Assembly: GCA_003577165.1 (NCBI GenBank)
Contig: QEUM01000004.1
Location: 248,001-312,000, forward strand
DNA length: 64,000 nucleotides
Source of the DNA: Armatimonadota bacterium
Lineage (GTDB): Bacteria > Armatimonadota > Fimbriimonadia > Fimbriimonadales > ATM1
Direction: 5' to 3'
The translations under genes and the position numbers were made by a program. This document shows positions 1 to 64,000 of this stretch, piece after piece. Within the stretch, counting starts at the first letter, position 1. Each line of letters opens with the position of its first letter. A model generated the notes under the pieces. That model did no database searches. It was not told where the DNA came from and was given only the letters and a program-made list of their open reading frames with translations.

Positions 1-1
1 G

Positions 2-172
2 GTGGTTCTCACGATGGAGGTCAGCGGCGACTCGTCCCTGAAGGCAGTCTCACCGCCCCAGATTTGGGTGGAGGTGGCGACGGGCCGGATGGTGCGATCC
101 ATCGGGACGCTGTCGATTCAGGTCCACGGCGCGTCCGCCGAGGCGGCCTTCAAAGTGGAACAGGTGCGGTAG
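2..172 (+). CDS. 3' end of a truncated gene, unknown product
   Basis: An open frame enters the window from the left and ends at a TAG at 170-172, giving about 56 codons. The translation looks like real protein: hydrophobic residues alternate with polar ones, as in a beta-strand-rich C-terminal domain (for example IWVEVATG and GTLSIQVHG), and it ends KVEQVR. No domain is recognisable. It is partial because the start lies outside the window, so nothing can be said about size or role. Confidence 0.5.
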   Translation: MVLTMEVSGDSSLKAVSPPQIWVEVATGRMVRSIGTLSIQVHGASAEAAFKVEQVR

Positions 173-280
173 GCGCATCCGCATCGAATCTGAATTTAAA
201 TCAGAATCGGCAGATCTGCGGCCCTCCGAGACTGAGGCGCGCAAGTTTTCCGCGTATCATCTAATCAACGGCCGTGTCTC

Positions 281-413
281 GAGGCACGCCGTCGAGCCCT
301 GGTCACTCTCGACGGTGCGAAGGCGATCCAAGCCGCCGACTCGATGAACCGGATGCGCCGATGGAAGTCGGCGCGATGCACGGACCGGGCCGGTTGGCAA
401 CCGAGGCCAACAA
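281..413 (+). other. Intergenic stretch with two perfect hairpins, possible structured leader
   Basis: The 240 bases between the partial gene and the small ORF at 414 contain no convincing gene. They hold an 8-bp perfect stem (289-296 with 308-315), a 7-bp perfect stem (355-361 with 368-374), and a short GGTT/AACC hairpin near 395-410, just upstream of the next ATG. The arrangement could be a structured 5' leader or a terminator followed by a promoter. I compared it by eye with c-di-GMP-I and cobalamin riboswitch consensus features and found no match. Confidence 0.25.
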
Positions 414-602
414 ATGAAAGACCAAATCACTCTGCAGGCAGCGCTCGCGCAGGCTGCCATCCTTCACGAGTACCTAAGGGAGACTGGGTCCTCGCGTTTG
501 GACATCCAGTTTCTCTTCAACCATGTGGACGCCCTTCGATCACTGATCGAAGCCCTTGAGCGAACACTCACGACCCAGGCCCGCACAAGTCCTGCCGCTT
601 GA
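414..602 (+). CDS. Small hypothetical protein, 62 aa
   Basis: A 62-residue ORF starting at ATG 414. The predicted product is largely amphipathic helix (AALAQAAILHEYLRETG, then LIEALERTL) and has no signal peptide or membrane segment. It lies on the same strand as the downstream aminopeptidase, about 75 bases before that gene's likely start. There is no strong Shine-Dalgarno sequence, and I do not recognise the family. The plausible protein composition supports it; the short length keeps confidence low. Confidence 0.35.
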   Translation: MKDQITLQAALAQAAILHEYLRETGSSRLDIQFLFNHVDALRSLIEALERTLTTQARTSPAA

Positions 603-677
603 GCGTGCCGCGAGTTACGCGATGCGCGCAACCCGGGACGGTTGTTGCCCCCTATCGCGGGTAACCTGCGCACCGTG

Positions 678-1799
678 TTGGACCCACGCGTAACCAGACT
701 CGCGCAACTGCTCACGGGGCACTCGACGAGACTCACCAAAGAAGACACCGTTCTCATTCATGCGTTCGACATCCCTGATGAGGCCGTCGCAGAGTTGGTT
801 CGGGTCGCTCATGAGGCCGGCGCGAAAGTGGCCGTGCGCTTGGAGAATACGGCCGTACGACGACAGTTGCTCTTGGGGATGACGGAGGACAACGCGAAGA
901 TAATCGCCGACGTCGAGTCCGCGGAGATGGACCGGATGACCGCGTACATCGCGATTCGGGGAGGGGGGAATTACGCAGAACTCTCCGACGTGCCGACCGA
1001 CACACAGCAGATGTGGCAGAGAGTGTATGCGGTTCCCGTCGTCTTCGAGCGGCGCGTTCCGAAGACGAAGTGGGTGGTGCTACGGTGGCCCTCACCTGGA
1101 ATGGCGCAGCAAGCCGGGATGAGCACCGCTGCATTCGAGAACTTCTACTTCGATGTCTGTACGATGGACTACGACAAGATGGCGAAGGCATGCGCCCCTC
1201 TGAAAGACCTCATGGACAAAACAGACGTCGTGCGATTAGTGGGGCCTGGTACCGACCTGACGTTTTCCATCAAGGACATTGGGTCGGTTCCGTGCGTCGG
1301 TCTCCGCAACATCCCGGACGGAGAGTGCTTCAGCTGTCCCGTGCGTGAATCGGCCGAGGGCGAAGTCACCTATAACACCGTCTCTCTGTACCACGGCACG
1401 GAATTCAACAACGTTCGCTACGTCGTGAAAGCCGGGAAGATCGTTGAAGCCACCGCAGGTGAGCACACGGCGAAGTTGAATGAAATCTTGGACACGGATG
1501 AGGGTGCAAGATACTTCGGTGAGTGGTCCCTTGGATTCAATCCCTACATCCTGCATCCAATGAAAGACACGCTTTTCGACGAGAAGATCGCGGGTTCATT
1601 TCATTTGACTCCAGGGAACGCCTACGAGGGTCCGGGGGGGAACGGCAACAAGTCGGCCGTTCACTGGGACAAAGTTGTCATTCAGCGTCCTGAGTATGGA
1701 GGGGGGGAGGTTTGGTTTGACGGAGTGCTTGTCCGCAAGGACGGCCTCTTCGTCCTGCCGGAACTGCAGGGCCTCAACCCGGACCAACTCAGTTCGTAG
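678..1799 (+). CDS. M29-family aminopeptidase (AmpS-like)
   Basis: A metal-dependent aminopeptidase of family M29 (thermophilic aminopeptidase T / AmpS type), which removes N-terminal amino acids from peptides in the cytoplasm. The N-terminus reads DPRVTRLAQLLTGHS, the usual family opening. The C-terminal metal-site region is intact, with an acidic FGEWSLGFN segment, HLTPG, and GNGNKSAVHWD, which supply the Glu, His and Asp ligands expected of the dinuclear site. The frame is open from TTG 642, but TTG 678 gives the family-like start MDPR and about 373 aa, a normal length. GTG 675 is an alternative. The gene stands alone between a small ORF and a convergent cupin gene. Confidence 0.85.
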   Translation: MDPRVTRLAQLLTGHSTRLTKEDTVLIHAFDIPDEAVAELVRVAHEAGAKVAVRLENTAVRRQLLLGMTEDNAKIIADVESAEMDRMTAYIAIRGGGNYAELSDVPTDTQQMWQRVYAVPVVFERRVPKTKWVVLRWPSPGMAQQAGMSTAAFENFYFDVCTMDYDKMAKACAPLKDLMDKTDVVRLVGPGTDLTFSIKDIGSVPCVGLRNIPDGECFSCPVRESAEGEVTYNTVSLYHGTEFNNVRYVVKAGKIVEATAGEHTAKLNEILDTDEGARYFGEWSLGFNPYILHPMKDTLFDEKIAGSFHLTPGNAYEGPGGNGNKSAVHWDKVVIQRPEYGGGEVWFDGVLVRKDGLFVLPELQGLNPDQLSS

Positions 1800-1807
1800 G
1801 TCCCGGC

Positions 1808-2317
1808 TCATTCTCGACAGAGGCGTTCGACGACGTCTTTGCACTCGGGATGAGATGCCAGGAGTCGGTCCTTTGTCGCGAGTTCGAATTCAGAGAAGTC
1901 GAACCCTGGGGCGACGGTGCACGTGCAGAGCGCAAAGTTCTGACCGATGACTTCTGCGGCCTGCCACGTTCCCGCTAGAACGGTGAACTGGCCATGTTGG
2001 CCGTCGGCGAGCGCCTTCCCAAGTTCGATGTGGAAGCAGCCCGCACTTGGATGGATGAGGTGCAGGCGCAGCGGATCACCCAATACGTGACTCCACACTT
2101 CGTCGGACTGAAGCCGATGGAAGGCAGAAAAGTCTCCTGCCGGAAGAAGATAGTAGATGGAAGTCGCGGCGACCCTCTGAGCGTGCTCCGGAAGTGACTC
2201 GACCTGGATCGGCGAGCGAAACACTTCCTTATAGAACCCTCCCTCAGGATGAGGCTGCAGGTCGAGTTTTTCGACCAGCGTCCGCGCTTCTTTCGTGAGA
2301 GGGATTTCCTGCGACAT
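1808..2317 (-). CDS. Cupin superfamily protein, DUF985
   Basis: A cupin-fold protein of the DUF985 family, of uncertain biochemical role; some relatives have been studied as sugar-binding or epimerase-like cupins. Family signatures are clear: HPEGGFYKEVFRS near the N-terminus, a central SDEVWSHVLGDPLRLHLI strand pair, and a C-terminal APGFDFSEFELA. The ATG at 2317 (MSQEIPL) is preferred over an ATG eight codons upstream because it fits the usual N-terminus, giving 169 aa. It converges on the aminopeptidase gene with only 8 bases between the stops. Confidence 0.8.
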   Translation of the reverse strand: MSQEIPLTKEARTLVEKLDLQPHPEGGFYKEVFRSPIQVESLPEHAQRVAATSIYYLLPAGDFSAFHRLQSDEVWSHVLGDPLRLHLIHPSAGCFHIELGKALADGQHGQFTVLAGTWQAAEVIGQNFALCTCTVAPGFDFSEFELATKDRLLASHPECKDVVERLCRE

Positions 2318-2445
2318 CGCCGAGCGGCGATGATTCCACATCGCGTCGGATTGCAGGGGCCTTAAGCCCCGGTTTTCGCCAAGAGGCCCTGCGAGGTCTC
2401 ATCCTATTGGAGGAGCCGCGCGTCACAGCGGCATAGGAGCAAAAC

Positions 2446-2952
2446 ATGGGAATCACGATTGGAGACGTCCTGACGGTAGTGTTCACCGTCCTCGCCTTCT
2501 GCATTTCCTCCTGGGCGATGATGGTCGCAGGGGCACACCTTTTCGAGAATCGCTCGATCCGGGCACGCGACGCATTGCTCGGGTCGCCGTGGATCTCGCT
2601 CTTAGTCGGCTTTCTAGTGACCGTGTTCGGCGGGACCCTCCTGGTGGCTGTCGGCGCGCAGCCTCTTCCCGCCCTGAAGTTGATGGCGCTGCTCGGATAC
2701 TGTGCCTTCGCGCTGGTGGCGGCGCTCGGCGGGTCGGCGATCGCCCGGGTTCTCGCAGACCGGATGACCCGGTCCGATCCTCAATTCTCTCGCGTCGGCG
2801 CGCTGGGACGGGCGGCAGGCCTTATCGTGGCTTCTTGCATCCTGCCCGTGGTTGGCTGGTTCGTGCTCGCGCCCATCGTGCTGTTCTTCTCGATCGGCTG
2901 CGGCCTGCAGGCGCTCGTCTCGAGGCGTGAGGTCGGAGACTCCGTAGCGTAG
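2446..2952 (+). CDS. Hypothetical four-TM membrane protein, 168 aa
   Basis: A small integral membrane protein with about four hydrophobic helices (around residues 8-28, 48-70, 76-98 and 128-152), joined by short charged loops. There is no signal peptide and no catalytic motif I recognise. It ends 10 bases before the DUF1800 gene and is on the same strand, so it may be cotranscribed with the DUF1800-DUF1501 pair. The coding frame is convincing but the function is unknown. Confidence 0.65.
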   Translation: MGITIGDVLTVVFTVLAFCISSWAMMVAGAHLFENRSIRARDALLGSPWISLLVGFLVTVFGGTLLVAVGAQPLPALKLMALLGYCAFALVAALGGSAIARVLADRMTRSDPQFSRVGALGRAAGLIVASCILPVVGWFVLAPIVLFFSIGCGLQALVSRREVGDSVA

Positions 2953-2962
2953 AGGGACCCAG

Positions 2963-4390
2963 ATGAACCGCCGCACTTTCGTGCAGCTCGGCGCAGCGGG
3001 CGGGATGGCGCTCCTCGGCGGCTGTGGGCCGATTCGGGAGTTGTTCGGGCGGCGCCACGCCTGGAGGGACCTGCCCGCTTCCAATTCCGGGCCCGTCCGA
3101 CGGCTGCTCGACCGCGCCGGATATGGGCCGGTGCCCGGCGACCCCGCCGGGGTGGCTCAGATCGGACACGAGGCCTACGTGGAGGAGCAACTTCGCGCAG
3201 ACCTTCCAGAAGACCCTACTGTCTCGCTTCAGATCGCGCGGATGGACGTGTTCACGCTTTCTGCATCCGAGATGGGCGACATCAGCTTCAAGTCGGCTCA
3301 GGCTCAATTGCAGCAGGCGGCCCTGCTGCGCGCCGTCTACAGCCCGAACCAGTTGTACGAGCGGATGGTCGCTATCTGGTCGGACCACTTCAACATCTAT
3401 GCGCCGAAGGCGTACGGGTCTTATCGAATCCCAACCGACTACGTCGAGGTGATCCGAAAGCATGCGCTGGGCAAGTTCCCGGACATGGTGCTGGCGTCGG
3501 CTAAAAGTCCGGCGATGCTTGAGTATCTCGACAATCATCTCAATCGAAAGGGGACTGCGAACGAGAACTACGCGCGGGAGTTGATGGAACTTCATACGCT
3601 CGGCGTCCACGGCGGCTACACGCAGCGAGATGTTCAGGAGGTCGCTCGGTGCTTTACGGGTTGGACGATCGAAAGTCGTTTCGGGCGCAGCCGTGGCAGA
3701 TTCCTCTTCGACGAATCTCGACACGACGATGGCGAGAAGTTTGTGCTGGGAGTTAGGATTGCACCAGGGCTTGGAGTCCGAGCTGGGGAGCGAGTCATCG
3801 AAATCATAACGTCCCATCCGAGCACTGCAAGTCACATCGCTCGCAAACTTTGTGGACACTTCGTCGGAGCAGGATTCCCCGATCTCGAACGCCGGGTCGC
3901 GGCCGTCTATCTCCAAACGAAGGGCGACATTCGGTCGATGCTGCGTGAGATTCTCAACTCCAAGGAGTTGTTGGAATCGCCCCCCCTCCCCAAGAGGCCG
4001 TTCGACTTCGTCGTATCCGCGCTTCGCGCGGTCGATGCCGGCACCGACGCAGGTGCCCCGGTGCTCGACCACCTCGATAAGATGGGTCATCTCCCAAACA
4101 TGTGGCCGATGCCGGATGGCTATCCGGCGGACGCCCATGCTTGGACGGGAACGCTGCTCGCGAGATGGAATTTTGCCTACGCACTCGCAAGCGGCCGGAT
4201 CGAAGGCACGAAGCCGCGGCTCGGCGAGGGAGTCAAAAACCTTTCTGAGGCGAGGAGGATCGCTTGTGAGGCGGTTCTCGGTGTGCCGTCGAAGGCAGTG
4301 GGCAGTGCGCCAAAGGCCGTTCGTGATGCGCCGACTTTCCAGTCTGCGCTGTTCGCTGCCCTTGCGTCTCCCGAGTTTCAGTGGAGATAA
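2963..4390 (+). CDS. DUF1800 family protein with lipoprotein/Tat-like leader
   Basis: A 475-aa DUF1800 protein. The N-terminus MNRRTFVQLGAAGGMALLGGC combines a twin-arginine-like start with a lipobox (LLGGC), so export and lipid anchoring are likely. DUF1800 features include repeated HHLNRxL-like helices, the NENYARELMELHTLGV segment typical of the family, and YTQRDVQEVARCFTGWTI. DUF1800 proteins usually pair with DUF1501 proteins, and the next gene starts 3 bases downstream. Their biochemical role is not established; they are abundant in Planctomycetes, Armatimonadota and related phyla. Confidence 0.88.
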   Translation: MNRRTFVQLGAAGGMALLGGCGPIRELFGRRHAWRDLPASNSGPVRRLLDRAGYGPVPGDPAGVAQIGHEAYVEEQLRADLPEDPTVSLQIARMDVFTLSASEMGDISFKSAQAQLQQAALLRAVYSPNQLYERMVAIWSDHFNIYAPKAYGSYRIPTDYVEVIRKHALGKFPDMVLASAKSPAMLEYLDNHLNRKGTANENYARELMELHTLGVHGGYTQRDVQEVARCFTGWTIESRFGRSRGRFLFDESRHDDGEKFVLGVRIAPGLGVRAGERVIEIITSHPSTASHIARKLCGHFVGAGFPDLERRVAAVYLQTKGDIRSMLREILNSKELLESPPLPKRPFDFVVSALRAVDAGTDAGAPVLDHLDKMGHLPNMWPMPDGYPADAHAWTGTLLARWNFAYALASGRIEGTKPRLGEGVKNLSEARRIACEAVLGVPSKAVGSAPKAVRDAPTFQSALFAALASPEFQWR

Positions 4391-4392
4391 AA

Positions 4393-5622
4393 ATGCAGGT
4401 TTGCCGCGAGTACTCTCAACTTTCGCGTAGAGCCTTCCTCATGGGGGGGCTCACCATCGCCGCCGCAACGTCCGGTCTCTCGCAGGCCCTCCTCGACATC
4501 CAACGACGAGATCGAAAGCGGGCGTTGGTCGTTCTGTTTCTGAGGGGGGGAGCCGACGGACTGAACACCGTCGTCCCTGTTGAGGACGATGCGTACTACA
4601 GACTTCGGCCCTCTCTGGCGATTCCGAAGTCGGAGGTGATCGATCTCGACGGGTCTTTCGGATTTCACCCCGCTCTCCAGCCGATCCGCCCTCTCTTCGC
4701 AGACGGCAAACTTGCAGTCGTACAGGCCGTCGGATCCGACGACAGAAGTCGTTCTCACTTTGAAGCGATGAATGCAATGGAGCGCGGCGTTGCAGAGGTT
4801 GCCGACGCGCCTTCGGACGGTTGGCTAGCGCGTTATTTGGCTGCACGGAATCACACCTCTACTTCACCGCTTACAGCAGTTTCGTTCAGTTCCGTGAAAC
4901 CGGACTCGCTCATCGGAGCCACGCACTCGCTCGCGCTCGAGTCCATCGAATCGTTTCGTCTGGACATGCCGCAAGCAGAACGCGAGTCGGTGCAGGCGAT
5001 GCTGCGCGCCATTTACTCGGGCGGTGAGGATTCGTTCTCACGCGCGGGGCGCGAAACGCTGGAAGTGCTTGAGAAACTCTCCAATGTGGCACGACAAAAC
5101 CCGGTCGGCAAGTATCCGGACTCGGACCTCGGTGCGTCCTTGCGACAGGCGGCGTTTCTGCTGCGCAGCGATCTGGGCGCGGAGGTCATCTGCGTCGAGC
5201 GGGGGGGGTGGGACACGCACGTCGCGCAGGGTTCGACGGCGGGATGGCATGCGTCGCTGCTCACAGACTTGTCGCAGAGCCTTGCGGCGTTCGCAGAGGA
5301 CTTGGGGCCGATGCTCGACGACACCACCGTCGTCGTGATGACGGAGTTCGGACGGCGAGCGTATGAGAACACGGGGCTTGGCACCGACCACGGCCGGGCG
5401 AGTTTCATGCTCGTTCTGGGCGGAGGAGTTCGGGGCGGCCAAGTCCACGGCGACTGGCCCGGCCTCGCGGAGGATCAGTTAGAGGAGCCGGGCGACCTTC
5501 GCGTCACGACGGACTACAGATCGGTGCTCGCGGAGGTGCTGACGGGCCGCATGGACCTGCCAGATGCCTCCAGGGTCTTCCCGGGCTTGGAGAAGGCTGC
5601 TGTGGGCGTGCTGGGAGCGTAG
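4393..5622 (+). CDS. DUF1501 family protein, sulfatase-like fold, exported
   Basis: A 409-aa DUF1501 protein with an exported N-terminus containing SRRAFLMGGLTIAAA, a Tat-like double arginine before a hydrophobic core. The DUF1501 hallmarks are VVLFLRGGADGLNTVVP, the GFHPAL segment, GGWDTH, and FGRRAYENTGLGTDHGRA. The family belongs to the alkaline-phosphatase/sulfatase-like superfamily, but substrates are unknown. ATG 4393 lies just after the TAA of the DUF1800 gene; an in-frame GTG at 4381 would overlap that gene and is less likely. Together they form a two-gene unit. Confidence 0.9.
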   Translation: MQVCREYSQLSRRAFLMGGLTIAAATSGLSQALLDIQRRDRKRALVVLFLRGGADGLNTVVPVEDDAYYRLRPSLAIPKSEVIDLDGSFGFHPALQPIRPLFADGKLAVVQAVGSDDRSRSHFEAMNAMERGVAEVADAPSDGWLARYLAARNHTSTSPLTAVSFSSVKPDSLIGATHSLALESIESFRLDMPQAERESVQAMLRAIYSGGEDSFSRAGRETLEVLEKLSNVARQNPVGKYPDSDLGASLRQAAFLLRSDLGAEVICVERGGWDTHVAQGSTAGWHASLLTDLSQSLAAFAEDLGPMLDDTTVVVMTEFGRRAYENTGLGTDHGRASFMLVLGGGVRGGQVHGDWPGLAEDQLEEPGDLRVTTDYRSVLAEVLTGRMDLPDASRVFPGLEKAAVGVLGA

Positions 5623-5628
5623 GCCCGC

Positions 5629-6642
5629 TTACAGGCCCTTGGAGGCCATGAACCGGATCAGGTCCACCACGCGCATCGCGTAGCCCCACTCGTTGTCGTA
5701 CCAGCCGACAACCTTTGCGAATCGTGGGCCCATCGCCATCGTCAGCGCGGAGTCGAGGGAACAGGAATGGGGGTCCTTGATGAAGTCGGTGCTGACGAGA
5801 GGATCGTCGCAGACTTGCAGGATGCCCTTCATCGGGCCGCTCGCCGCTTGGCGCATCGCGTCGTTGATAGCTTCCGCAGTGACGTCCTTCTCGGTGGTTA
5901 CTACAAGGTCCACGACGGAAACCGTGGGCGTCGGAACACGTAGCGCGTATCCGTGCATCTTGCCTTTGAGAGCAGGGACGACGAGGCCGATCGCTTTGGC
6001 CGCTCCCGTGCTCGTCGGGATGATGTTCTGTGCCGCGGCGCGCGCCCGCCTTAAGTCCTTGTGGGCTTGGTCCTGCACCTTTTGGTCGTTCGTATAACTG
6101 TGAATCGTCGTCATCAACCCGCGTTCGATGCCGAACGAATCAAGCAGGACCTTCGCCATTGGCGCAAGGCAGTTCGTGGTGCAACTCGCGTTGCTCACCA
6201 CGTGGTGTTGAAGAGGGTCGTATGCGTCGTCGTTGACACCTAGCACCAGCGTAACATCTTCGCCCTTCGCTGGCGCGCTGATGACGACCTTTTTGACGCT
6301 TCCTCCCAGGTGCTGACCTGCGGTTTCGCGATCCGTGAATCGGCCGGTCGCCTCGACGACGACTTCGGTTCCCACGGAGTTCCAGTCGATGGATGCTGGG
6401 TCGGGTGATTTGAAAGAACGAATTCTCTGACCGTTGATTACGATCTCGTCCTCGTCGAATTGTGCCGATCCGTTGAAACGTCCGTATGTGCTGTCATACC
6501 GAAATAGGTGTGCGTTGGTCTGCGGGTCCGTGATGTCGTTGACGGCCACCACTTCGATGTCGTCCGTCGAGGTTTCGAGAAGAGCGCGCAGAGTCAAGCG
6601 TCCGATTCGACCAAATCCGTTGATGCCGACTTTCGTAGCCAT
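5629..6642 (-). CDS. gap: Glyceraldehyde-3-phosphate dehydrogenase
   Basis: Cytoplasmic glycolytic and gluconeogenic enzyme that oxidatively phosphorylates glyceraldehyde-3-phosphate using NAD. The Rossmann motif GFGRIGR is near residues 9-15, an acidic residue (Asp36 in VNDITD) suggests NAD preference, and the catalytic Cys154 lies in SNASCTTNC. The C-terminal [15 protein letters not shown] is canonical. ATG 6642 gives [11 protein letters not shown] and 337 aa, the standard length. The frame stays open upstream to 6831, but that extension is not conserved in style. The gene converges with DUF1501 and is divergent from the ABC permease gene. Confidence 0.97.
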
Positions 6643-6691
6643 AAGATGCCTTGGAGTATAGCCCCGAATCCGCTCTCGCCGCGAAGACATA

Positions 6692-7855
6692 ATGGCGACG
6701 ATGCCGCACCGGCCAGCCGGTCGACCCCTCGCGCCCTGGGTGTTTCCTATGCGAAATCCAGGCAAGACTTTGCCCCTGATTTCGGTGATCATGCTGGCGG
6801 TCTTGCTCGTCGCTGGAATCGTCGCGATCATGGACTCGATTCCGCTCAGCGTCCGAACGGTCTACGGGTATGCACGGTTCTTCACCGCGGTCGCGACCCG
6901 TGGAAATCCATACCTCGTGCCGGAAGTCGAGCGGACTCTCCAGGAGTGCCCTGTTCCCGTTGAGCGTGTGGTGAAAGTCCGCACGGCGCTCTTCAACATC
7001 TCGAGCATCACGGGCGATTTCCTGTCTGTGCTCCACGGTCTCAATCAAGAGGACGCTTTGTACAACGCCAGACGCATGGGGCTCGGTCGCCTGCGAGGGC
7101 GTCTGCCGGAGCCAGGGAAGCCCGAGGCCGTCATCACGCGGCCCGTGGCAACGAATCTGGGTCTCGATCTCGGCGACGTGATGCTCCGGCCCGACGATCG
7201 CAGGAACTACGCGCCGCTGGAGGTGCGAGTCGTCGGCATTCACGACTCGGACGAGTGGTTTGCCTACACGTCCTACGAATACGTCGCTCAAAACCACTTT
7301 CCGCCCGTCGACTCGCTGCTGGCCTACGCGAAGGACCCACAGAGGCAAAGGGAGATCGACGAGTGGTGCGAGAAGAAGTTCAAAGGCACCCGCGCCATTG
7401 TGTTGAGTTATCCGAATCTCGAGAAGGAGGCGGACGAAGCGCTCGCAACTCTCTTTCAGATTCTCAACATCGTCATCGGTCTGCTCGTGTTGGTCATCAC
7501 GATCATGATGGGCATGATGATTAGCATCTACCTTTCGCAGAGGATTGCGGAATTCGGCCTGCTCCAGGCGATCGGATTCACGCGGTCGAAGTTGATCCGG
7601 CGCGCCGTCCTTGAATCGGTCATCATGGTGGCGGCGGGTTGGGTGCTGGGGATCGGCCTTGCGATCGTCGTTCTGACCGCCATCAAGGCGCAGGTGCTGG
7701 ATCCGAAAGCGTATCTCCTCGACCCGTTCGATCGCGCCGCGTACCTTTACACCATCCCAGCGCCCGCGGCCATCCTCCTCACGGCTACGATCACGATTTG
7801 GATTCGATTCAAGAGATTCGATCCGATCTCCGTCATTGAGAGGAGAATCCTGTGA
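6692..7855 (+). CDS. FtsX-like ABC transporter permease
   Basis: Membrane subunit of a MacB/LolCE-type ABC system. There is one N-terminal membrane helix ([26 protein letters not shown]), a roughly 220-residue extracytoplasmic domain, and three C-terminal helices with the FtsX-type [19 protein letters not shown] coupling motif. It overlaps the downstream ATPase gene by 4 bases (GTGA), so the two are translated together. The start may be ATG 6692 or ATG 6749; the latter places the first helix close to the N-terminus. The substrate is unknown; relatives move lipoproteins, peptides or antibiotics. Confidence 0.85.
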
Positions 7856-8517
7856 TCGAGGTCCGGAGCGCATCGCTCGTGTATCAGGACTTCGATCGGC
7901 AAGTGTACGCTTGTCGCGAGGTGACGCTGGAGGTTGCAGCGGGTGAGTTCGTCGCGATCCTCGGCCCGAGTGGGAGCGGCAAGTCGTCACTTCTTTATCT
8001 CCTGAGCGGCCTCAAGTCGCCGACGTCCGGCAGCGCATGGTTCAAGGGCCGCGACTACGCCGAGATGTCCGACGCGGAGCGGGCGCGCATTCGCATCGAG
8101 AACTTCGGATTTCTCTTCCAACAGGCGTTTCTCGTCGGCTACTTGACCGCTATCGAAAATGTGATGCTCGTGGATCCCATTCGGGGGGACTCCAGGGAAC
8201 GCGCGCTCGACCTCCTCGATCGCGTCGGCCTGCGCACTGAAGCGAATCGTTATCCGAGCGAACTTTCGGGAGGACAGAAGCAGAGGGTTTGCGTCGCTCG
8301 CGCGCTTTACAACGACCCCGAGGTCGTTTTCGCCGATGAGCCGACTGCCTCGTTAGATCAAGAGGCCGGGAAGGGCGTCGTCCAAGTTCTGCGTGAGCAT
8401 CGAACGGGCTCCCTCGTAATGGTCACTCATGACCAAGCGATGATTGCTTCGGCTGATCGCGTCGTCACGATGGACGACGGCGCCGTCTACCCCGCGCCGG
8501 TAGAATCCTCTCAATGA
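7852..8517 (+). CDS. ABC transporter ATP-binding protein, LolD/MacB type
   Basis: A 221-aa ATPase partner of the upstream permease. The Walker A motif GPSGSGKSS is at residues 38-46, the signature is LSGGQKQRV, the Walker B is VVFADEPTASLD, and a switch histidine follows in VTHD. The GTG start at 7852 overlaps the permease stop, and its own TGA overlaps the ATG of the next gene. The three genes therefore form one operon, although the last encodes an unrelated metabolic enzyme. Confidence 0.93.
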   Translation: MIEVRSASLVYQDFDRQVYACREVTLEVAAGEFVAILGPSGSGKSSLLYLLSGLKSPTSGSAWFKGRDYAEMSDAERARIRIENFGFLFQQAFLVGYLTAIENVMLVDPIRGDSRERALDLLDRVGLRTEANRYPSELSGGQKQRVCVARALYNDPEVVFADEPTASLDQEAGKGVVQVLREHRTGSLVMVTHDQAMIASADRVVTMDDGAVYPAPVESSQ

Positions 8518-9650
8518 ACTTCGACACGAAGGCGATTCACACAGGGCGGTTCAAGCAGGATCCGAAGTCCGCGGTCAGCCCTCCCATCTACCAGACGGCG
8601 ACCTATGGCTGGGAGTCCCTCCAGGAAGAGCCGGTGCCGATGTACACGCGTTACGGAAATCCGACTCGCGACCTGCTCGAGAAAACGCTTGCCGACTTGG
8701 AGCGAGGGTCCGATTGTCTCTGTTTGTCAAGCGGCATGGCGGCGGTCGCCTCGGTGTGCTCGCTGCTTAAAGCGGGCGATCATGTCATCGCGCCGATGGA
8801 CGCCTATGGCGGAACCTTCGCCTACTTGACTCGCGAACTCGAACAGTTCGGCGTCGAGGCGACGTTTCTCGATCATTCGGACGTTGAGTCCTATCGCGCG
8901 GCCTTCAGGCCGAATACAAGGCTCGTGTGGCTCGAATCTCCGTCGAATCCGACGCTTAAAATCATCGACCTGGCTGCGTGTGCGGAAATCGCCCATCGCG
9001 CAGGCGCATACGTTGGCGTCGACAACACGTTCGCGTCTCCTTACTTCCAGAATCCGCTCGACCTCGGAGTGGACATCGTGATGCATTCGGCCACGAAGTA
9101 CATCAATGGACACAGCGACGTCGTCATGGGCGCGTTGATCTGGCGCAACGCTGAAATCGGCGGGCGCCTCCGCGCGTATTCCAAAAGGGCCGGCAACATA
9201 CCGAGCCCGTTCGACTGCTGGCTCGTGCTTCGTGGTCTGAAGACGCTTGGAGTTCGGATGCGCCAGCATGAGAAGTCGGCAATGCGGATTGCTGAGTTTC
9301 TCGCATCGCACCCTCGCGTCGCCGCAGTGCATTACCCGGGCTTGCCGACGCATCCCGGACATGAACTCGCGAAACGACAGATGCGCGGCTTTTCAGGGAT
9401 GGTCGCGTTCGAAGTCGAGGGGGCGAGAGCGGAAGCCGAGTCGTTTACAACCAAGACTCGTTTGTTCCGCATCGCAGCGTCGCTCGGCGGCGTCGAATCT
9501 CTGATCGGATACCCGCCCGTGATGTCGCACGCGATGCTCGGAGAAGAGGAGCGCCTGGCGCGTGGAGTGACGCCCGGGCTGCTCAGGTTGAGCGTCGGCC
9601 TCGAGGACACCGACGATTTGATCGAGGACCTGAATCAGGCCCTCGGTTAG
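8514..9650 (+). CDS. Trans-sulfuration PLP enzyme (cystathionine gamma-synthase/lyase or methionine gamma-lyase family)
   Basis: A 378-aa fold-type I PLP enzyme of the Cys/Met metabolism family. The internal-aldimine lysine is Lys195 in HSATKYINGHSD. Other conserved segments are YTRYGNPT near residue 44 (phosphate and Tyr contacts), SSGMAA, ESPSNPTLKI and VDNTFASPYFQNP. C-terminal SLGGVESLIGYPPVMSHA is also typical. Which reaction it performs cannot be settled from sequence alone. It overlaps the ABC ATPase gene by 4 bases and converges with aspS, overlapping that gene's stop by 4 bases. Confidence 0.9.
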   Translation: MNFDTKAIHTGRFKQDPKSAVSPPIYQTATYGWESLQEEPVPMYTRYGNPTRDLLEKTLADLERGSDCLCLSSGMAAVASVCSLLKAGDHVIAPMDAYGGTFAYLTRELEQFGVEATFLDHSDVESYRAAFRPNTRLVWLESPSNPTLKIIDLAACAEIAHRAGAYVGVDNTFASPYFQNPLDLGVDIVMHSATKYINGHSDVVMGALIWRNAEIGGRLRAYSKRAGNIPSPFDCWLVLRGLKTLGVRMRQHEKSAMRIAEFLASHPRVAAVHYPGLPTHPGHELAKRQMRGFSGMVAFEVEGARAEAESFTTKTRLFRIAASLGGVESLIGYPPVMSHAMLGEEERLARGVTPGLLRLSVGLEDTDDLIEDLNQALG

Positions 9651-11375
9651 TCCTCCGGATCGGTCTCGATCAGAATGCCGAGTTCCCGCAGTTGTGCCGC
9701 ATCCACTTCGCTCGGAGCGTCCATGAGAGGGTCGTATCCTCCGCCCACTTTGGGGAACGCCATTACCTCTCGGATGTTGTCTTCTCCTAAGAGAAGCATG
9801 ACCAAGCGGTCGATTCCCGGCGCGATGCCGCCGTGCGGGGGGGCGCCAAGCCGAAAGGCCTGAAGGATGTGCCCGAAACGCTCTTGTTGCGACGCCTCGT
9901 CAATCCCAAGCAGCGAGAAGACGCGGGCTTGGACATCCGGTCGGTGGATTCTGATGCTGCCACTCGCCCATTCGACGCCGTTGCAGACGATGTCGTAGCA
10001 GTCCGCGCGTACCCGTCCGGGATCGGACTCCAGATACTCGAGGTCGCTCGCCTTCGGTGAAGTGAAAGGGTGGTGCGATGCCTCCCACCGTCCCTCCTCC
10101 TCGTCCCATAGCACGAGAGGGAAGTCGAGCACCCAACAGAACGCAAGGCGCATCGGATCTCGCAAGCCGCATCGGTCCCCGATCTCATTCCTGAGTCGAG
10201 CCAAAACGTTGAGCGTCACGGACTGTCTGTCGGCGACGAAGAGGAGCAGATCGCCCGGTTCCGCTGAGGCGGCTTGTGTGATCTTGGCTAACTGTTCCTT
10301 GCTGAAAAACCGAGCGATGCCCTTCGCTTCCTCGTCGTTCGAGGCTGCGACCGGCAGGTGCGCGAGCCCCTTTGCGCCGAACTCCTTCGCAAACGTTTCC
10401 ATGTCCGCAATCTGCTTTCGCGAAAGAGCGGCTCCTCCCGGGTACCGGATTCCACGAACGATGCCACCGGCTTCGACAGCCGAGCGAAACACGCCGAATT
10501 CGCTTTCAGACGCAATCTCCGTGACATCAAACAGCTCAAGGCCGAAGCGCAGGTCGGGCTTGTCCGTGCCGAATCTCGCCAGCGCGTCGTCGTAAGTGAG
10601 CCTCGGAAACTCCGATACCGGACTCAGGGGCAGGTCGAACTCCTCGATGACGCGATTGCATACAAACCGAGTCACGCCTTCGGCCACTTCGATCACATCT
10701 TCCTGCGTTACGAAACTCATCTCCAAGTCGAGTTGGGTGAATTCCGGCTGCCGATCCGCCCTCTGGGCTTCGTCTCGGAAGCACTTCGCGATCTGGTAGT
10801 ACCTCTCGACCCCCGCGACCATCAGCAGTTGCTTGTACTGCTGTGGGCTTTGTGGAAGCGCGTAGAACTTGCCCGGCTCCAGTCGGTAGGGAACGAGGTA
10901 GTCGCGCGCGCCTTCCGGAGTGCTCTTCGTCATGATCGGCGTCTCGATCTCGAGAAACCCACTTTCGTCCAGGTATTGGCGAATGTTGCGCACGCACGCT
11001 GCTCGGACAGCGAGTTTCTGATACATCGTTGGCCGCCGAAGGTCCACGTAGCGATGCTTGATCCGCAGTTCCTCGGAGACCTTGCGCATCTGCTCTTCGT
11101 CCGAAACCGGAAACGGCAAGACTTCGCACTCGTTGAGCACTTCGTAGTGCTCGACCACAACCTCGATCTCTCCCGTCGGCAACTTAGGGTTCACGGCTTC
11201 CGGACTTCGTTCCGCCACGAGGCCGGTCACGGACAGGACGAATTCGCTTCGCAGCGCTGAAGTAGAGGCCTCCAAGATCCCGGATCCGATGGCACCAACC
11301 GTTCAGCGTAACCGTCTTGCCGACGTCGCTCTTCCTCAGTTCGCCGCAGTATCGTGTGCGTTGGGAGAAGCTCAT
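9647..11375 (-). pseudogene. aspS: Aspartyl-tRNA synthetase gene broken by an internal deletion and frameshift
   Basis: Charges tRNA-Asp (or Asp and Asn tRNAs in non-discriminating forms). The N-terminus starts at ATG 11375 ([14 protein letters not shown]) and reads to RDLGG in one frame. The rest, from [11 protein letters not shown] to the stop at 9647, is in another frame. Against the E. coli protein about 77 nt are missing at 11255-11267. The loss covers roughly 25 residues of the anticodon-binding OB fold, including the equivalents of Phe35 and Gln46. The catalytic domain is intact, with class II motif 2 in CFRDEAQRADRQPEFTQLD and motif 3 in GIAPGIDRLVML. As this is normally an essential gene, an assembly or sequencing error is likely; a true pseudogene with a second copy elsewhere is the alternative. 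Confidence 0.88.
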
Positions 11376-11425
11376 GCGCGAGGCGACGAGTCTACCTGAC
11401 GGCGGTTTGGGGTAGGTTTCGACTG

Positions 11426-12772
11426 ATGAAGACGGTTGCACCGACAGACGGCATGCAGGTCGCCGAGTCCGTTCGGTTCGAGCCGGGCGTGTATTTCATG
11501 CCGCAGGGCATCGACATCGTCGCCGATGGAGTTGCAGTAGAGGCCGCCGGGGTTTCCTTCGTCGGCGTGGAAAGACAGGGTCAAGGCGTGCGAGTTCACA
11601 ACGCGTCCAACGTCTCGATCTCCGGTCTTTCGCTTCGCGAATATCGGCATGGCATCTTCGCCGAGGACTGCCGGGACGTTTCGATTTCAGGCTGCAACAT
11701 TCGCTGCACCGCAGAGCTTGCGCCGAACACGCTCTTTCTCGACATCTGGCTTCCCGTGGAGAGGGCGTACGGCGGGGCCGTTCTACTCAATCGCTGCGTC
11801 GGTGTCGAACTCGTCGAGAACGATTTTCAGCATCAGCAGAGCGGGCTGCTCGCCTATCACTGCTCCTCACTCAAGGCGCGCAATAACGAGTGCAATTACA
11901 ACAGCGGGTTCGGGATTTTCCTGTACGGAACCACGGATTCTGAGTTCATCGAGAACTCCTGCGATTACTGCTGCCGCTTTGAAGTCAGGGAGGGGGGGCT
12001 TCACTATGGGCACATGGGCGCGGATGCAGCGGGCTTCGTCTGCGTTGCCGGCTCAAGCCGGAATCGCTTTTACCGAAACACCGCCCGCCTCGGTGGCGAC
12101 GGCTTCTTTCTTGCGGGACGCGGGCCCGACATCGCCGCGGGCTGCGACGACAACGTGTTTGAGGAGAACGACGCATCCCTCAGTCCGAACATCGCATTCG
12201 AGGCGACGTTCTGCTCCGGCAACGTGTTCATCAACAACTTCGCCGATCGGTGCAATTACGGATTCTGGCTTGGGTTCAGTCGGAACACGAAAATCGAAGG
12301 CAACCGGATGCTGTTCAACCGGCAGGCCGGTATCGCCGTCGAGAACGGAATCGAGCTTGTCGTAACCGGCAACCACTTCCAGTCGAACGGTCACGGCATC
12401 CTCTTGTGGAGCCACCATGTCGCGGACTTCGCACAGTCGCATCCCGATAACGACACCAGCCGAGACTGGCAGATTACGGGGAACAGGTTCTACAGGAACG
12501 GAGTCGGCATCCGCATCGCTGCCGACCAGGACCATGGCATTCGCAACCTGGAGGCGGCCGACGCGGGCGACCCAAGCGTGTGGCCCCATTCCCACAAAAT
12601 TCTCGATAACGACATCCAAGACAACCGAATCGGGATCGAACTGGTCCGCACCCGCAAGAACGAAATCCGTGGCAATCTTCTCAGCGGCAACGTCGAGGCC
12701 AACATCCGAGAAGTGGACTGCGAGGAGAACGTAATCGGGCACAATCTCGGGAGACGAGGAGCGTATCTATAA
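11426..12772 (+). CDS. Right-handed beta-helix repeat protein (NosD/pectate-lyase-like)
   Basis: A 448-aa protein dominated by parallel beta-helix repeats, seen as regular NxF/NxI ladders such as [45 protein letters not shown] and [11 protein letters not shown]. Such folds occur in polysaccharide lyases, epimerases and NosD-type proteins. No catalytic lyase motif is evident. No signal peptide is seen from ATG 11426, which is in keeping with a cytoplasmic protein or a missing leader. Its TAA overlaps the probable start of pyrD. Confidence 0.8.
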
Positions 12773-13806
12773 TCTACGAGAAACTCGTTCGCTCGATCCT
12801 CTTCAGGTTCGACCCTGAGCGCGCGCATCGCTTTGCGATGTGGGCCATCGAGTCGGGTCTCGCAAGATCTTCTCCTGTCGAAGACCCTCGCCTGCGATGC
12901 ACATCGTTCGGCAAGCGGCTCCCCCACCCGGTGGGGCTTGCCGCAGGTTTCGATAAGGACGGCGACGCGCTCAACGCCTGGGCTTCGCTGGGATTTGCCT
13001 TCGTCGAATTGGGCACAGTGACGCTGCGCCCGCAGATGGGAAACAAGACCCCTCGACTTTTCCGGCTTCCGCAGGATGACGCGCTGATCAACCGGATGGG
13101 GTTCAACAACGCAGGTCTCGACGAATTGGAGCGAAGGCTCTCCCTTCGGCGGACTCCGATCCCCGTCGGCGTCAACATCGGACGAAACCGCGATACGAAG
13201 AACGAAGACGCCGTCGAAGACTACGCGGAGTGCGCCCGCAGGGTGCACAAGATGGCGGACTACATCGCGGTGAACGTGAGTTCTCCGAACACTCCGGGAC
13301 TGAGGCTGCTGCAAGGGCCTGAAAGCCTTGGAACACTTTTGAAAGCAGTGGTCGAAGCATCGCAGGACACGCCTGTGTTCGTCAAGGTTTCGCCTGACTC
13401 GACGGACGACGAACTCAAAGAGGTTACCGATGTCTGTCGCTCGGAAAGAGTGAAGGGAATCATCGCCACGAACACGACCGTGAAGCGAACGAACCTGAGA
13501 TCCAACGCCGCTTCCGAGGAGGGCGGGTTGTCGGGAAGGCCGCTCCGGTCGCGGGCAGAACAGGTTTGCAAGTTGTTGCGCACCTACGCGCGAGACGAAC
13601 TCGAAATCATCGGCGTCGGCGGAATCTTCACTGGTGACGATCTCTTCCGAAGGCTCGCCGCTGGAGCGAACGCGTGCCAGATCTACACTGCCTTTGTGTA
13701 TCGTGGCCCCCACGCGGTGTCGAGAATCCTCCACGAACTCTTGGAGCGCATGGACAAAGAGGGCATTACAGACCTTACGGAACTGGCGAGCCGGTGGTAC
13801 GCTTAG
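12769..13806 (+). CDS. pyrD: Dihydroorotate dehydrogenase, class 2 (quinone-linked)
   Basis: Fourth step of pyrimidine synthesis: oxidises dihydroorotate with electrons passed to quinone. FMN-site and catalytic features include GLAAGFDKDGDA, GFVELGTVT-like FAFVELGTVTLRPQMGN, and VNVSSPNTPGLR with the class 2 serine. The conserved N-terminus [22 protein letters not shown] is encoded upstream of the first ATG (12838). The only start fitting it is ATA 12769, or ATC 12772, behind a GAGGAG at 12756-12761. Either would be a rare start codon or an ATG-to-ATA change. The ATA overlaps the stop of the beta-helix gene, suggesting translational coupling. Length from 12769 is 345 aa. Confidence 0.9.
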   Translation: MIYEKLVRSILFRFDPERAHRFAMWAIESGLARSSPVEDPRLRCTSFGKRLPHPVGLAAGFDKDGDALNAWASLGFAFVELGTVTLRPQMGNKTPRLFRLPQDDALINRMGFNNAGLDELERRLSLRRTPIPVGVNIGRNRDTKNEDAVEDYAECARRVHKMADYIAVNVSSPNTPGLRLLQGPESLGTLLKAVVEASQDTPVFVKVSPDSTDDELKEVTDVCRSERVKGIIATNTTVKRTNLRSNAASEEGGLSGRPLRSRAEQVCKLLRTYARDELEIIGVGGIFTGDDLFRRLAAGANACQIYTAFVYRGPHAVSRILHELLERMDKEGITDLTELASRWYA

Positions 13807-14606
13807 GCACGTCTTCGTGGACGGCAGAGGGCTGGAATCGAGCCTTCTACCCTGAACGGCTTCCACCACGCGACTACATTGCCTACTATTCGAAGCAGTT
13901 CAATACGGTCGAGATCGACGCGACGTTTTACGCAATTCCCGCGGCTCGAACGGTCCAAAGGTGGTACGAAGCGACCGAACCGGGCTTCTTGTTTGCTGCA
14001 AAGGTCCCGCAAGAGATCACGCACGAACGGTTGCTCCTCGACTGCGAGATGCAAGTGCAGGCATTCGTGGACGCGATGTCCGGATTGCGTGAAAAATTGG
14101 GGCCTTTGTTATTTCAGTTTCGGTATTTCCGAAAGGGCGAAATCGAACTGGACGAGTTCGTCAGCCGATTATCGGCAATTCTCGGCCTTGTCCCGGAGGG
14201 AATGCAGGTAGCCGTTGAAACGCGCAACAAGACTTGGCTCCGGGAGCCGCTGCTCGGCCTGTTGAGGGATCACGGCGTGGCCCTGGCTCTTATCGACCAC
14301 CCTTACATGCCGTTCGCCGGCCAATATCGTGAGCGTGTCCACGAACTCATAACGACCGACTTCACGTACATCAGATGGCTGGGCGACCGCCAGAGAACTG
14401 AAGACATGATCGCAAAGGTCTTAGGCGAGATTTCGTTCGAGAAGTCGGTCGTGGATCGTGAACCTCACATCACCGCATGGGCGGAACTCATCCGGAGCCT
14501 GGACGACGACCGATTTCGAATCTTCGGCTACTTCAACAACCACTACTCCGGCTATGCGATCAACGACTTGCGGCGACTGCAGCAACTTCTCGGCATTGAG
14601 AGTTAG
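13794..14606 (+). CDS. DUF72 family protein
   Basis: A TIM-barrel-like DUF72 protein of about 270 aa and unknown function. The GTG at 13794 gives VVRLGTSSWTAEGW followed by FYPERLPPRDYIAYYSKQFNTVEID, the diagnostic N-terminus of the family (GTSGW, FYP, LxxYAxxFNTVEIN). Later segments include FAAKVPQEITHER, QFRYF, AVETRNKTW and the C-terminal YFNNHYSGYAINDLRRL, also typical. The start lies inside the end of pyrD, overlapping by 13 bases. It converges with the M48 protease gene with a 4-base overlap. Confidence 0.88.
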   Translation: MVRLGTSSWTAEGWNRAFYPERLPPRDYIAYYSKQFNTVEIDATFYAIPAARTVQRWYEATEPGFLFAAKVPQEITHERLLLDCEMQVQAFVDAMSGLREKLGPLLFQFRYFRKGEIELDEFVSRLSAILGLVPEGMQVAVETRNKTWLREPLLGLLRDHGVALALIDHPYMPFAGQYRERVHELITTDFTYIRWLGDRQRTEDMIAKVLGEISFEKSVVDREPHITAWAELIRSLDDDRFRIFGYFNNHYSGYAINDLRRLQQLLGIES

Positions 14607-15562
14607 TCTGGATCGGGCCGGCGCACCGGGATCTCAGGCATGCCTTCGAACTCCTTTTTCTCCGGCGCGATCGTCGCTCCCATCTCCTTGAGTCTGAGAA
14701 CACGCTGGGAAATCGGTGGGTGGGTGGAGAAGAGGCCGTTGATTGCCGCGCTCATCTTGTCGAAAGGGTTAACGATAAACATGTGCTCAACGGCGTGATT
14801 CCCCGCTTCGAGGGGATCCGGGTCGCTGGCAATTTTCACGAGGGCCGACGCGAGGCCGTTCGGATTCCTTGTAAATTGGACCGCCGACGCATCTGCGAGA
14901 TACTCTCGCTTTCGGCTGACCGCCATCTTCAGCAGAACCGCGAACAGGGGCGCGAGAATGATGAGCAAGATGGCGAAGATCGCCAGGGCCCCGGTTCCGC
15001 CCGATTTCGAGTCTCGCCTCGATCCGCGCGTGGATCGCAAGAACGAGTCCCGCAGCATGACGAGGATTCCGACGGTCAGAGCAAGCGTGAGCATGAGACG
15101 CGTGTCGTAGTTCCGAATGTGCGCGAGTTCGTGCGCCATCACGCCCTGTAGCTCGTCCCTGTCGAGTTTCTTCAGGATCCCAGTGGTGAAGCACACCGCC
15201 GCCTTCCTCGGGTGCCATCCTGTCGCGAACGCGTTCGGAGAGGAGTCATCGATGACCCACACCTCGGGCATAGGAATGCCTGCGGCGATCGCCATCTCCT
15301 CACCGACGTTGACGAGGACTTGATCTTCTTCATGCGTTGCGCGGCGCGCGCCCACCATGGTTAGCACCGATCGGCTTCCGCCGGTAGAAAGGAAGGCTGC
15401 GTAGATTAGCGTGAAAAGAACCGCTCCAGCGGCCCCCACCCACCAGAAATCACGTTCGTACAGGAAAACGAATGCGGATGCCGTGGCGGCCAGCAGCAGG
15501 CCCATAAAGAAAACAAGCAACGCCGTAGCGCGCTTGTTTGCCGAGATCTGTTTCCAGAACAC
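14603..15562 (-). CDS. htpX: M48 family zinc metalloprotease (HtpX-like)
   Basis: Membrane-bound zinc protease that degrades damaged membrane proteins. Two N-terminal membrane helices (about 14-35 and 42-60) precede the zinc motif HELAH at residues 144-148, followed by two more helices around 157-171 and 187-210 and the third-ligand region in SRKREYLADASAV. The length of 319 aa is within the HtpX range. It starts 21 bases after the LemA gene on the same strand; LemA-M48 pairs are a recurring association. Confidence 0.9.
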   Translation of the reverse strand: MFWKQISANKRATALLVFFMGLLLAATASAFVFLYERDFWWVGAAGAVLFTLIYAAFLSTGGSRSVLTMVGARRATHEEDQVLVNVGEEMAIAAGIPMPEVWVIDDSSPNAFATGWHPRKAAVCFTTGILKKLDRDELQGVMAHELAHIRNYDTRLMLTLALTVGILVMLRDSFLRSTRGSRRDSKSGGTGALAIFAILLIILAPLFAVLLKMAVSRKREYLADASAVQFTRNPNGLASALVKIASDPDPLEAGNHAVEHMFIVNPFDKMSAAINGLFSTHPPISQRVLRLKEMGATIAPEKKEFEGMPEIPVRRPDPD

Positions 15563-15583
15563 TTCGGTGTTTCTGGAGGAGGC

Positions 15584-16141
15584 TTACGTGAACTGAACCT
15601 TCACCGGCTCGCGTGCTGCAGGTTCGTCGATTTCGAACATGTCCCGCTTCTTGAAGTTGAACATGCTTGCCAAGATGTTCGTTGGGAACTGTTCGATTTT
15701 CGTGTTCAAGTTCAGGACGGAGTCGTTGTAGAACTGTCTGGCGAACGCGATCTTGTTTTCGGTGCTCGCCAATTCCTCCTGCAAGGCCAACATGTTCTGG
15801 TTTGCCTTGAGGTCGGGATACGCTTCGGCGACGGCGAACAGCCCGGAGAGCGCGCGGGTCAGGACGTTTTCTGCCTCGGCCTGTTGCCTCACTCCTGTTG
15901 CGTCGATCGCGTGCTGCCGCGCCAGGATTACCTTTTCAAGGGTTTCCTGCTCATGCTTCATGTAACCCTTGACGGTCTCGACCAGATTCGGGATCAGGTC
16001 GTATCGGCGTCGAAGTTGAACGTCGATCTGACTCCAAGCGTTGTTGACTTCTTGCCGTGCACGGACGAGGCCGTTGTACATCCCCGCCACGATGAGGAGG
16101 AGCAGTAGGACTGCACCAATGAATACAAATAGCCCGACCAT
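15584..16141 (-). CDS. lemA: LemA family protein
   Basis: A 185-aa LemA protein with a single N-terminal membrane helix (residues 3-22) and a helical-bundle body. The signature NNAWSQIDVQLRRRYDLIPNLVETVKGY is exact for the family; YNDSVLNLNTKIEQFPTNILA is the usual C-terminal block. LemA proteins have an extracytoplasmic N-terminus and unknown function. It is first in a two-gene unit with the M48 protease, suggesting a membrane quality-control role. Confidence 0.93.
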   Translation of the reverse strand: MVGLFVFIGAVLLLLLIVAGMYNGLVRARQEVNNAWSQIDVQLRRRYDLIPNLVETVKGYMKHEQETLEKVILARQHAIDATGVRQQAEAENVLTRALSGLFAVAEAYPDLKANQNMLALQEELASTENKIAFARQFYNDSVLNLNTKIEQFPTNILASMFNFKKRDMFEIDEPAAREPVKVQFT

Positions 16142-16213
16142 TTCGACCTCCTACCGGATTGTACATGATACGGTTCGGTCACCCTGCTGGGTTGCGACGG
16201 AGCCTGAAACAAG

Positions 16214-16244
16214 GGCGCCCCTGTAACTCGGTCACAGGGGCGCC
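16214..16244 (-). terminator. Strong hairpin terminator after the small lipoprotein gene
   Basis: A perfect 11-bp GC-rich stem (16214-16224 with 16234-16244) and a 9-nt loop lie 25 bases past the stop of the lipoprotein gene on the minus strand. It is followed in that direction by a T-rich stretch beginning CTTGTTT. It also separates that gene from lemA. Confidence 0.75.
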
Positions 16245-16268
16245 TGACGAATCGCTGTCGCGGAGGGA

Positions 16269-16406
16269 CTAGCTTCCGCCCTCTCCGCCTGCACCTTCAG
16301 CCGGCGCTTTTTCCGTGCCCTCGGTGGCTTCACCGCCACCGCTACAGCCCGCAAGAATGCCGCCAAGCACGGCGATCGTCAAAAAAGCAGCTAACCATCG
16401 TTTCAT
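16269..16406 (-). CDS. Small lipoprotein, 45 aa
   Basis: A short ORF (MKRWLAAFLTIAVLGGILAG followed by a lipobox cysteine at residue 21) with a mature part of only about 25 residues, rich in Gly, Glu and Ala. An ideal Shine-Dalgarno (GGAGGTGAG) precedes the ATG at 16406, and a strong terminator follows. These three signals together make it a real gene despite its size. The mature peptide has no recognisable domain; small Gly/Glu-rich lipoproteins of this kind may act as envelope spacers or simply be abundant surface components. Confidence 0.8.
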   Translation of the reverse strand: MKRWLAAFLTIAVLGGILAGCSGGGEATEGTEKAPAEGAGGEGGS

Positions 16407-16554
16407 ATGTCTCACCTCCGTCAGATTGGATTTGTTCGGCCAGAAGTCATCTGGCCCGACCCCCTCGTTTGAAGCGGCCCACGGACTATATACCCCGCAG
16501 AACGCCTAGCCCTGGTAGCAGAGAGCCGAACGGCCCTGCGGTATTCTCCCGCCG

Positions 16555-16971
16555 ATGCCGTCCAGGCACAGCGTTTCCGGCCCCGTCGTCGCGATCCTGT
16601 TGGCCTCTCTGACTCTCTTTGTGTTCGCCTCCAATCAGGCGACCGGGCCGGAGGGCGCGCTCCACCGCTTTTTCCGAGCCGTCAGCGAGAGGAGGCCGGA
16701 TCGGGCCCTCGCAGCCACAGGTGGCCTCGACTCCCCTTCGCTGCGATGGCTCTACGGCGAGAGCAGCGCCGTTTTCGGGATGGGGGGGCGGTACGCCGTC
16801 CTCGAGATCCGGAGGGAGGGAGATCACGCCCATGCAGTCGTGCTCTTCCAGTACCCGAACGGATACGAGGAGACGACCGTCTGGATGCTCTACCGCAAGC
16901 AAAGTACATGGTATGTTCACCCTGAGATGACGGCCTACTTCTTCGGCCAAGGGACCCTGGGCGTACAATGA
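16555..16971 (+). CDS. Anchored small protein, NTF2-like fold, 138 aa
   Basis: An N-terminal hydrophobic segment (residues 10-25) leads into a short alpha-beta domain. ALHRFFRAVSERRPDRALAA, then strand-rich YAVLEIRREGDHAHAVVLFQY and TTVWMLYRKQSTWYVHP, resemble the NTF2/DUF4878 type of small extracytoplasmic domain. It overlaps the next gene by 4 bases (ATGA). The neighbour has the same architecture, so they are probably diverged tandem duplicates. Function unknown. Confidence 0.65.
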   Translation: MPSRHSVSGPVVAILLASLTLFVFASNQATGPEGALHRFFRAVSERRPDRALAATGGLDSPSLRWLYGESSAVFGMGGRYAVLEIRREGDHAHAVVLFQYPNGYEETTVWMLYRKQSTWYVHPEMTAYFFGQGTLGVQ

Positions 16972-17423
16972 TGATCCGGCGTCGAAAAGAAATCGGCCGA
17001 ATGCGATTCGACCTCGTCGCTGTCTTTCTTGTCGTTTCGGTCTTCGTCGTCATTGCCGTCTTGTCCCTCGCTGCCCAATCCCCTGAGGCCGCTGCGGATG
17101 AATTCATGCGCGCTCTCGCGAGGCACGACGTGGACACTCTCACGGAGATGAGTTATCTTCCCGACGCCGATCCGCCTCTCAAGGAGCAGTGGCAAACCTG
17201 CGTCGAGAGGGCAAAGCACTATGTGTTCTTGTGGGAGTACTACGGGATCAAGCGAGTCTCGGACGATGAGGCCTCGATTCGCCTCGCCATCATGGAGTTC
17301 CGAGGCGCGCAGGGCGGTGCCGAGGGAGAGGAAGTGGAGTTGCCCCTCATACGGCAGGAGGGACGTTGGAAGGTGGATCTAACATCTCTCTCGCGCAGGT
17401 TCTTTCCTGCGCTGCCTCGGTGA
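16968..17423 (+). CDS. Anchored small protein, NTF2-like fold, 151 aa
   Basis: Similar in layout to the gene before it: a membrane anchor at residues 15-36, a helix AAADEFMRALARHDVDTLTEM, and strands ending in EGRWKVDLTSL, the common closing strand of NTF2-like lipoprotein domains. The ATG at 16968 overlaps the previous stop, and a second in-frame ATG follows immediately. Neither protein has a lipobox. A role as envelope-anchored sensor or binding domain is possible but only inferred. Confidence 0.65.
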   Translation: MMIRRRKEIGRMRFDLVAVFLVVSVFVVIAVLSLAAQSPEAAADEFMRALARHDVDTLTEMSYLPDADPPLKEQWQTCVERAKHYVFLWEYYGIKRVSDDEASIRLAIMEFRGAQGGAEGEEVELPLIRQEGRWKVDLTSLSRRFFPALPR

Positions 17424-17524
17424 TGACGCCGGTACCGTACTTTCAATTCCGCCCCTTGCGAAAAGTCCCGGGGCTCTAAGCGCACTCGTTCAGGTCTGAG
17501 CAGCGGCGCGGGTAAAACGACTGA

Positions 17525-19576
17525 ATGCCAGCCAGCGCGAAGTCGAAGAAGCGTCCGATCCAGCCGGAAGACCTCACGAAGTTCATCTTCGTTTCCGATG
17601 CCCAGGTGTCGCCGAATGCCGATTCGGTCCTTTTTGTTCGACGCCACACGGGCGAAAAGAACGAGTCCGTCTCAAACATCTGGATTGCCTCAACGAGTGG
17701 AAAGACCATCCGGCAGTTCACGACGAGCGGCAAGGACGGTCATCCCCGCTGGTCACCTGACGGCGCGCGCATCGCATTCATAAGCGGCAGAAACAAGCCC
17801 AAATCTCAGATATTCGTGATGCGATCGGACGGCGGCGAAGCGACCGCTCTCACCGACTTTCCGGAAGGCTCCATCTCCGGCTTCAAGTGGTCTCCGGACG
17901 GAAAGCGCCTCGCGGTCTCCTTCCGCGAGCAGGATCCGATCTGGACGGAGGAGGCGGGCAAAAAGCGCGAACAGACCGGCGCTTCGACGCCCCCCCGAAT
18001 CACGGAGGAGATGTTCTATCGCCTCGACGGTGACGGTTACTTCCTCCATCAGCGGCACTACCTTTACATCGTAGATGCGGAAACCGGCGCCACGAAGAAG
18101 ATCTTCGACAAGGACAAGACCGGCTGGTTCGAATTCGACTGGTCACCCGATGGGAAGGAGTTGGTCGTCGCCGCGAACCTCGACCGTAATCCTCTATTGC
18201 ATCCGTGGAAATCGCGACTCTATCGCTTGGAAGTTGCTTCCGGAAAACTCAAGGAAATCCCGGGACAGTTCGACGGATCGAAGGAGTCACCGAAGTGGTC
18301 TCCCGACGGGAAGGCGATCGCGTTTGCCGGAAGGGAGGGCAAGGACAACGATTGGGGGTCCATGAATACGCACCTCTTTGTGTGCGATGCGAAGACGGGC
18401 AAGATGCGAAACCTGTCGGCGTCCGTGGATTACTGCCTCTCAGCGGCCGTGCTCTCCGATACGAAAGAAGCCGGTTACTCTGCGAACTTCGAATGGACTC
18501 AAGATTCGAAAGGGCTGCTCGTGAACCTCTCTTGGCACGGAGAATCACACATCGCACTCGTCGACTCAGCATCGGGGAAGTGGAGGCAACTGACGAAAGG
18601 GGCTGTGGCTCTCACTCTCGGTTCTCGAAGTTCGAACGGCAAGGTGTTGGGTCTCACCACTGGATCGCCGCTCGCGCTCGCGGAAGTCGCTATTGGACAG
18701 TTCTCCACTTCGGAAATCTCGGTACGGCAGTTAACTTCGTTCAACGAAGCCTTGTTGTCCGAACTGGATCTCGTGAAGCCGGAGTCGGTTTGGATTTCCA
18801 CCCCTGACGGTTCGAAGGTGCATGCGTGGTTTCTGAAGCCGCTGAACTACTCGCCCACCAAGAAGCATCCGGCAGTTCTCGAAATACACGGCGGGCCGCA
18901 CGCGCAATACGGTTTCGTGTTCTTCCATGAGTTTCAAGTGTTGGCAGCGAAGGGCTACATGGTGTTCTACAGCAACCCGAGAGGAAGCAAGGGCTACGGC
19001 GAGGCTCACTGTGACGCGATTCGAGGTGACTGGGGAAACAAAGACTGGATCGATGTTCAAGCCGTTGCCAACTACATGAGGTCAAGGAAGGACGTGGACT
19101 CAAAGCGCGTAGGCGTGATGGGAGGAAGTTACGGCGGATACATGACGAATTGGGTGATTTCGCACTCCAAGGAGTTCGCAGCCGCGATCACCGACCGGTG
19201 CGTTTCGAACCTCGTCAGCATGGCCGGGAACAGCGACTTCCCGTTCGTGCCGAACAGGTACTGGAAGGGCGACCCGTGGAGCAACTATCAGGTTCTGTGG
19301 TCTCAGAGCCCCATTCACTACTTCGACAAAGTGCAGACTCCGACGCTCATCATTCACAGCGAGGGCGACCTGAGGTGCAACGTGGAGCAGGGCGAGCAGG
19401 TGTTTACGGCCCTCAAGGTTCGAGGCATTCCGGCACGGTTCGTGCGGTATCCCCTTTCGACGAGCCACGGCATGAGCAGAGGCGGCCCTGCCGACCTGAG
19501 GATCCACCGCCTGAACGAAATCGTGAACTGGTGGGGTAAGTATCTGTCCGCGCGGCCCGCCAAGAAGCGACGCTAA
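17525..19576 (+). CDS. S9 family prolyl oligopeptidase-like serine peptidase
   Basis: A 683-aa peptidase of the S9C acylaminoacyl-peptidase/DPP type. Residues 20-400 form a beta-propeller with TolB-like repeats (HPRWSPDGARIAFIS, FKWSPDGKRLAVSF, PKWSPDGKAIAFAG). The C-terminal alpha/beta-hydrolase domain carries the triad Ser535 in GGSYGGYMTNW, Asp615 in EGDLRCNVEQ and His648 in TSHGMS. There is no signal peptide, so it is probably cytoplasmic, where it would trim short peptides. It starts about 100 bases after the preceding gene and stands apart from it. Confidence 0.93.
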   Translation: MPASAKSKKRPIQPEDLTKFIFVSDAQVSPNADSVLFVRRHTGEKNESVSNIWIASTSGKTIRQFTTSGKDGHPRWSPDGARIAFISGRNKPKSQIFVMRSDGGEATALTDFPEGSISGFKWSPDGKRLAVSFREQDPIWTEEAGKKREQTGASTPPRITEEMFYRLDGDGYFLHQRHYLYIVDAETGATKKIFDKDKTGWFEFDWSPDGKELVVAANLDRNPLLHPWKSRLYRLEVASGKLKEIPGQFDGSKESPKWSPDGKAIAFAGREGKDNDWGSMNTHLFVCDAKTGKMRNLSASVDYCLSAAVLSDTKEAGYSANFEWTQDSKGLLVNLSWHGESHIALVDSASGKWRQLTKGAVALTLGSRSSNGKVLGLTTGSPLALAEVAIGQFSTSEISVRQLTSFNEALLSELDLVKPESVWISTPDGSKVHAWFLKPLNYSPTKKHPAVLEIHGGPHAQYGFVFFHEFQVLAAKGYMVFYSNPRGSKGYGEAHCDAIRGDWGNKDWIDVQAVANYMRSRKDVDSKRVGVMGGSYGGYMTNWVISHSKEFAAAITDRCVSNLVSMAGNSDFPFVPNRYWKGDPWSNYQVLWSQSPIHYFDKVQTPTLIIHSEGDLRCNVEQGEQVFTALKVRGIPARFVRYPLSTSHGMSRGGPADLRIHRLNEIVNWWGKYLSARPAKKRR

Positions 19577-19586
19577 GGAGCAACCT

Positions 19587-19910
19587 TTGGGAATTCGGTT
19601 TAGGCGTATCTACTGGGTCACGGAGCAGCTCGATGATGCGGGCAGGAGCGAAGTGACGGGAATCTTCACCTCCATCCCGGACCTCGTGGAGCGCGGGGTG
19701 GGGATCCGTCCGATCTGCGACAAGAACGCCGGCTTCCGAATCACCCTTTGCGCACTTGACTCGCCGAATGCGCCTCTTGCGCGGTTTGGTGAAGCCGAAT
19801 TCGGCGAAGTGGAGACGCGGCTCGCGGAGTTCATCGAAACGGGCGAGATCTCCACAGAGGAAGTGGCCACCCTCGCGGCTACGCTGCGAGAGTGCATGAA
19901 GAAGGCGTAG
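19587..19910 (+). CDS. Hypothetical protein, 107 aa, TTG start
   Basis: A 107-aa soluble protein beginning at TTG 19587, with an AAGGAG Shine-Dalgarno at 19575-19580 that overlaps the stop of the S9 peptidase gene, so the two are probably cotranslated. It is composed of an N-terminal strand (FRRIYWVTEQLD), a mixed middle and an acidic helical C-terminus (ETRLAEFIETGEISTEEVATLAATL). I do not recognise the family. Confidence 0.65.
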   Translation: MGIRFRRIYWVTEQLDDAGRSEVTGIFTSIPDLVERGVGIRPICDKNAGFRITLCALDSPNAPLARFGEAEFGEVETRLAEFIETGEISTEEVATLAATLRECMKKA

Positions 19911-19911
19911 C

Positions 19912-21033
19912 TCAGAGCAAGATTCGGGGGTGGCGGCGACGAGTGTCCGCTAGGGCCCTGCTCTCTGGGTAATCCCGTTCCAACTGCTTGAGATAGTGCT
20001 GGGCGCCGGCCGGGTCGTCTTTGGCCGCGATGTCTACGAGCATCCCGAGAGCTTCTGCGACTGATTCCCCAGGAGCCTCTTCCAAAAGTGTCATCAGAAG
20101 GCGCTCCGCAGCTTCGGGGTTCCGTGCGGACAAGGCCCTGGCTGCTGCGATCCGCTCCTCGGTCGTCGTCACCGACGCAGCCTTCAGGCGGCACAGCTCG
20201 AGCGCGGCGTACCCGCCCTCGTGCTCAGGGCTCGTCCGGAGCAATTCGCCGAGCGCAGCCACCGCCCCATCTGTGTCCCCGACTGCGAGCCTTGACTCCG
20301 CCAGCGTCTTCAGCCCCTTGGGGTCGCGGGGCTTGTCTGCGAGCCTCTCCCGAGCCGCAGAGGCGAGCGAGTCGGCTGTGCGCCCGGCCGCCTCAGCCAT
20401 CCTCCGCTCGGAGGCTTCGTCCTTCGCTCCCTGCGGCGCGCGGAAGATCAGCGCGAGCAGAAGGCCGGCCAGGAGCCCACCCAGGTGAGTCCAGTAGGCG
20501 GTCGCAGTGCCGAACCGGGAAGCCGAGAACGCCGCGCCCGCGACTTGCAAGCCGGCCCAGACGGCGACGACAACATAGGCAGGTACGGCGACGCGCGGGA
20601 GGAGCGGAACGCAACGTCGGTAGAACCTCACCCACGCGTACCCGATGACGCCTGCGATCGAAGCGCTCGCGCCGATCACAGGCTCGCCCGCGAGGAAGGT
20701 CGTCGCCCACGTTGCCATAGCCCAGTGGGCGCCGAACCCGACGAGGCCTGTGAATACGTAGAGGATCAGGAAACGAACTCCTCCGATCGAACTCTCTACG
20801 AGAGGTCCGAGCGCAGCGAGCAGCAGCATGTTGCCCAACAGGTGCAGGGGCTCGATGTGAGTGAACTGCGCGGTGAGGGCAGACGTCAGGCGCAGCAGAA
20901 TCGTCGGCGAGACGAGGGGAGCGGGGACGAATCCGTTCTTCCAGGCCGCGTCGACATCACCCAGGTAGAAGCCCGCCGCCACCAGGTTTGCTCCCAGGAG
21001 CAAGAGGGTTGCGAACGGGACCCTGCGCGACAT
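19912..21033 (-). CDS. Rhomboid-family intramembrane serine protease with C-terminal TPR-like region
   Basis: A 373-aa protein with about six membrane helices in residues 5-195 followed by a soluble helical domain. Rhomboid motifs are HLLGNMLLL (residues 64-72), the nucleophile Ser123 in GASASIAG, and the catalytic His183 in WTHLGGLLAG. Residues 220-370 look like tetratricopeptide-type helices (LKTLAESRLAVGDTDGAVAALGELL, PEAAERLLMTLLEEAP). It would cleave membrane protein segments within the bilayer; substrates are unknown. It lies 6 bases downstream of the YebC gene, probably in one operon. Confidence 0.88.
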   Translation of the reverse strand: MSRRVPFATLLLLGANLVAAGFYLGDVDAAWKNGFVPAPLVSPTILLRLTSALTAQFTHIEPLHLLGNMLLLAALGPLVESSIGGVRFLILYVFTGLVGFGAHWAMATWATTFLAGEPVIGASASIAGVIGYAWVRFYRRCVPLLPRVAVPAYVVVAVWAGLQVAGAAFSASRFGTATAYWTHLGGLLAGLLLALIFRAPQGAKDEASERRMAEAAGRTADSLASAARERLADKPRDPKGLKTLAESRLAVGDTDGAVAALGELLRTSPEHEGGYAALELCRLKAASVTTTEERIAAARALSARNPEAAERLLMTLLEEAPGESVAEALGMLVDIAAKDDPAGAQHYLKQLERDYPESRALADTRRRHPRILL

Positions 21034-21039
21034 ATTCGA

Positions 21040-21774
21040 TTAGCCGACGTCGTCCGGAATCTCCGCGTTGAAGTACGTTTCCTGCACGTCGTCCAACTCG
21101 TCCAGGCGTTCAAGGAGGCGAACCAGCCGCTCAGCGTCCTCTCGCGAAATCTCCGTCATGTTTGTCGGGTTCATCGCGAGTTCCGCCTCGAGGATTTCGA
21201 ATCCGGCTCCGCTCAAGCTGATCTGCACCGCATGAAAGGCGTCGACTGGGGTCACGACGAGGAAGCCGCGTTCCTCCTCTTTGACGTCTTCGGCCCCAGC
21301 GTCCAAGGCCGCCAGAGTCAGGTCCTCTTCCGAAGTTCCGTTCTTCGCGATGAGAATCTCGCCCTGTTGTTTGAATTGCCAACTGACCGATCCGTTCTCG
21401 GCCAGATTCCCTCCCTCTTTGCCGAAAGCGTGGCGGAGTTCCGGCACAGTGCGGTTCTTGTTGTCCGTGAGGCACTTCACCATGATCGCGACGCCGCCGG
21501 GGCCGTATCCCTCGTACATCAGTTCTTCGACGTTGGAGCCTTCGCCGCCTCCGGTCGCCTTTTCGATCGCTCTCTGTATCGTATCGTTGGGCATCCGGTT
21601 CGACTTTGCCTTTGCGATTGCGGTGCGGAGACGCGAGTTGCCCTCGGGGTCAGGTCCGCCGACCTTCGCGGATACGATGATCTCGCGAGACAGTTTCGTG
21701 AAGAGATTGCCTCGCAAGGCGTCCTGCTTGCCCTTGCGGATTCTGATGTTTGCCCACTTCGAGTGGCCGGCCAT
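21040..21774 (-). CDS. yebC: YebC/PmpR family transcription or translation factor
   Basis: A 244-aa YebC/PmpR (TACO1-like) protein. The N-terminus MAGHSKWANIRIRKGKQD is diagnostic, followed by FTKLSREIIVSAKVGG, MPNDTIQRAIEKA and YEGYGPGGVAIMVKCLTDNKNRT. Family members act as DNA-binding regulators or as translation factors helping ribosomes through difficult motifs. ATG 21774 is chosen over an upstream ATG that adds four non-conserved residues. Confidence 0.95.
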   Translation of the reverse strand: MAGHSKWANIRIRKGKQDALRGNLFTKLSREIIVSAKVGGPDPEGNSRLRTAIAKAKSNRMPNDTIQRAIEKATGGGEGSNVEELMYEGYGPGGVAIMVKCLTDNKNRTVPELRHAFGKEGGNLAENGSVSWQFKQQGEILIAKNGTSEEDLTLAALDAGAEDVKEEERGFLVVTPVDAFHAVQISLSGAGFEILEAELAMNPTNMTEISREDAERLVRLLERLDELDDVQETYFNAEIPDDVG

Positions 21775-21879
21775 GCGAGCCGCCATTGTGGCAAACGGGC
21801 GACTCGAGGGTCAAATGGCCCCCAACAAATACCAGTTCCGTCGGAACCTGTCCGGTATGGCGACAGCGATCGTAGGTAG

Positions 21880-22347
21880 ATGAGGAATGTCGTGAACCGG
21901 ATGCCGCCGCCAAACCGTCGTTTGAGATTGAACGTGCATACCACCGAATCGGTCGGCGTGGGGCGGTTCGCGCTTCGCGCCAAGAGGCGTGCTGTTTGGA
22001 TCTCTATCGTCGGCGACCTCGACCGCGCATGCCCTCCGGCGGCTGACGTCGTCGAACGGGTCGCTCAGAGTTCGAAGGACATCGTCCTTCTCGACCTGCG
22101 GGCTGCGAGCAAACTCGACAGTTTTGCCATCGACTGGCTGGAGCAGGTGACGGCCAAACTTGTAGCGATGGGCGTCAGCGTCCGCATCGTCTCGCAAGAA
22201 GGCTCGAAGGTCAGCCGCATCCTCCGCGTAATGAAGTTCGACCGGTTCCTTGGGGTCTTCGGATCGCTTGCGGGCGCCCTGCGCTTCGGTCGAAAGGCGC
22301 GCACGCTTCGGCTGCGCCGCGCACCTTCTCCGGCGGGCGGAAACTAA
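21880..22347 (+). CDS. STAS-domain protein (anti-sigma-factor antagonist-like)
   Basis: A 155-aa protein with a STAS fold between about residues 35 and 130: AVWISIVGDLDRA (first strand), DIVLLDLRAASKLDSFAIDWLEQV, with Ser in the position normally phosphorylated, and VSVRIVSQEGSKVSRILRVMKFDRFLGVF. N- and C-terminal tails are basic. STAS proteins regulate anti-sigma kinases or act as signalling modules. No partner kinase or phosphatase is adjacent. Its stop falls one base before the end of the convergent purF gene. Confidence 0.78.
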   Translation: MRNVVNRMPPPNRRLRLNVHTTESVGVGRFALRAKRRAVWISIVGDLDRACPPAADVVERVAQSSKDIVLLDLRAASKLDSFAIDWLEQVTAKLVAMGVSVRIVSQEGSKVSRILRVMKFDRFLGVFGSLAGALRFGRKARTLRLRRAPSPAGGN

Positions 22348-22348
22348 C

Positions 22349-23836
22349 TCACTCGCTGTCGAACTCGAGCGCCGGCTGTCCGCTGCGCACGGTTGCGAAC
22401 GCTCCCACCTTCGGCTTCTCGAAGATGTCTTTTTGGACTTCGACCGGGACGGGTATTGGGTAGTCGCCGTTGAAGCATGCTAAGCAGAAAGTGTTCTTCG
22501 GCTTTCCAACGGCTCGCACCGCGCCGTCGATGCTGAGATAACCGAGACTGGTTGCGCCGATGTGCTGTCGGATCTCTTCGACGCTCCACTTTGCGGCAGC
22601 GAGTTCTCCGCGACGGGCCATGTCGATGCCGTAGAAGCAGGGATGCACGATCGGCGGCGCTGTAATTCGAACGTGAACTTCACTCGCGCCGCTCTCAAAG
22701 AGCAATCGAACGATCTGCTTCGTCGTCGTCGCGCGAACGATGGAATCGTCGACGAGAACAAGTCTCTGGCCGCGGATATTTTCGACAAGCGGCGTGAGTT
22801 TGAGGCGAACGCCCAGTTCGCGCATCCTCTGGTCGGGTTGGATGAACGTTCGATGGATGTAGCGGCTCTTGATCAGCCCTTCGCCGTATGGGATTCCGCT
22901 GACACGCGAGAAGCCGAGTGCCCCGGGGATTCCTGTGTCAGGCACAGGAATCACGACGTCCGCATCGGCCGGATGCTCGCGCGCGAGTTCCATTCCCATC
23001 TGCGTCCGCGCCTGATAAAGGAGGGTGCCGTACATCGTTGAGTCGGGGCGTGCGAAGTAAATAAACTCGAACATGCACATCGCGGGGCGGGAGGCGGGAA
23101 CGCCTTGGCTCAGCCTGTACCCGCTTTCGTCTATGACGACGATCTGCCCCGGCTCGAGCTCGAACAGCAGGTCTGCTCCGACCGGGTTGAAGGCGCACGT
23201 CTCGCTCGCGAGAACGTAACCACCGTCCGGCAGTTTTCCGACGACGAGAGGTCGAATCCCGGACGGATCACGGAAGCCGATGACTTGACGCGGGGTTAGG
23301 ATCGCAACGCTGTATGCGCCCTGCAGTTTCCGCATGATCGAACCGATTGCGTGTTCGATGTGGTTGTGCTTTTCGCGGGACAGCAGTTTCGCCATGACCT
23401 CGCTGTCGTTCGTAGTGTCGAACACCTCGCCATCCTGCTCCAGGCTGTGTCGAAGTTCGGCAGCGTTGATCAGGTTCCCGTTGTGAGCAACTGCGATGTC
23501 GCCCACCATGGTGGTGCAGCTCATCGGCTGCGCGTTTCTTCGAACGCTGGATCCGGTCGTCGAGTACCTCGTGTGACCAATCCCGATGTGGCCGGGCAGC
23601 GTCCGCAGGATGTCTTCGTTGAAGACCTGGCTCACCAGGCCCATGTCCTTGTGCATCCGTATCTTGGTTCCGTCGGATACGGCGATCCCACAGGACTCCT
23701 GACCGCGGTGCTGCAGCGCGAACAACCCGAAGAAGCAAGTTCGAGCCGCCTCGATGTCGGGTCCGAAGACTCCGAAGATTCCGCACTCTTCCCTGGGCGT
23801 GTCGAAATCTGGATCCCAGACGCCCGATGCGGTCAT
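22349..23836 (-). CDS. purF: Amidophosphoribosyltransferase
   Basis: First committed enzyme of purine synthesis: makes phosphoribosylamine from PRPP and glutamine. From ATG 23836 (MTASGVWDPDFDTPREEC) the nucleophile of the glutaminase domain is Cys18 in EECGIFGVFG, so a 17-residue propeptide must be removed, as in the B. subtilis-type enzyme. The PRPP loop is LVLVDDSIVRATT. The C-terminal FCLACFNGDYP with an upstream Cys fits a 4Fe-4S-binding PurF. The frame is open further upstream, but that would overlap the divergent purM leader. Confidence 0.95.
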   Translation of the reverse strand: MTASGVWDPDFDTPREECGIFGVFGPDIEAARTCFFGLFALQHRGQESCGIAVSDGTKIRMHKDMGLVSQVFNEDILRTLPGHIGIGHTRYSTTGSSVRRNAQPMSCTTMVGDIAVAHNGNLINAAELRHSLEQDGEVFDTTNDSEVMAKLLSREKHNHIEHAIGSIMRKLQGAYSVAILTPRQVIGFRDPSGIRPLVVGKLPDGGYVLASETCAFNPVGADLLFELEPGQIVVIDESGYRLSQGVPASRPAMCMFEFIYFARPDSTMYGTLLYQARTQMGMELAREHPADADVVIPVPDTGIPGALGFSRVSGIPYGEGLIKSRYIHRTFIQPDQRMRELGVRLKLTPLVENIRGQRLVLVDDSIVRATTTKQIVRLLFESGASEVHVRITAPPIVHPCFYGIDMARRGELAAAKWSVEEIRQHIGATSLGYLSIDGAVRAVGKPKNTFCLACFNGDYPIPVPVEVQKDIFEKPKVGAFATVRSGQPALEFDSE

Positions 23837-23927
23837 ACGCAGATTATGATGGATGCGGGGCTTGCGGCGGAGCGTTCGTCTCACGTAGAACCGCCCGCAG
23901 GGACGGGGGATGGTAACCTCGGACCCC

Positions 23928-24968
23928 ATGCCGGACCAGGGCCTCACCTACGGGGCAAGCGGAGTCGATATCGGGGAACAGAACCGGGCCATTCGCCTGT
24001 TCCGCGACGCCGTCCGCTCGACCTACAACGAGAGCGTGCTCAGCGACGTGGGCAGCTTCGGAGGCCTGTTCTCGACCCGTTTCGAGGGCATGGTCGAGCC
24101 GCTTCTTGTCAGCAGCATCGACGGAGTCGGCACGAAGACAAAGATCGCGATCGCCCTGGGCATGTACGAGGGGCTCGGTCGTGACATCGTCGGACACTCC
24201 GTCAACGACATCCTGGCCCAGGGGGCGAAGCCGCTCTTCTTCCTCGACTACTTTGCGACAAGCAAGCTGTCCGCGGAGATCGTGCGCGATGTCGTGCAGG
24301 GGGCGGCCGAGGCTTGCCGGGCGAACGGCTGCGTTCTCATCGGAGGCGAGATCGCCGAACTTCCCGGCGTGTATTCCGAAGGCGAGATCGACGTTGTCGG
24401 GGCCATCGTCGGCGTCGTGGACCGTGAAAAAGTCTTGCCCAAGCACCACACGTCCGCCGGCGACCTCCTCATCGGCCTCGCATCGGACGGCCTCCACACG
24501 AATGGGTACAGCCTTGCGCGCAAGGCTCTCTTCGAGGTCGCAGGGAAGCAGCCCGACGAGGAGATTCCCGAATTGGGTCGCACGATCGGAGAGGAGTTGC
24601 TTCGTCCGCACCGATGCTATTTCCGTGCCCTCGAACCGCTCCTTGAAGAGGGCGGATTCATCAACGCCATCGCGCACATTACTGGCGGCGGCTTCTACGA
24701 GAACATTCCGAGGGTCATTCCTCAGGATTGTCGCGCGGTTGTCGAAAGACGTTCCTGGACGCCTCAGCCGATCTTCCAGATGATTCAACAGGCGGGGGAC
24801 GTGCCAGATGACGAGATGTACCGGACCTTTAACATGGGCATCGGAATGGTGTTGGTTTGCCCGAGTGTGCGCGCGAATGCCGTGCTTCAGAGGCTCAATG
24901 AATCCGGAGAATCCGCGTACATGATCGGAGAACTCTCGAAAGGCGGCGGAGACGTCGCCATAGTGTAA
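23928..24968 (+). CDS. purM: Phosphoribosylformylglycinamidine cyclo-ligase
   Basis: AIR synthetase, step five of purine synthesis. Recognisable blocks are TYGASGVDIGEQNRAI, the ATP/metal loop region SSIDGVGTKTKIA, GHSVNDILAQGAKPLFFLDYFA, GGEIAELPGVY and NAIAHITGGGFYENIPRV. ATG 23928 (MPDQGLTYG) is preferred; ATG 23910 adds six residues. It is divergent from purF across about 90 bases, so the two purine genes probably share a control region. Confidence 0.95.
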   Translation: MPDQGLTYGASGVDIGEQNRAIRLFRDAVRSTYNESVLSDVGSFGGLFSTRFEGMVEPLLVSSIDGVGTKTKIAIALGMYEGLGRDIVGHSVNDILAQGAKPLFFLDYFATSKLSAEIVRDVVQGAAEACRANGCVLIGGEIAELPGVYSEGEIDVVGAIVGVVDREKVLPKHHTSAGDLLIGLASDGLHTNGYSLARKALFEVAGKQPDEEIPELGRTIGEELLRPHRCYFRALEPLLEEGGFINAIAHITGGGFYENIPRVIPQDCRAVVERRSWTPQPIFQMIQQAGDVPDDEMYRTFNMGIGMVLVCPSVRANAVLQRLNESGESAYMIGELSKGGGDVAIV

Positions 24969-24976
24969 GGACAAAC

Positions 24977-25744
24977 ATGGGGCTGTTGGAAGGAAAGCGG
25001 GGAGTCGTCTTCGGAGTCGCGAACCAACGCAGCATCGCATGGGCTGTCGCCGACCTCGCGGCCCAACACGGAGCAACGATCGCCATCGGCGTTCAAAACG
25101 AACGCATGGCAGAGACTGCCGCGAAACTGATCGAAGGCCGAAGCGGATTCCAACTTGTGCAAGTCGACCTGAACGACGACGAACAGTTGACGGCGTGCGC
25201 AGAAACTCTGAAGCGTCAGTTCGGCGCGCTGGACTTCGCAGTTCACAGCGTCGCATACGCGCTTCGAGAGGACCTCGCCGGCCGATTCATCGAGACCAGC
25301 CGCGAGGGCTTCAAAGTCGCCCTCGAAACCTCTGCTTACACCTTCGTCGCGATGGCGAAGGCGTTGGAGGAGATTTTCGCTGAGGATGCCAGCGTCATTA
25401 CGATGACATATCTCGGGAGTCAGCGCGTGCTTCCTGGATATAACGTGATGGGTGTCGCGAAGGCCGCGCTGGAAGCCGCGACCCGATACCTCGCGCACGA
25501 CCTCGGCGATCGCGGCATCCGCGTCAACGCGGTTTCGCCTGGACCGATCAACACCGTCGCTGCCCGAGGCATCCGAGGGTTCACGCAGATACTCGACGTG
25601 GTCTCCCAGAGAACGCCGCTCAAACGGCCTGCGGAGCAGGCGGAAGTCGCCAACACCTCTCTGTATCTCCTCAGCGATTTAAGTCGCGGAGTTACGGGTC
25701 AGACGATTTACGTCGACAGCGGCTATTCCGTAATGGGACTCTGA
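24977..25744 (+). CDS. fabI: Enoyl-[acyl-carrier-protein] reductase (NADH)
   Basis: Short-chain dehydrogenase that completes each fatty-acid elongation cycle. Residues 1-25 (GKRGVVFGVANQRSIAWAVAD) form the FabI-type nucleotide-binding loop. The catalytic Tyr-x6-Lys is in GYNVMGVAKAALEA, and RVNAVSPGPINTVAARGI is the substrate-loop region of FabI. Length is 255 aa, as expected. An AAGGA ribosome site precedes ATG 24977, 8 bases after purM; they are likely cotranscribed. Confidence 0.95.
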   Translation: MGLLEGKRGVVFGVANQRSIAWAVADLAAQHGATIAIGVQNERMAETAAKLIEGRSGFQLVQVDLNDDEQLTACAETLKRQFGALDFAVHSVAYALREDLAGRFIETSREGFKVALETSAYTFVAMAKALEEIFAEDASVITMTYLGSQRVLPGYNVMGVAKAALEAATRYLAHDLGDRGIRVNAVSPGPINTVAARGIRGFTQILDVVSQRTPLKRPAEQAEVANTSLYLLSDLSRGVTGQTIYVDSGYSVMGL

Positions 25745-25748
25745 CCGA

Positions 25749-26603
25749 GTGCTCCTCTGCGTCGCCAACTGGTCGGAAGGGCGGGACGAGGTCACGCTTG
25801 CCGATATTCGGTGGGCGATGCGATCCAGCGAAGTGAAGATTCACTATGAAGGATCCGATCCAGACCACAACCGAATCGTGACGGCTTTCTCCGGATGGCC
25901 TGACGACGTAGACCGCGCGCTGTTCAAAATCGCCGATGCAGCGCTCGATCGCATGGACATGCGCAAGCATGAGGGCGTTCATCCTCGAATCGGCGCCCTC
26001 GATGTGTGTCCGTTCATCATCGTTGGAGACTCACCCACTGTCGAGGAAGCGAAGTCGTGGATCGCATGGGTGGCCGAGCGATTCGCTAAGAAGTACGACG
26101 TGCCCGTGCTTCTGTATGAAAAGAGCGAAACGGGAAAGCACGCCGCCGACCTTCCTTCGCTCCGCAAGGGTCAATACGAAGGGCTGTTCGGGCGAAACCT
26201 CGATCCCGACTTCGGTCCACGGACTGCAAACCCCTGGTACGGGGCGACAGTGATGGGGCTGCGCGACTGGCTGCTCGCCGTGAACGTGAACCTTGCGACC
26301 GAGGATGTCGCCATCGCCCGGCAGATCGCTCGCGACTTGCGCCGGGTCCGCGACGCTGATCCTGGGTTTGCAGGCGTGCGTGCGCTCGGACTTCCTCTGC
26401 CGTCACGGGGCCTTTCTCAGGTTTCGATGAACCTCACCCGGCCCGACGAAACTTCGTTCGACCCGATCGCGGAGTGGATCGAAAGGCGGGCGGGCGAGTT
26501 GGGCACGTCCCTTGCGGGAACCGAACTCATCGGAGTGATCCGCCGCAAGGACCTCGAGCGAGCCTCACGCCTTACTGCGCGCCCTGAGCAGGTGGTGTGC
26601 TGA
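25749..26603 (+). CDS. Glutamate formimidoyltransferase
   Basis: Transfers a formimidoyl group between glutamate and tetrahydrofolate, linking histidine breakdown to one-carbon metabolism. Hallmarks are CVANWSEGRD near the N-terminus (usually CVPNFSEGRD), HNRIVTAFSG, RMDMRKHEGVHPRIGALDVCPFI, and a GLRDWLLAVNVNL block. The fused cyclodeaminase domain of animal FTCD is absent. The GTG start at 25749 is 4 bases after fabI. No other histidine-degradation gene is nearby. Confidence 0.9.
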   Translation: MLLCVANWSEGRDEVTLADIRWAMRSSEVKIHYEGSDPDHNRIVTAFSGWPDDVDRALFKIADAALDRMDMRKHEGVHPRIGALDVCPFIIVGDSPTVEEAKSWIAWVAERFAKKYDVPVLLYEKSETGKHAADLPSLRKGQYEGLFGRNLDPDFGPRTANPWYGATVMGLRDWLLAVNVNLATEDVAIARQIARDLRRVRDADPGFAGVRALGLPLPSRGLSQVSMNLTRPDETSFDPIAEWIERRAGELGTSLAGTELIGVIRRKDLERASRLTARPEQVVC

Positions 26604-26636
26604 ATTTGAGCGCGAAGCCGAAGTAAAATCCACCCA

Positions 26637-27149
26637 ATGCCAACTTGGAAGCCAGGCGACAGGGTGAAAGTCATCTCGCGCAAGCAGACGGAAGCCGACA
26701 AAGAGACGAACCAGTATTTCCCCCATATGGCGCACCTCACTGGCACGGTCGCGCAGGTCTTTTCAAAGGATGAAGTAGCCGTGCGCGTCGATGAGGATGC
26801 AATGCCGAAACTGCTCGCCGATGTTCACACCGAGGCCGTCCGCAGAATGCGCGCCAAGTTCATCGAATCGTTGGGCGAAGAGCAGAGGAGAAAACTCTCC
26901 AAAGAGGAGCGGCAGTTCAGCGCAAACTTTGTTTTGCTGCTGAGAAGCGCGGATCTTGAGAAGGGACCCAAAGCCCCACCGAAGGCTCAACCCTCACTCC
27001 TCGATGATGACGAAGAGGAGTACGACGGCACCTCGGTTCGAACCGACGTCCCATACGACGACGCGAGCGTTCCGGATCAGTCGAAACGCAAGACGAAGAA
27101 GGAGCTTGCCGCAGCCGAGGCGGCCGAACTGAAAAGGCGTCGCAACTAA
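26637..27149 (+). CDS. Hypothetical protein, 170 aa, charged
   Basis: Begins WKPGDRVKVISRKQTEADKE and continues HLTGTVAQVFSKDEVAVRVD, a small beta-barrel (KOW/SH3-like) look at residues 3-60. A helical segment and a long charged, low-complexity tail (residues 120-170, mixed Asp/Glu then Lys/Arg) follow. This layout suggests a nucleic-acid or ribosome-associated protein, but I do not recognise a named family. It overlaps the stop of the convergent methyltransferase gene by 4 bases. Confidence 0.65.
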   Translation: MPTWKPGDRVKVISRKQTEADKETNQYFPHMAHLTGTVAQVFSKDEVAVRVDEDAMPKLLADVHTEAVRRMRAKFIESLGEEQRRKLSKEERQFSANFVLLLRSADLEKGPKAPPKAQPSLLDDDEEEYDGTSVRTDVPYDDASVPDQSKRKTKKELAAAEAAELKRRRN

Positions 27150-27988
27150 GGTTCTATCGCTTTCGCGATCCACACCGTCGCGTAGCCCGTTCGATCCGAT
27201 TCGTCCAACGCCTTCACAATCCGCTCTTTAACTCGTTCTCGGTCGAAGAGCGCGACTCGGTCGAACATCGTGCGAATCCCCCCCGCGAAGGTCATCAAAT
27301 GCTGGAACGCGGAATCCGCATCCATCCGCGCAAGATAGGGCAGTTCGACATCCATCGCAGACTGAGGATCAAATCCGGCACCCGAAAGCAGCCGTGCCGT
27401 CTCGTCCACATCTGCGAGCCGAAATGCGCTGGGATCGCTGCGACTTATGGGCCGAATCCCCAGTTGCTCTCCTAAAATGCGGCCAGGCACGTCGAACGAT
27501 GCGTTGAGTTCTTCCGATCGCCATGCGGAGAAGACAAACGTCCCCCCCGGAACGAGCACGCGCCTTGTCTCCTTAATGGCCTCTGTGACATCTGAGGCGA
27601 AGATGACGGCGAATCGAGAAATCGCTGCATCGAAGACGCCGCTTCGAAGCGGCAGAGGATTGCATCCCGCGACGATCGCCGGGAATCTTGGCGTCAGGAC
27701 TTCTGCGGAGACATCGACGCCGATCCTTGTCCACTCGCTGCCAACCGGCATCGATCCCGCGCCACAACCGATGTCGAGCAGTAAGCCGCCCTTCCCAACG
27801 AGCCCTTGCTGCATGGCCTGGGTGACGGGCGCAAACCACTCTTCGATTGCCTCTGCGCGCTCCTTCCATGCAGAGGCAACCGCTCGTGTGAACATCCGCT
27901 GCCGAGAGTGATTCTCGGCGTCTGCGAAGTGATACAGGTAGAGGCGGCGGTCGCCGGAGATCGTGCGGTCTTGTCGCCAGAACTTCAA
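27146..27988 (-). CDS. SAM-dependent class I methyltransferase
   Basis: A 280-aa methyltransferase of the UbiE/Methyltransf_11 type. Motif I is LLLDIGCGAGSMPVG, motif II/III regions are seen in DAAISRFAVIFASDVTEAIKETRRVLVPGGTFVFSAW. The substrate is unknown. The ATG at 27988 overlaps the stop of the ROK kinase gene by 4 bases, so the two are translationally coupled. Confidence 0.85.
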   Translation of the reverse strand: MKFWRQDRTISGDRRLYLYHFADAENHSRQRMFTRAVASAWKERAEAIEEWFAPVTQAMQQGLVGKGGLLLDIGCGAGSMPVGSEWTRIGVDVSAEVLTPRFPAIVAGCNPLPLRSGVFDAAISRFAVIFASDVTEAIKETRRVLVPGGTFVFSAWRSEELNASFDVPGRILGEQLGIRPISRSDPSAFRLADVDETARLLSGAGFDPQSAMDVELPYLARMDADSAFQHLMTFAGGIRTMFDRVALFDRERVKERIVKALDESDRTGYATVWIAKAIEP

Positions 27989-28986
27989 CTCTCCGACTCC
28001 CGTGCGAGTACGAGCGCGCCCAAGAGGCCGGCATCCTCCTGAAGTTCAGCGATTACAATGCGAGTGTCGTCGACGAGCGAAGGAATCGCCGTCTTCTTCA
28101 CTTCCCACATGGCCCCGTCCTCCATGTATTTCCACGCCTTTGAAATCTGCCCCCCGATCGCGATGACTTCGGGCGCGAACGCGTTGATGATGTTTCCGAA
28201 GAGCACTCCCAGATAACCGCCGGTCTCACGCCACACTTCTTGCGCGGTTGCGTCTCCCGTTACTGCCGCATCGAAGAGCACCTTCGGGCTAAGCGCGTCT
28301 TCGTCTCCTTTGCAGAGATCGAAGAGAGGTCCGGACGAGGGAAATAGCGTTCGCGCTCGGACGAGGATCCCGTGCGTGCCGCAATAGGCTTCCACGGTTC
28401 CGTCCGTCGCGGACGGGTGAGTCTGGCCGTCCCTTACGATTACGAGGTGACCGAGTTCTGCGCCCCCCCCGTTTCCTCCGATAAGCAGAGTGGGCCGGCT
28501 CAGCCCCCCCTGCACGCACTCGGGCGAGAGCACGATTCCCGTACCAATTCCGGTGCCGAGCGTGATCATCGCGAGCCCAGCGGCCCGACCTTTCCCTGCG
28601 CCGTACCAGTACTCCCCGAGCGCGGCGAGGTTTGCATCGTTGCCCATCACGATGCTTAGCCCGAGGCGCGACTCCAACATCTCGCCGAGCGGAATGTCTC
28701 TCCAACAGCGCCACTCCCCGTCGACGGGGTCGCCGAAGTTTGGCGCCCAGTGGACGACCTTTCCGACAATGTGGCCCGGCACTGCCATGCCGATCCTCTT
28801 TGGCGAGGGATCGGCTCCGTCGGCCACCTCCTCGACCGCGCCAACGATGGCCTCCACGCACTCGCGGACGCTCTCCGCCGCGTGGGAAGGTCGTTCGACT
28901 CGCCGCTGCGCCCGTACGCCGCCGTCGGGGAACAGCGCGGCGCGCACATTTGTTCCCCCCAGGTCGACGGCGATGATGCTGTCCAT
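27985..28986 (-). CDS. ROK family sugar kinase (glucokinase-like)
   Basis: A 333-aa kinase of the ROK family. The phosphate-1 loop is IAVDLGGTNVRAALF at residues 5-19; GNDANLAALGEYWYGAGKG holds the catalytic Asp; TLGTGIGTGIV is the second phosphate motif. The usual ROK zinc-binding block (CxCGxxGCxE) is replaced by EAYCGTHGILVRA with a single cysteine, so the zinc site appears degenerate. ATG 28986 gives the family start. Glucose is the most likely substrate, though other hexoses are possible. Confidence 0.85.
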   Translation of the reverse strand: MDSIIAVDLGGTNVRAALFPDGGVRAQRRVERPSHAAESVRECVEAIVGAVEEVADGADPSPKRIGMAVPGHIVGKVVHWAPNFGDPVDGEWRCWRDIPLGEMLESRLGLSIVMGNDANLAALGEYWYGAGKGRAAGLAMITLGTGIGTGIVLSPECVQGGLSRPTLLIGGNGGGAELGHLVIVRDGQTHPSATDGTVEAYCGTHGILVRARTLFPSSGPLFDLCKGDEDALSPKVLFDAAVTGDATAQEVWRETGGYLGVLFGNIINAFAPEVIAIGGQISKAWKYMEDGAMWEVKKTAIPSLVDDTRIVIAELQEDAGLLGALVLARESES

Positions 28987-29045
28987 GCGTGAGTGGCGGA
29001 TTGTAGCGGAATCCCGTCCGCGTGCGACCAAACATAATCAAGTCA

Positions 29046-29999
29046 ATGGCTGTGACCTCAGCCGAGATCAAAGAACTCGCCTCGGAACTCGGCCTGCGTG
29101 CCGGAGTCTGCGAGGCGGTGCCTGCGCCGCACTACTCCGCGTACATGGATTGGCTCGCAGGAGGCTTCCATGCGGAGATGGGATGGCTTGCCCGCCACGC
29201 CGGACTCAAGCGCACGATTCGCAGCCTCCTGCCTGAAGCGCAGTCCGTCATCGCCGTCGCACAGGACTACTACACCCCCGTTCAGCCGAACGGCATTTCC
29301 CGGTATGCGCTCGGTCGCGACTATCACAAGGTGCTTCGCGGGAAACTCCGGAGGCTCGAGACGTTCATCCGTTCGAAGTCACCGGATGCGAAGTGCAGGA
29401 TCTGCGTGGACTCTGCGCCCGTGTTGGAGCGGGATTACGCATGGCTTGCAGGCCTCGGCTGGTTCGGCAAGAACTCGTGCCTGATCGACTCCCGTCGCGG
29501 GAGTTGGTTCTTCATCGGACTCGTTGCGACGAGCGAAGTCTTGGAGCCGGACGAACCGGCCGTCGGCGCCTGCGGCACGTGCCGGGCCTGCATTGACGCC
29601 TGTCCCACCGGGGCGATCCTCAGCCAATCCAACGGCATCCCGCGCGTCGACAGCCGCAAATGCATCAGTTATCTCACCATCGAGCATCCCGGAGACTTCA
29701 CCCCCGAGCAGGAAGAGAGTCTGGCCGGCTGGGTCTTTGGATGCGACGTCTGCCAAGAGGTCTGCCCGTTCAACCAACCGCGTCCACATCACCCTCTGAG
29801 GTCGCCCGAAACGACCGAGCCGGATTTCGCGCCGAGGGCGCAAAACGTCTCACCGGACCTCGACCAACTTCAGAACGGCGACCCGGGCTGGTTCGTCGCC
29901 CAGTACGCGGGCAGCGCCCTGATGCGGGCGGGGCATCGGCGGATGGCACGGAACGTGAGGGCGAATCTCAAAGGCCGAAGGCCCCAGGGTGCAACCTAA
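29046..29999 (+). CDS. queG: Epoxyqueuosine reductase, short form
   Basis: Reduces epoxyqueuosine to queuosine in tRNA wobble position 34 using cobalamin and two 4Fe-4S clusters. The cluster motifs are CGTCRACIDACPTGAI and CDVCQEVCPFN. The catalytic-domain block ERDYAWLAGLGWFGKNSCLI is diagnostic. It is about 317 aa, shorter than QueG proteins that carry C-terminal HEAT-like repeats, which are absent here. GTG 29022 is an alternative start. It is divergent from the ROK kinase gene. Confidence 0.93.
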   Translation: MAVTSAEIKELASELGLRAGVCEAVPAPHYSAYMDWLAGGFHAEMGWLARHAGLKRTIRSLLPEAQSVIAVAQDYYTPVQPNGISRYALGRDYHKVLRGKLRRLETFIRSKSPDAKCRICVDSAPVLERDYAWLAGLGWFGKNSCLIDSRRGSWFFIGLVATSEVLEPDEPAVGACGTCRACIDACPTGAILSQSNGIPRVDSRKCISYLTIEHPGDFTPEQEESLAGWVFGCDVCQEVCPFNQPRPHHPLRSPETTEPDFAPRAQNVSPDLDQLQNGDPGWFVAQYAGSALMRAGHRRMARNVRANLKGRRPQGAT

Positions 30000-30035
30000 T
30001 GCCCCGACCGGCCGTGCTTACTGTCGGAGCGAACA

Positions 30036-30224
30036 ATGAAAGACCCGCTGAAGTTAGGGCTGACGATAATCGGTGTGCTGATCCTCGGAGCCATCGCGAT
30101 CAAAGTGATGGGATGGTTGCTGGGAATCCTTGTGCCCGTGGCGGTCGTTGCGGCCATCGTGCTCATCATCGTGGGAGTGGCAGGGCGGAAGTCGATCGGC
30201 GGCGGCCGTCGCTGGCTCCCGTAG
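30036..30224 (+). CDS. Small membrane protein, 62 aa
   Basis: A very hydrophobic 62-residue protein with two consecutive membrane spans (about 8-28 and 30-48) and a basic C-terminus ending GGGRRWLP. A GGAG ribosome site precedes ATG 30036. It sits between queG and the acylase gene on the same strand. No family recognised. Confidence 0.55.
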   Translation: MKDPLKLGLTIIGVLILGAIAIKVMGWLLGILVPVAVVAAIVLIIVGVAGRKSIGGGRRWLP

Positions 30225-30261
30225 CGATCGGGCGACTCGTTTTCGCGGCGATAATAGGCCC

Positions 30262-32511
30262 ATGCTCTGTGCACTGGCCGTCGCCGCGCTTTTCTCTGCG
30301 TTGAACGTCCCCCCGCCCGACGGCAAAGTAACGCGAGACGACTTCGGCATCCCCTCCATCTCCGCGCGCTCGCTTGCGGGCGCCTTCTTCTGGCAGGGCT
30401 ACGCCGTCGCGGAGGATCGGCTTTGGCAAATGGAACTCAGCCGCCGTCTTGCCAGAGGGAAACTCAGCCAACTGCTCGGAAGGACGGCTGTCAATAGCGA
30501 CAAGGACATCCTTCGCTTTGGATACACGGATTCCGAATACGAATCCATCTACCGGTCCTTCGACGCTAAGACTCGCGAGGCCCTGGATGCGTACTGCAGT
30601 GGCGTCAATCATTGGATAGAGACCGCAGCTTCCGAGGGCCGACTTCCCGCACAGTTCGCTTCCCAAAAACCAACACCTTGGACTCGACTCGACTCACTCG
30701 CGATCACAGTCAACATGGTGCGCCAATTCGGTCGCGGAGGCGCAGGTGAGATTCGCAACCTTCTTCTCCTCACCTATCTGAAGGATCGTCTGGGAGACGC
30801 AACGTTTGATGCACTCGATGACCTGCTTTGGATCTCAGATCCCGACTCGATTCCGACGTGCACGCCGGGCGACGATCCGCACAAAGGCAAGAGCCCCTTC
30901 TCGCCAGTTCCAAAGGACAGCCTTAAAAACCACGCGGCGCTCCTGCCGAAAGTGAATCTGCTCGAATTGCTTCCGGGCATTCGAATCATGGAGCAGGCGG
31001 AGGCCCGTGAAATTGCTGCCGAGTTAGGCCTGCCGAACAAGTGGGGAAGTTACGCGGTTCTGATTGCGCCTCAGCGATCGAAGATCGGCGCGCCGATCTT
31101 GATGAACGGCCCGCAAATGGGATTTCAGACGCCGAGCATCGTTCATCAAACGAGCATCTCATGTCCAGAGTATCAGGCCGTCGGCATGGAGGTCCCAGGC
31201 ATTCCTGGCGTCGTCGTCGGTCACTCGAAGACCCTTGCGTGGGGACTCACGAGCGGAGTCGCCGACACAGACGACGTGTTCTTCGTGAGGCTGAATCCGA
31301 AGAACCCTGACGAGTACTCGCTGAACGGAAAGTGGGTCCCCTTCGAACGCACCGAAGTGCCAATCGAGGTGAAGGACGGTGCGCAGGAAACCGCTGTTCG
31401 AGAGATGTCCGCTTTCGGTCCTGTCATTCTGAAGTCCACTGGTACGGGAGTCGCGTATGTTCGCAAATCATCGCTGTGGCTTGGCGAGCCGCAGAGCATC
31501 GAGTACCTCTACCACCTCCCGCAATGCAGGACGATCGAAGAGGTCGGCGCGATCGCCCGCAAGATGACAGCGAGTTTCAACCTCTTTGCGGCGACCTCGC
31601 AGGGCGACATCGGTTGGTTCTTTGTCGCGAAGTCGCCGATCCGTTCACCGGAAGTCGATCCACGACTCCCCGCGCCCGCGGAAGCGAAATACGATTGGAG
31701 GGGGTTTGTACCGCCCTCCAAAATGCCTTATGTAATCAATCCCAAGCAGGGCTGGATCGCCAACTGGAACAACAAGCCGGTCGCCTGGTGGCCCAACATG
31801 GATACACCAACTTGGGGCGTGATTTTCCGGAATGAAAACTTGGTTCGTCAACTTGAGAAAGCGGCGACTCTCGATCGCAACGACGTGGTGAACCTTGCTA
31901 AGACGATCGCGATGAAGGACATCACGGGGCTTCGCTTCATTTCGTTCCTCGAAGGCGCGCGAAGCAGAAGCCTCTCTCCGGTGCAGCGGGCGGCTCTCGA
32001 ACAAGTCCTCAGTTGGACCGGATCGCGAGTTGAAGGAACGGTTCCTGCGACGATTTACCAAGCGTATTACACCAACCTTCAGCGGGAGCTCTGCGAGAAG
32101 AAGTTGGGCGCGATGTTCGGCAACTTCACCCTTGCAGTGCAAGCTTCGCTCGTCTATCGCGCGCTGCGGGGCGAGACCAAGACCGACTTTCTCGAAGGTC
32201 GGTCGGCCGAAGACGTCGCCTTCGCCGCCTTCCTGAAGGCTGTCGAAGCCCTTGAGAAGTCTCGGGGAGCGGATGTGACGAAGTGGAAGTTCGCCCCAGG
32301 CCGAATTGACTTTCGAGGTATGCCGCCCGTTCTCTACAATGAACGCGGAACTTACATCCAAGTCGTCGAACTGCTCAGACAGCCTGTCGGCTGGTTCATC
32401 GCCCCCCCGGGATCGAGCGAGGATGAGGCGTCTCCGCACTTCTCCGACCAAAGGGACCTCGCCGCGGCCTGGCGGTTCATCCCGATGAGGTTCACTTCCC
32501 CGGCGCGATAG
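30262..32511 (+). CDS. Penicillin acylase family (S45) Ntn hydrolase, exported
   Basis: A 749-aa precursor of the penicillin/AHL acylase family, which matures by autocleavage into alpha and beta chains. ATG 30262 gives a short signal peptide (MLCALAVAALFSALNV). The alpha-chain part has VTRDDFGIPSI and FWQGYAVAEDRLWQMELSRRLARGKLSQLLG. The beta-chain nucleophile is most likely Ser263 in WGSYAVLIAP, aligned by spacing to the NGPQMGFQTP block; most relatives have SN after the Gly, whereas here it is SY. Substrates could be acylated amines, lactones or peptides. An in-frame GTG at 30130 would extend it without a signal peptide. Confidence 0.88.
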   Translation: MLCALAVAALFSALNVPPPDGKVTRDDFGIPSISARSLAGAFFWQGYAVAEDRLWQMELSRRLARGKLSQLLGRTAVNSDKDILRFGYTDSEYESIYRSFDAKTREALDAYCSGVNHWIETAASEGRLPAQFASQKPTPWTRLDSLAITVNMVRQFGRGGAGEIRNLLLLTYLKDRLGDATFDALDDLLWISDPDSIPTCTPGDDPHKGKSPFSPVPKDSLKNHAALLPKVNLLELLPGIRIMEQAEAREIAAELGLPNKWGSYAVLIAPQRSKIGAPILMNGPQMGFQTPSIVHQTSISCPEYQAVGMEVPGIPGVVVGHSKTLAWGLTSGVADTDDVFFVRLNPKNPDEYSLNGKWVPFERTEVPIEVKDGAQETAVREMSAFGPVILKSTGTGVAYVRKSSLWLGEPQSIEYLYHLPQCRTIEEVGAIARKMTASFNLFAATSQGDIGWFFVAKSPIRSPEVDPRLPAPAEAKYDWRGFVPPSKMPYVINPKQGWIANWNNKPVAWWPNMDTPTWGVIFRNENLVRQLEKAATLDRNDVVNLAKTIAMKDITGLRFISFLEGARSRSLSPVQRAALEQVLSWTGSRVEGTVPATIYQAYYTNLQRELCEKKLGAMFGNFTLAVQASLVYRALRGETKTDFLEGRSAEDVAFAAFLKAVEALEKSRGADVTKWKFAPGRIDFRGMPPVLYNERGTYIQVVELLRQPVGWFIAPPGSSEDEASPHFSDQRDLAAAWRFIPMRFTSPAR

Positions 32512-32514
32512 AAA

Positions 32515-33846
32515 CTACGCTTCTTGGAGTGTGGCTTCCGCGGCCTGCGCGGTCTCGGCATCGTCGCTTTCGCCGCTCCTTAGAGTCGCTGATCGGAAAC
32601 TGCGGACGGAGAGGGCGATGAGAGCAGTCGCTACCATTCCAAATCCCATCCACGGGTATCCGATGGCCACTCCCTTCGCATCCATCAGCGCCCCCCCGAG
32701 AAGCATTCCTGCTCCGGCGGTCAATGCGGCCAGAGTCCCCACGGCCGCGTTCACGCGCCCGCGATAGGCGTCGGGAGCGGATTGCAGAATGTAGGTCTCG
32801 AGCGGGATGGAACCGAACGGAAGCACGAGGCCGCAAGCCAAGTTCAGCAAGAAGAACGACATCACTGTCGGCGCCATACCCATCGGAGCGATGAGCAGCC
32901 CGCCAACGAGCGTCGCGACTCCGTACGCGATCGCGACGCGCTGCGGGACTCGTTTGTAAACATACAGGCTGCCCGCCACAAATCCCAAGAAGAAGCCGGC
33001 CTCCAGGAAGCAAAGCAATGCCGGACCTCGGAGCGCAAACCCTGCGATGTCGAGGCCGTCTTTGAACGTTGTGTTGGCCAGAGCGACGTACGCCACCATG
33101 AACGGCGCGACGAAGAAACTGAATGCGCCTTCCAAGATTGTCGCGATGCGCAGACCGTTGTGGCTCCAGAGATAGCGAAGGCCATCCAGGACCTCCTGAA
33201 ATGGGTGCTTCTCCTCGATTCGCTCAGGCTTGATGGAGGGCAAGCGCGAGGCAAAGAGCGCTGCGAGCACAAACGTGATCGCATCGACGAGAAATGTAAT
33301 CGCGTAGGCAGCCCGCTTGCTCAACTCGAAGATGACGCCGAGCAGCCCCGTTCCAACCGTTTGCGATATCAGCGGAGTGGCAGTCTGGCCAGCGGACATC
33401 AGCGCGTTCGCCCTCGCGAGATCTTCAGGCGGAACGAGGCGCGGAATCGCAGCCAGCCTCGCCGGCCGGTACAGCAGGAAGTTGAACCTCAGCAGCGCAG
33501 TGGCAAAGCACAACACCCACAGAGGCGGCAAGGGCTGATACCAGCCGAGCGCGGACAAGAACAGCGAGACGAGCGCTCCCAACAAGCACGAAACGACGAG
33601 AATGCGTCTCCGATCCATCCGGTCTACGAATGCTCCTGCAGCCAGACCGAACACCGCTTGAACCGCCAGGGAGACGAATCCGACTACACCGGCGCCATAT
33701 CCTCCCGCGATTTCCCCCGCCCACCACATGAACACCATGAAGTGGAGCACGTTGCCGAAATCTGAGATGACGGTTCCGTACCAAAGGTATCGGAAGCCGG
33801 AATGCGACAATGGCGAGCGAGTCTTTTTGGGTGGTGCTATGGACAT
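32515..33846 (-). CDS. Major facilitator superfamily transporter
   Basis: A 443-aa MFS exporter with about 12 membrane helices. The early block GFRYLWYGTVISDFGNVLH and the loop DRMDRRRILVVSCLLGALVSL resemble the MFS_3/enterobactin-exporter type. The tail is acidic and alanine-rich (GESDDAETAQAAEATLQEA). ATG 33846 is preferred over an upstream in-frame start at 33924 because it places the first helix properly. It converges with the acylase gene with a 3-base gap. Confidence 0.85.
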   Translation of the reverse strand: MSIAPPKKTRSPLSHSGFRYLWYGTVISDFGNVLHFMVFMWWAGEIAGGYGAGVVGFVSLAVQAVFGLAAGAFVDRMDRRRILVVSCLLGALVSLFLSALGWYQPLPPLWVLCFATALLRFNFLLYRPARLAAIPRLVPPEDLARANALMSAGQTATPLISQTVGTGLLGVIFELSKRAAYAITFLVDAITFVLAALFASRLPSIKPERIEEKHPFQEVLDGLRYLWSHNGLRIATILEGAFSFFVAPFMVAYVALANTTFKDGLDIAGFALRGPALLCFLEAGFFLGFVAGSLYVYKRVPQRVAIAYGVATLVGGLLIAPMGMAPTVMSFFLLNLACGLVLPFGSIPLETYILQSAPDAYRGRVNAAVGTLAALTAGAGMLLGGALMDAKGVAIGYPWMGFGMVATALIALSVRSFRSATLRSGESDDAETAQAAEATLQEA

Positions 33847-33994
33847 GACCGTTTGGGTTGATCGGCGTGGTCCCCGAGAGGGGATCGAACGGCGAGGGGC
33901 GCCGTCAAAGTGGCGCCAAGTCAATGAGTCCCAAAGGTCGTCATGCGCCGCAGTCTACCATGACGCGGCGTGCTCGTTTAGAAGGAGTTGGGCC

Positions 33995-34513
33995 CTAAGT
34001 CTGCTCGGCGCGAGAAAGCACCCATATTTGGAATCCGGCGAATGCGATTCCAAATGCAGGGTAGACGGCTGCAGCGGGTGAGACGTTGATTGCGAACCAA
34101 AGCCAGAACAGGGAGAGCAGCGCGCGCATCCAGCAAACCGCCTTGACCGTTCCAAACGCCCATTCCTGGCCCAATATCAGTCCGATCCCGCAGAGAAGAT
34201 AGATGCTTCCGGCGATTGTGGGAATTGCCCCAATGCCGCCAAGACCGAACTGCTTCATCGCCGCCTCTGAGGCGATGCCAGCCCACAAGAGCAGGCCGCC
34301 GTCGAGAATCCATAGGAACGCGAGAACTGCGACGATCCCGTGAATCCACGAATACGGCCTTCCGCACGCGACGGCAGGCTCAGTCACCGGCATGCCCGGC
34401 GCCGCAGGCAACCTCTCAGGAAGAGCCGGTCCACTTGTAGTTGGCGCGAAGCAAAGTTGGCAGACCTTCGCGTCACCCGATAGAATCGCGTCGCACTTAG
34501 AACAGCGCTGCAT
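33995..34513 (-). CDS. Zinc-ribbon membrane protein, 172 aa
   Basis: Starts at ATG 34513 with a zinc ribbon (MQRCSKCDAILSGDAKVCQLC, two CxxC pairs in residues 4-21), then a proline-rich linker and four membrane helices (about 57-78, 95-116, 120-140 and 145-163). Zinc-ribbon plus TM proteins of this type are common uncharacterised bacterial membrane proteins. The same frame stays open far upstream across the cysteine synthase gene, but that part is antisense shadow. Confidence 0.7.
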   Translation of the reverse strand: MQRCSKCDAILSGDAKVCQLCFAPTTSGPALPERLPAAPGMPVTEPAVACGRPYSWIHGIVAVLAFLWILDGGLLLWAGIASEAAMKQFGLGGIGAIPTIAGSIYLLCGIGLILGQEWAFGTVKAVCWMRALLSLFWLWFAINVSPAAAVYPAFGIAFAGFQIWVLSRAEQT

Positions 34514-34648
34514 ACCCACACAACCCCCGTTCTTGATTCCACGTTTGGGGTCGCGGACTGCGCAAGTCGGGCCCAAAACCCGGCATCCTTGCCTGCAAAG
34601 GGCATTCTTCTGCCATATGACTTCCGTCATGCCACCCCCGAAGGCGGG

Positions 34649-35632
34649 GTGGTACCTTGCCGACAAGTGAACCTCGTCGGCAACACTCCCGTCGCGCGAG
34701 TCGAAGGCGTATTCGCCAAGTTGGAGTGCGTCAATCCCTGTGGAAGCGTCAAGGACAGAATCGCGAAGTTCATCATCGAGCAGAGCGAAAGGCTCGGCAT
34801 TCTTGCGCCGGGAATGACGATCGTCGAAGCGACGAGCGGCAACACTGGCATCGCCTTCGCTTACTATGGAAAGCAGAAAGGCTATGGTGTGAACATCGTC
34901 ATGCCTGAACACATGACGGAAGAGCGCAAAGACCTCATCCGAAAACTCGGAGCGAACCTCATTCTCTGTTCGAAAGAGGGCAGTTTCGCGGAAGCAGTCG
35001 AGATTCGAGATCGCATTGCGAGCGAACAGGGCGCGTTCAACCCCGACCAGTTCTCCAATCCGCTGAACGTCGAGTGCCACTTCCGAACAACGGGGCAAGA
35101 GATCATTCGGCAGATTTCGCATCGCAACCCTCAGTCGGTCGCATTCATCGCAGGCGTCGGCACGGGCGGGACGCTGATGGGAGTTGGACGAGCGCTTCGC
35201 CTCGCGTATCCGAGAGTGCGACTCGTTGCGGTCGAGCCGAGCGAATCCGCTGTGATGAGCGGGGGGGCGTCCGGGCCTCACGGGATATTCGGGATCGGCG
35301 ACGGGTTCATCCCTCCCATCGTCGGCAATGGACAAGGGGGGGTGAGCAGCGAAATCGACGAAGTTGTCCGAGTTTCCACGGAAGATGCTATCGAAGCCTC
35401 GCACAGGCTTCGCGCGAAGCACGGTATCTGCGTTGGAATCTCATCCGGCGCCAACTTCCTCGCAGCGTCGCGCTTCGTAGACGAGTTCGACGCAGTCGTC
35501 ACGGTCTTTGCGGACGGATATTCGAAATACGCTTCGCACGGCCTCCTTCATGCGGGCGAGGGGCGGTGTCCGTTCGGCGAACGCTGTCCTGAGCCGATTC
35601 CGTCGCGGGGCGAAGCTCAGGACAGCGACTAA
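34649..35632 (+). CDS. Cysteine synthase family PLP enzyme
   Basis: Fold-type II PLP enzyme of the O-acetylserine sulfhydrylase/cystathionine beta-synthase family. The PLP lysine is in NPCGSVKDRIA, the substrate loop is EATSGNTGIAFA, and the phosphate-binding loop is GVGTGGTLMGVGR; GISSGAN is near the C-terminus. GTG 34649, behind a GAAGG, gives the usual nine or so residues before VGNTPV and about 327 aa; TTG 34589 and GTG 34667 are other options. An extended C-terminal tail (GRCPFGERCPEP) is unusual and cysteine-containing. Confidence 0.9.
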   Translation: MVPCRQVNLVGNTPVARVEGVFAKLECVNPCGSVKDRIAKFIIEQSERLGILAPGMTIVEATSGNTGIAFAYYGKQKGYGVNIVMPEHMTEERKDLIRKLGANLILCSKEGSFAEAVEIRDRIASEQGAFNPDQFSNPLNVECHFRTTGQEIIRQISHRNPQSVAFIAGVGTGGTLMGVGRALRLAYPRVRLVAVEPSESAVMSGGASGPHGIFGIGDGFIPPIVGNGQGGVSSEIDEVVRVSTEDAIEASHRLRAKHGICVGISSGANFLAASRFVDEFDAVVTVFADGYSKYASHGLLHAGEGRCPFGERCPEPIPSRGEAQDSD

Positions 35633-35988
35633 CGGCCCTTATCGAGGATTACGCCTTCGTAATAGGCGAGATAGGGTCCACAGTTTTCAACGACGATGGT
35701 CATCGGCGCCTGACTGTTGGTTCTGAAACCGAATTCCACGGCCGCCCCCCCGCCTTCTCGGCGCGCGATCACCTTTCCGCTCTGCATGACATAGACCCCG
35801 ATCGGGCCGCCGCTAAAACTCGTGATGGACAGGCGGTGTTCACCGGCCCCGGCCGTCGCCTCGTGGACTTGGTAACCCCCAGGGGTGACGCAGCCCATGA
35901 TCGGCTGATAGTTCGTTTCCGAGGACCCGCCCATGAGGGCTACGCAACTCAAGAGAACCAGAACTAAGACCGGACCGACGTTTTTCAT
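35629..35988 (-). CDS. Secreted hypothetical protein, 119 aa
   Basis: A signal peptide (MKNVGPVLVLVLLSCVALMGG) and a mature domain of about 97 residues predicted as beta-strands (HRLSITSFSGGPIGVYVMQSGKVIA, PMTIVVENCGPYLAYYEG). Two cysteines in the mature part could form a disulfide. It overlaps the stop of the cysteine synthase gene by 4 bases and precedes the divergent caspase operon by about 180 bases. Function unknown. Confidence 0.7.
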   Translation of the reverse strand: MKNVGPVLVLVLLSCVALMGGSSETNYQPIMGCVTPGGYQVHEATAGAGEHRLSITSFSGGPIGVYVMQSGKVIARREGGGAAVEFGFRTNSQAPMTIVVENCGPYLAYYEGVILDKGR

Positions 35989-36171
35989 GTTTCGTTTGGG
36001 CCGAGTTCTTCAGCCCCTCCGACAACATGGAGTCGGGCCTGCCGATCTCCTTACCATCGCATAGCCGAGTTCGTCTGGAAAGGTCGAGAGCCGCGCGGGA
36101 CCTTCTCCCCCTACAGGAGTAACACACGGCTCTGGCGAACCGTCTCCCCTCGGCAGAGGCCGACTCGACCA

Positions 36172-39100
36172 ATGGTTTTACACATACTCCTCACCGCAGC
36201 CGTCGTCGGCCCTCTCGCGCAGGTGAGGCCCACAGCCCGCCTGGTTCCCCAGACCGGGCACGCTTGCCCCCTGGACTCCGTTGCCGTCTCGCCTGACGGC
36301 CGCCTTGTGCTCACGGGGGGAGCCGACCAGAAGGCACAACTCTGGGACGCGCAATCCGGCGCGGCGATCGTCACTTACGTCGGCCACGACGGACCTGGAG
36401 GCGTCGAGTTCGTCGCGTTCTTAAAGGGCGGCCGGGAGATTGTCACGGCAGGGGGGGATCGCACGATTCGATTCTGGGACGCAGCGACGGGGAAGGAGAA
36501 ACGCAAGTTCGGCGCGGAAGAGGGCTGGTCGTCACCGATAGTGATCTCGCCCGACGAGGCGACGGTCGTCGCCGGAGACGAAGAGGGGAGCCTGGCCGTA
36601 CTCGACATGGCCTCGGGCAAGGTGCAGCGACGGCTCAGCGTCGAGGGAATGATCGTCGAAGCGGCAATCTCCCCAAACGGCCGGGAAATCGCTATCGCGA
36701 CTTTCGACGGTGACGTTGTGGTCTGCGATTTTCAGACCGGCGCGACGAAGCGCACGCTCGTTGGGCATGAAGACTCGATCAACTCCGTCGAGTACTCGGC
36801 CGATGGGTCGAAACTGCTCACTGCAGGATACGACGAAACGGTCCGGATCTGGAGTGCGCAAACCGGAAAGCAGGTTCTGAAGCAGCCCGTACCCACGGAA
36901 GGCCTCCTGTACGCCAAGTTCTCACCCGATGCGAAGACCTTCCTCACGCTCGGAGGCAATTCTCCAAAGATCTGGGACTCCACGACTGGTAAGGAGAGGG
37001 CATCGCTCGATGGGCACATCGACGTCGTGATGCACGCCGCGTACTTTCCGGACGGGCGAAAGATCGTTACCGCCGGATCGGATTGGACCGCAAGGATCTG
37101 GAACGCGGAATCCTCTGTGGAACTGGCGAGGCTGTTTCCTTTCGCCCCCCCCGTGTTTGCCTCAGTCCTCGCTCAGTCTCCGAATCGGCTGGTGATCGGA
37201 GGCATCGACGGCATATGCCGAATTCTCCAGATCAACGAGGGGGGCCGAATCCTCGAACTTCGCGGCCATGAGGCGCCGATCGTGGATGCGCACTTCTCCC
37301 CCGATCAACGAAATCTTGTCACGGCAGGCGCCGACGGTACGGCGATCGTCTGGGATGCTGCAGACGGATCGAGGAAGTTCGTGCTGTCGGGCCACACGGA
37401 CGGGGTTCAGTCCGCCCGTTACTCTCACGACGGCACGCGCATCGTGACCTCCAGCGCAGATGGTTCTGCGCGCATTTGGAACTCGCAGACAGGGAAGTCG
37501 GAGTTGACGCTCCTCAAGGAGACCGTGGACGCAGGAGGACTTCTCTCGGCAGAGCTTTCACCAGACGATGATCATGTCGTGACAGCGACAGACTTTGGAG
37601 TCGTGATTTGGAACTCTCGCACGGGAGCCGTCGAGGAACGAATGGAGAACCGCGACGAACTGACTCTGTTCTCCGTATTGCCCATTTCTTCTGCCGTATA
37701 TTCCCCCTCCGGGACGCGAATCGCATCGGTCAACGCGTTTCACCCGGGTCGAGTTTGGGATGCAGCCACGGGTGCGGAACTGTTCCGACTGGAAGGCGAT
37801 TCGGGCAGCGACACGTCGGTGGCCTTTTCACCCGACGGCAAGCGGATCGCCGCATGTGGACTCGATGGCCCCATCCGGCTGTTCGATGCCGAAACCGGCA
37901 AACTGCTCCTCCAACTCATCGGGCATACCGGCACCATCAATCGAGTTTCGTTCAGCGACGACGGCACTCGACTCGTGAGCGCTGGAATGGATGGGACCTG
38001 CCGGATATGGGATTCGAGCTCGGGCGCCGAAGTGTGTTCCGTGATGTTCACACTCGAAGGTGGATGGGTGGTGACGACACCCGATCATCGCTTCGACACG
38101 GACGATCTCAACTGGGTTCCAGGCATGCATTGGATCGCGTCCGATCAGCCGTTCAGGCCCCTCGGAGTCGAGGTGTTCATGCGACAGTACTTTGAGCCGA
38201 AGTTGCTCACACGGATCTTTCGCGGAGAACGGCTTCCCGAAGTCAAGAGCATTGCCCAACTCAATCGAGTTCAGCCGAAGTTGCAGATTCTCAGCGTGGT
38301 AAGGGACCGAGCGAACGACACTGCCACCATCAGGATTGAAGTGACGAGAGGCAAAGAAGCGTTCGAGCGGGACGGATCACGAGTCGAAGTTGAAACATCC
38401 GCCAACGACTTGCGGGTCTTTAGGAACGGCAGGCTCATCCGCCACGTGGAGGGCAACCTCATTGAGGGGGGGGTCGAATCCAAGATGTTCGTCCTCGACG
38501 ACATCCCGCTGCGCACCAGGCCCGAACTCTCTGAGGTGCTGTTCACCGCCTACTGCTTCAACGACGATGATGTCAAGAGCGAAACAGCAGCGTACATCCT
38601 CGACGTGCCGCCGAGCGCGGTCGTGAGAAAGCCGCGAGTCTTTGCGATGTGCTTCGGAGCGGACGATTATGACGGGGATGCGGTGCGCGATCTCAAGTAC
38701 GCCGCTGCGGACGCGAAGGCATTCGAGAAGACGTTCACAAGTGCCTTTACGAACCACGCAGGCATCGAACAAGTGGTCTCCCTGTCCTTCGTCTCCGAGT
38801 CCGAAGGCGCAAAGCAAGCGACCAAAGAGAACTTCAAGGCCGCGCTCGATCTCCTTTGCGGAAGGCAAGTCTCCTCGGAGGTTCTGGAGAGAGCGCCTGA
38901 CCTGAAGAAACTCACCAAAGCAACTCCCGATGACATCGTCATCGTGACGTTCTCCGGACACGGCGTATCGGGTGATGACGGCAAGTTCTATCTCGTTCCC
39001 TCGAACATCAAGTCCAAGGAAACGCTTCGAGAGGATTCGATCAGTTCAGATGAACTCTCCGAGTGGTTCAGGGACCTCGACGCCCTCGAGATGGCCTTCA

Positions 39101-39693
39101 TTCTGGATGCCTGTCACTCAGCGAAAGCCATTGAGCAGGAGGGCTTCAAGCCGGGGCCGATGGGTGCGAGAGGCCTCGGCCAACTCGCCTATGACAAGGG
39201 CATGTTGGTTCTAGCGGCGACTCAGGCCGAGGACGTCGCGCTGGAGGTGAACAAACTTCAGCATGGTCTGCTCACCTACGCGTTGGTCGAGGACGGCTAC
39301 ATCGCCGGCAAGGCGAAGGACGCCAACGGTTTTCTAGGCCTTCAAGGTTGGCTGAAGTACGCCGAGTCCCGTGTGCCTGAGATATATGCCGCGCTTGCGA
39401 AGGGGGAAGACATCCGAGGTGAAGATGGACGGGCGGTGATCTTCTCCGGCTCCACCGCGTCCATGAAGACCCGTGAAGACCTCCAGCGACCCTCGCTATT
39501 CGACTTCCTGAAGACACGACCGCAGATCGAGATGGTGCAAGCGACCACAGGCGACGTTTGGACTCCGATATGGGGGCTCTTCGTGAATAATGCAAGTGTG
39601 CTTTCAGATGGCGCGGCGTTCGACGAAGCTGTAGTCGAATTCTGGCGACGAGTCGTCATGAACTCGATTGCGTGGAGCAGGCGTTCCGCCTGA
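36172..39693 (+). CDS. WD40-caspase fusion protein A, 1173 aa
   Basis: A very large fusion. A short hydrophobic start (MVLHILLTAAVVGPLAQ) suggests export or weak anchoring. About 14 WD40-like blades follow, counted by closing strands such as AQLWDAQSG, IRFWDAATG, VRIWSAQTG, ARIWNAESS, GRVWDAATG and CRIWDSSSG, enough for two seven-bladed propellers. A linker (GGWVVTTPDHRFD, then FMRQYFEPKLLTRIFRGE) and a beta-rich part lead to a C-terminal C14 caspase domain from about residue 820. The catalytic pair is His930 (TFSGHGVSG) and Cys981 (LDACHSA). It is first in an operon with caspase B. The pattern suggests a protease gated by ligand or protein binding to the propellers; substrates are unknown. 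Confidence 0.9.
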   Translation: MVLHILLTAAVVGPLAQVRPTARLVPQTGHACPLDSVAVSPDGRLVLTGGADQKAQLWDAQSGAAIVTYVGHDGPGGVEFVAFLKGGREIVTAGGDRTIRFWDAATGKEKRKFGAEEGWSSPIVISPDEATVVAGDEEGSLAVLDMASGKVQRRLSVEGMIVEAAISPNGREIAIATFDGDVVVCDFQTGATKRTLVGHEDSINSVEYSADGSKLLTAGYDETVRIWSAQTGKQVLKQPVPTEGLLYAKFSPDAKTFLTLGGNSPKIWDSTTGKERASLDGHIDVVMHAAYFPDGRKIVTAGSDWTARIWNAESSVELARLFPFAPPVFASVLAQSPNRLVIGGIDGICRILQINEGGRILELRGHEAPIVDAHFSPDQRNLVTAGADGTAIVWDAADGSRKFVLSGHTDGVQSARYSHDGTRIVTSSADGSARIWNSQTGKSELTLLKETVDAGGLLSAELSPDDDHVVTATDFGVVIWNSRTGAVEERMENRDELTLFSVLPISSAVYSPSGTRIASVNAFHPGRVWDAATGAELFRLEGDSGSDTSVAFSPDGKRIAACGLDGPIRLFDAETGKLLLQLIGHTGTINRVSFSDDGTRLVSAGMDGTCRIWDSSSGAEVCSVMFTLEGGWVVTTPDHRFDTDDLNWVPGMHWIASDQPFRPLGVEVFMRQYFEPKLLTRIFRGERLPEVKSIAQLNRVQPKLQILSVVRDRANDTATIRIEVTRGKEAFERDGSRVEVETSANDLRVFRNGRLIRHVEGNLIEGGVESKMFVLDDIPLRTRPELSEVLFTAYCFNDDDVKSETAAYILDVPPSAVVRKPRVFAMCFGADDYDGDAVRDLKYAAADAKAFEKTFTSAFTNHAGIEQVVSLSFVSESEGAKQATKENFKAALDLLCGRQVSSEVLERAPDLKKLTKATPDDIVIVTFSGHGVSGDDGKFYLVPSNIKSKETLREDSISSDELSEWFRDLDALEMAFILDACHSAKAIEQEGFKPGPMGARGLGQLAYDKGMLVLAATQAEDVALEVNKLQHGLLTYALVEDGYIAGKAKDANGFLGLQGWLKYAESRVPEIYAALAKGEDIRGEDGRAVIFSGSTASMKTREDLQRPSLFDFLKTRPQIEMVQATTGDVWTPIWGLFVNNASVLSDGAAFDEAVVEFWRRVVMNSIAWSRRSA

Positions 39694-39709
39694 ATTGAGG
39701 ACCCTAAAA

Positions 39710-41770
39710 ATGTTGACGATATCGGCCCTTGTGTCCCTCGCAGTTCTTGCACAGCCGCATGCCGCGCCCCCCAAGATGGCGCTCCTCATCGGTATCAAGG
39801 AATACGACGAGAAGCCCATCAACGATCTCAACGGCGACAAAGACGTTAAGATCATGCGCGAGTTGCTTTCGGCAACCGCAGGGTTTGCGCCGAGCGACAT
39901 CACTCCGCTCACCCCGCGCGTGACGAAGACGAAGTTTATAAACGAACTGGACGGGTTCATCGGACGGGCGACGCAAAACAAGGAGACCGTTGTCGTCATC
40001 TTCTACTCAGGACACGGAACGCAAACGAAGGACGAACCCAACGGCGACGAATCCGACGGGCTTGACGAAGCGCTCGTTCCTTCCGATGCGAAGTACGCGG
40101 GCGATGTTCTCGATCCGAAGACGCTCATTACGGACGATGAAATCGCGACGAGGATCAAGAGGCTTAGAGACGCCGGAGTCGAAAACGTCACGCTGATCTT
40201 CGACTGCTGCCATTCGGGTGGGGGCTCGCGCGGTGAGTGGATCGAGCGTGCGGTCGAAAACCCGCAAGCGCCGGCGATTTTCCCGAAGTCCACTGAAGAC
40301 GCCTTCAAAGACGACGGCAAACTTGGAGGGTATGTCGTTCTTTCCGCCGCGCGGTCTACGCAGCGTGCGTATGAGAACAGCAAGGGAGGGCGATTTACGC
40401 AGGCCTTGCGTGCCGCAGTCGGGCGATGCTCTCCCGATTCGACTTATCTTTCACTCTACGAGCGGCTTGTTTCGGAGATGTTTGCGGTGCCGGGCACCAA
40501 CTCGCAGGATCCTGTAATCGAAGGCGAAGTCAATCGAAAACTGTTCACGACGGAAACTCTCACGCGGAAGCCTTACTTCCTCGTCTCCGTCGAGGGATCA
40601 AAAGTCGTCCTCGATGCAGGCATCGTTCACGGCATCGAGGAAGGCACTCTCGTGGATGTCTATCCTGCCGAGACCGAGGACTTCGACAAGACGAAGCCGA
40701 TCGTTCGCGCCACGGCGAGGAATCTGCAGACCGGTGAATGCGATCTCGAGTTGCCGAGCGACCAGACGCCGCCGGTGAATGTTGCTTCCCTGGCCGGAGG
40801 GCGGGCTCGTGTCGCTTCCCCCCCCATCGGAAGCGGACAGCTCCGTGTGTACCTCGATCCCTCCTCTACGGCTTCCCTCCGCGCCCGACTTGGCGAACTC
40901 AAGTTCGTTTCGACCGACTGCACGCTTGGCGATCATGACGTGTCGGTACTAGAGCGGGAAGAGCAAGGGCGAAAGTACTTCGTCATCGCGCACCCGGACG
41001 GCACGGAGTTTCAGCGTGTCGCCGCCGAGTCGCGTGAGAACTCCGATCCTCTCGGCGCTGCGCTCCGCGAAGTCGGGAAGTGGCGCGCGATTCGGGAACT
41101 TGGACGAGGCTCCGGCGGCTGCGATGTTCGTGTCGACATGGAAATCGTGCGAGTCAAAGTCAAACAACTGCCGACGGGTCACCTGCAGTTCGACGGGATT
41201 CAAAACGAAGCCGCCTCCAGCACGGCGCTCGATTTCACGAAGAACCAGTACTATGCGATTCGCGTTCGGGCGACGTGGATCGCGAACCCGCCGAAACTCT
41301 GGGACCCCTGCGTCGCGATTCTCAATCTACTCCCCACGGGTCGCATCACTCAGTTGTGGCCGCAAAACCGCGGGTTTCAGAGCCTGCAGGACGATAGTAG
41401 GGTGATCGCCGACGGTCAGTGGCGCTGGCTGCGCAACCTTTACGGAACTGCGCTTCCCACCGACACGCGCGCTCTGGAGGACATTCTCGTCCTCGGCTCC
41501 GATCCGACGCATCCAAATCCAGCATTCCGGGATCCGCTGGGCGTACAGGTCTTCAAGCTGATCGCGACGAGAACGCCGGAGGACTACTCCGGCTTGCTCA
41601 TCGGCGAAGACAGAAGCCCGAGAGGCGAGTCCAGCCCGCTCGCTCAGATCCTCCTGGATTACGCGCGGGAAGGTGTGACCACAAGAGCACAGCCCTTCTC
41701 CTCTGGGAATGGAAACCGGGAATGGATGGCGGTGGACGTTTCGATCCGGGTCGTGCCTCCGACGGAGTAA
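39710..41770 (+). CDS. Caspase-family protein B with C-terminal DUF4384-like domain, 686 aa
   Basis: Secreted (signal peptide MLTISALVSLAVLAQPHA). The caspase domain occupies residues 22-280: ALLIGIKEYDEKPINDLNGDKD, His102 in FYSGHGTQ and Cys167 in FDCCHSGG. Acidic stretches (GDESDGLDEAL, as in Ca-dependent metacaspases) lie between them. The second half is beta-rich; ILNLLPTGRITQLWPQ and VQVFKLIAT resemble the DUF4384 domain often fused to caspases. ATG 39710 is 16 bases after caspase A, behind GAGG, so A and B form an operon. Confidence 0.88.
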   Translation: MLTISALVSLAVLAQPHAAPPKMALLIGIKEYDEKPINDLNGDKDVKIMRELLSATAGFAPSDITPLTPRVTKTKFINELDGFIGRATQNKETVVVIFYSGHGTQTKDEPNGDESDGLDEALVPSDAKYAGDVLDPKTLITDDEIATRIKRLRDAGVENVTLIFDCCHSGGGSRGEWIERAVENPQAPAIFPKSTEDAFKDDGKLGGYVVLSAARSTQRAYENSKGGRFTQALRAAVGRCSPDSTYLSLYERLVSEMFAVPGTNSQDPVIEGEVNRKLFTTETLTRKPYFLVSVEGSKVVLDAGIVHGIEEGTLVDVYPAETEDFDKTKPIVRATARNLQTGECDLELPSDQTPPVNVASLAGGRARVASPPIGSGQLRVYLDPSSTASLRARLGELKFVSTDCTLGDHDVSVLEREEQGRKYFVIAHPDGTEFQRVAAESRENSDPLGAALREVGKWRAIRELGRGSGGCDVRVDMEIVRVKVKQLPTGHLQFDGIQNEAASSTALDFTKNQYYAIRVRATWIANPPKLWDPCVAILNLLPTGRITQLWPQNRGFQSLQDDSRVIADGQWRWLRNLYGTALPTDTRALEDILVLGSDPTHPNPAFRDPLGVQVFKLIATRTPEDYSGLLIGEDRSPRGESSPLAQILLDYAREGVTTRAQPFSSGNGNREWMAVDVSIRVVPPTE

Positions 41771-41855
41771 AGGCGCAATTCTCGATTTCCGGTGGTAAGG
41801 CGAGCCGTCTGCCGGACTCCTCCATTGCGGCGCAAGACGCCAACGGAGGAAAACC

Positions 41856-42035
41856 ATGGAAATCGAAACGCTTCACAAAGTCTACGAACCCACCATCATC
41901 AGCCTTGGCCTCACTCAGGAGGAAGTGGACCGCCTCTTCGAGATCGTGCTGATGAGTCCCATCGTAGATGAGGATCTGCTTCTCAAAGTTTCGCGTCAAG
42001 TACGCCTTACAGGCACGCTAAGGTCCAAGTCGTAA
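41856..42035 (+). CDS. Small ORF, 59 aa, third gene of the caspase A-B operon
   Basis: Begins MEIETLHKVYEPTIISLGLT and continues as amphipathic helices (EEVDRLFEIVLMS, DEDLLLKVSRQVRL) to a TAA at 42033-42035. A strong GGAGGA ribosome site lies 5 bases before the ATG, and a hairpin terminator starts at the stop codon. The ORF lies 85 bases after caspase B. No signal peptide or recognised family. Its position suggests an accessory or regulatory partner of the caspases, but this is inferred only. Confidence 0.7.
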   Translation: MEIETLHKVYEPTIISLGLTQEEVDRLFEIVLMSPIVDEDLLLKVSRQVRLTGTLRSKS

Positions 42036-42066
42036 CTGCAGCCGTCGGAACTCTACGGCTGCAGTT
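42034..42066. terminator. Bidirectional hairpin terminator between convergent operons
   Basis: A perfect 11-bp stem (42034-42044 with 42056-42066) with an 11-nt loop. It begins within the stop codon of the 59-aa ORF. It also includes the last codons and stop of the convergent anti-sigma-like gene, so the hairpin is partly coding on the minus strand. No long T-tract is present on either side. Confidence 0.6.
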
Positions 42067-43453
42067 CGAGTTCCTTCTTGCGCCGCGCCTCAAAATCTCG
42101 AAGCATCGCCGCCGCCGCTTCGGATCGCGGATTGAGCCTCGCGAACTCACGAAGTGCTTCCAGCGCCGCCTCCGTCATTCCGAACTCCGCGAACGCGCTC
42201 GCCTTGCCTAACAAGGAACCGTGTGCTTCGTCGAGCCTCGACCGCAGAGCGCTCTCTTCCTGAGGGCTCAAGGTTCGGAACGTCGCCGCAACCTTTCCGC
42301 AATGCGATGACTCCGCGCTGCGTCCTTCGACGAACGCTCGAACGCTCCACGTGAACACCTCGCCTTGAGGCAGAGTTCCGCCGTCAGGTCGCCAACTCGT
42401 TCCCGTGATGGGCCCTGACTCCTCGATGATCCGTCCATTCGCGTACACGGTCACGACGTACGTTGCGGATTTCGCAAACGGTTGCCATCGAAAGACGACG
42501 TCCTCCGCGCGCACGCTCGTCACGATTGGCGAAATCAAATCGAATGGCGCGTCGTCGCGAGCGGCCTGCTTCAGGTCCTCGTTGCTTCGACCGGCCTCGA
42601 TGCGCCCCTTTTTCAAGGCGTCCGCGGCCGGGTCATTTGACGGCAGACTTTCGGCGAACCCGCCGTCGATTTCGTAGATCACTCGATCCCCGTCTCGAAC
42701 GGACCGCGTCCGCGTCCCCCCGCTCGAGTTGCCGGCGCCGGCGAGTCGCTTCGCGAGGGAATCGCTCCGACTCTTCTCCTCCTCCAGCGATTGTCGAGCC
42801 GCTTCCAGTTCGCTCTCCGCCTGTCCGGCGCGTCCTTGTGTGGCATCGAGTTCGCGGCGGATTTCGTTCATTCGATCGGCGCTATCTTTCAGTCCCTGGG
42901 CCAGTTCGCCGTTCTTCGTTTCGGCGGCCTCCAAGCGCGCAAGCAGGTCGGCACCGCTTTCTCCTGGGCTCGATCCGACTCGAAGCAGCGCGAACAGCAA
43001 TGCTGCGGCTGCCATTGCCACGCCGGCCTCGACGGAGAGCCGGAGCCACGAAAGAGAAAAGATCCCCCCCCGCTTTCTTTCCGTCGGTCCGACCGGTTCA
43101 ACTCCGTACGCGCTCATGTGTGCGTACTCGGAGCGCAGGCTCGCTACGACTTCGCGAAGGCCGGGCTGCCAGTCCATGGCATCCTCGATCACCTCGCACA
43201 TCATCGGATTGGCGCGACCGGCCACGTATTCCACCAGATCCTCGTCAGTGATCTGCACGTCGGCCTGGTCGCCGAGAAGTCTCGGCATCAAGCGTCCTTC
43301 TCGCGCGAGTTCGGAGACAACGGTCCGAGCGACCTCCGGTTCGACCTCGGACAGAGCGCTCGCGAACTCATCCGGCGTCTTCGCCTGCTCCAGCCGTCTC
43401 ACCAGTTCGTTTCGTTCTCGATCGGTCATCGCTTGGGCGCTCCTTTGGTCCAT
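42053..43453 (-). CDS. Putative membrane anti-sigma factor with coiled coil, FN3-like and TPR-like regions, 466 aa
   Basis: Probable membrane regulator of the sigma-like protein encoded just upstream. Residues 60-110 (EDLVEYVAGRANPMMCEVIEDA, then PGLREVVASLRSEY) resemble the cytoplasmic helical part of zf-HC2-type anti-sigma factors without the zinc ligands. A membrane helix lies at about 139-159, a coiled coil at 168-240, an FN3-like domain around 300-400 (VVFRWQPFAKSATYVVTVYA) and helical repeats at 405-460. The start is ATG 43453 or, with a better AGGAG, ATG 43429. Sigma/anti-sigma pairs of this layout next to caspase or CHAT genes occur in other phyla (recollection). Confidence 0.7.
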   Translation of the reverse strand: MDQRSAQAMTDRERNELVRRLEQAKTPDEFASALSEVEPEVARTVVSELAREGRLMPRLLGDQADVQITDEDLVEYVAGRANPMMCEVIEDAMDWQPGLREVVASLRSEYAHMSAYGVEPVGPTERKRGGIFSLSWLRLSVEAGVAMAAAALLFALLRVGSSPGESGADLLARLEAAETKNGELAQGLKDSADRMNEIRRELDATQGRAGQAESELEAARQSLEEEKSRSDSLAKRLAGAGNSSGGTRTRSVRDGDRVIYEIDGGFAESLPSNDPAADALKKGRIEAGRSNEDLKQAARDDAPFDLISPIVTSVRAEDVVFRWQPFAKSATYVVTVYANGRIIEESGPITGTSWRPDGGTLPQGEVFTWSVRAFVEGRSAESSHCGKVAATFRTLSPQEESALRSRLDEAHGSLLGKASAFAEFGMTEAALEALREFARLNPRSEAAAAMLRDFEARRKKELELQP

Positions 43454-43505
43454 CGGACATGGACCTCACGACGTCTGGATGCGGGCCGGCCGACCACCTT
43501 ACCAA

Positions 43506-44546
43506 TCAATTTTCGTCCCCTCCGAAAAAGTCGGGTCCCAGACGACGCGAGAGCCGCCTGCGTGCGACAGACCGCAGGTTCGAGACGTCGATCGGCCGGC
43601 AGCCGAGGCGCCCCGCGAGGGCGGCGTCATCCAACGGGAGGTCCTCCCAGAGATCCGCCAGTTCCTCGGGAGTCATCTCCATGGCCTCGGCGATCTGCTC
43701 CTGCGTCGCTGTCCCCGTGAGGAGCAGGAAGTCCAGAACGCCGCGCCGCCGGTCGTCACGGAAATTCAGTAGAAGCGCCTTCGCCTGGTTAGGGGGAAGT
43801 AAGGCGATCTCTGCCCAGATCGCCCGCAACTGGTCTTGGAGGGTCATCTGGGTATCGAGGGCCGGGGTCTCCGCAGCGATGGAGGCCACGGGATCTGGAT
43901 CGTCGTCTCGCGGCTCGGTCGCCACCGAATCCACCTTGCCTGTCAACTCTCCGCACAGGGCCACCAGGCCCTCCACCGGCATCGGGCCGCCGAACCAGTC
44001 GAGCGCGGCCGCCATCGCCTTGGCGAGGTCTGCGCCCGCCGGAAGGCTGTCCCGCACATGCGCCGCGCACCGACCCAAGTCCCGCGTAAGCATCTCCGCC
44101 TTCCGCCGGTCCGCCGCTGGCTCTCGGTTGGCCCAGGCCTCGAACGAGGCGAACCTCTCTCCACCTGGACCTACGACCAGCCTGAACCCGGGATGCTCCT
44201 TCAGCCGCAGCATCACCTGCGCCGACAAACTCGCGCGGACAGGAAACGCCTTCCGGAAGAAGGCGTCGCAGGCGTTCTTGGCTACGGTTCTGGAGTAGGC
44301 CGTGACGTCGCCGATGCTGTCGGCGGAACTGCCGTTCTGGAGGCCCCGGAGACGCGATACGACGGCCGCCACCGCTTCAGCCGAGACGTCTTCGGCGTCG
44401 TCCGGCGTGGCGCGCCCACCCCCCAGCCGCGCCCGAACCACGGCGCGAACCGCAGGAGCGACGTCGCCTTCGATGAGGCGACCGAGCAAGTCGTCGAATT
44501 CGCCAGGCGACCTGGCCCGGAACAGCCGACTCAGGCTCGCCTCCAT
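43506..44546 (-). CDS. Sigma-70-like factor, 346 aa
   Basis: An RNA polymerase sigma-like protein. Residues 20-105 fit region 2: GDVAPAVRAVVRARLGG, then DDAEDVSAEAVAAVVSRL, the DAED block typical of ECF factors, and YSRTVAKNACDAFFRK as the -10-binding helix. The C-terminal half contains a region 4-like part (LRAIWAEIALLPPNQAKALLLNF) and two helix-turn-helix-like stretches (ATQEQIAEAMEMTPEELADLW and DAALAGRLGCRPIDVSNLRS). It is longer than normal ECF sigmas, with an insert between the two regions. ATG 44546 is preferred to 44600. It is followed after about 52 bases by the membrane anti-sigma-like gene. Confidence 0.72.
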   Translation of the reverse strand: MEASLSRLFRARSPGEFDDLLGRLIEGDVAPAVRAVVRARLGGGRATPDDAEDVSAEAVAAVVSRLRGLQNGSSADSIGDVTAYSRTVAKNACDAFFRKAFPVRASLSAQVMLRLKEHPGFRLVVGPGGERFASFEAWANREPAADRRKAEMLTRDLGRCAAHVRDSLPAGADLAKAMAAALDWFGGPMPVEGLVALCGELTGKVDSVATEPRDDDPDPVASIAAETPALDTQMTLQDQLRAIWAEIALLPPNQAKALLLNFRDDRRRGVLDFLLLTGTATQEQIAEAMEMTPEELADLWEDLPLDDAALAGRLGCRPIDVSNLRSVARRRLSRRLGPDFFGGDEN

Positions 44547-44717
44547 GGGATGCCTTATTACTTCCACGCCCTCGGCTCGTCCCCTTTCGCTCCAGCGCAA
44601 TCCTGCCGGCGACCCTTCCGAGAGCGTTTTCGAAAATTGTCACGTTCGATGGTAAGGGGCCTCCGATTTCCGCATCTGGGTTCTTGTCCGACCCAGAGGG
44701 CGGACGAGGAGAAAAAA

Positions 44718-45422
44718 ATGAACACTATCAACAAAGCAATCGCAGGAATCGCAATCGTCGCTTCGCTGGCAACCACGGCATCCGCCCAGGTCGTCGGCTC
44801 AACCGAAACCGGCATCGAGAATGCCGATGCAGAAATGACTACAGCTGGATTTGTCCTAGGCTCGGCTGCTGCGGAGTTTGGAAGCAACATTCTGTTTGCC
44901 TTTGCTGACGCGGAGTACCTCGAACTGGCAAGTCTCAACTTGGACACCATGAACGTTGCGGCCTCGGGCCTCTCGGAGGCTTACTTGGACGACGACGCTG
45001 CATATGAAGAGTTTGCCCAGGTCATCGAGGCGACGGCAGAAGACATCGCAGACGGTGACTATGAATACGGCGTGGTGCTCGAGAGCCTTTACGGGGCCTT
45101 CGACGAGTTCATGATGAACTTGCTCGCGAGCGATGAGGGACGAGTCACATGGTATGGCTACCTCGGCTTCTGGCACGGCTATGCGGGTCTGTCCCTCGCC
45201 CTGTACGAACTTGAGATCTTCGAGGCTCCGGATGTGCAGGACTCTCTTCAGGTTTTCGTTGGACTCGCGCAAACTGCTGCAGACAATGAGGACGCTGAGG
45301 TGAAGAGAATCGTTACCGATCTGGCGAAATTGGCAGAGGCTGAGAAGTTCGGTAAGAAGCAGCTCGAAGCGACCTACGAACTCATCGAAGAGCTCTGGAC
45401 GATCATCGTGGGCGAATGCTAA
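44718..45422 (+). CDS. Secreted acidic alpha-helical protein, 234 aa
   Basis: A clear signal peptide (MNTINKAIAGIAIVASLATTASAQ, cleavage after ASA) and a GAGGAG ribosome site before ATG 44718. The mature protein is very acidic and helical (LDDDAAYEEFAQVIEATAEDIADGDYEYG, shortened here), with few basic residues except near the end. It is divergently transcribed from the sigma-like gene and followed by a strong terminator, so it is a single-gene unit. No domain recognised. It may be an envelope component or target of the locus; this is inference. Confidence 0.78.
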   Translation: MNTINKAIAGIAIVASLATTASAQVVGSTETGIENADAEMTTAGFVLGSAAAEFGSNILFAFADAEYLELASLNLDTMNVAASGLSEAYLDDDAAYEEFAQVIEATAEDIADGDYEYGVVLESLYGAFDEFMMNLLASDEGRVTWYGYLGFWHGYAGLSLALYELEIFEAPDVQDSLQVFVGLAQTAADNEDAEVKRIVTDLAKLAEAEKFGKKQLEATYELIEELWTIIVGEC

Positions 45423-45445
45423 GCAAGCAGCACGTCCCCAGAAGT

Positions 45446-45472
45446 GAGAGGTCGGCAAACCGCCGACCTCTC
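45446..45472. terminator. Strong hairpin terminator
   Basis: A perfect 11-bp stem (45446-45456 with 45462-45472), 5-nt loop, outer AAGTG/CACTT pairing across a small bulge, then TTTAAC. It lies 24 bases after the secreted-protein stop and 24 bases before the end of the convergent caspase C gene, so it probably serves both. Confidence 0.8.
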
Positions 45473-45495
45473 AGCACTTTAACTACTGCCAGTGA

Positions 45496-48400
45496 TCAGC
45501 CTCCTGCTTCCAAGGTCACATCCGGCCGCTTAAGTAGAAAGTCAAACAGCATCGGTGTCTGGCGACTCCTTGACTTTGCCTCGGTGACCCCCCCCGCAGA
45601 CACGACTACGGCTCTCCCGTCCGTTCCTGTGATCTCTCTGCCCGAGCGAAGCGCGTCATAGATTTCGGGCACTCGCCAAACAGCATATCGGAGCCAATCC
45701 AGGAGCAGGACGACGCCGTCGTCCGCGGCGCGTCCGCCACGCAGTCCTTCTTGGACGAGCGCGTAAGTGAGCAGTCCATGCTGCAGTCGTCCGCTTTCGA
45801 GTGCAGTGTCCTCCGCCTGAGTCGCGGCGAGCAGCAGCATCCCCTTGTCGTACGCGAGTTGGCCGAAGCCCTTCGTACCCATCGGCCCCGGGCGGAAGCC
45901 CTCCTCCTGAAAGGCGCTCGCCGACTGACAGGCATCGAGCACGAACACGAATTCGCCTGCATCAACCCCCTTCAGCCACTCGCTGAGTTCGTCCGTGCTG
46001 ACGCACGACGTCTCGTCGAGGGGCCTGCCCTTTGCATCTTGCGGCACGAGGAAGAACCTCCCACTCCCCCCCGCAAAGCCGTGCCCCGCCCATGATAGAA
46101 AGACCAAATCGTCTGGCGTGGCCTTCTTCAGTTTGCCGGCATCGGGAATGCGCGCGAGGACGTCTGGGGGTGCGCTCCGACCTCCGAGAACTTCGATCAC
46201 CGCTCGGATGATCTCCTTTCCGGCGTTCGCATCGCCGTCCACTTCCGAGATCAGGGCGACGGCGACCACCTCGTCGTAGAGATCAGACTCGGCGAGCGCA
46301 TCTTCCAATGCAGCGGAAGTAGTTCGCGCGTCGTTGGCTGCGTACTTCAAGTCCGATAGCGCTTCGCTCTCATAGCCGTCGATTCCGACGGATATCGCAT
46401 ACACTCGGCCCTTCTTCTCGGCACCGGCGGGCAGCGGGAAGACGAACTTCGCTGACGGGCTCTTCACCTCGCTATCGTTGAAGCAGTACGCGGCAAACTC
46501 CACCTCCTCTCCGGATGTAGGCAATGGGATCCCTTCCTCCACGAACTCCGCTTCGACTTCGCTTTCGCCGAGCAGTTCAGCGGATACTTGACGAACGAGC
46601 CGTCCGTCGCGAAACAGCCGCAAGTCGTGCGCGCCGGACTTCCTCCCTGCGCCGCCACTCGCAGGCGCGCGGACCTTCATCGTGACGGTCGCCGTGCGAT
46701 TGGATCCAGAGGTAACCGACGTGATTTCCACTATCGGCTGATTGAGATTGAGTCCAGCGAGGCTCGGGACCGCCGACAGAGACACGCCGTTCAAAAGCTT
46801 CGCCAACAGCCGAGGCTCGTAGTACTGTCTCATGAACGCCTCGATTCCCAGCGGCGACAGAGGATCGCTCGGCGGAAGCCAGTGGAGGCCGGCACCGTCG
46901 TCGAAGCTGTTGGTGTCGAATCGCCCATCCGCAGCCGCAACGGCCCACGTCCTGTTCTGGAAAGAGGCGAGCGAACAGATTTCGCTTGGCTGGTTCACCT
47001 CATAGATGCGAACGAGGCCATCCGGCAAAAGAACGTACACTCGCGAGGAGGCTCCCAAGAAGCCGACGGCCTCCGGTACCTGGCTGCCGATGTCCCACGA
47101 AGCGATCTGCTTCCCAGTGGCGGTTTCCCAAATGCGAAGAGAGCCGAAGTCCGTCGCCGCACAGAAGAGGTCGCCCGACGACGAGAACGCTGCCCACACC
47201 AATCCCCCACCCAAGCCAATGTCGAGAACACTCTCGACGGTGTTTCCGTTTAGGCGAATCCTGTAGATATTGAAACCCGACGTCAGGTCTCCGAGGAGCA
47301 GATCTCGGTTCGTCGGCGACGTCGTACAGAAAACTCTCCGCTCGGCAATGGTGTCCGCGTCGTATCCGACGGAGAAGCGCTCAGGATAAGAGAGGATCGC
47401 GCTCTCCTTGCCGGTCGTTCCATCCACGAGCGCAATTCCCCGATTGGACGGAATGGCGGCTGTACTGCCGCTTGCAAGGAACCCGAACGCGTCGATCTCG
47501 GACGTTCGGCGGTAGCGGGAGACTTCAACGAGATAGCCACTTGCGTTCGAGAAGTCCGGCCGCCGGTAGAACCGGATTTCCTCTGGAAAAAGACCTGCGA
47601 TGGTGCCGTCGCTGGCCACGGATGCACAGGTTGCCCCCGTTGCATTCTCTTCGGTTTCGTTGGCTTGGGTCCGCCCTGATCTCGCTTCGTGCGCAATCAC
47701 GCCGTTTGGTCCGGCCGAAACGTAAAAACTCCCGTCGGGAGCGAACGCGATCGCAGTGACCCAACGCATGTAATGTCTGGGAATCGTGTATCCGTTCCCC
47801 GTCCCGAGGTCCCAGTCGACGATGTCTCCCTCCTGGTGACCTACGACGAGCATCGAGCCGTCAGGAGATGCAGCCGCGCACCAAGGGACGAGCGCAACGT
47901 TGTCCCAATGCGGAACTACCCTTGTGAGAGCCGGCTCCTCCCGGATGAACCGATTTCCCCCTAAGGAAGTCGCCCAGTGAACTGTCCATGTCGCACCGCA
48001 GACCGCGACTTCCCGTCCGTCGGGAGAGAGCGCGACGGCTCGCGCTTCGTCGGCTTCGTCTTCGTCCCAGAACTCATCGCCCAAACTGGTTGCGATCTCA
48101 TTGCGCTTTCCACTTGCTAAGTTCGTTTCTGTCATCGAGTCGTCGGCCAAAACGACGACGAGGTCCGTTGTCCCGGCGAAGCCCAGGATTTCGCCCTGCA
48201 CAGGGATTCGCCGAATGCTGGCGAGAGTGCCCGCGTTCACACACTCGATGCTCGTTCCGATCTGAACGAAGTACCGCGAACGGTCGGCCGATGCCCGAAT
48301 CTGAGTAACTTCCGTTCTGCCGATTCGATTCGACGCCAACACCTGTCCGCTTGAGATGTTCACGACCAGAAGCCACCCGGCGCTGGTGCCCATGATCGCG

Positions 48401-49032
48401 GACTTCCCGTCTCGCGTTCCTTCCAACGAGGTGACCTCGTGCCCTGTGACATTCAATTCTTTCGCCGTGCCCGTGAGGACATCGATTGCGAAGCATCCCT
48501 CCGCGCTCAATACAACCACGGTCTTTCCGTCGGCAGCGAAAGATGCGGTCTCGATTCCAAGGAGATCGCCAAGTTTGCGCGCCTTTCCGCTAAGAACCTC
48601 GATGACATGAAGTTCCGCGCCGGCGTGGACCAACTGAGTTCCAGTGAGGTCGAAGCACACCTGGGGCGCAGAGTCCGACTCCCCGCGCCCCCGACCGATC
48701 GTGATTTCCCGAATGAGTTTTCCCGCGCCGGCGTGCCAGATCCGGACGGAACCGTCCATCGCGGCCGTCGCCATCAACTTCCCGTCGCGCGAAAAGCAGA
48801 CGCCGGTGACGATTCCTCCGTGGCCAGTTTGCGCCTGAAGTCGGGGACGATTCGCTTCTTGCGCGCCGGCACTTGTGAGTCCACCAGAGTTCGGCGACTG
48901 CCAACGAGTGAGTCCAAGCGCGAGCGACACCAAACAGAGAAGCGCAGAAAGCAGGGTCCACGATCTGCGTACTGTTCGGCACTGCCCGCCTCTGTCGGTT
49001 CGAATGACGCTGAGTCTGTTCATGGTTGCCAC
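45496..49032 (-). CDS. WD40-caspase fusion protein C, 1178 aa
   Basis: Paralogue of caspase A with a signal anchor at residues 24-42 (WTLLSALLCLVSLALGLTRW), so the bulk is probably extracytoplasmic. I count about 14 WD40-like blades, more degenerate than in A (for example VRIWHAGAG, CFAIDVLTG, IVDWDLGTG, LRIWETATG, VRIYEVNQP). The linker repeats that of A: TWAVAAADGRFD, LHWLPPSD and FMRQYYEPRLLAKLLNG. The caspase domain has His984 (SWAGHGFAG) and Cys1035 (LDACQSASA). After the Cys, GPMGTKGFGQLAYDKGMLLL is nearly identical to the matching part of A, indicating a recent common origin. A terminator separates it from upstream gene D. Confidence 0.9.
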   Translation of the reverse strand: MATMNRLSVIRTDRGGQCRTVRRSWTLLSALLCLVSLALGLTRWQSPNSGGLTSAGAQEANRPRLQAQTGHGGIVTGVCFSRDGKLMATAAMDGSVRIWHAGAGKLIREITIGRGRGESDSAPQVCFDLTGTQLVHAGAELHVIEVLSGKARKLGDLLGIETASFAADGKTVVVLSAEGCFAIDVLTGTAKELNVTGHEVTSLEGTRDGKSAIMGTSAGWLLVVNISSGQVLASNRIGRTEVTQIRASADRSRYFVQIGTSIECVNAGTLASIRRIPVQGEILGFAGTTDLVVVLADDSMTETNLASGKRNEIATSLGDEFWDEDEADEARAVALSPDGREVAVCGATWTVHWATSLGGNRFIREEPALTRVVPHWDNVALVPWCAAASPDGSMLVVGHQEGDIVDWDLGTGNGYTIPRHYMRWVTAIAFAPDGSFYVSAGPNGVIAHEARSGRTQANETEENATGATCASVASDGTIAGLFPEEIRFYRRPDFSNASGYLVEVSRYRRTSEIDAFGFLASGSTAAIPSNRGIALVDGTTGKESAILSYPERFSVGYDADTIAERRVFCTTSPTNRDLLLGDLTSGFNIYRIRLNGNTVESVLDIGLGGGLVWAAFSSSGDLFCAATDFGSLRIWETATGKQIASWDIGSQVPEAVGFLGASSRVYVLLPDGLVRIYEVNQPSEICSLASFQNRTWAVAAADGRFDTNSFDDGAGLHWLPPSDPLSPLGIEAFMRQYYEPRLLAKLLNGVSLSAVPSLAGLNLNQPIVEITSVTSGSNRTATVTMKVRAPASGGAGRKSGAHDLRLFRDGRLVRQVSAELLGESEVEAEFVEEGIPLPTSGEEVEFAAYCFNDSEVKSPSAKFVFPLPAGAEKKGRVYAISVGIDGYESEALSDLKYAANDARTTSAALEDALAESDLYDEVVAVALISEVDGDANAGKEIIRAVIEVLGGRSAPPDVLARIPDAGKLKKATPDDLVFLSWAGHGFAGGSGRFFLVPQDAKGRPLDETSCVSTDELSEWLKGVDAGEFVFVLDACQSASAFQEEGFRPGPMGTKGFGQLAYDKGMLLLAATQAEDTALESGRLQHGLLTYALVQEGLRGGRAADDGVVLLLDWLRYAVWRVPEIYDALRSGREITGTDGRAVVVSAGGVTEAKSRSRQTPMLFDFLLKRPDVTLEAGG

Positions 49033-49089
49033 TTTGAAGGTGCCTATCGCGAAGGTGGACCGCGCCGCGCGCCCACATGCAAAAAGAAG

Positions 49090-49130
49090 GCGGACCTCGG
49101 GACGAGGTTAAATTCCGTCCCGAGGTCCGC
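49090..49130 (-). terminator. Intrinsic terminator of caspase D
   Basis: A perfect 14-bp GC-rich stem (49090-49103 with 49117-49130) with a 13-nt loop lies 8 bases past the stop of caspase D on the minus strand and is followed in that direction by CTTCTTTTTG. It ends about 58 bases before caspase C starts, implying that C has its own promoter or depends on readthrough. Confidence 0.88.
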
Positions 49131-49138
49131 TTCGAGAA

Positions 49139-50038
49139 TTACTCAGTTTCGTCGTGCAAAATGAGCGGCTCGTCCTTTCTTGCGTCCGAACTGAACTCGA
49201 ACGTCGGCTGCTGCTCGTCTTCGGGAATGTCGATGTCGCGGAGTTTCGTTACCACGGCTGCGGCCAATTCCGAACTCGTCACATCGGGATCGTCGCGCAG
49301 CGCGAGTAGCAGGGCGCAGGTGAATGCGCCGTGTGGGCGACCGAGGGGAGACACGCCGAGATCGATCGAGGTCTGATCTTCACGGCTCGCGAACATGTAA
49401 GCGAACGAGCCATCGTCCGATGCAGCACCCTTCTTGCGCATCTTCGCCCGAATCGGCGCATAACTGGTGCGGCCCATCGACTTTAGAGCACGCTTGCCCT
49501 TTCCGGAGAAGTACTTGACCCTTGCATCGGCGCGAGACATTCCGCCGCTGAAACAGCAGTCCATCAAGAACGATGCCCGAATGTTCGATTCCAAACAGTA
49601 GTTTCCGATCATGCCGAAGAGATTGTCTGGAACGCAATTAAGATCGCTAAGAACCAGACACTCGTCCATGCCGTCGGCGGCGTCGGACCCGTCGTCATCC
49701 TCGCCGACGTCGAGTTGTACGCCATGGCCAGAGTAGAAGAAGACGATCTGATCGCCGGGAGACGCCGATTGGAGGAGCCACTTCATGCCCTCTACGAATC
49801 CTTCGACGTCCGCACTGTCGTCGTAGAGGTTTCGAGTGTTGCTTAAGGGCACGTCGTACTTCGACACGAGCAGGTCTCGAAAGGCCTTCGCGTCATTGAC
49901 GCAGCCTCGCAAGTCGCTGTCGTCCCCTTCGTAGTCGTTGATTCCGATGATGAGCGCATATGTCTCTGCTCTCGCCGCACCGCACATCATCATTGCCACG
50001 CCGACCGTTAGCGTTGAAAACACGGATTTGATGTTCAT
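49139..50038 (-). CDS. Secreted caspase-family protein D, 299 aa
   Basis: A compact C14 peptidase with a signal peptide (MNIKSVFSTLTVGVAMMMCGAARA, shortened at the site) and no extra domains. It has ALIIGINDYEGDDSDLRGCVNDA, the classic metacaspase opening, His105 in FYSGHGVQ and Cys162 in MDCCFSGG. Between them is an acidic stretch (VGEDDDGSDAADGMDECL) typical of Ca-binding in metacaspases. A GAAGGAG ribosome site precedes ATG 50038. It is closer to ordinary type I metacaspases than to A, C or E. Confidence 0.9.
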   Translation of the reverse strand: MNIKSVFSTLTVGVAMMMCGAARAETYALIIGINDYEGDDSDLRGCVNDAKAFRDLLVSKYDVPLSNTRNLYDDSADVEGFVEGMKWLLQSASPGDQIVFFYSGHGVQLDVGEDDDGSDAADGMDECLVLSDLNCVPDNLFGMIGNYCLESNIRASFLMDCCFSGGMSRADARVKYFSGKGKRALKSMGRTSYAPIRAKMRKKGAASDDGSFAYMFASREDQTSIDLGVSPLGRPHGAFTCALLLALRDDPDVTSSELAAAVVTKLRDIDIPEDEQQPTFEFSSDARKDEPLILHDETE

Positions 50039-50244
50039 AAATTCTCCTTCGCAAGTCCGAAAGCAGGACGTGCCCCCCTCGGGTGCGTTTCCCTTCGGCG
50101 GCCGGCCCTAGGTCCCTCGACCTACGAGGGTTGATTTCGCCTCTCCATGCGCGAATTCCTTCGTCCGAATCGGGCCCTAACTTCGAAGACTGTTCCGCTC
50201 CGGCCGGCGCGCTCGGCCTCGAGCGGAGGTACCTTGACTGCGTG

Positions 50245-51207
50245 ATGAAGGTGGTGCTCGCTGCTGGGACCGGGTCCATCGGTCGTCTTCTCGCCCGTGC
50301 GCTCGCGGAGCGAGGCGCAGAGGTCGTGATCCTCAGTCGGTCCCCGCGTCCGCTCCGCTACCGCGCTGTGCCCTGGAACGCGAAGACCTTCGGCGATTGG
50401 GCGGGCGAGTTGGAGGGGGCGAACGCCGTCATCAACCTCGCCGGCGCGCCCATCAACTGCAGGTTCACGCCTCAAAACAGGAGGCTTCTGTATGAATCGA
50501 GAGTGGACTCCGCACGCGTCATCGGCGAAGCGATTCGGCAATGCTCCTCTCCCCCCCGGGTGTGGCTGCAGGCAGGGGCCGCGAATCTCTATAGTCCGAA
50601 TCCCGACCGGCCCTGCGACGAAGACTCGCCCCTCGACGATCTTTCGTCTACTCGTCTGCCGGACGCATGGAGGTTTGCAGCGCGACTCGCAATCGACTGG
50701 GAGCGCGCTTGCGCCGACAGCGATACGCCAAATACGCGAAAAGTCATCCTGCGAACTACGCTGGCGCTAACACCGGAGAGGGGCGGAGTATTCGATGTCC
50801 TTCTCGGGCTCGTTCGGCGTGGACTCGGAGGAACGCAGGGGCGCGGAAATCAATTCGTATCCTGGATTCACCATCGCGACTTCGCAGGGGCCGTGCTTCA
50901 CATCCTGGACAGAGAGTCCATCGAAGGCCCGGTGAACATGTCTTCCCCCCACCCGTTGCCGAATGCCGAGTTCATGCGAGTTCTCCGGCAGTCCTGGGGG
51001 ATCCGATTGGGCCTACCGGCACCGGCGCCTTTCCTCGCTTTCGGAGCCCGACTGCTCGGAACGGAAACGGAACTCATTCTCAAAAGCCGCCGCGTACTCC
51101 CCAAAAGGCTCATCGAGAGCGGGTACGGGTTCGAGTTTTCGTCGTGGTCCGAAGCGGCTGCAGACCTCTGCGGCGCTTGGCGCGCTTTGCGGAAAGAACG
51201 AGCCTAA
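50245..51207 (+). CDS. TIGR01777-family NAD(P)-binding epimerase-like protein
   Basis: A 320-aa extended SDR protein of the SulA/YfcH (TIGR01777) family. From ATG 50245 the N-terminus is MKVVLAAGTGSIGRLLARAL, with the glycine-rich loop GTGSIGR at residues 8-14 replacing the more usual GGTGFIG. NAVINLAGAPI, VWLQAGAANLY and the C-terminal SGYGFEFSSW are family-like. Enzymatic activity is unknown; members may bind nucleotide sugars or act in envelope processes. It stands between caspase genes D and E, on the strand of E. Confidence 0.82.
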   Translation: MKVVLAAGTGSIGRLLARALAERGAEVVILSRSPRPLRYRAVPWNAKTFGDWAGELEGANAVINLAGAPINCRFTPQNRRLLYESRVDSARVIGEAIRQCSSPPRVWLQAGAANLYSPNPDRPCDEDSPLDDLSSTRLPDAWRFAARLAIDWERACADSDTPNTRKVILRTTLALTPERGGVFDVLLGLVRRGLGGTQGRGNQFVSWIHHRDFAGAVLHILDRESIEGPVNMSSPHPLPNAEFMRVLRQSWGIRLGLPAPAPFLAFGARLLGTETELILKSRRVLPKRLIESGYGFEFSSWSEAAADLCGAWRALRKERA

Positions 51208-51358
51208 TCGAGCCGGGCAGCGAGTTCCCTTTGGTTCGATTCGGGCCTCGCCAGAAGCAGCGAACTGCACAGAAACCACCCTCTGGGTCCTTCGGCCCCG
51301 CAGGACAAGCGGCTTCGGCGGCGAATCGTCAGTTCTGTCACGCGTGGAGTGAATTCAA

Positions 51359-54300
51359 ATGCTGACCCTTACTGTCTCCGCTTGCGTTCTGTCCTGCGTC
51401 GTCGGTTCTCAAACTGACGACCAGAAGCTCCAACTCGTCCCGCAGTCGGGTCATGCTTCGATGCTTACGTCGGCAAGGTACTCGCGCGACGGGAGGCGCA
51501 TCGTAACGACGAGTTGGGACCAGACGGTGCGCATTTGGGATGCGGAGACAGGCACCGAATTGCTGCCGCTAGTCGGTCACATCGGTTCGGGCCCGGTGGA
51601 GGTCGCTAACTTTTCGCCAGATGGCAAACGAATCGTGTCAGGGGGTGGGGAAGGAGAAGTTCGAGTTTGGGATGCCATTCGAGGCGTTGAGTTGATGACG
51701 TGGAGTCGTTCGCACATTCTCAGCGTCGACATTGCCGAGTACTCCTATGACGGAAAATACATACTGACTTTCGGTGAGAATGGACTCTGCCTGCGTGACG
51801 CATCCGATGGCGACATCGAATGGGATCTCAGGGAACTCACTTCTGCATCGGTAACTTGTGCGACATTCTTCAAGGACGGCACTCACATTGCGGTTGGCGA
51901 CTACGACGGGAACGTGGACATTTTGGACGTTCAGTCAAGGAAGCATGAGGGAGTGCGGACTGAGCACGAAGATGCGGTTCGGAGCATCAGTTTTTCGCAG
52001 GATGGGAAGCGTATGGTCACATCGAGCGACGATGGGACGATTCGCGTATGCAATGCGGAGTCGGGCGATGTTATTTGGGAGAAGGACGTCGGTGCAGACT
52101 TCCAGACTCGCGCTGAGATTTCGCCTGACGGAAAACGAGTCGCCTACAACGACGAGAGAGTTGTCAGGATACTGGACGCGAGCGACGGTGAAGAGAGTCT
52201 CACTCTAACGGGCCACTTCGACGATGTGGCGTCCCTCTGCTATTCTCCCGACAGTAAGAGGATTGTCAGTGCAGGAACGGACAACTTTGGCGTTGTTTGG
52301 GACGCGAACACTGGTGAGCCCCTGGCTTTGCTGATGGGAGAGTCGTTCTCGGTCACGTCGTTCGACTTTTCGCAGGACACGATACGGCTTGCCGTGGGCG
52401 GCGGCGACGGCGTCGCGCGAATCGTTTCGTTGGAGAGGGGCGACGTATCCCTTACGCTTACAGCATCAGGAAGTCCAATAACAGAGTGCAGATTCGTCGC
52501 CGATTCGAACTCGCTGTTGGTAGCGAGCATCTTCGAGGGGCACAAGCGCTGGAGCGCTGAGGCTGGTGACTTGATCCTCCCCGGGCCGGAAGCGGAAGAT
52601 GAAGTCCGCACGGAGGCCCTCGACATTGCGCCGGACGAATCCGAGTTCATCACTGCAAACGAAGACGAGGTCCTGAGATGGGACATGAAGTCGGGGCAGT
52701 TGCTAGGTCGGTTTCGCGCGCGGATGGAAGGCGAAGATGCTCTGGAGACTGCGCGATACTCTCCCGACGGCAAGCGAATTCTCACAACTTGCGATGACTC
52801 GATTCGCGTCTGGGAGAATCCCGGCGGCCGCCAAGTTGCGGTCATGAAACTCCCTGACGCAAGCGAGGAGTCTTCGATCGGGTTCGCTCCCTCCTACGCA
52901 GAATTCTCACCGGACGGCAAGAAGATCGTCGGTGCGAGCATCTTCAGGTCCGCGATCGTGTGGGATGCGGAGAGTGGAAAGCAAATTGTAAGCCTGAAGA
53001 ATAGCGAGGACGGCGACACCTATGCGCGCTTTTTGGACGGTGGAAAGCGTGTCGTGACGACCGGCCTCTACGGCTTCGTGGCGATATCCGACGCCGAGAC
53101 TGGTGCGCTCATTAAGAGGATTCGAGCTCACAAGGGAAACGTGACGGAGCTGGAGTTTACAAAAGACGAAAAGCGGATGTTCTCCGCAAGCCACGATGGA
53201 ACCTGCAAGATTTGGGACGTCGAGACCGCGACCGAATTGTGCGACCTCGTGTTCTTCGCCGAGGGGGGTTGGGCCGTCATTGACCCCAGAACCGGTCGCT
53301 ACGATGCAAGCAACGCGGGCGACGTGGACGGCCTGCATTGGGCGTATTCCGATTCGAAGCGAGGCATTCTTGAAGCGATCGAACTGGGTCAGTTCAAGGA
53401 CCTCTACTGGACGCCGGGGTTGCTCGCGAAGATCTGGAAGGGAGAAAAGATCGAGGATCTGCCAAAACTCGAAGGGATCGGACTTTGGCCCGAAGTGAGC
53501 ATCGCCCCCCCGCAAGCGGGCGACGCGCAGATCAAACTGAGCCTCACCAATCGCGGTGGAGGCATCGGAAAAGTCAAGGTCTTCGTGAACGACCGGCCCG
53601 TAACCCTCGACGCAAGGGGTCCGAGCGCGGATCCCGACGCTCCGAACGAGGAGCTCACGGTGGACATCGGCGCGTTCATGATCCCAGGCCAACAGAACTT
53701 CGTCGCAGTCGTGGCCGACAACAGCGACGAGGATCTGCCGCTCCGAGGGCGCGCGGTCACGGTGAGCGTGCCGGCGAAAGGGAGCCCCTATAGTCCTCAC
53801 CTCTACGTGCTCGCCGTCGGCACGAATGACTACGCGAACGACCGTCTCGATTTACGACTGGCCGCGAGAGATGCGGAGGCCTTTCTCGAAGCGGCAACCT
53901 TGGGGAGCGGCTTTTTCGAGGGGCGGACGCACCTCACGTTGCTCAGCACCGAAGAGTCCGCGCTCACCGGTGTCGAATTCGGCGAGCCGACGAAGGCGCG
54001 CATCGAGCAGGAGATGAAGGAGATTGCGGCCGTCGCGCAGCCGGGCGACGCCGTCCTGCTCTTCTTCTCCGGTCACGGCGTGACCTACACATCGGCTTCA
54101 GGAAAGGCATATGCCTACTTGACACTCGAGGCGACGTCCGGCGACTTGTCAATCGAAGAGGTGCGGAAGAACAAGGCCGTGACCTTTGGCGAACTCGCCG
54201 CCTGGACGAAGGACATCAAGGCCTGCAAGCGCGCTCTTATTCTCGACACCTGCTCCTCCGGCCAACTGGTTCAGGACCTCAGCGTCATGATGAAGGATGC

Positions 54301-55033
54301 GGACAGCGACGCGAGGATCAAAGAGTACGACCGATTCCGCGACAACACCGGGTTTTGGGTCATCGCAGGCAGCGCCGCCGACAAAGCGAGTTATGAAGCG
54401 AGCGCTTATGGTCATGGAATTCTCACTTACACGCTTCTTCAGGCTCTCACGGGACCAGGTCTCCGGGATTCCAAGTACGCCGACATCGGCCTCGTGGCGA
54501 GATACGCCCAGAACCAGGTGCCCATTCTCGCTCGCAACCTGGGGGGAATTCAGGCGCCGCAGGTGTTCACTCAGAGTGGATCGTTCACAATTGGCGAGTT
54601 CGGGCCCGCCCAGGTGTCTCAACTCAGCGAGAGGCTTCCCAGTCCGAAACCTCAATTGATTCGTCCGGTTTTCCTCAATGGCGATCTTCAAATTGACAAT
54701 CTCGATATCACGGAGAAGGTGACGCGCGAACTGGCAGTGTCGAGCGACCCGTACGCGCGGGGGGGGTGGCACGATCTTCCGGCGTGGTTCGTGGATGCCG
54801 TCAAACTGCAAGGCGCGCTCCGCCCATCCGGAACTTACAAGATTGTCGGAACGTCAGTTACCGTGACGATTCGACTCGCGCGCGGCACGGAGGTCGTGGC
54901 TGGTCCCGTCGAAGTCACAGGGGACACCTCCAGCCTCGACGACCTCGCGAAACGCGTCGCCGCCGCCTGCTTCGATTTGGCGAAGTCTACGGGGCTGGAA
55001 GTCGCGGTCCCCATCCCGGGTGGCCGCTCATAG
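51359..55033 (+). CDS. WD40-caspase fusion protein E with extra C-terminal domain, 1224 aa
   Basis: Third WD40-caspase paralogue. A signal peptide (MLTLTVSACVLSCVVGSQ) is followed by about 14 WD40-like blades (VRIWDAETG, VRVWDAIRG, GVVWDANTG, AIVWDAESG, CKIWDVETA), a version of the shared linker (GGWAVIDPRTGRYD, LHWAYSDSKRG, LLAKIWKGEKIEDL), a beta-sandwich part, and a caspase domain with His906 (FFSGHGVT) and Cys965 (LDTCSSGQ). After the caspase domain come about 160 residues, whose GTYKIVGTSVTVTIRLARG and LDDLAKRVAAACFDLAK resemble the accessory TolB-like domain found with some adenylate cyclases; this is uncertain. E is more diverged from A and C than they are from each other. Confidence 0.88.
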   Translation: MLTLTVSACVLSCVVGSQTDDQKLQLVPQSGHASMLTSARYSRDGRRIVTTSWDQTVRIWDAETGTELLPLVGHIGSGPVEVANFSPDGKRIVSGGGEGEVRVWDAIRGVELMTWSRSHILSVDIAEYSYDGKYILTFGENGLCLRDASDGDIEWDLRELTSASVTCATFFKDGTHIAVGDYDGNVDILDVQSRKHEGVRTEHEDAVRSISFSQDGKRMVTSSDDGTIRVCNAESGDVIWEKDVGADFQTRAEISPDGKRVAYNDERVVRILDASDGEESLTLTGHFDDVASLCYSPDSKRIVSAGTDNFGVVWDANTGEPLALLMGESFSVTSFDFSQDTIRLAVGGGDGVARIVSLERGDVSLTLTASGSPITECRFVADSNSLLVASIFEGHKRWSAEAGDLILPGPEAEDEVRTEALDIAPDESEFITANEDEVLRWDMKSGQLLGRFRARMEGEDALETARYSPDGKRILTTCDDSIRVWENPGGRQVAVMKLPDASEESSIGFAPSYAEFSPDGKKIVGASIFRSAIVWDAESGKQIVSLKNSEDGDTYARFLDGGKRVVTTGLYGFVAISDAETGALIKRIRAHKGNVTELEFTKDEKRMFSASHDGTCKIWDVETATELCDLVFFAEGGWAVIDPRTGRYDASNAGDVDGLHWAYSDSKRGILEAIELGQFKDLYWTPGLLAKIWKGEKIEDLPKLEGIGLWPEVSIAPPQAGDAQIKLSLTNRGGGIGKVKVFVNDRPVTLDARGPSADPDAPNEELTVDIGAFMIPGQQNFVAVVADNSDEDLPLRGRAVTVSVPAKGSPYSPHLYVLAVGTNDYANDRLDLRLAARDAEAFLEAATLGSGFFEGRTHLTLLSTEESALTGVEFGEPTKARIEQEMKEIAAVAQPGDAVLLFFSGHGVTYTSASGKAYAYLTLEATSGDLSIEEVRKNKAVTFGELAAWTKDIKACKRALILDTCSSGQLVQDLSVMMKDADSDARIKEYDRFRDNTGFWVIAGSAADKASYEASAYGHGILTYTLLQALTGPGLRDSKYADIGLVARYAQNQVPILARNLGGIQAPQVFTQSGSFTIGEFGPAQVSQLSERLPSPKPQLIRPVFLNGDLQIDNLDITEKVTRELAVSSDPYARGGWHDLPAWFVDAVKLQGALRPSGTYKIVGTSVTVTIRLARGTEVVAGPVEVTGDTSSLDDLAKRVAAACFDLAKSTGLEVAVPIPGGRS

Positions 55034-55108
55034 GCCACAAATCGCCTCCCGCAAGCCCGTCTGCCGCGATTGCCTGGGTGACGTGCATAATCTGACCGAG
55101 GGAAGTTT

Positions 55109-55459
55109 ATGATACGCGGTCTTCACGGGATGTTCTACTCGTCCGATGCTGAAGGGCTTCGGTCCTTCCTTCGCGACAAACTGGGTTTCGACGGCGTGGA
55201 CGTTGGCGACGGATGGCTCATTTTCGAAATGCCGGAGGCCGATCTCGGCGTTCACCCGACCGAGGCCGGCGGCCCTCCCTCCGGTACGGCTCACCTGTCG
55301 TTCTACTGCGATGACATCCGCGCCACAGTAGCCGAACTCGTCGAGCGGGGCGTCGAGTTCACGCAGGAGATCGAAGACCACGGCTACGGCTTCGTCACGT
55401 TCTTCAAGGCTCCGGGGGACTTCACCATCCAACTCTATCAGCCGAAGTACTCGAAATAG
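55109..55459 (+). CDS. VOC superfamily (glyoxalase/dioxygenase-like) protein, 116 aa
   Basis: A small vicinal-oxygen-chelate fold protein: RGLHGMFYSSDAEGLRSFLRDKLGF at the N-terminus, FEMPEADLGVHPTEA and GTAHLSFYCDDIRATVAELVERGVEF in the middle, and FTIQLYQPKYSK at the end, as in uncharacterised glyoxalase-like proteins. His residues in HGMF and GVHPT, together with a C-terminal acidic residue, could bind a metal. Substrate unknown. It follows caspase E on the same strand. Confidence 0.85.
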   Translation: MIRGLHGMFYSSDAEGLRSFLRDKLGFDGVDVGDGWLIFEMPEADLGVHPTEAGGPPSGTAHLSFYCDDIRATVAELVERGVEFTQEIEDHGYGFVTFFKAPGDFTIQLYQPKYSK

Positions 55460-55561
55460 CCTCGCGCCTGCCGGCGGAGGCTCGTCCAGAGGCCCTGCAT
55501 TCGGCCAGGCCACGGCCCGGGCTGGACACTCCTGTCGCCTGCCCGAGCCGCAAACCTAACA

Positions 55562-55606
55562 ATATCACGTCACGAATGACGTGATATCACGTCATAATAG
55601 ACGTAT
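55562..55606 (+). promoter_or_regulatory. Tandem palindromic operator overlapping a promoter
   Basis: The 11-mer ATATCACGTCA occurs at 55562-55572 and 55584-55594, with its exact inverse TGACGTGATAT at 55577-55587, giving a perfect 11-bp inverted repeat with a 4-nt spacer. A fourth, degenerate inverse half-site (AGACGTATAT) follows at about 55599-55608. A -10-like CATAAT (55593-55598) lies between them, about 8 bases before the ATG of the wHTH gene. Two adjacent palindromes over the promoter and start codon are in keeping with autorepression by that gene's product. Confidence 0.7.
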
Positions 55607-55945
55607 ATGGAAACCAGGCAGACGAACAAGCTGTTCGGCACCAGGCGGCGGACCCAGGTCCTCCTCCTGATCCACCTCCTTGCCGAAACCCATGCGTCCG
55701 AATTGGCCACGCTGCTGGGCACTCCACTCAAGACGGTTCAGCGAATCTTGAACGCCCTCGAAGACGAGATGCTGATCGTTGGTCGAACGGTCGGGCGCGA
55801 ACGGAGAATCCGTTTGAATGACCGGTACTTCGCCTGCACAGAATTGAAGGCGCTGCTCTCGGCGCTGGCTCGGCGCGATCGTGAGACCGAGTCTGTCGCA
55901 GAATCCCTTCGCCGACGTCCTCGTCGTCAAGGGAAGGAGATATGA
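55607..55945 (+). CDS. Winged-helix-turn-helix regulator, 112 aa
   Basis: The first 70 residues form a probable winged HTH: RRRTQVLLLIHLLAETHASELATLLGTPLKTVQRILNALEDE (abbreviated), followed by wing strands MLIVGRTVGRERRIRLN. A basic C-terminal tail follows (RRRPRRQGKEI). There is no Shine-Dalgarno, and the -10-like hexamer lies so close to the ATG that the mRNA may be leaderless. It overlaps the nucleotidyltransferase gene by 4 bases. The pair resembles AbiEi/AbiEii-type and other nucleotidyltransferase toxin-antitoxin modules, with this protein as repressor-antitoxin. Confidence 0.75.
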   Translation: METRQTNKLFGTRRRTQVLLLIHLLAETHASELATLLGTPLKTVQRILNALEDEMLIVGRTVGRERRIRLNDRYFACTELKALLSALARRDRETESVAESLRRRPRRQGKEI

Positions 55946-56502
55946 ACGACATCCGGATCGAACCTGGCGACGATCTGCGAGCCGTCGTATTCAAGGTCTG
56001 CACGGCGCTGATGCGGGGGGGAGTAAAGGTCGTTCTGACAGGGGGCAGCGCTGCATCCATCTATGCACCTGAGGTCTATCAATCTCGCGACGCAGACTTC
56101 CTAACCTATGCGATGAAGAGTCCGTCAAACTTGATGACGGTCCTCTCGGGCCTTGGCTTCGAGCAAAGCGGCGGATTCTTCATCCATACAGCGGTCCCTA
56201 CGACCCTCGACTTCCTGGATGAGGAGATCCGAATCGGAAGCGATGTCGTGGAGCGTTACGAAACCTTGGAGGAAGATGGGCTGACGCTGTACATCCTCAC
56301 ACCGACGGACTGTGTTCGGGACCGCCTTGCGAGTTTCTTCTGGTTCCACGACCGTTCGGCGCTCGTGGCGGCTTGCGGAGTGTCTGCCGCTCGATCTCGA
56401 GACGTTGATCTCGCGGAGATCGCCGAATGGGCCGAGCGTGAAGGGGAAACAGCGAAGTACCTGGAGTTCTTGGATCGACTGGCTCGCTATGAGTCCGGAT
56501 AA
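55942..56502 (+). CDS. Nucleotidyltransferase-fold protein, DUF6036/AbiEii-like, 186 aa
   Basis: Contains the polymerase-beta-type motif: KVVLTGGSAASIYAPEVYQSRDADF, with GGS at residues 34-36 and Asp50/Asp52 as metal ligands. VPTTLDFLDEEIRIG supplies a possible third acidic residue, and LYILTPTDCVRDRLASFFWF is typical of DUF6036-like or AbiEii-like proteins. It is translationally coupled to the wHTH gene. As toxin it could modify tRNA or protein with nucleotides; the exact reaction is unknown, and a non-toxin role is possible. Confidence 0.78.
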   Translation: MNDIRIEPGDDLRAVVFKVCTALMRGGVKVVLTGGSAASIYAPEVYQSRDADFLTYAMKSPSNLMTVLSGLGFEQSGGFFIHTAVPTTLDFLDEEIRIGSDVVERYETLEEDGLTLYILTPTDCVRDRLASFFWFHDRSALVAACGVSAARSRDVDLAEIAEWAEREGETAKYLEFLDRLARYESG

Positions 56503-56768
56503 CCACCTGACCTTACGCTCGTTCTTCAGCTTTGTCGCCACCACATGTCATCCCGGGGTTTGCCGCACCTGCGAGCCATCCTCGGCTGCATGCAACTCTC
56601 CACGGATCCGCCGACCCGATTGGCGCCGCGCGGTGTCGAAAATCGCAGAGGTGGATGAGGCGGTGGCGCATCCAGGGGCTGCCCTCCCCCAACAGTGCCT
56701 CTGGAGCCGAGTCCCGACGCAGCGGCCCAGGTTGAGTGCTCCTTCGGGAGCAGAGTATCCTCACACCG

Positions 56769-57227
56769 ATGAAGTTAGCGGAGGCTCTAATCGACCGCGC
56801 GAGCTGCCAGAGGGCGATCGAGCAACTGCAGCAGCGCCTCAAGAACATCGCTTTGGTTCAGCAGGGCGAGGAGCCCGCGGAAGACCCGCAAGTGTTGTTG
56901 GCTGAATTGGAGCAAGCGTATCAACGCTTGCAGACGTTGATTCAACAGATCAATCGCACCAATTCTCAGACCGAGGTCAGCCCAGGCAAAACGCTCACAG
57001 ACCTGCTTGCGGAGCGAGATGTGGTCAAGAAGCAGCATGCGTTCTTACACGAGTTCGCAACCGAAGCGACGCCGAAGAAAGAGCGCTATGGCCAGACGCA
57101 AGTCAAGTATGCTCCAAGCGTGTCTGTGCCTGATATCCGAAAGCGGGCCAATCAGATCGCCGCTGAATTCAGAGCCCTTGAGGTCAAGGTGCAAGAGATC
57201 AACTGGAGAGTCGAACTCGTCGAGTGA
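56769..57227 (+). CDS. DIP1984 family protein (DUF6847), 152 aa
   Basis: A helical protein closely matching the DIP1984 family: MKLAEALIDRASCQRAIEQL, then GEEPAEDPQVLLAELEQAYQ, INRTNSQTEV, GKTLTDLLAERDVVKKQ and a C-terminal VKVQEINWRVEL. It is nearly all coiled coil. ATG 56769 is the family start; an in-frame start at 56736 adds 11 unlikely residues. Its molecular role is unknown; I recall such genes near RNA-repair (RtcB, band-7) loci, which cannot be checked here. A structured RNA candidate begins 10 bases after its stop. Confidence 0.9.
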   Translation: MKLAEALIDRASCQRAIEQLQQRLKNIALVQQGEEPAEDPQVLLAELEQAYQRLQTLIQQINRTNSQTEVSPGKTLTDLLAERDVVKKQHAFLHEFATEATPKKERYGQTQVKYAPSVSVPDIRKRANQIAAEFRALEVKVQEINWRVELVE

Positions 57228-57236
57228 ACGAAGTAG

Positions 57237-57372
57237 GTAACTGTGAAGCGAGGGCGAGCACGAACAAGAGGTTAAGCGCAGAGCAGCTGAGCGGGTTCGA
57301 ATCCTGCAAAGCACAGCGTATGCTCCGCACCGCTCATGCCCACGGGCATCACGGTGCACTGATCACACTTAC
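57237..57372 (+). ncRNA. Candidate structured RNA with tRNA T-arm, next to DIP1984
   Basis: The ends form a closing stem (57237-57246 with 57363-57372) of 4 and 5 bp separated by one C-C mismatch. Inside is a tRNA-type T-arm at 57291-57307, a 5-bp stem around the loop TTCGAAT, in the exact 5-7-5 layout of tRNAs. A 5-bp stem (57256-57260 with 57321-57325) encloses it. A second hairpin (57327-57332 with 57352-57357, and inner 57336-57340 with 57345-57349) closes a CACG tetraloop. No tRNA acceptor pairing or CCA is found, so it is not a normal tRNA. The organisation resembles Y-RNA-like molecules with tRNA mimicry (YrlA type); this is inference. Confidence 0.5.
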
Positions 57373-57436
57373 AACCACGTGCTGACTCGATTTGCGGTGA
57401 GGGTGGGATAGGGGACTTCCATTCGACGAATCCGCA

Positions 57437-57477
57437 CCGGCGTAAGCCTCAGGGCGTTAGTCCGAGGCTTACGCCGG
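57437..57477 (-). terminator. Hairpin terminator after the CxxCH beta-barrel gene
   Basis: A perfect 14-bp GC-rich stem (57437-57450 with 57464-57477) with a 13-nt loop, 15 bases past the stop of the minus-strand gene at 57493. It could also stop transcription coming from the DIP1984 side. No pronounced T-tract follows on the minus strand. Confidence 0.7.
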
Positions 57478-57492
57478 CGTGCAACCCGACCG

Positions 57493-58614
57493 TTAGAACA
57501 TCCAACCGATCTCCATCAGCCAACGTGGAGTTCGACCGTTCTGTAACCGGCCCTCGAACACGACCTTTGCCGATTGGTCGCCGAACGGTCGCTGCCAACT
57601 AATGTAGGGAAGAAACATCGCCTTCTGCCCTGCGATTTGACGCTGGTCCACTCGCATCCCCGCCGCGATCTCGTCGCTTGGAATCCAGTCGAAACCTATG
57701 CTGTATCGCCACTCGCTGCCGCCCGCGAACTCGGCCCTCGCGATCCCGCCTTCAAACCAGAGGTTCTTCCACCTGCCCTGGCCGGCGACTCCAACAAGTT
57801 CTCGCTCGTTCCTCCCAAAGAAACTGTGGATGCCAATTGAATTCACGCCATCTCGGAAGAAGGCCTCCAATAGAACTCCCTTGGGATCCGGTTCAAATTC
57901 AAAACTCGCGGTGGTCCTCGCTTCGTCCGACAAAGGGATGCTGAACTCGCCCGGGAATGGGACAATCGCAGCATACGTCCAGCCCTGTCGCTCGGCAGAA
58001 ACTCGGAGGCTCGGCGACCTTCCAGACAGCGAAAAGCCGCGCAGCGATTGGATGCGTGGATCCGGGTGGCTCTCGCCAGGTAACGCCGTCGAGAATACGA
58101 TCGGCTCCGCAAGGTTGAGTCGCCGCGAAACGTCGATCTGCGACAGCGCGCGATACTGGCCGATCTGGAGCTTCAAATCATCGCCCAGAGCAAATGTCGC
58201 GAATAGATCCTCGAACCGCCCGCTGCGGTCGCGAACCGACATGTCGCTGAGAAACTCGAGGCTGACGACTCGCCACTCGGCGAAGTACGAGATTCGTCCG
58301 TTGTCCGATTCCCCAGCGCTGATCAACTCGACGCGATTGAAAATCGACTTGAAGCGTTCCGCGTCATTCGGGTAGTTCTGAGTGAGCCCGCTTGCCCAAA
58401 CGGAAGCAGGAACGGTGGGCGCCTTGGATCGGCCGGGGATGCGATATCCGTTCGATAGAAACTGCTCACCGAACGCGTTAAGTTTCGGCACGTGGGAGTG
58501 GCAGGTGATGCACGGCATCTTGAACTCCCGAGAGAATTGGGGCGTTGCTTGCGCTTGTTGGATCAAGACCAGTGGAGCAAGGAGGAAGGCGGGGAATAAC
58601 CAGGCTCTCTTCAC
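57493..58614 (-). CDS. Exported CxxCH protein with beta-barrel-like body, 373 aa
   Basis: A signal peptide (residues 1-23, ending QAQA) is followed by a c-type haem motif CITCH at residues 35-39 (MPCITCHSHVPKLNAFGEQF). The rest has alternating amphipathic strands ending in a C-terminal phenylalanine (RWLMEIGWMF), the signature of outer-membrane beta-barrels, for example SIGIHSFFGRN, WRYSIGFDWIPS and AKVVFEGRLQNG. A porin-like barrel with one haem at its entrance is the simplest reading, possibly for electron transfer across the outer membrane. The start is GTG 58614, with no Shine-Dalgarno; the mRNA may be leaderless. Confidence 0.75.
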   Translation of the reverse strand: MKRAWLFPAFLLAPLVLIQQAQATPQFSREFKMPCITCHSHVPKLNAFGEQFLSNGYRIPGRSKAPTVPASVWASGLTQNYPNDAERFKSIFNRVELISAGESDNGRISYFAEWRVVSLEFLSDMSVRDRSGRFEDLFATFALGDDLKLQIGQYRALSQIDVSRRLNLAEPIVFSTALPGESHPDPRIQSLRGFSLSGRSPSLRVSAERQGWTYAAIVPFPGEFSIPLSDEARTTASFEFEPDPKGVLLEAFFRDGVNSIGIHSFFGRNERELVGVAGQGRWKNLWFEGGIARAEFAGGSEWRYSIGFDWIPSDEIAAGMRVDQRQIAGQKAMFLPYISWQRPFGDQSAKVVFEGRLQNGRTPRWLMEIGWMF

Positions 58615-58626
58615 GATTGTAATATA
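58614..58626 (-). promoter_or_regulatory. -10-like hexamer at leaderless distance from GTG 58614
   Basis: On the minus strand TATATT (58626 to 58621) is followed by six bases and then the GTG start codon, so transcription starting at the usual spacing would begin on the G of the start codon. No -35 hexamer close to TTGACA is seen at 16-18 bases upstream. A leaderless mRNA is plausible but only inferred. Confidence 0.35.
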
Positions 58627-58755
58627 GCATAGCTAAGTTTCGCCGATGGATGAATTTTTCTGCGCACCGGGCAAGGCGATTTCAGTGATGCTGTCCGGCA
58701 GCCGAGTGGCGCGCGCTATCAGGTAGACGAGAGCCTGGTCGAGCGGCCAACTACG

Positions 58756-59577
58756 TCAAGACTCGGCACCCTCGTCGCTGCGCCGATAGGGTGAAACGAC
58801 GGTCATCCACATCTCTCCGCCGTCGCAGTTCCAGATCTCGCGCGGCGGCTCGCTTGCGGATTTGCCGTTATCGCGCAGCCATTGGCAGGCGGCCTCATAT
58901 GCGCCGAGAATCGCAGGGAAGTGACACTGATCCGGGGGCACTTCCACAACCGCCGCATCCGTGGCCTCCAAGTGACGAACGGTCGCTCCATCCACCGGCC
59001 CGTCGCCGCGAATCGGCACCGCCACCTCCATCGGGCCATCGTTCTCCTCGCTGACCTCACCGTGATAGATGCCGAAAAACGAACCTGCGATTCGGTCGCC
59101 GAGGCTCGATTGCAGTTTGCCAATAGACTGATGAATGTGATCTTCGAGTTCGCCGATGCGAACTCGCTTTTCGATACTCGCAATGGTTTGCGCAGGGACG
59201 CGCTCGGTTCTGACTTCAAAGTTCATCTGTAACTCCTCATTTCGCAGAAGTGCGAGCAGGTCCCCGAGCAGGCGTCGGTTTCGCTCGAAGCGGCATTGGA
59301 AATCTCGCTGGTACTCCTGAAGCATGTCGCTCGCTTCACTGTCCGTTGCCTGCAGGACGTTTCGGATCTCGACGAGCGGCATCTCCATTCTTCGCATCAG
59401 GAAGATGAGTTTCGCCTCCTTCTCCTGCTCCGGAGAATAGTAGCGATACCCGGAGTCCGGGTCCGTGTGGATGGGCTTCAAGAGGTCCAACTTATCGTAG
59501 AGCCGGAGCGCCTTGAGCGAAAGGCGGGTACGCGCTGCGAAAGCGCCGATCGGGATGAACGCGTTCCGGGACTCCAT
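58756..59577 (-). CDS. MerR-family regulator with GyrI-like effector domain
   Basis: A 273-aa regulator. The N-terminal MerR winged HTH is at residues 8-75: IGAFAARTRLSLKALRLYDKLDLLKP, then DPDSGYRYYSPEQ, diagnostic of the family. A helical dimerisation segment (residues 80-118) leads to a GyrI-like/SOUL-type effector-binding domain from about 125 (VRTERVPAQTIASIEKRV to the WMTVVSPYRR tail), as in BmrR and related multidrug sensors. It would activate promoters with a long spacer after binding a small molecule. No obvious target such as an efflux pump is adjacent. Confidence 0.9.
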   Translation of the reverse strand: MESRNAFIPIGAFAARTRLSLKALRLYDKLDLLKPIHTDPDSGYRYYSPEQEKEAKLIFLMRRMEMPLVEIRNVLQATDSEASDMLQEYQRDFQCRFERNRRLLGDLLALLRNEELQMNFEVRTERVPAQTIASIEKRVRIGELEDHIHQSIGKLQSSLGDRIAGSFFGIYHGEVSEENDGPMEVAVPIRGDGPVDGATVRHLEATDAAVVEVPPDQCHFPAILGAYEAACQWLRDNGKSASEPPREIWNCDGGEMWMTVVSPYRRSDEGAES

Positions 59578-59697
59578 GCGTTCCAGTCTGAACCCTGCCC
59601 CAAGGGGAGAGTCAAGGGGAGGCGCGAAAACGTTCAGCCACTTCGGTGCGGTCGCTGCGCTGAGCGCACTGAACGTCGACCGACCACATATTGTCGA

Positions 59698-60030
59698 TCA
59701 GAGTTTTCGAAGCAAAGCCTCCACTGTCTCCTTGAGGGCGGGCAAATCACCTTCAGCCGCATTCCAGACTTCGTCTGGGTCCACACCGAAGTAGTCGTGA
59801 ACCAGAATGTGCCTCATTCCGACGAATTGGGCCCACGGAGTTTCCGGGCTCAGTTCTTTGACCTGATCCGAGCACGCCCGGACCGCCTCTCCAATGACTC
59901 GAAGATGGTGAATGACCCAGACCTGGTTCTTTGGATCGGCATCGAAAGACGCTCTGCCCCTGGCGACCTCGGTTTCAATGTTCTATATGGCCGCAAGAAT
60001 GTCCGCGAGGCGGTCTCGCAGGGCCCTCAC
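59698..60030 (-). pseudogene. HepT-like HEPN toxin gene interrupted by an amber codon
   Basis: DUF86/HepT family RNase or AMPylation-target toxin of the HepT-MntA system. Starting at GTG 60030 the frame reads MRALRDRLADILAAI, then a TAG (59983-59985), then NIETEVARGRASFDADPKNQ and on to the family C-terminus. It has FVGMRHILVHDYFGV (the HEPN RNase motif Rx4H) and DEVWNAAEGDLPALKE, ending at TGA 59698. Apart from the stop, the frame and the 110-codon length are normal. The position is usually Glu or Gln, so a single base change explains it. The toxin is probably inactive, unless the stop is read through or is a sequencing error. Confidence 0.82.
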
Positions 60031-60317
60031 AGAGCGACAGCCTCCCGCAGGATGCGCTCGCGATGCCTGCTGTTTAAGCCTTTGGCAGTTCCCACCTCGA
60101 CCTTCCGCTCGAGGAGTTTCTCCAGTTCGATTACCAATCCGGCATGATCGAGAAGGCTCCGTCCAGGCTCGAAGTCGACAAGCAAGTCGACGTCGCTATC
60201 GGGACCGGCTTCGCCACGCGCGACGGAACCGAAGACGCGCACATTAGTGGCCCCATACTTCGCCGCGATGCGCAATATGGCAGCGCGCTGGGCTCGGAGC
60301 GATTCGAGTGTCGCCAT
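60027..60317 (-). CDS. MntA-type minimal nucleotidyltransferase antitoxin
   Basis: A 96-aa minimal nucleotidyltransferase. The motif VFGSVARGEAGPDSDVDLLVDF carries GS at residues 30-31 and the metal-binding Asp42 and Asp44. In HepT-MntA systems this protein AMPylates and neutralises the HEPN toxin. ATG 60317 fits the family (MATLESLRAQR); the stop overlaps the toxin gene by 3-4 bases, the usual arrangement with antitoxin first. It is intact although its toxin is interrupted. Confidence 0.88.
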   Translation of the reverse strand: MATLESLRAQRAAILRIAAKYGATNVRVFGSVARGEAGPDSDVDLLVDFEPGRSLLDHAGLVIELEKLLERKVEVGTAKGLNSRHRERILREAVAL

Positions 60318-60680
60318 CTCCAGTATTTTGGTGCATTTGCGGTGGGGGAGGAGCGCGAGGCCGGGCGACGCGCCATCACGATTCCGCCGCCCTCGGAGGC
60401 AGTAGGGCCGATTCAGGCGGCATCCCCCTCCGTCTCGCCCACGAAGCCTCGATTCTCTATCAAGCTTCATCTCATCCGTTGGGCGTGCCGTTCTGGCTCC
60501 GCGACAAGGCGCGGATACAAACCTCGGGTGGAACTCCTGTTGTTAGTGGATTGGAAGGGATACGAAACCGCGACTTCTGCGGTCCGAAGTTCGCATAACC
60601 TGCGACTGTCGCCGTCCATCAGGTTCGACGATGAGAGGACAAGGTTTAGAGTGAGACCACTGCGATTGCAACCGAAAAGT
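60318..60680. other. Intergenic stretch without a supported gene
   Basis: About 360 bases upstream of MntA and downstream of the minus-strand gene at 60681. Several overlapping open frames are present, but none has a protein-like composition, a ribosome site or family features. I see no clear hairpin terminator or repeat. The MntA promoter should be here, but I could not place it. Confidence 0.4.
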
Positions 60681-61664
60681 TTATCGTGAAGGCGCGCCGA
60701 GGACTTCATGCATGTGCTCTTCGGGACCTGCCGTAACAGATCGCCGTTGTACACGCTGAGCCGTAGGAACGTCCTTCGATTGATCACCTACAACAAACCA
60801 GCGTCGTCCATCATAACCAAAAGTCAGAACAGAATCCCTCCGCAAGTCGCGAACGAATCCGACAAGGCCGGAAGTCTTCATTGGGAGTGCTGACAGCGAG
60901 GAAGGCCATGATTCCACCACAGCAACCCTATAACCCGGTCTGTTGACTAGCAGGAGAATTGTCCCATCCTGTACTGTTACGTCTGAAACCCAATACGGGT
61001 CAGTCCTACCGGCAGGAGCCCACTTCACCAAGGATGCCTTGGAGCGCACGATCGGCTGACACCAGCCAGGAGATTCTTCGCGCAGAATCAAGAACTCATG
61101 GTCACTCTTAGATACGATCCGCGGGACTTCCTCGCGTCCAAAGTCAAGTGCGATTGGTATAGACGAAATCTTGAATGATTCGAGATGAACCGCAACAAGT
61201 GACTCCGATTGCCGACCGTTTCGAAAACCTATCACGAATCTCCGGTTAAAGTCGAGAGCGCGCCAGGTATAGCCCCTCGGAAGCTGCTTTGATGAAACGA
61301 GTTTGCCGTCGAAGTCGACTTGAAGCACGGCGTTTGAACAGAGCACATCAATTCTGTTGGCGTGCTGGATCGAGTCGCTTGCCCTCAGGGACCACAGAGG
61401 TTGGTACGACTTAGTGTGACTCGCAACAAGGCGTTTTGGAATCAAATCAAAGCGAATATCTGCTGATGGGGTGAGCCCCACAAACTTAGAGACGCGGTAC
61501 GCGGGTCGAGCCTCGAAGAGCCTCCGTATTGGAATCCAGCGGCCATCTTCTACACGTACAATCTCCTCTGGAGGATGCTCAGTAACCCCAGATGCAAGAA
61601 TCACCTGTTCTTGTTGTGCAGGCCAGCTAAGGCAAAGCGAAAGCAGAATCAAGATCATTCGCAA
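60681..61664 (-). CDS. Secreted hypothetical protein, 327 aa, partner of the RHS-NAGPA gene
   Basis: Signal peptide MRMILILLSLCLSWPAQQ, then a predominantly beta-strand protein with repeated hydrophobic-polar strands (FVIGFRNGRQSESLVAVHL, EFLILREESPGWCQPIV, ILLLVNRPGYRVAVVES), possibly a degenerate beta-propeller. No catalytic motif. Its start overlaps the end of the upstream gene by 10 bases, so the two are translationally coupled. Accessory, substrate-binding or immunity roles are possible; none is shown. Codon use is more AT-rich than in the surrounding genes, as in its neighbour, hinting at acquisition. Confidence 0.7.
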   Translation of the reverse strand: MRMILILLSLCLSWPAQQEQVILASGVTEHPPEEIVRVEDGRWIPIRRLFEARPAYRVSKFVGLTPSADIRFDLIPKRLVASHTKSYQPLWSLRASDSIQHANRIDVLCSNAVLQVDFDGKLVSSKQLPRGYTWRALDFNRRFVIGFRNGRQSESLVAVHLESFKISSIPIALDFGREEVPRIVSKSDHEFLILREESPGWCQPIVRSKASLVKWAPAGRTDPYWVSDVTVQDGTILLLVNRPGYRVAVVESWPSSLSALPMKTSGLVGFVRDLRRDSVLTFGYDGRRWFVVGDQSKDVPTAQRVQRRSVTAGPEEHMHEVLGAPSR

Positions 61665-63850
61665 ATGACAATCCAGTTATGAACGGGTCTGCCAGAATCG
61701 TGTGTTGGGGATGTCACAATCTGCGAAGACCCACCACCGTCAAGAAGTACGATAGTAGATCCCTTTGGGCAGATCTTCTTCATGCAAGACTCGAATGTCT
61801 CGAAATCAACGCGAGGAATGACCACGATTGCTACGAGGTTCCCATTCTTGTCCGTACATGCGCCGGTTCGTGTGACGGCCCCTGCTCCCGCGCCTCCAGG
61901 TTCGGATGGCGGCCTACCATAGGTCCGTCCTCCTTGTCCGGTTAGTATCACCGGAAGCAGCGGGAAAGAATAGGAGCCGCCTTTCTGCAGTTTGGGATCG
62001 GGATAGACCTTGCCATGGCAGTCGGTGACATGACCCACGGGCCACCGATTTTCGCCAGGATGATAGGGTCCGCCGGGACCGAAGAACCCGGCGTTTACCG
62101 CAATACAGTTCTCGCGCGGCCGCCTAAATAGTCGAATTGCCTCGCCGCCACGAATAATTGTTCCTCCCGGGCCGACGACTATGCCAAGTCGGTCTCCCTT
62201 TTCTGGAGTGATTACAGTTGCCTCGCAGTGCCCAGACTTTTTGACCCACAGACCCGTGGGATCAGTGTACGTGGTAGGACTATTCAACGCATATCCGTAC
62301 GGGTGCTCGCCCGCCAGCCTTTCGGCTAGTCTGGCCTCAGTCAAAAACCTGCCCAATCCGGCCATGTATGGTCTTCTGCCCGGGATGTGCGTTGGGAATG
62401 GCAACCCATGACTCGGAACACGCGGCGTCGCGGGGGAATTCGGTGTGGCTTGCCTCGTCGTCGCATCGATTGTCGCTTGCCGTCGCTCTTCATTCTCTCT
62501 ATTTCGGTTTATCGCATCCTGAATCAGATTCGAATGCCGATTGCTCGCTTCTCTGTTCATCTTGTCCAGCTCCTTCATTTGGTGAAGGTTCCATGCGTTG
62601 TAGGGTGTCGATACGTGCCACGGGCCAAGTATCGAGCCGTCACTCAGCTGAAAAGTCAACCGTGCCCCGCTGATTCGATCGCAGGACAGGGACCATGTGC
62701 TGTCGTCGGGGATGTCGTGTAGCGCCATCACACGACCGATCTGGCACTTTGATCGTACGTTTGCGCCCGGTATCCAGTCTGGCCATTTGTCGAAGTTTGG
62801 CTCTTCGTTAGGTGGGACTACCAAGTCCGTCTCAAGGTCCAGGGGATCGCCCGTGAATTCAAAAGCAAGGGTAAGGCATTTGTCGATTGCATTGCGAATG
62901 GCTGCTTTGCTTTCCATGCCGAATTCGAAAACCGCCTCAGCCATCTTAGTGGCGAGTTTATAAATCTCGGGCTCGAACCTCGTCAACTTCGCAAGGGCAT
63001 CGTCGAACCGAATGAGGTCCGGTCGGTTCCCCCGCTCATGCTCGACGATCTGCTCGGCAAACTGAAGGGCTCCAAGAACTGCTTCACGCTTACTATGCGG
63101 AGAAAATCCTGAGTCCAGAAGTAATGACAGATTGTTCATCGCGATGGCCTGGTCGCCATCAATCGGCTCCATATCGAATCCTTTTCTCCGTAGCAACTCA
63201 TTTACTTTGAGATCGAGGACGTACGATTGGATGAAGTTGACCTGGTTCGACCTCGCAGGGTCGGAAATATCCGCCAGCGTTCGTTCATCCTCGCATTCGT
63301 AAACGTATTGCAACCATGCATGGCCCACCTCGTGCGCAAAGATCGTTTCGTGCAGGGTTGCCGCATCAAGGAACAGGAGCAGCCCGTGCGGGTCGGCACT
63401 GTTCAAGAAGTTGTGTCTTGGAACAGGATCCCTCCGGTAGCCCGGCATTGTGTCAACCGGGACGAAGACCTTCGTCGTACAGCGGTCCACTTTGCCGATG
63501 AAATCCATGAATCGCTGGGACATGTTTAACGGCTCGATGACCGGATACAGGTCCTCCGGTAGCCCCTTCTCGCCTGAGGTCCACCGATGAGCCGTGTTCA
63601 CGTTGGGCAAGTAGACGTGGGACTGCACCCTGAAGTGCAAGCCGTGCCGGTTCTCTAGCTCCTGCCCGATCGTCGGCAACCCGATCCTTGCGGCGAATAG
63701 GTTGTTTCGCTCCGTTCGACAAGAAATCTCGATCTCGAGTTCTGGATCGTCGATCCTGTTGTACACCCGCGACAGGATCTGCGTGTGCCACAAGACTGGC
63801 TTGCCTAAAGCCCCGATACTGTCTCCTCTCTCAAGGGGAGGGACCGACAT
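61655..63850 (-). CDS. Chimeric protein: metallopeptidase-like N-terminus, RHS core remnant, NAGPA/DUF2233 C-terminus
   Basis: A 731-aa mosaic. Residues 1-390 include HEVGH at 173-177 (LHETIFAHEVGHAWLQYVYE), a zinc-peptidase-like motif, followed by a helical region. Residues 497-534 match the conserved RHS-repeat core junction (GRFLTEARLAERL, then YGYALNSPTTYTDPTGL), normally seen before toxin tips. Residues 535-731 resemble the phosphodiester glycosidase/DUF2233 (NAGPA) domain: CIAVNAGFFGPGG, GHVTDCHGKVYPD and VLLDGGGSSQIV. No signal peptide is apparent and no RHS repeats precede the core. It could be a polymorphic-toxin-like effector or a relic of an RHS gene. Confidence 0.78.
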   Translation of the reverse strand: MSVPPLERGDSIGALGKPVLWHTQILSRVYNRIDDPELEIEISCRTERNNLFAARIGLPTIGQELENRHGLHFRVQSHVYLPNVNTAHRWTSGEKGLPEDLYPVIEPLNMSQRFMDFIGKVDRCTTKVFVPVDTMPGYRRDPVPRHNFLNSADPHGLLLFLDAATLHETIFAHEVGHAWLQYVYECEDERTLADISDPARSNQVNFIQSYVLDLKVNELLRRKGFDMEPIDGDQAIAMNNLSLLLDSGFSPHSKREAVLGALQFAEQIVEHERGNRPDLIRFDDALAKLTRFEPEIYKLATKMAEAVFEFGMESKAAIRNAIDKCLTLAFEFTGDPLDLETDLVVPPNEEPNFDKWPDWIPGANVRSKCQIGRVMALHDIPDDSTWSLSCDRISGARLTFQLSDGSILGPWHVSTPYNAWNLHQMKELDKMNREASNRHSNLIQDAINRNRENEERRQATIDATTRQATPNSPATPRVPSHGLPFPTHIPGRRPYMAGLGRFLTEARLAERLAGEHPYGYALNSPTTYTDPTGLWVKKSGHCEATVITPEKGDRLGIVVGPGGTIIRGGEAIRLFRRPRENCIAVNAGFFGPGGPYHPGENRWPVGHVTDCHGKVYPDPKLQKGGSYSFPLLPVILTGQGGRTYGRPPSEPGGAGAGAVTRTGACTDKNGNLVAIVVIPRVDFETFESCMKKICPKGSTIVLLDGGGSSQIVTSPTHDSGRPVHNWIVICE

Positions 63851-63965
63851 GATGAGATTCTACTAGGAATCTGTTGCCTAGTGTGCCGGAGTCGTCACAT
63901 CTTGCGTAACGGGCAAAGGCCGCTTAGAAACCAGATGGGGGAACCAATTTAGGTTCAATTGAACC

Positions 63966-64000
63966 TGGTGGAGATGATGGGATTCGAACCCACGACCTCC
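63966..64000 (-). tRNA. 3' end of a tRNA gene, truncated by the window edge
   Basis: Read on the minus strand, the last 35 bases contain a T-arm (GTGGG, loop TTCGAAT, CCCAT), a 3' acceptor strand CATCTCC, discriminator A and an encoded CCA. The remainder lies outside the window, so the anticodon and identity cannot be read. The 5' acceptor strand should be GGAGATG. Confidence 0.9.

Follow-up and report, generated by a model that had tools for sequence, protein, structure and literature searches.

Sigma factor genes linked to genes for caspase-fold proteins are known already. Operons that join metacaspase genes to sigma-70 genes occur in Myxococcus xanthus and its relatives, in Ralstonia and in Fibrobacter (Asplund-Samuelsson 2012, PMC3501461); M. 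xanthus also has DdvS/DdvA, an ECF sigma factor with its anti-sigma factor (PMC4374960; PDB 8RLZ, 8ROT); in type III-E CRISPR systems the CASP-sigma inhibitor Csx30 is cut by Csx29 (PMC10028731); and EACC2-caspase systems come with an ECF sigma factor and DUF1822 (Kaur 2021, PMC8195603). The metacaspase operons, DdvS/DdvA and Csx29-Csx30-CASP-sigma are precedents for the locus analyzed here, and the term "undescribed system", which a sequence-only reading had applied to it, is too strong in view of the 2012 operons and the caspase genes reported with an ECF sigma factor in 2021.

Within the window (the whole 64,000-nucleotide stretch of DNA that was analyzed), positions 36172-55033 contain five C14 caspase-fold genes (C1 to C5), each with an intact His/Cys pair. 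These are the only C14 genes found in the 2.75-Mb genome, and all five caspase genes of this Armatimonadota bacterium adjoin one sigma/anti-sigma pair:

35629-35988, minus strand: 119-aa small exported protein or lipoprotein, with an ortholog in the G003 cluster
36172-39693, plus strand: C1, predicted exported WD40-C14 caspase, 1173 aa, His930/Cys981 (WD40 and C14 matches, alignment)
39710-41770, plus strand: C2, predicted exported C14 caspase, C-terminal region without assignment, 686 aa, His102/Cys167
41856-42035, plus strand: 59-aa ORF, uncertain gene, no family
42053-43453, minus strand: predicted membrane anti-sigma factor, 466 aa
43506-44600, minus strand: putative divergent ECF-type sigma factor, 364 aa
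44718-45422, plus strand: secreted acidic protein, 234 aa, no family
45496-49032, minus strand: C3, predicted exported WD40-C14 caspase, 1178 aa, His984/Cys1035
49139-50038, minus strand: C4, short, predicted exported C14 metacaspase-like protease, 299 aa, His105/Cys162
51359-55033, plus strand: C5, predicted exported WD40-C14 caspase, 1224 aa, His906/Cys965

The 119-aa gene is a member of the set. An epimerase gene (50242-51207) also lies inside the cluster and is unrelated to the set. Alignments and profile matches confirm the five caspases of the sequence-only reading with its residue numbering and coordinates, its three giant WD40 fusions are C1, C3 and C5, and its secreted acidic protein holds as well (start 44718, pI 4.1, charge about -35, gene divergent from the sigma gene). 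The export-type N-termini, the duplication of C1 and C3, the 119-aa gene and the intervening epimerase had escaped it.

As judged from sequence, the five proteins are members of peptidase family C14 by domain and by His/Cys dyad: the alignments place the catalytic His (GHG) and Cys (DxC) in all five. C2 (1.1e-22), C4 (1.6e-23), C5 (5.9e-13) and C1 (3.9e-12) exceed the PF00656 cut-off; C3 is not matched by Pfam and is matched by NCBIfam caspase_w_EACC1 (1.2e-15, under the model's own cut-off), by the PADLOC caspase model (8e-9) and by our own profile. The NCBIfam model for EACC1-associated caspases, NF047832, scores 46.6-57.6 bits, below its 140-bit cut-off, and C4 has no space for an EACC2 domain between signal peptide and caspase domain. 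All five caspases are predicted to be exported, from simple hydropathy and signal-peptide-like N-termini. C1 and C3 form a window-specific duplicate pair (49% identity over the C14 domain), and C2, C4 and C5 are older, separate lineages in the tree; one round of tandem expansion as the source of all five is ruled out, the only close duplicates being C1 and C3. C2, which starts 17 bp past the end of C1, groups in a clade with orthologs from G003 and G005, and C4 belongs to an order-wide ortholog group (a clade of 10, support 100/100). C5 is related to the giant partner of C4 in other Fimbriimonadales. Against the PDB, C2 matches metacaspase-1 (9e-9) and C4 metacaspase-4 (4e-17).

The sigma gene is correctly read at 43506-44600 on the minus strand, with an alternative later ATG near 44546; the window genome has about 23 sigma-70 genes. 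Alone, the protein matches TIGR02937 at 1.3e-5, below its cut-off; a model of it matches sigma factors best in the PDB, weakly (E 9e-3). The anti-sigma protein has no Pfam anti-sigma match of its own, and the zinc anti-sigma motif HxxxCxxC is absent from it and from its G003 ortholog. Its parts appear to be a degenerate, zinc-less anti-sigma domain, a single TM segment (near residue 139), a coiled coil, an Fn3-like domain and a TPR-like end; its profile finds DdvA, an RslA-type chain and FN3 chains in the PDB (weak, E 0.001-0.02), its coiled coil gives a weak match to LmuB (0.003, PADLOC), and its predicted structure (mean pLDDT 46.9) is too poor for use. These weak calls, made also in the sequence-only reading, gain support because homologs carry the expected domains: Sigma70_r2 is matched in 4 members of the 14-member sigma alignment and zf-HC2 in 6 of 11 aligned anti-sigma family members (best 2.7e-14). 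The product of 42053-43453 is a predicted zinc-less membrane anti-sigma factor; an anti-sigma-like N-terminal domain, one TM segment, an extracytoplasmic part and an adjoining sigma gene place it in class I. The sigma factor is absent from the phage records searched, and a phage origin for it was dropped for want of a match.

Among the small proteins, the 119-aa protein has an N-terminal hydrophobic segment and matches (phmmer, 4e-6) a 115-aa protein of the G003 cluster (L037:7178-7525), which shows a weak, PPC-like match to PF04151. For the 59-aa ORF no homolog or family was found, and its gene call is uncertain. Four genes, those for the anti-sigma factor, the 119-aa protein, the 59-aa ORF and the acidic protein, have the rare 8-mer TGGTAAGG 51-68 bp upstream; these sites, with two predicted stems near Shine-Dalgarno sequences, are as follows:

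36049-36058, minus strand: GATGGTAAGG, whose TGGTAAGG core begins 68 bp upstream of the 119-aa gene
41793-41800, plus strand: TGGTAAGG, 63 bp upstream of the 59-aa ORF
41818-41850, plus strand: predicted stem that spans the 59-aa ORF's Shine-Dalgarno, with a fold z-score of -1.2 that is by itself not significant
43497-43504, minus strand: TGGTAAGG, 51 bp upstream of the anti-sigma gene
44648-44657, plus strand: GATGGTAAGG, whose TGGTAAGG core begins 68 bp upstream of the acidic-protein gene
44660-44711, plus strand: predicted 5'-UTR stem covering part of the acidic-protein Shine-Dalgarno, fold z-score -2.1

The genome contains 21 copies of TGGTAAGG, 6 of them in the cluster and 4 at -51 to -68 of starts; we found none in a comparable position elsewhere in the genome. 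The motif was found post hoc, and some 8-mer common to four regions turned up in 5 of 1000 shuffles and in 9 of 1000 random non-cluster sets; the weight of TGGTAAGG therefore lies in its genome-wide rarity and its position. No conserved -35 element is seen by eye upstream of it, and no copy immediately precedes any of C1-C5 on the strand of that gene (C3, C4 and C5 are without the motif). We take it as a cluster-specific motif and a candidate promoter element only, one that speaks for part of the cluster having its own regulation. G005 yielded no shared upstream motif; G003 has a different one, 54 bp upstream of its short C14 gene. A strict pattern, CTTCTCC...GGAGAAG, has two copies in G003, both within the G003 cluster; a general Shine-Dalgarno-masking hairpin was set aside, its versions in the window being weak. 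Rfam found nothing at gathering threshold in the cluster's 5' regions, and below it chance matches only.

Beyond the window, a single locus of the genome TGS_ARM1, of the same family, brings together orthologs of the sigma and anti-sigma genes, the 119-aa gene, C2, C4 and C5. Of 291 Armatimonadota genomes, 32 have the sigma family; 25 were examined, and in 15 of these a CHAT or C14 caspase-fold gene is no more than 10 kb away from it, against 0.3 expected, a comparison whose significance is overstated since genomes of one family are not independent. This proximity is seen in 7 of 9 families, usually with an adjoining anti-sigma gene, and at most of the Armatimonadota sigma-CHAT loci the CHAT gene is the only one of its genome. 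In Acidobacteriota, sigma, anti-sigma and CHAT genes occur together at two loci (L189, L191), and sigma with CHAT at a third (L188). The sole CHAT gene of the window genome itself sits in a second sigma/anti-sigma operon, its product having no obvious signal peptide; all 15 aligned CHAT proteins keep the catalytic His and Cys. M48 peptidases and other exported proteins are also found near these sigma loci. These data support a real, conserved association of caspases with the sigma/anti-sigma pair. The expectation that related genomes would keep such genes together holds for the sigma family, which is tied to caspase-fold genes, but fails in part for the caspases as such: in most other Fimbriimonadales genomes C4/C5-type caspases are present without the pair. 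Dedicated regulation, likewise proposed earlier, is favored for part of the cluster by the motif at the anti-sigma gene and three small genes; no caspase gene has the motif immediately before it, however, and sigma control of the caspases is therefore conjectural.

Our leading reading, to which we give slightly less than an even chance, is that the cluster is a caspase-rich form of a conserved envelope-signalling module, in which the caspases chiefly feed into the switch instead of carrying out cell death. The module has its observed basis in the presence of its parts, intact catalytic residues, conserved linkage and the cluster-specific upstream motif. It would consist of a divergent ECF-type sigma factor, a membrane anti-sigma factor whose sensor part (coiled coil, Fn3-like, TPR-like) would lie outside the cytoplasm, and exported caspase-fold proteases, C14 here and usually one CHAT protein elsewhere. 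The anti-sigma factor would hold sigma at the membrane until the exported proteases are switched on by an event in the periplasm, perhaps via their WD40 parts; sharing a compartment with the outer part of the anti-sigma factor, they would most likely cleave it or its partners, and the freed sigma would transcribe at least the anti-sigma gene (feedback) and the motif-bearing genes for small secreted proteins. The topology is compatible, with export signals on the proteases and the sensor part past the TM segment, and cleavage of Csx30 by Csx29 (PMC10028731) is a precedent for the input direction. Against it, a simple input role would hardly seem to need five proteases, the C4/C5-type caspases of most other Fimbriimonadales do without this sigma pair, and the CHAT protein of the second operon has no obvious signal peptide. 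A more specific form, in which the exported caspases are site-1 proteases that cut the periplasmic part of the anti-sigma factor upon an envelope signal and so release sigma, strikes us as rather unlikely.

The opposite direction is somewhat less likely than our leading reading: envelope stress would act through the sigma pair to produce exported caspases and small secreted proteins that process or degrade envelope or foreign proteins extracytoplasmically. A sigma gene adjoining its own targets is standard ECF logic, the caspases carry export signals, a copy of the motif falls within the shared intergenic region upstream of C1, and the G003 motif and the M48 peptidases and other exported proteins near these loci also fit. 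The motif nevertheless faces the 119-aa, anti-sigma, 59-aa ORF and acidic-protein genes and not C1-C5, three of which lack it.

Cell death or defence, raised by the sequence-only reading, is weakened by these results, and it seems improbable that the cluster is a stress-controlled system for abortive infection or programmed cell death. Bacterial death and defence systems, known or predicted, do include C14 proteins (PMC8195603), metacaspases linked to sigma genes are known (PMC3501461), and the PADLOC caspase model matches all five proteins. Export is predicted for all five, however; PADLOC found no complete known anti-phage system (only its generic caspase model and the weak LmuB match) and no other confident defence component, no phage record carries the sigma factor, and the age of the association and its spread across families resemble those of a normal-physiology regulator. 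That the pair and the caspases are independent chance neighbors is strongly disfavored and, in our judgment, very improbable: caspases lack the pair in most of the order, about 23 sigma-70 genes give about 0.16 expected per 19-kb stretch, and genome G029 has the sigma factor without any C14 gene, but against this stand the linkage in the genomes examined, the same-family cluster, the Acidobacteriota loci and the second operon. The recurrent pairing in Armatimonadota and Acidobacteriota suggests envelope protease-linked signalling rather than a classic cell-suicide cassette. Discussion of bacterial caspase homologs usually treats them as proteases of suicide or defence; the tie of exported caspase-fold proteases to a sigma/anti-sigma switch across one phylum and into a second would point to a signalling role outside the cytoplasm, with the anti-sigma factor as a concrete candidate substrate.

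In the literature searched, with many subscription journals outside it, we found no description of a sigma, anti-sigma and CHAT association in Armatimonadota. C4 and C2 align with plant, fungal and protist metacaspases (PDB 6W8S, 4F6O, 7QP0, 4AFR) over the catalytic half, including His and Cys, but are bacterial, predicted to be exported and equipped with other accessory regions. The metacaspase operons of PMC3501461 resemble the cluster in that C14 genes repeatedly adjoin sigma-70 genes; they are reported with at most three metacaspases each, and in the accessible part of that source no anti-sigma factor is described for them, whereas the cluster has five predicted exported caspases of four lineages, a divergent sigma factor and a membrane anti-sigma factor whose outer part is Fn3/TPR-like. 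EACC2-caspase systems likewise place an ECF sigma gene next to a caspase gene, but the caspases of the window begin with a signal peptide or WD40 propellers, and the scanned cluster proteins gave no match to DUF1822. DdvS/DdvA, too, ties an ECF sigma and anti-sigma factor to a caspase-fold protein (in PDB 8ROT, a 991-aa "CHAT domain-containing protein" starts with the DdvA anti-sigma domain); there anti-sigma and CHAT share one protein, whereas the cluster has separate genes and a C14 protease. CASP (Csx29 TPR-CHAT, Csx30, CASP-sigma) shares with the cluster a caspase-fold protease, a sigma inhibitor and an ECF-like sigma factor; it is RNA-activated through Cas7-11, whereas the proteases of the window are predicted to be exported and their anti-sigma factor is a membrane protein. 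Neither Cas7-11 nor CHAT occurs among the cluster proteins scanned, and a Cas7d stretch in C1 (14 bits) was treated as noise. With the module, the CRISPR-linked protease-sigma system would gain a plausible non-CRISPR relative; a site-1 caspase switch, if true, would be the envelope counterpart of Csx29-Csx30-CASP-sigma, and the sigma, anti-sigma and CHAT/C14 module could then resemble the ancestor that supplied the parts of CRISPR CASP.

The caspase-like peptidase cluster occupies 35.6-55.0 kb of the window, in a genome of 2.75 Mb (97% complete), with the following order:

119-aa small exported protein, minus strand
C1, WD40-C14, plus strand
C2, C14, plus strand
59-aa ORF, plus strand
anti-sigma, minus strand
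sigma, minus strand
acidic secreted protein, plus strand
C3, WD40-C14, minus strand
C4, C14, minus strand
epimerase, unrelated, plus strand
C5, WD40-C14, plus strand

The catalytic residues listed for the five caspases in the sequence-only reading are all present, and no further C14 gene was found in the window genome. Each of C1-C5 has a hydrophobic N-terminus predicting export; those of C4 (AARA|ET) and of the acidic protein (ASA|QV) look like textbook examples. The genome's only CHAT gene (CHAT being a second caspase-fold protease type) lies in a separate operon with an ECF sigma and a zinc-finger, anti-sigma-like protein (L196:5825-9653, G000:C18), so all six detected caspase-fold genes stand beside sigma/anti-sigma pairs; no obvious signal peptide was seen on this CHAT protein. 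Elsewhere in the window, a 731-aa ORF (61655-63850, minus strand) whose RHS-like core motif (YGYALNSPTTYTDPTGLW) precedes a NAGPA phosphodiester-glycosidase domain appears to be an RHS-type protein, and two small proteins (60027-60317, minus strand; 55942-56502, plus strand) resemble, by eye, antitoxin-type nucleotidyltransferases.

Taken alone, the window sigma and anti-sigma are each weakly recognised, and it was their family homologs that supported both earlier calls: Sigma70_r2 is matched by 4 of 14 aligned sigma-family members, and zf-HC2 is found in 6 of 11 anti-sigma homologs. The sigma family is present in 32 of 291 Armatimonadota genomes, and the gene next to it repeatedly encodes a homolog of the window protein, sharing with it a TM segment, an Fn3-like domain, and a TPR-like end; the zinc ligands are absent from the anti-sigmas of the window and of G003, a same-family genome. 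The anti-sigma profile weakly matches solved anti-sigma chains and FN3 domains in PDB (E 0.001-0.02), and the best structural matches of the modelled sigma are mostly sigma factors, also weak (E 9e-3). One family member (L053:9196-10308, genome G029) has neither anti-sigma nor caspase neighbour, in a genome lacking C14.

A CHAT or C14 gene lies within 10 kb of the sigma family in 15 of 25 Armatimonadota genomes, whereas gene counts and genome sizes predict 0.31 (nominal P ~1e-24, which is overstated since related genomes are not independent; seven of nine families contribute). In most linked genomes the nearby CHAT gene is the only one; the other 10 genomes have no such neighbour within 10 kb, some of them at contig ends. 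Near full-length sigmas occur in about eight of 247 genomes sampled from the phylum to which L082, an Acidobacteriia MAG, belongs; two examined Acidobacteriota loci carry sigma, anti-sigma, and CHAT (L189, L191), one carries sigma and CHAT (L188), and the others are sigma and anti-sigma alone (L193-L195) or contig fragments. Catalytic His and Cys are kept in all 15 aligned CHAT proteins.

In G003, a single stretch holds a split WD40-C14 gene, orthologs of C4 and C2, two further WD40-C14 and two TPR-CHAT genes, together with an ortholog of the 119-aa protein (115 aa), a 192-aa protein, sigma, and anti-sigma. The split gene (L037:65-3854), the first WD40-C14 gene of the cluster, is present as two ORFs, reflecting either a mutation or an error of assembly. 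The locus of G005, of the same family, combines a C14-TPR and a WD40-C14 gene with an M48 peptidase and a small exported protein; its sigma is of a different subtype from that of the window, a canonical ECF sigma (Sigma70_r2, 2.8e-11), whereas its anti-sigma, carrying HxxxCxxC, is alike in architecture.

A tree of C14 domains (71 rows) places C4 within a ten-member ortholog clade that spans the order (support 100/100), C5 with giant WD40-C14 proteins of G003 and other Fimbriimonadales (98/91), and C2 with G003 and G005 proteins (100/91). Only C1 and C3 are mutual closest kin (49% identity, 100/100), which rules out a single duplication burst as the origin of C1-C5. Many other Fimbriimonadales (family f4) carry relatives of C4 and C5 as closely spaced paired genes, mostly with gaps of ~5-30 bp, and no sigma pair is found near them. 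In the window and in G003, an older caspase pair has thus been joined by C2, the 119-aa protein, and the sigma pair. The C4/C5-type pair, seen at L039, L040, and L042-L047, adjoins groES-groEL in several genomes.

The word TGGTAAGG has 21 copies genome-wide, six of them in an 8.6-kb part of the cluster, and lies sense-oriented upstream of the anti-sigma (51 bp), the 59-aa ORF (63 bp), the acidic protein (68 bp), and the 119-aa gene (68 bp). For the 15 copies elsewhere in the genome, no called gene starts within the next 200 bp in sense orientation, and the window caspase genes lack the word in their own orientation. Because an 8-mer common to four regions also arose in 5 of 1000 shuffles of these regions and 9 of 1000 random non-cluster sets, the case for TGGTAAGG rests on rarity and position. 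G003 has a different word, CTCGGAT, 54-74 bp upstream of its 115-aa gene, 192-aa gene, anti-sigma, and short C14 gene, consistent with, though not proof of, a motif specific to the sigma of each genome. The 115-aa and 192-aa genes would each have their Shine-Dalgarno occluded by one of two near-identical hairpins (CTTCTCC...GACGCGGCAA...AAGGAGAAG; L037:7129-7173 and L037:15273-15314), neither with an Rfam match; the strict pattern matches only these two sites in G003, both within the caspase cluster.

The gene set is inherited, its catalytic sites are intact, and the upstream motif is cluster-specific. In the proposed mechanism, the anti-sigma would hold the sigma at the membrane until exported caspases, probably through their WD40 propellers, respond to an envelope signal; cutting of the outer part of the anti-sigma, directly or via a partner, would free the sigma to drive the anti-sigma and the small secreted proteins. 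The direction, with a protease acting on a sigma inhibitor, is inferred by analogy with Csx29-Csx30-CASP-sigma (PMC10028731); the main rival, in which the sigma switches the proteases on, is nearly as likely.

The cluster had been proposed as an undescribed system, but a 2012 study had noted sigma-70 genes within metacaspase operons (PMC3501461), and a 2021 study EACC2 systems that combine caspases with ECF sigmas (PMC8195603). Judging by the sequences of PDB 8RLZ and 8ROT, DdvA also appears to be an anti-sigma-CHAT fusion: a 991-aa "CHAT domain-containing protein" opens with the anti-sigma domain of "Antisigma factor DdvA" (the literature searched contained no openly available paper on this structure). 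The kind of system is therefore already known. Within the same literature, what appears to be new is the multi-caspase exported form, the pairing of a zinc-less anti-sigma with a divergent sigma, and the repeated occurrence together of sigma, anti-sigma, and CHAT/C14 across Armatimonadota and into Acidobacteriota.
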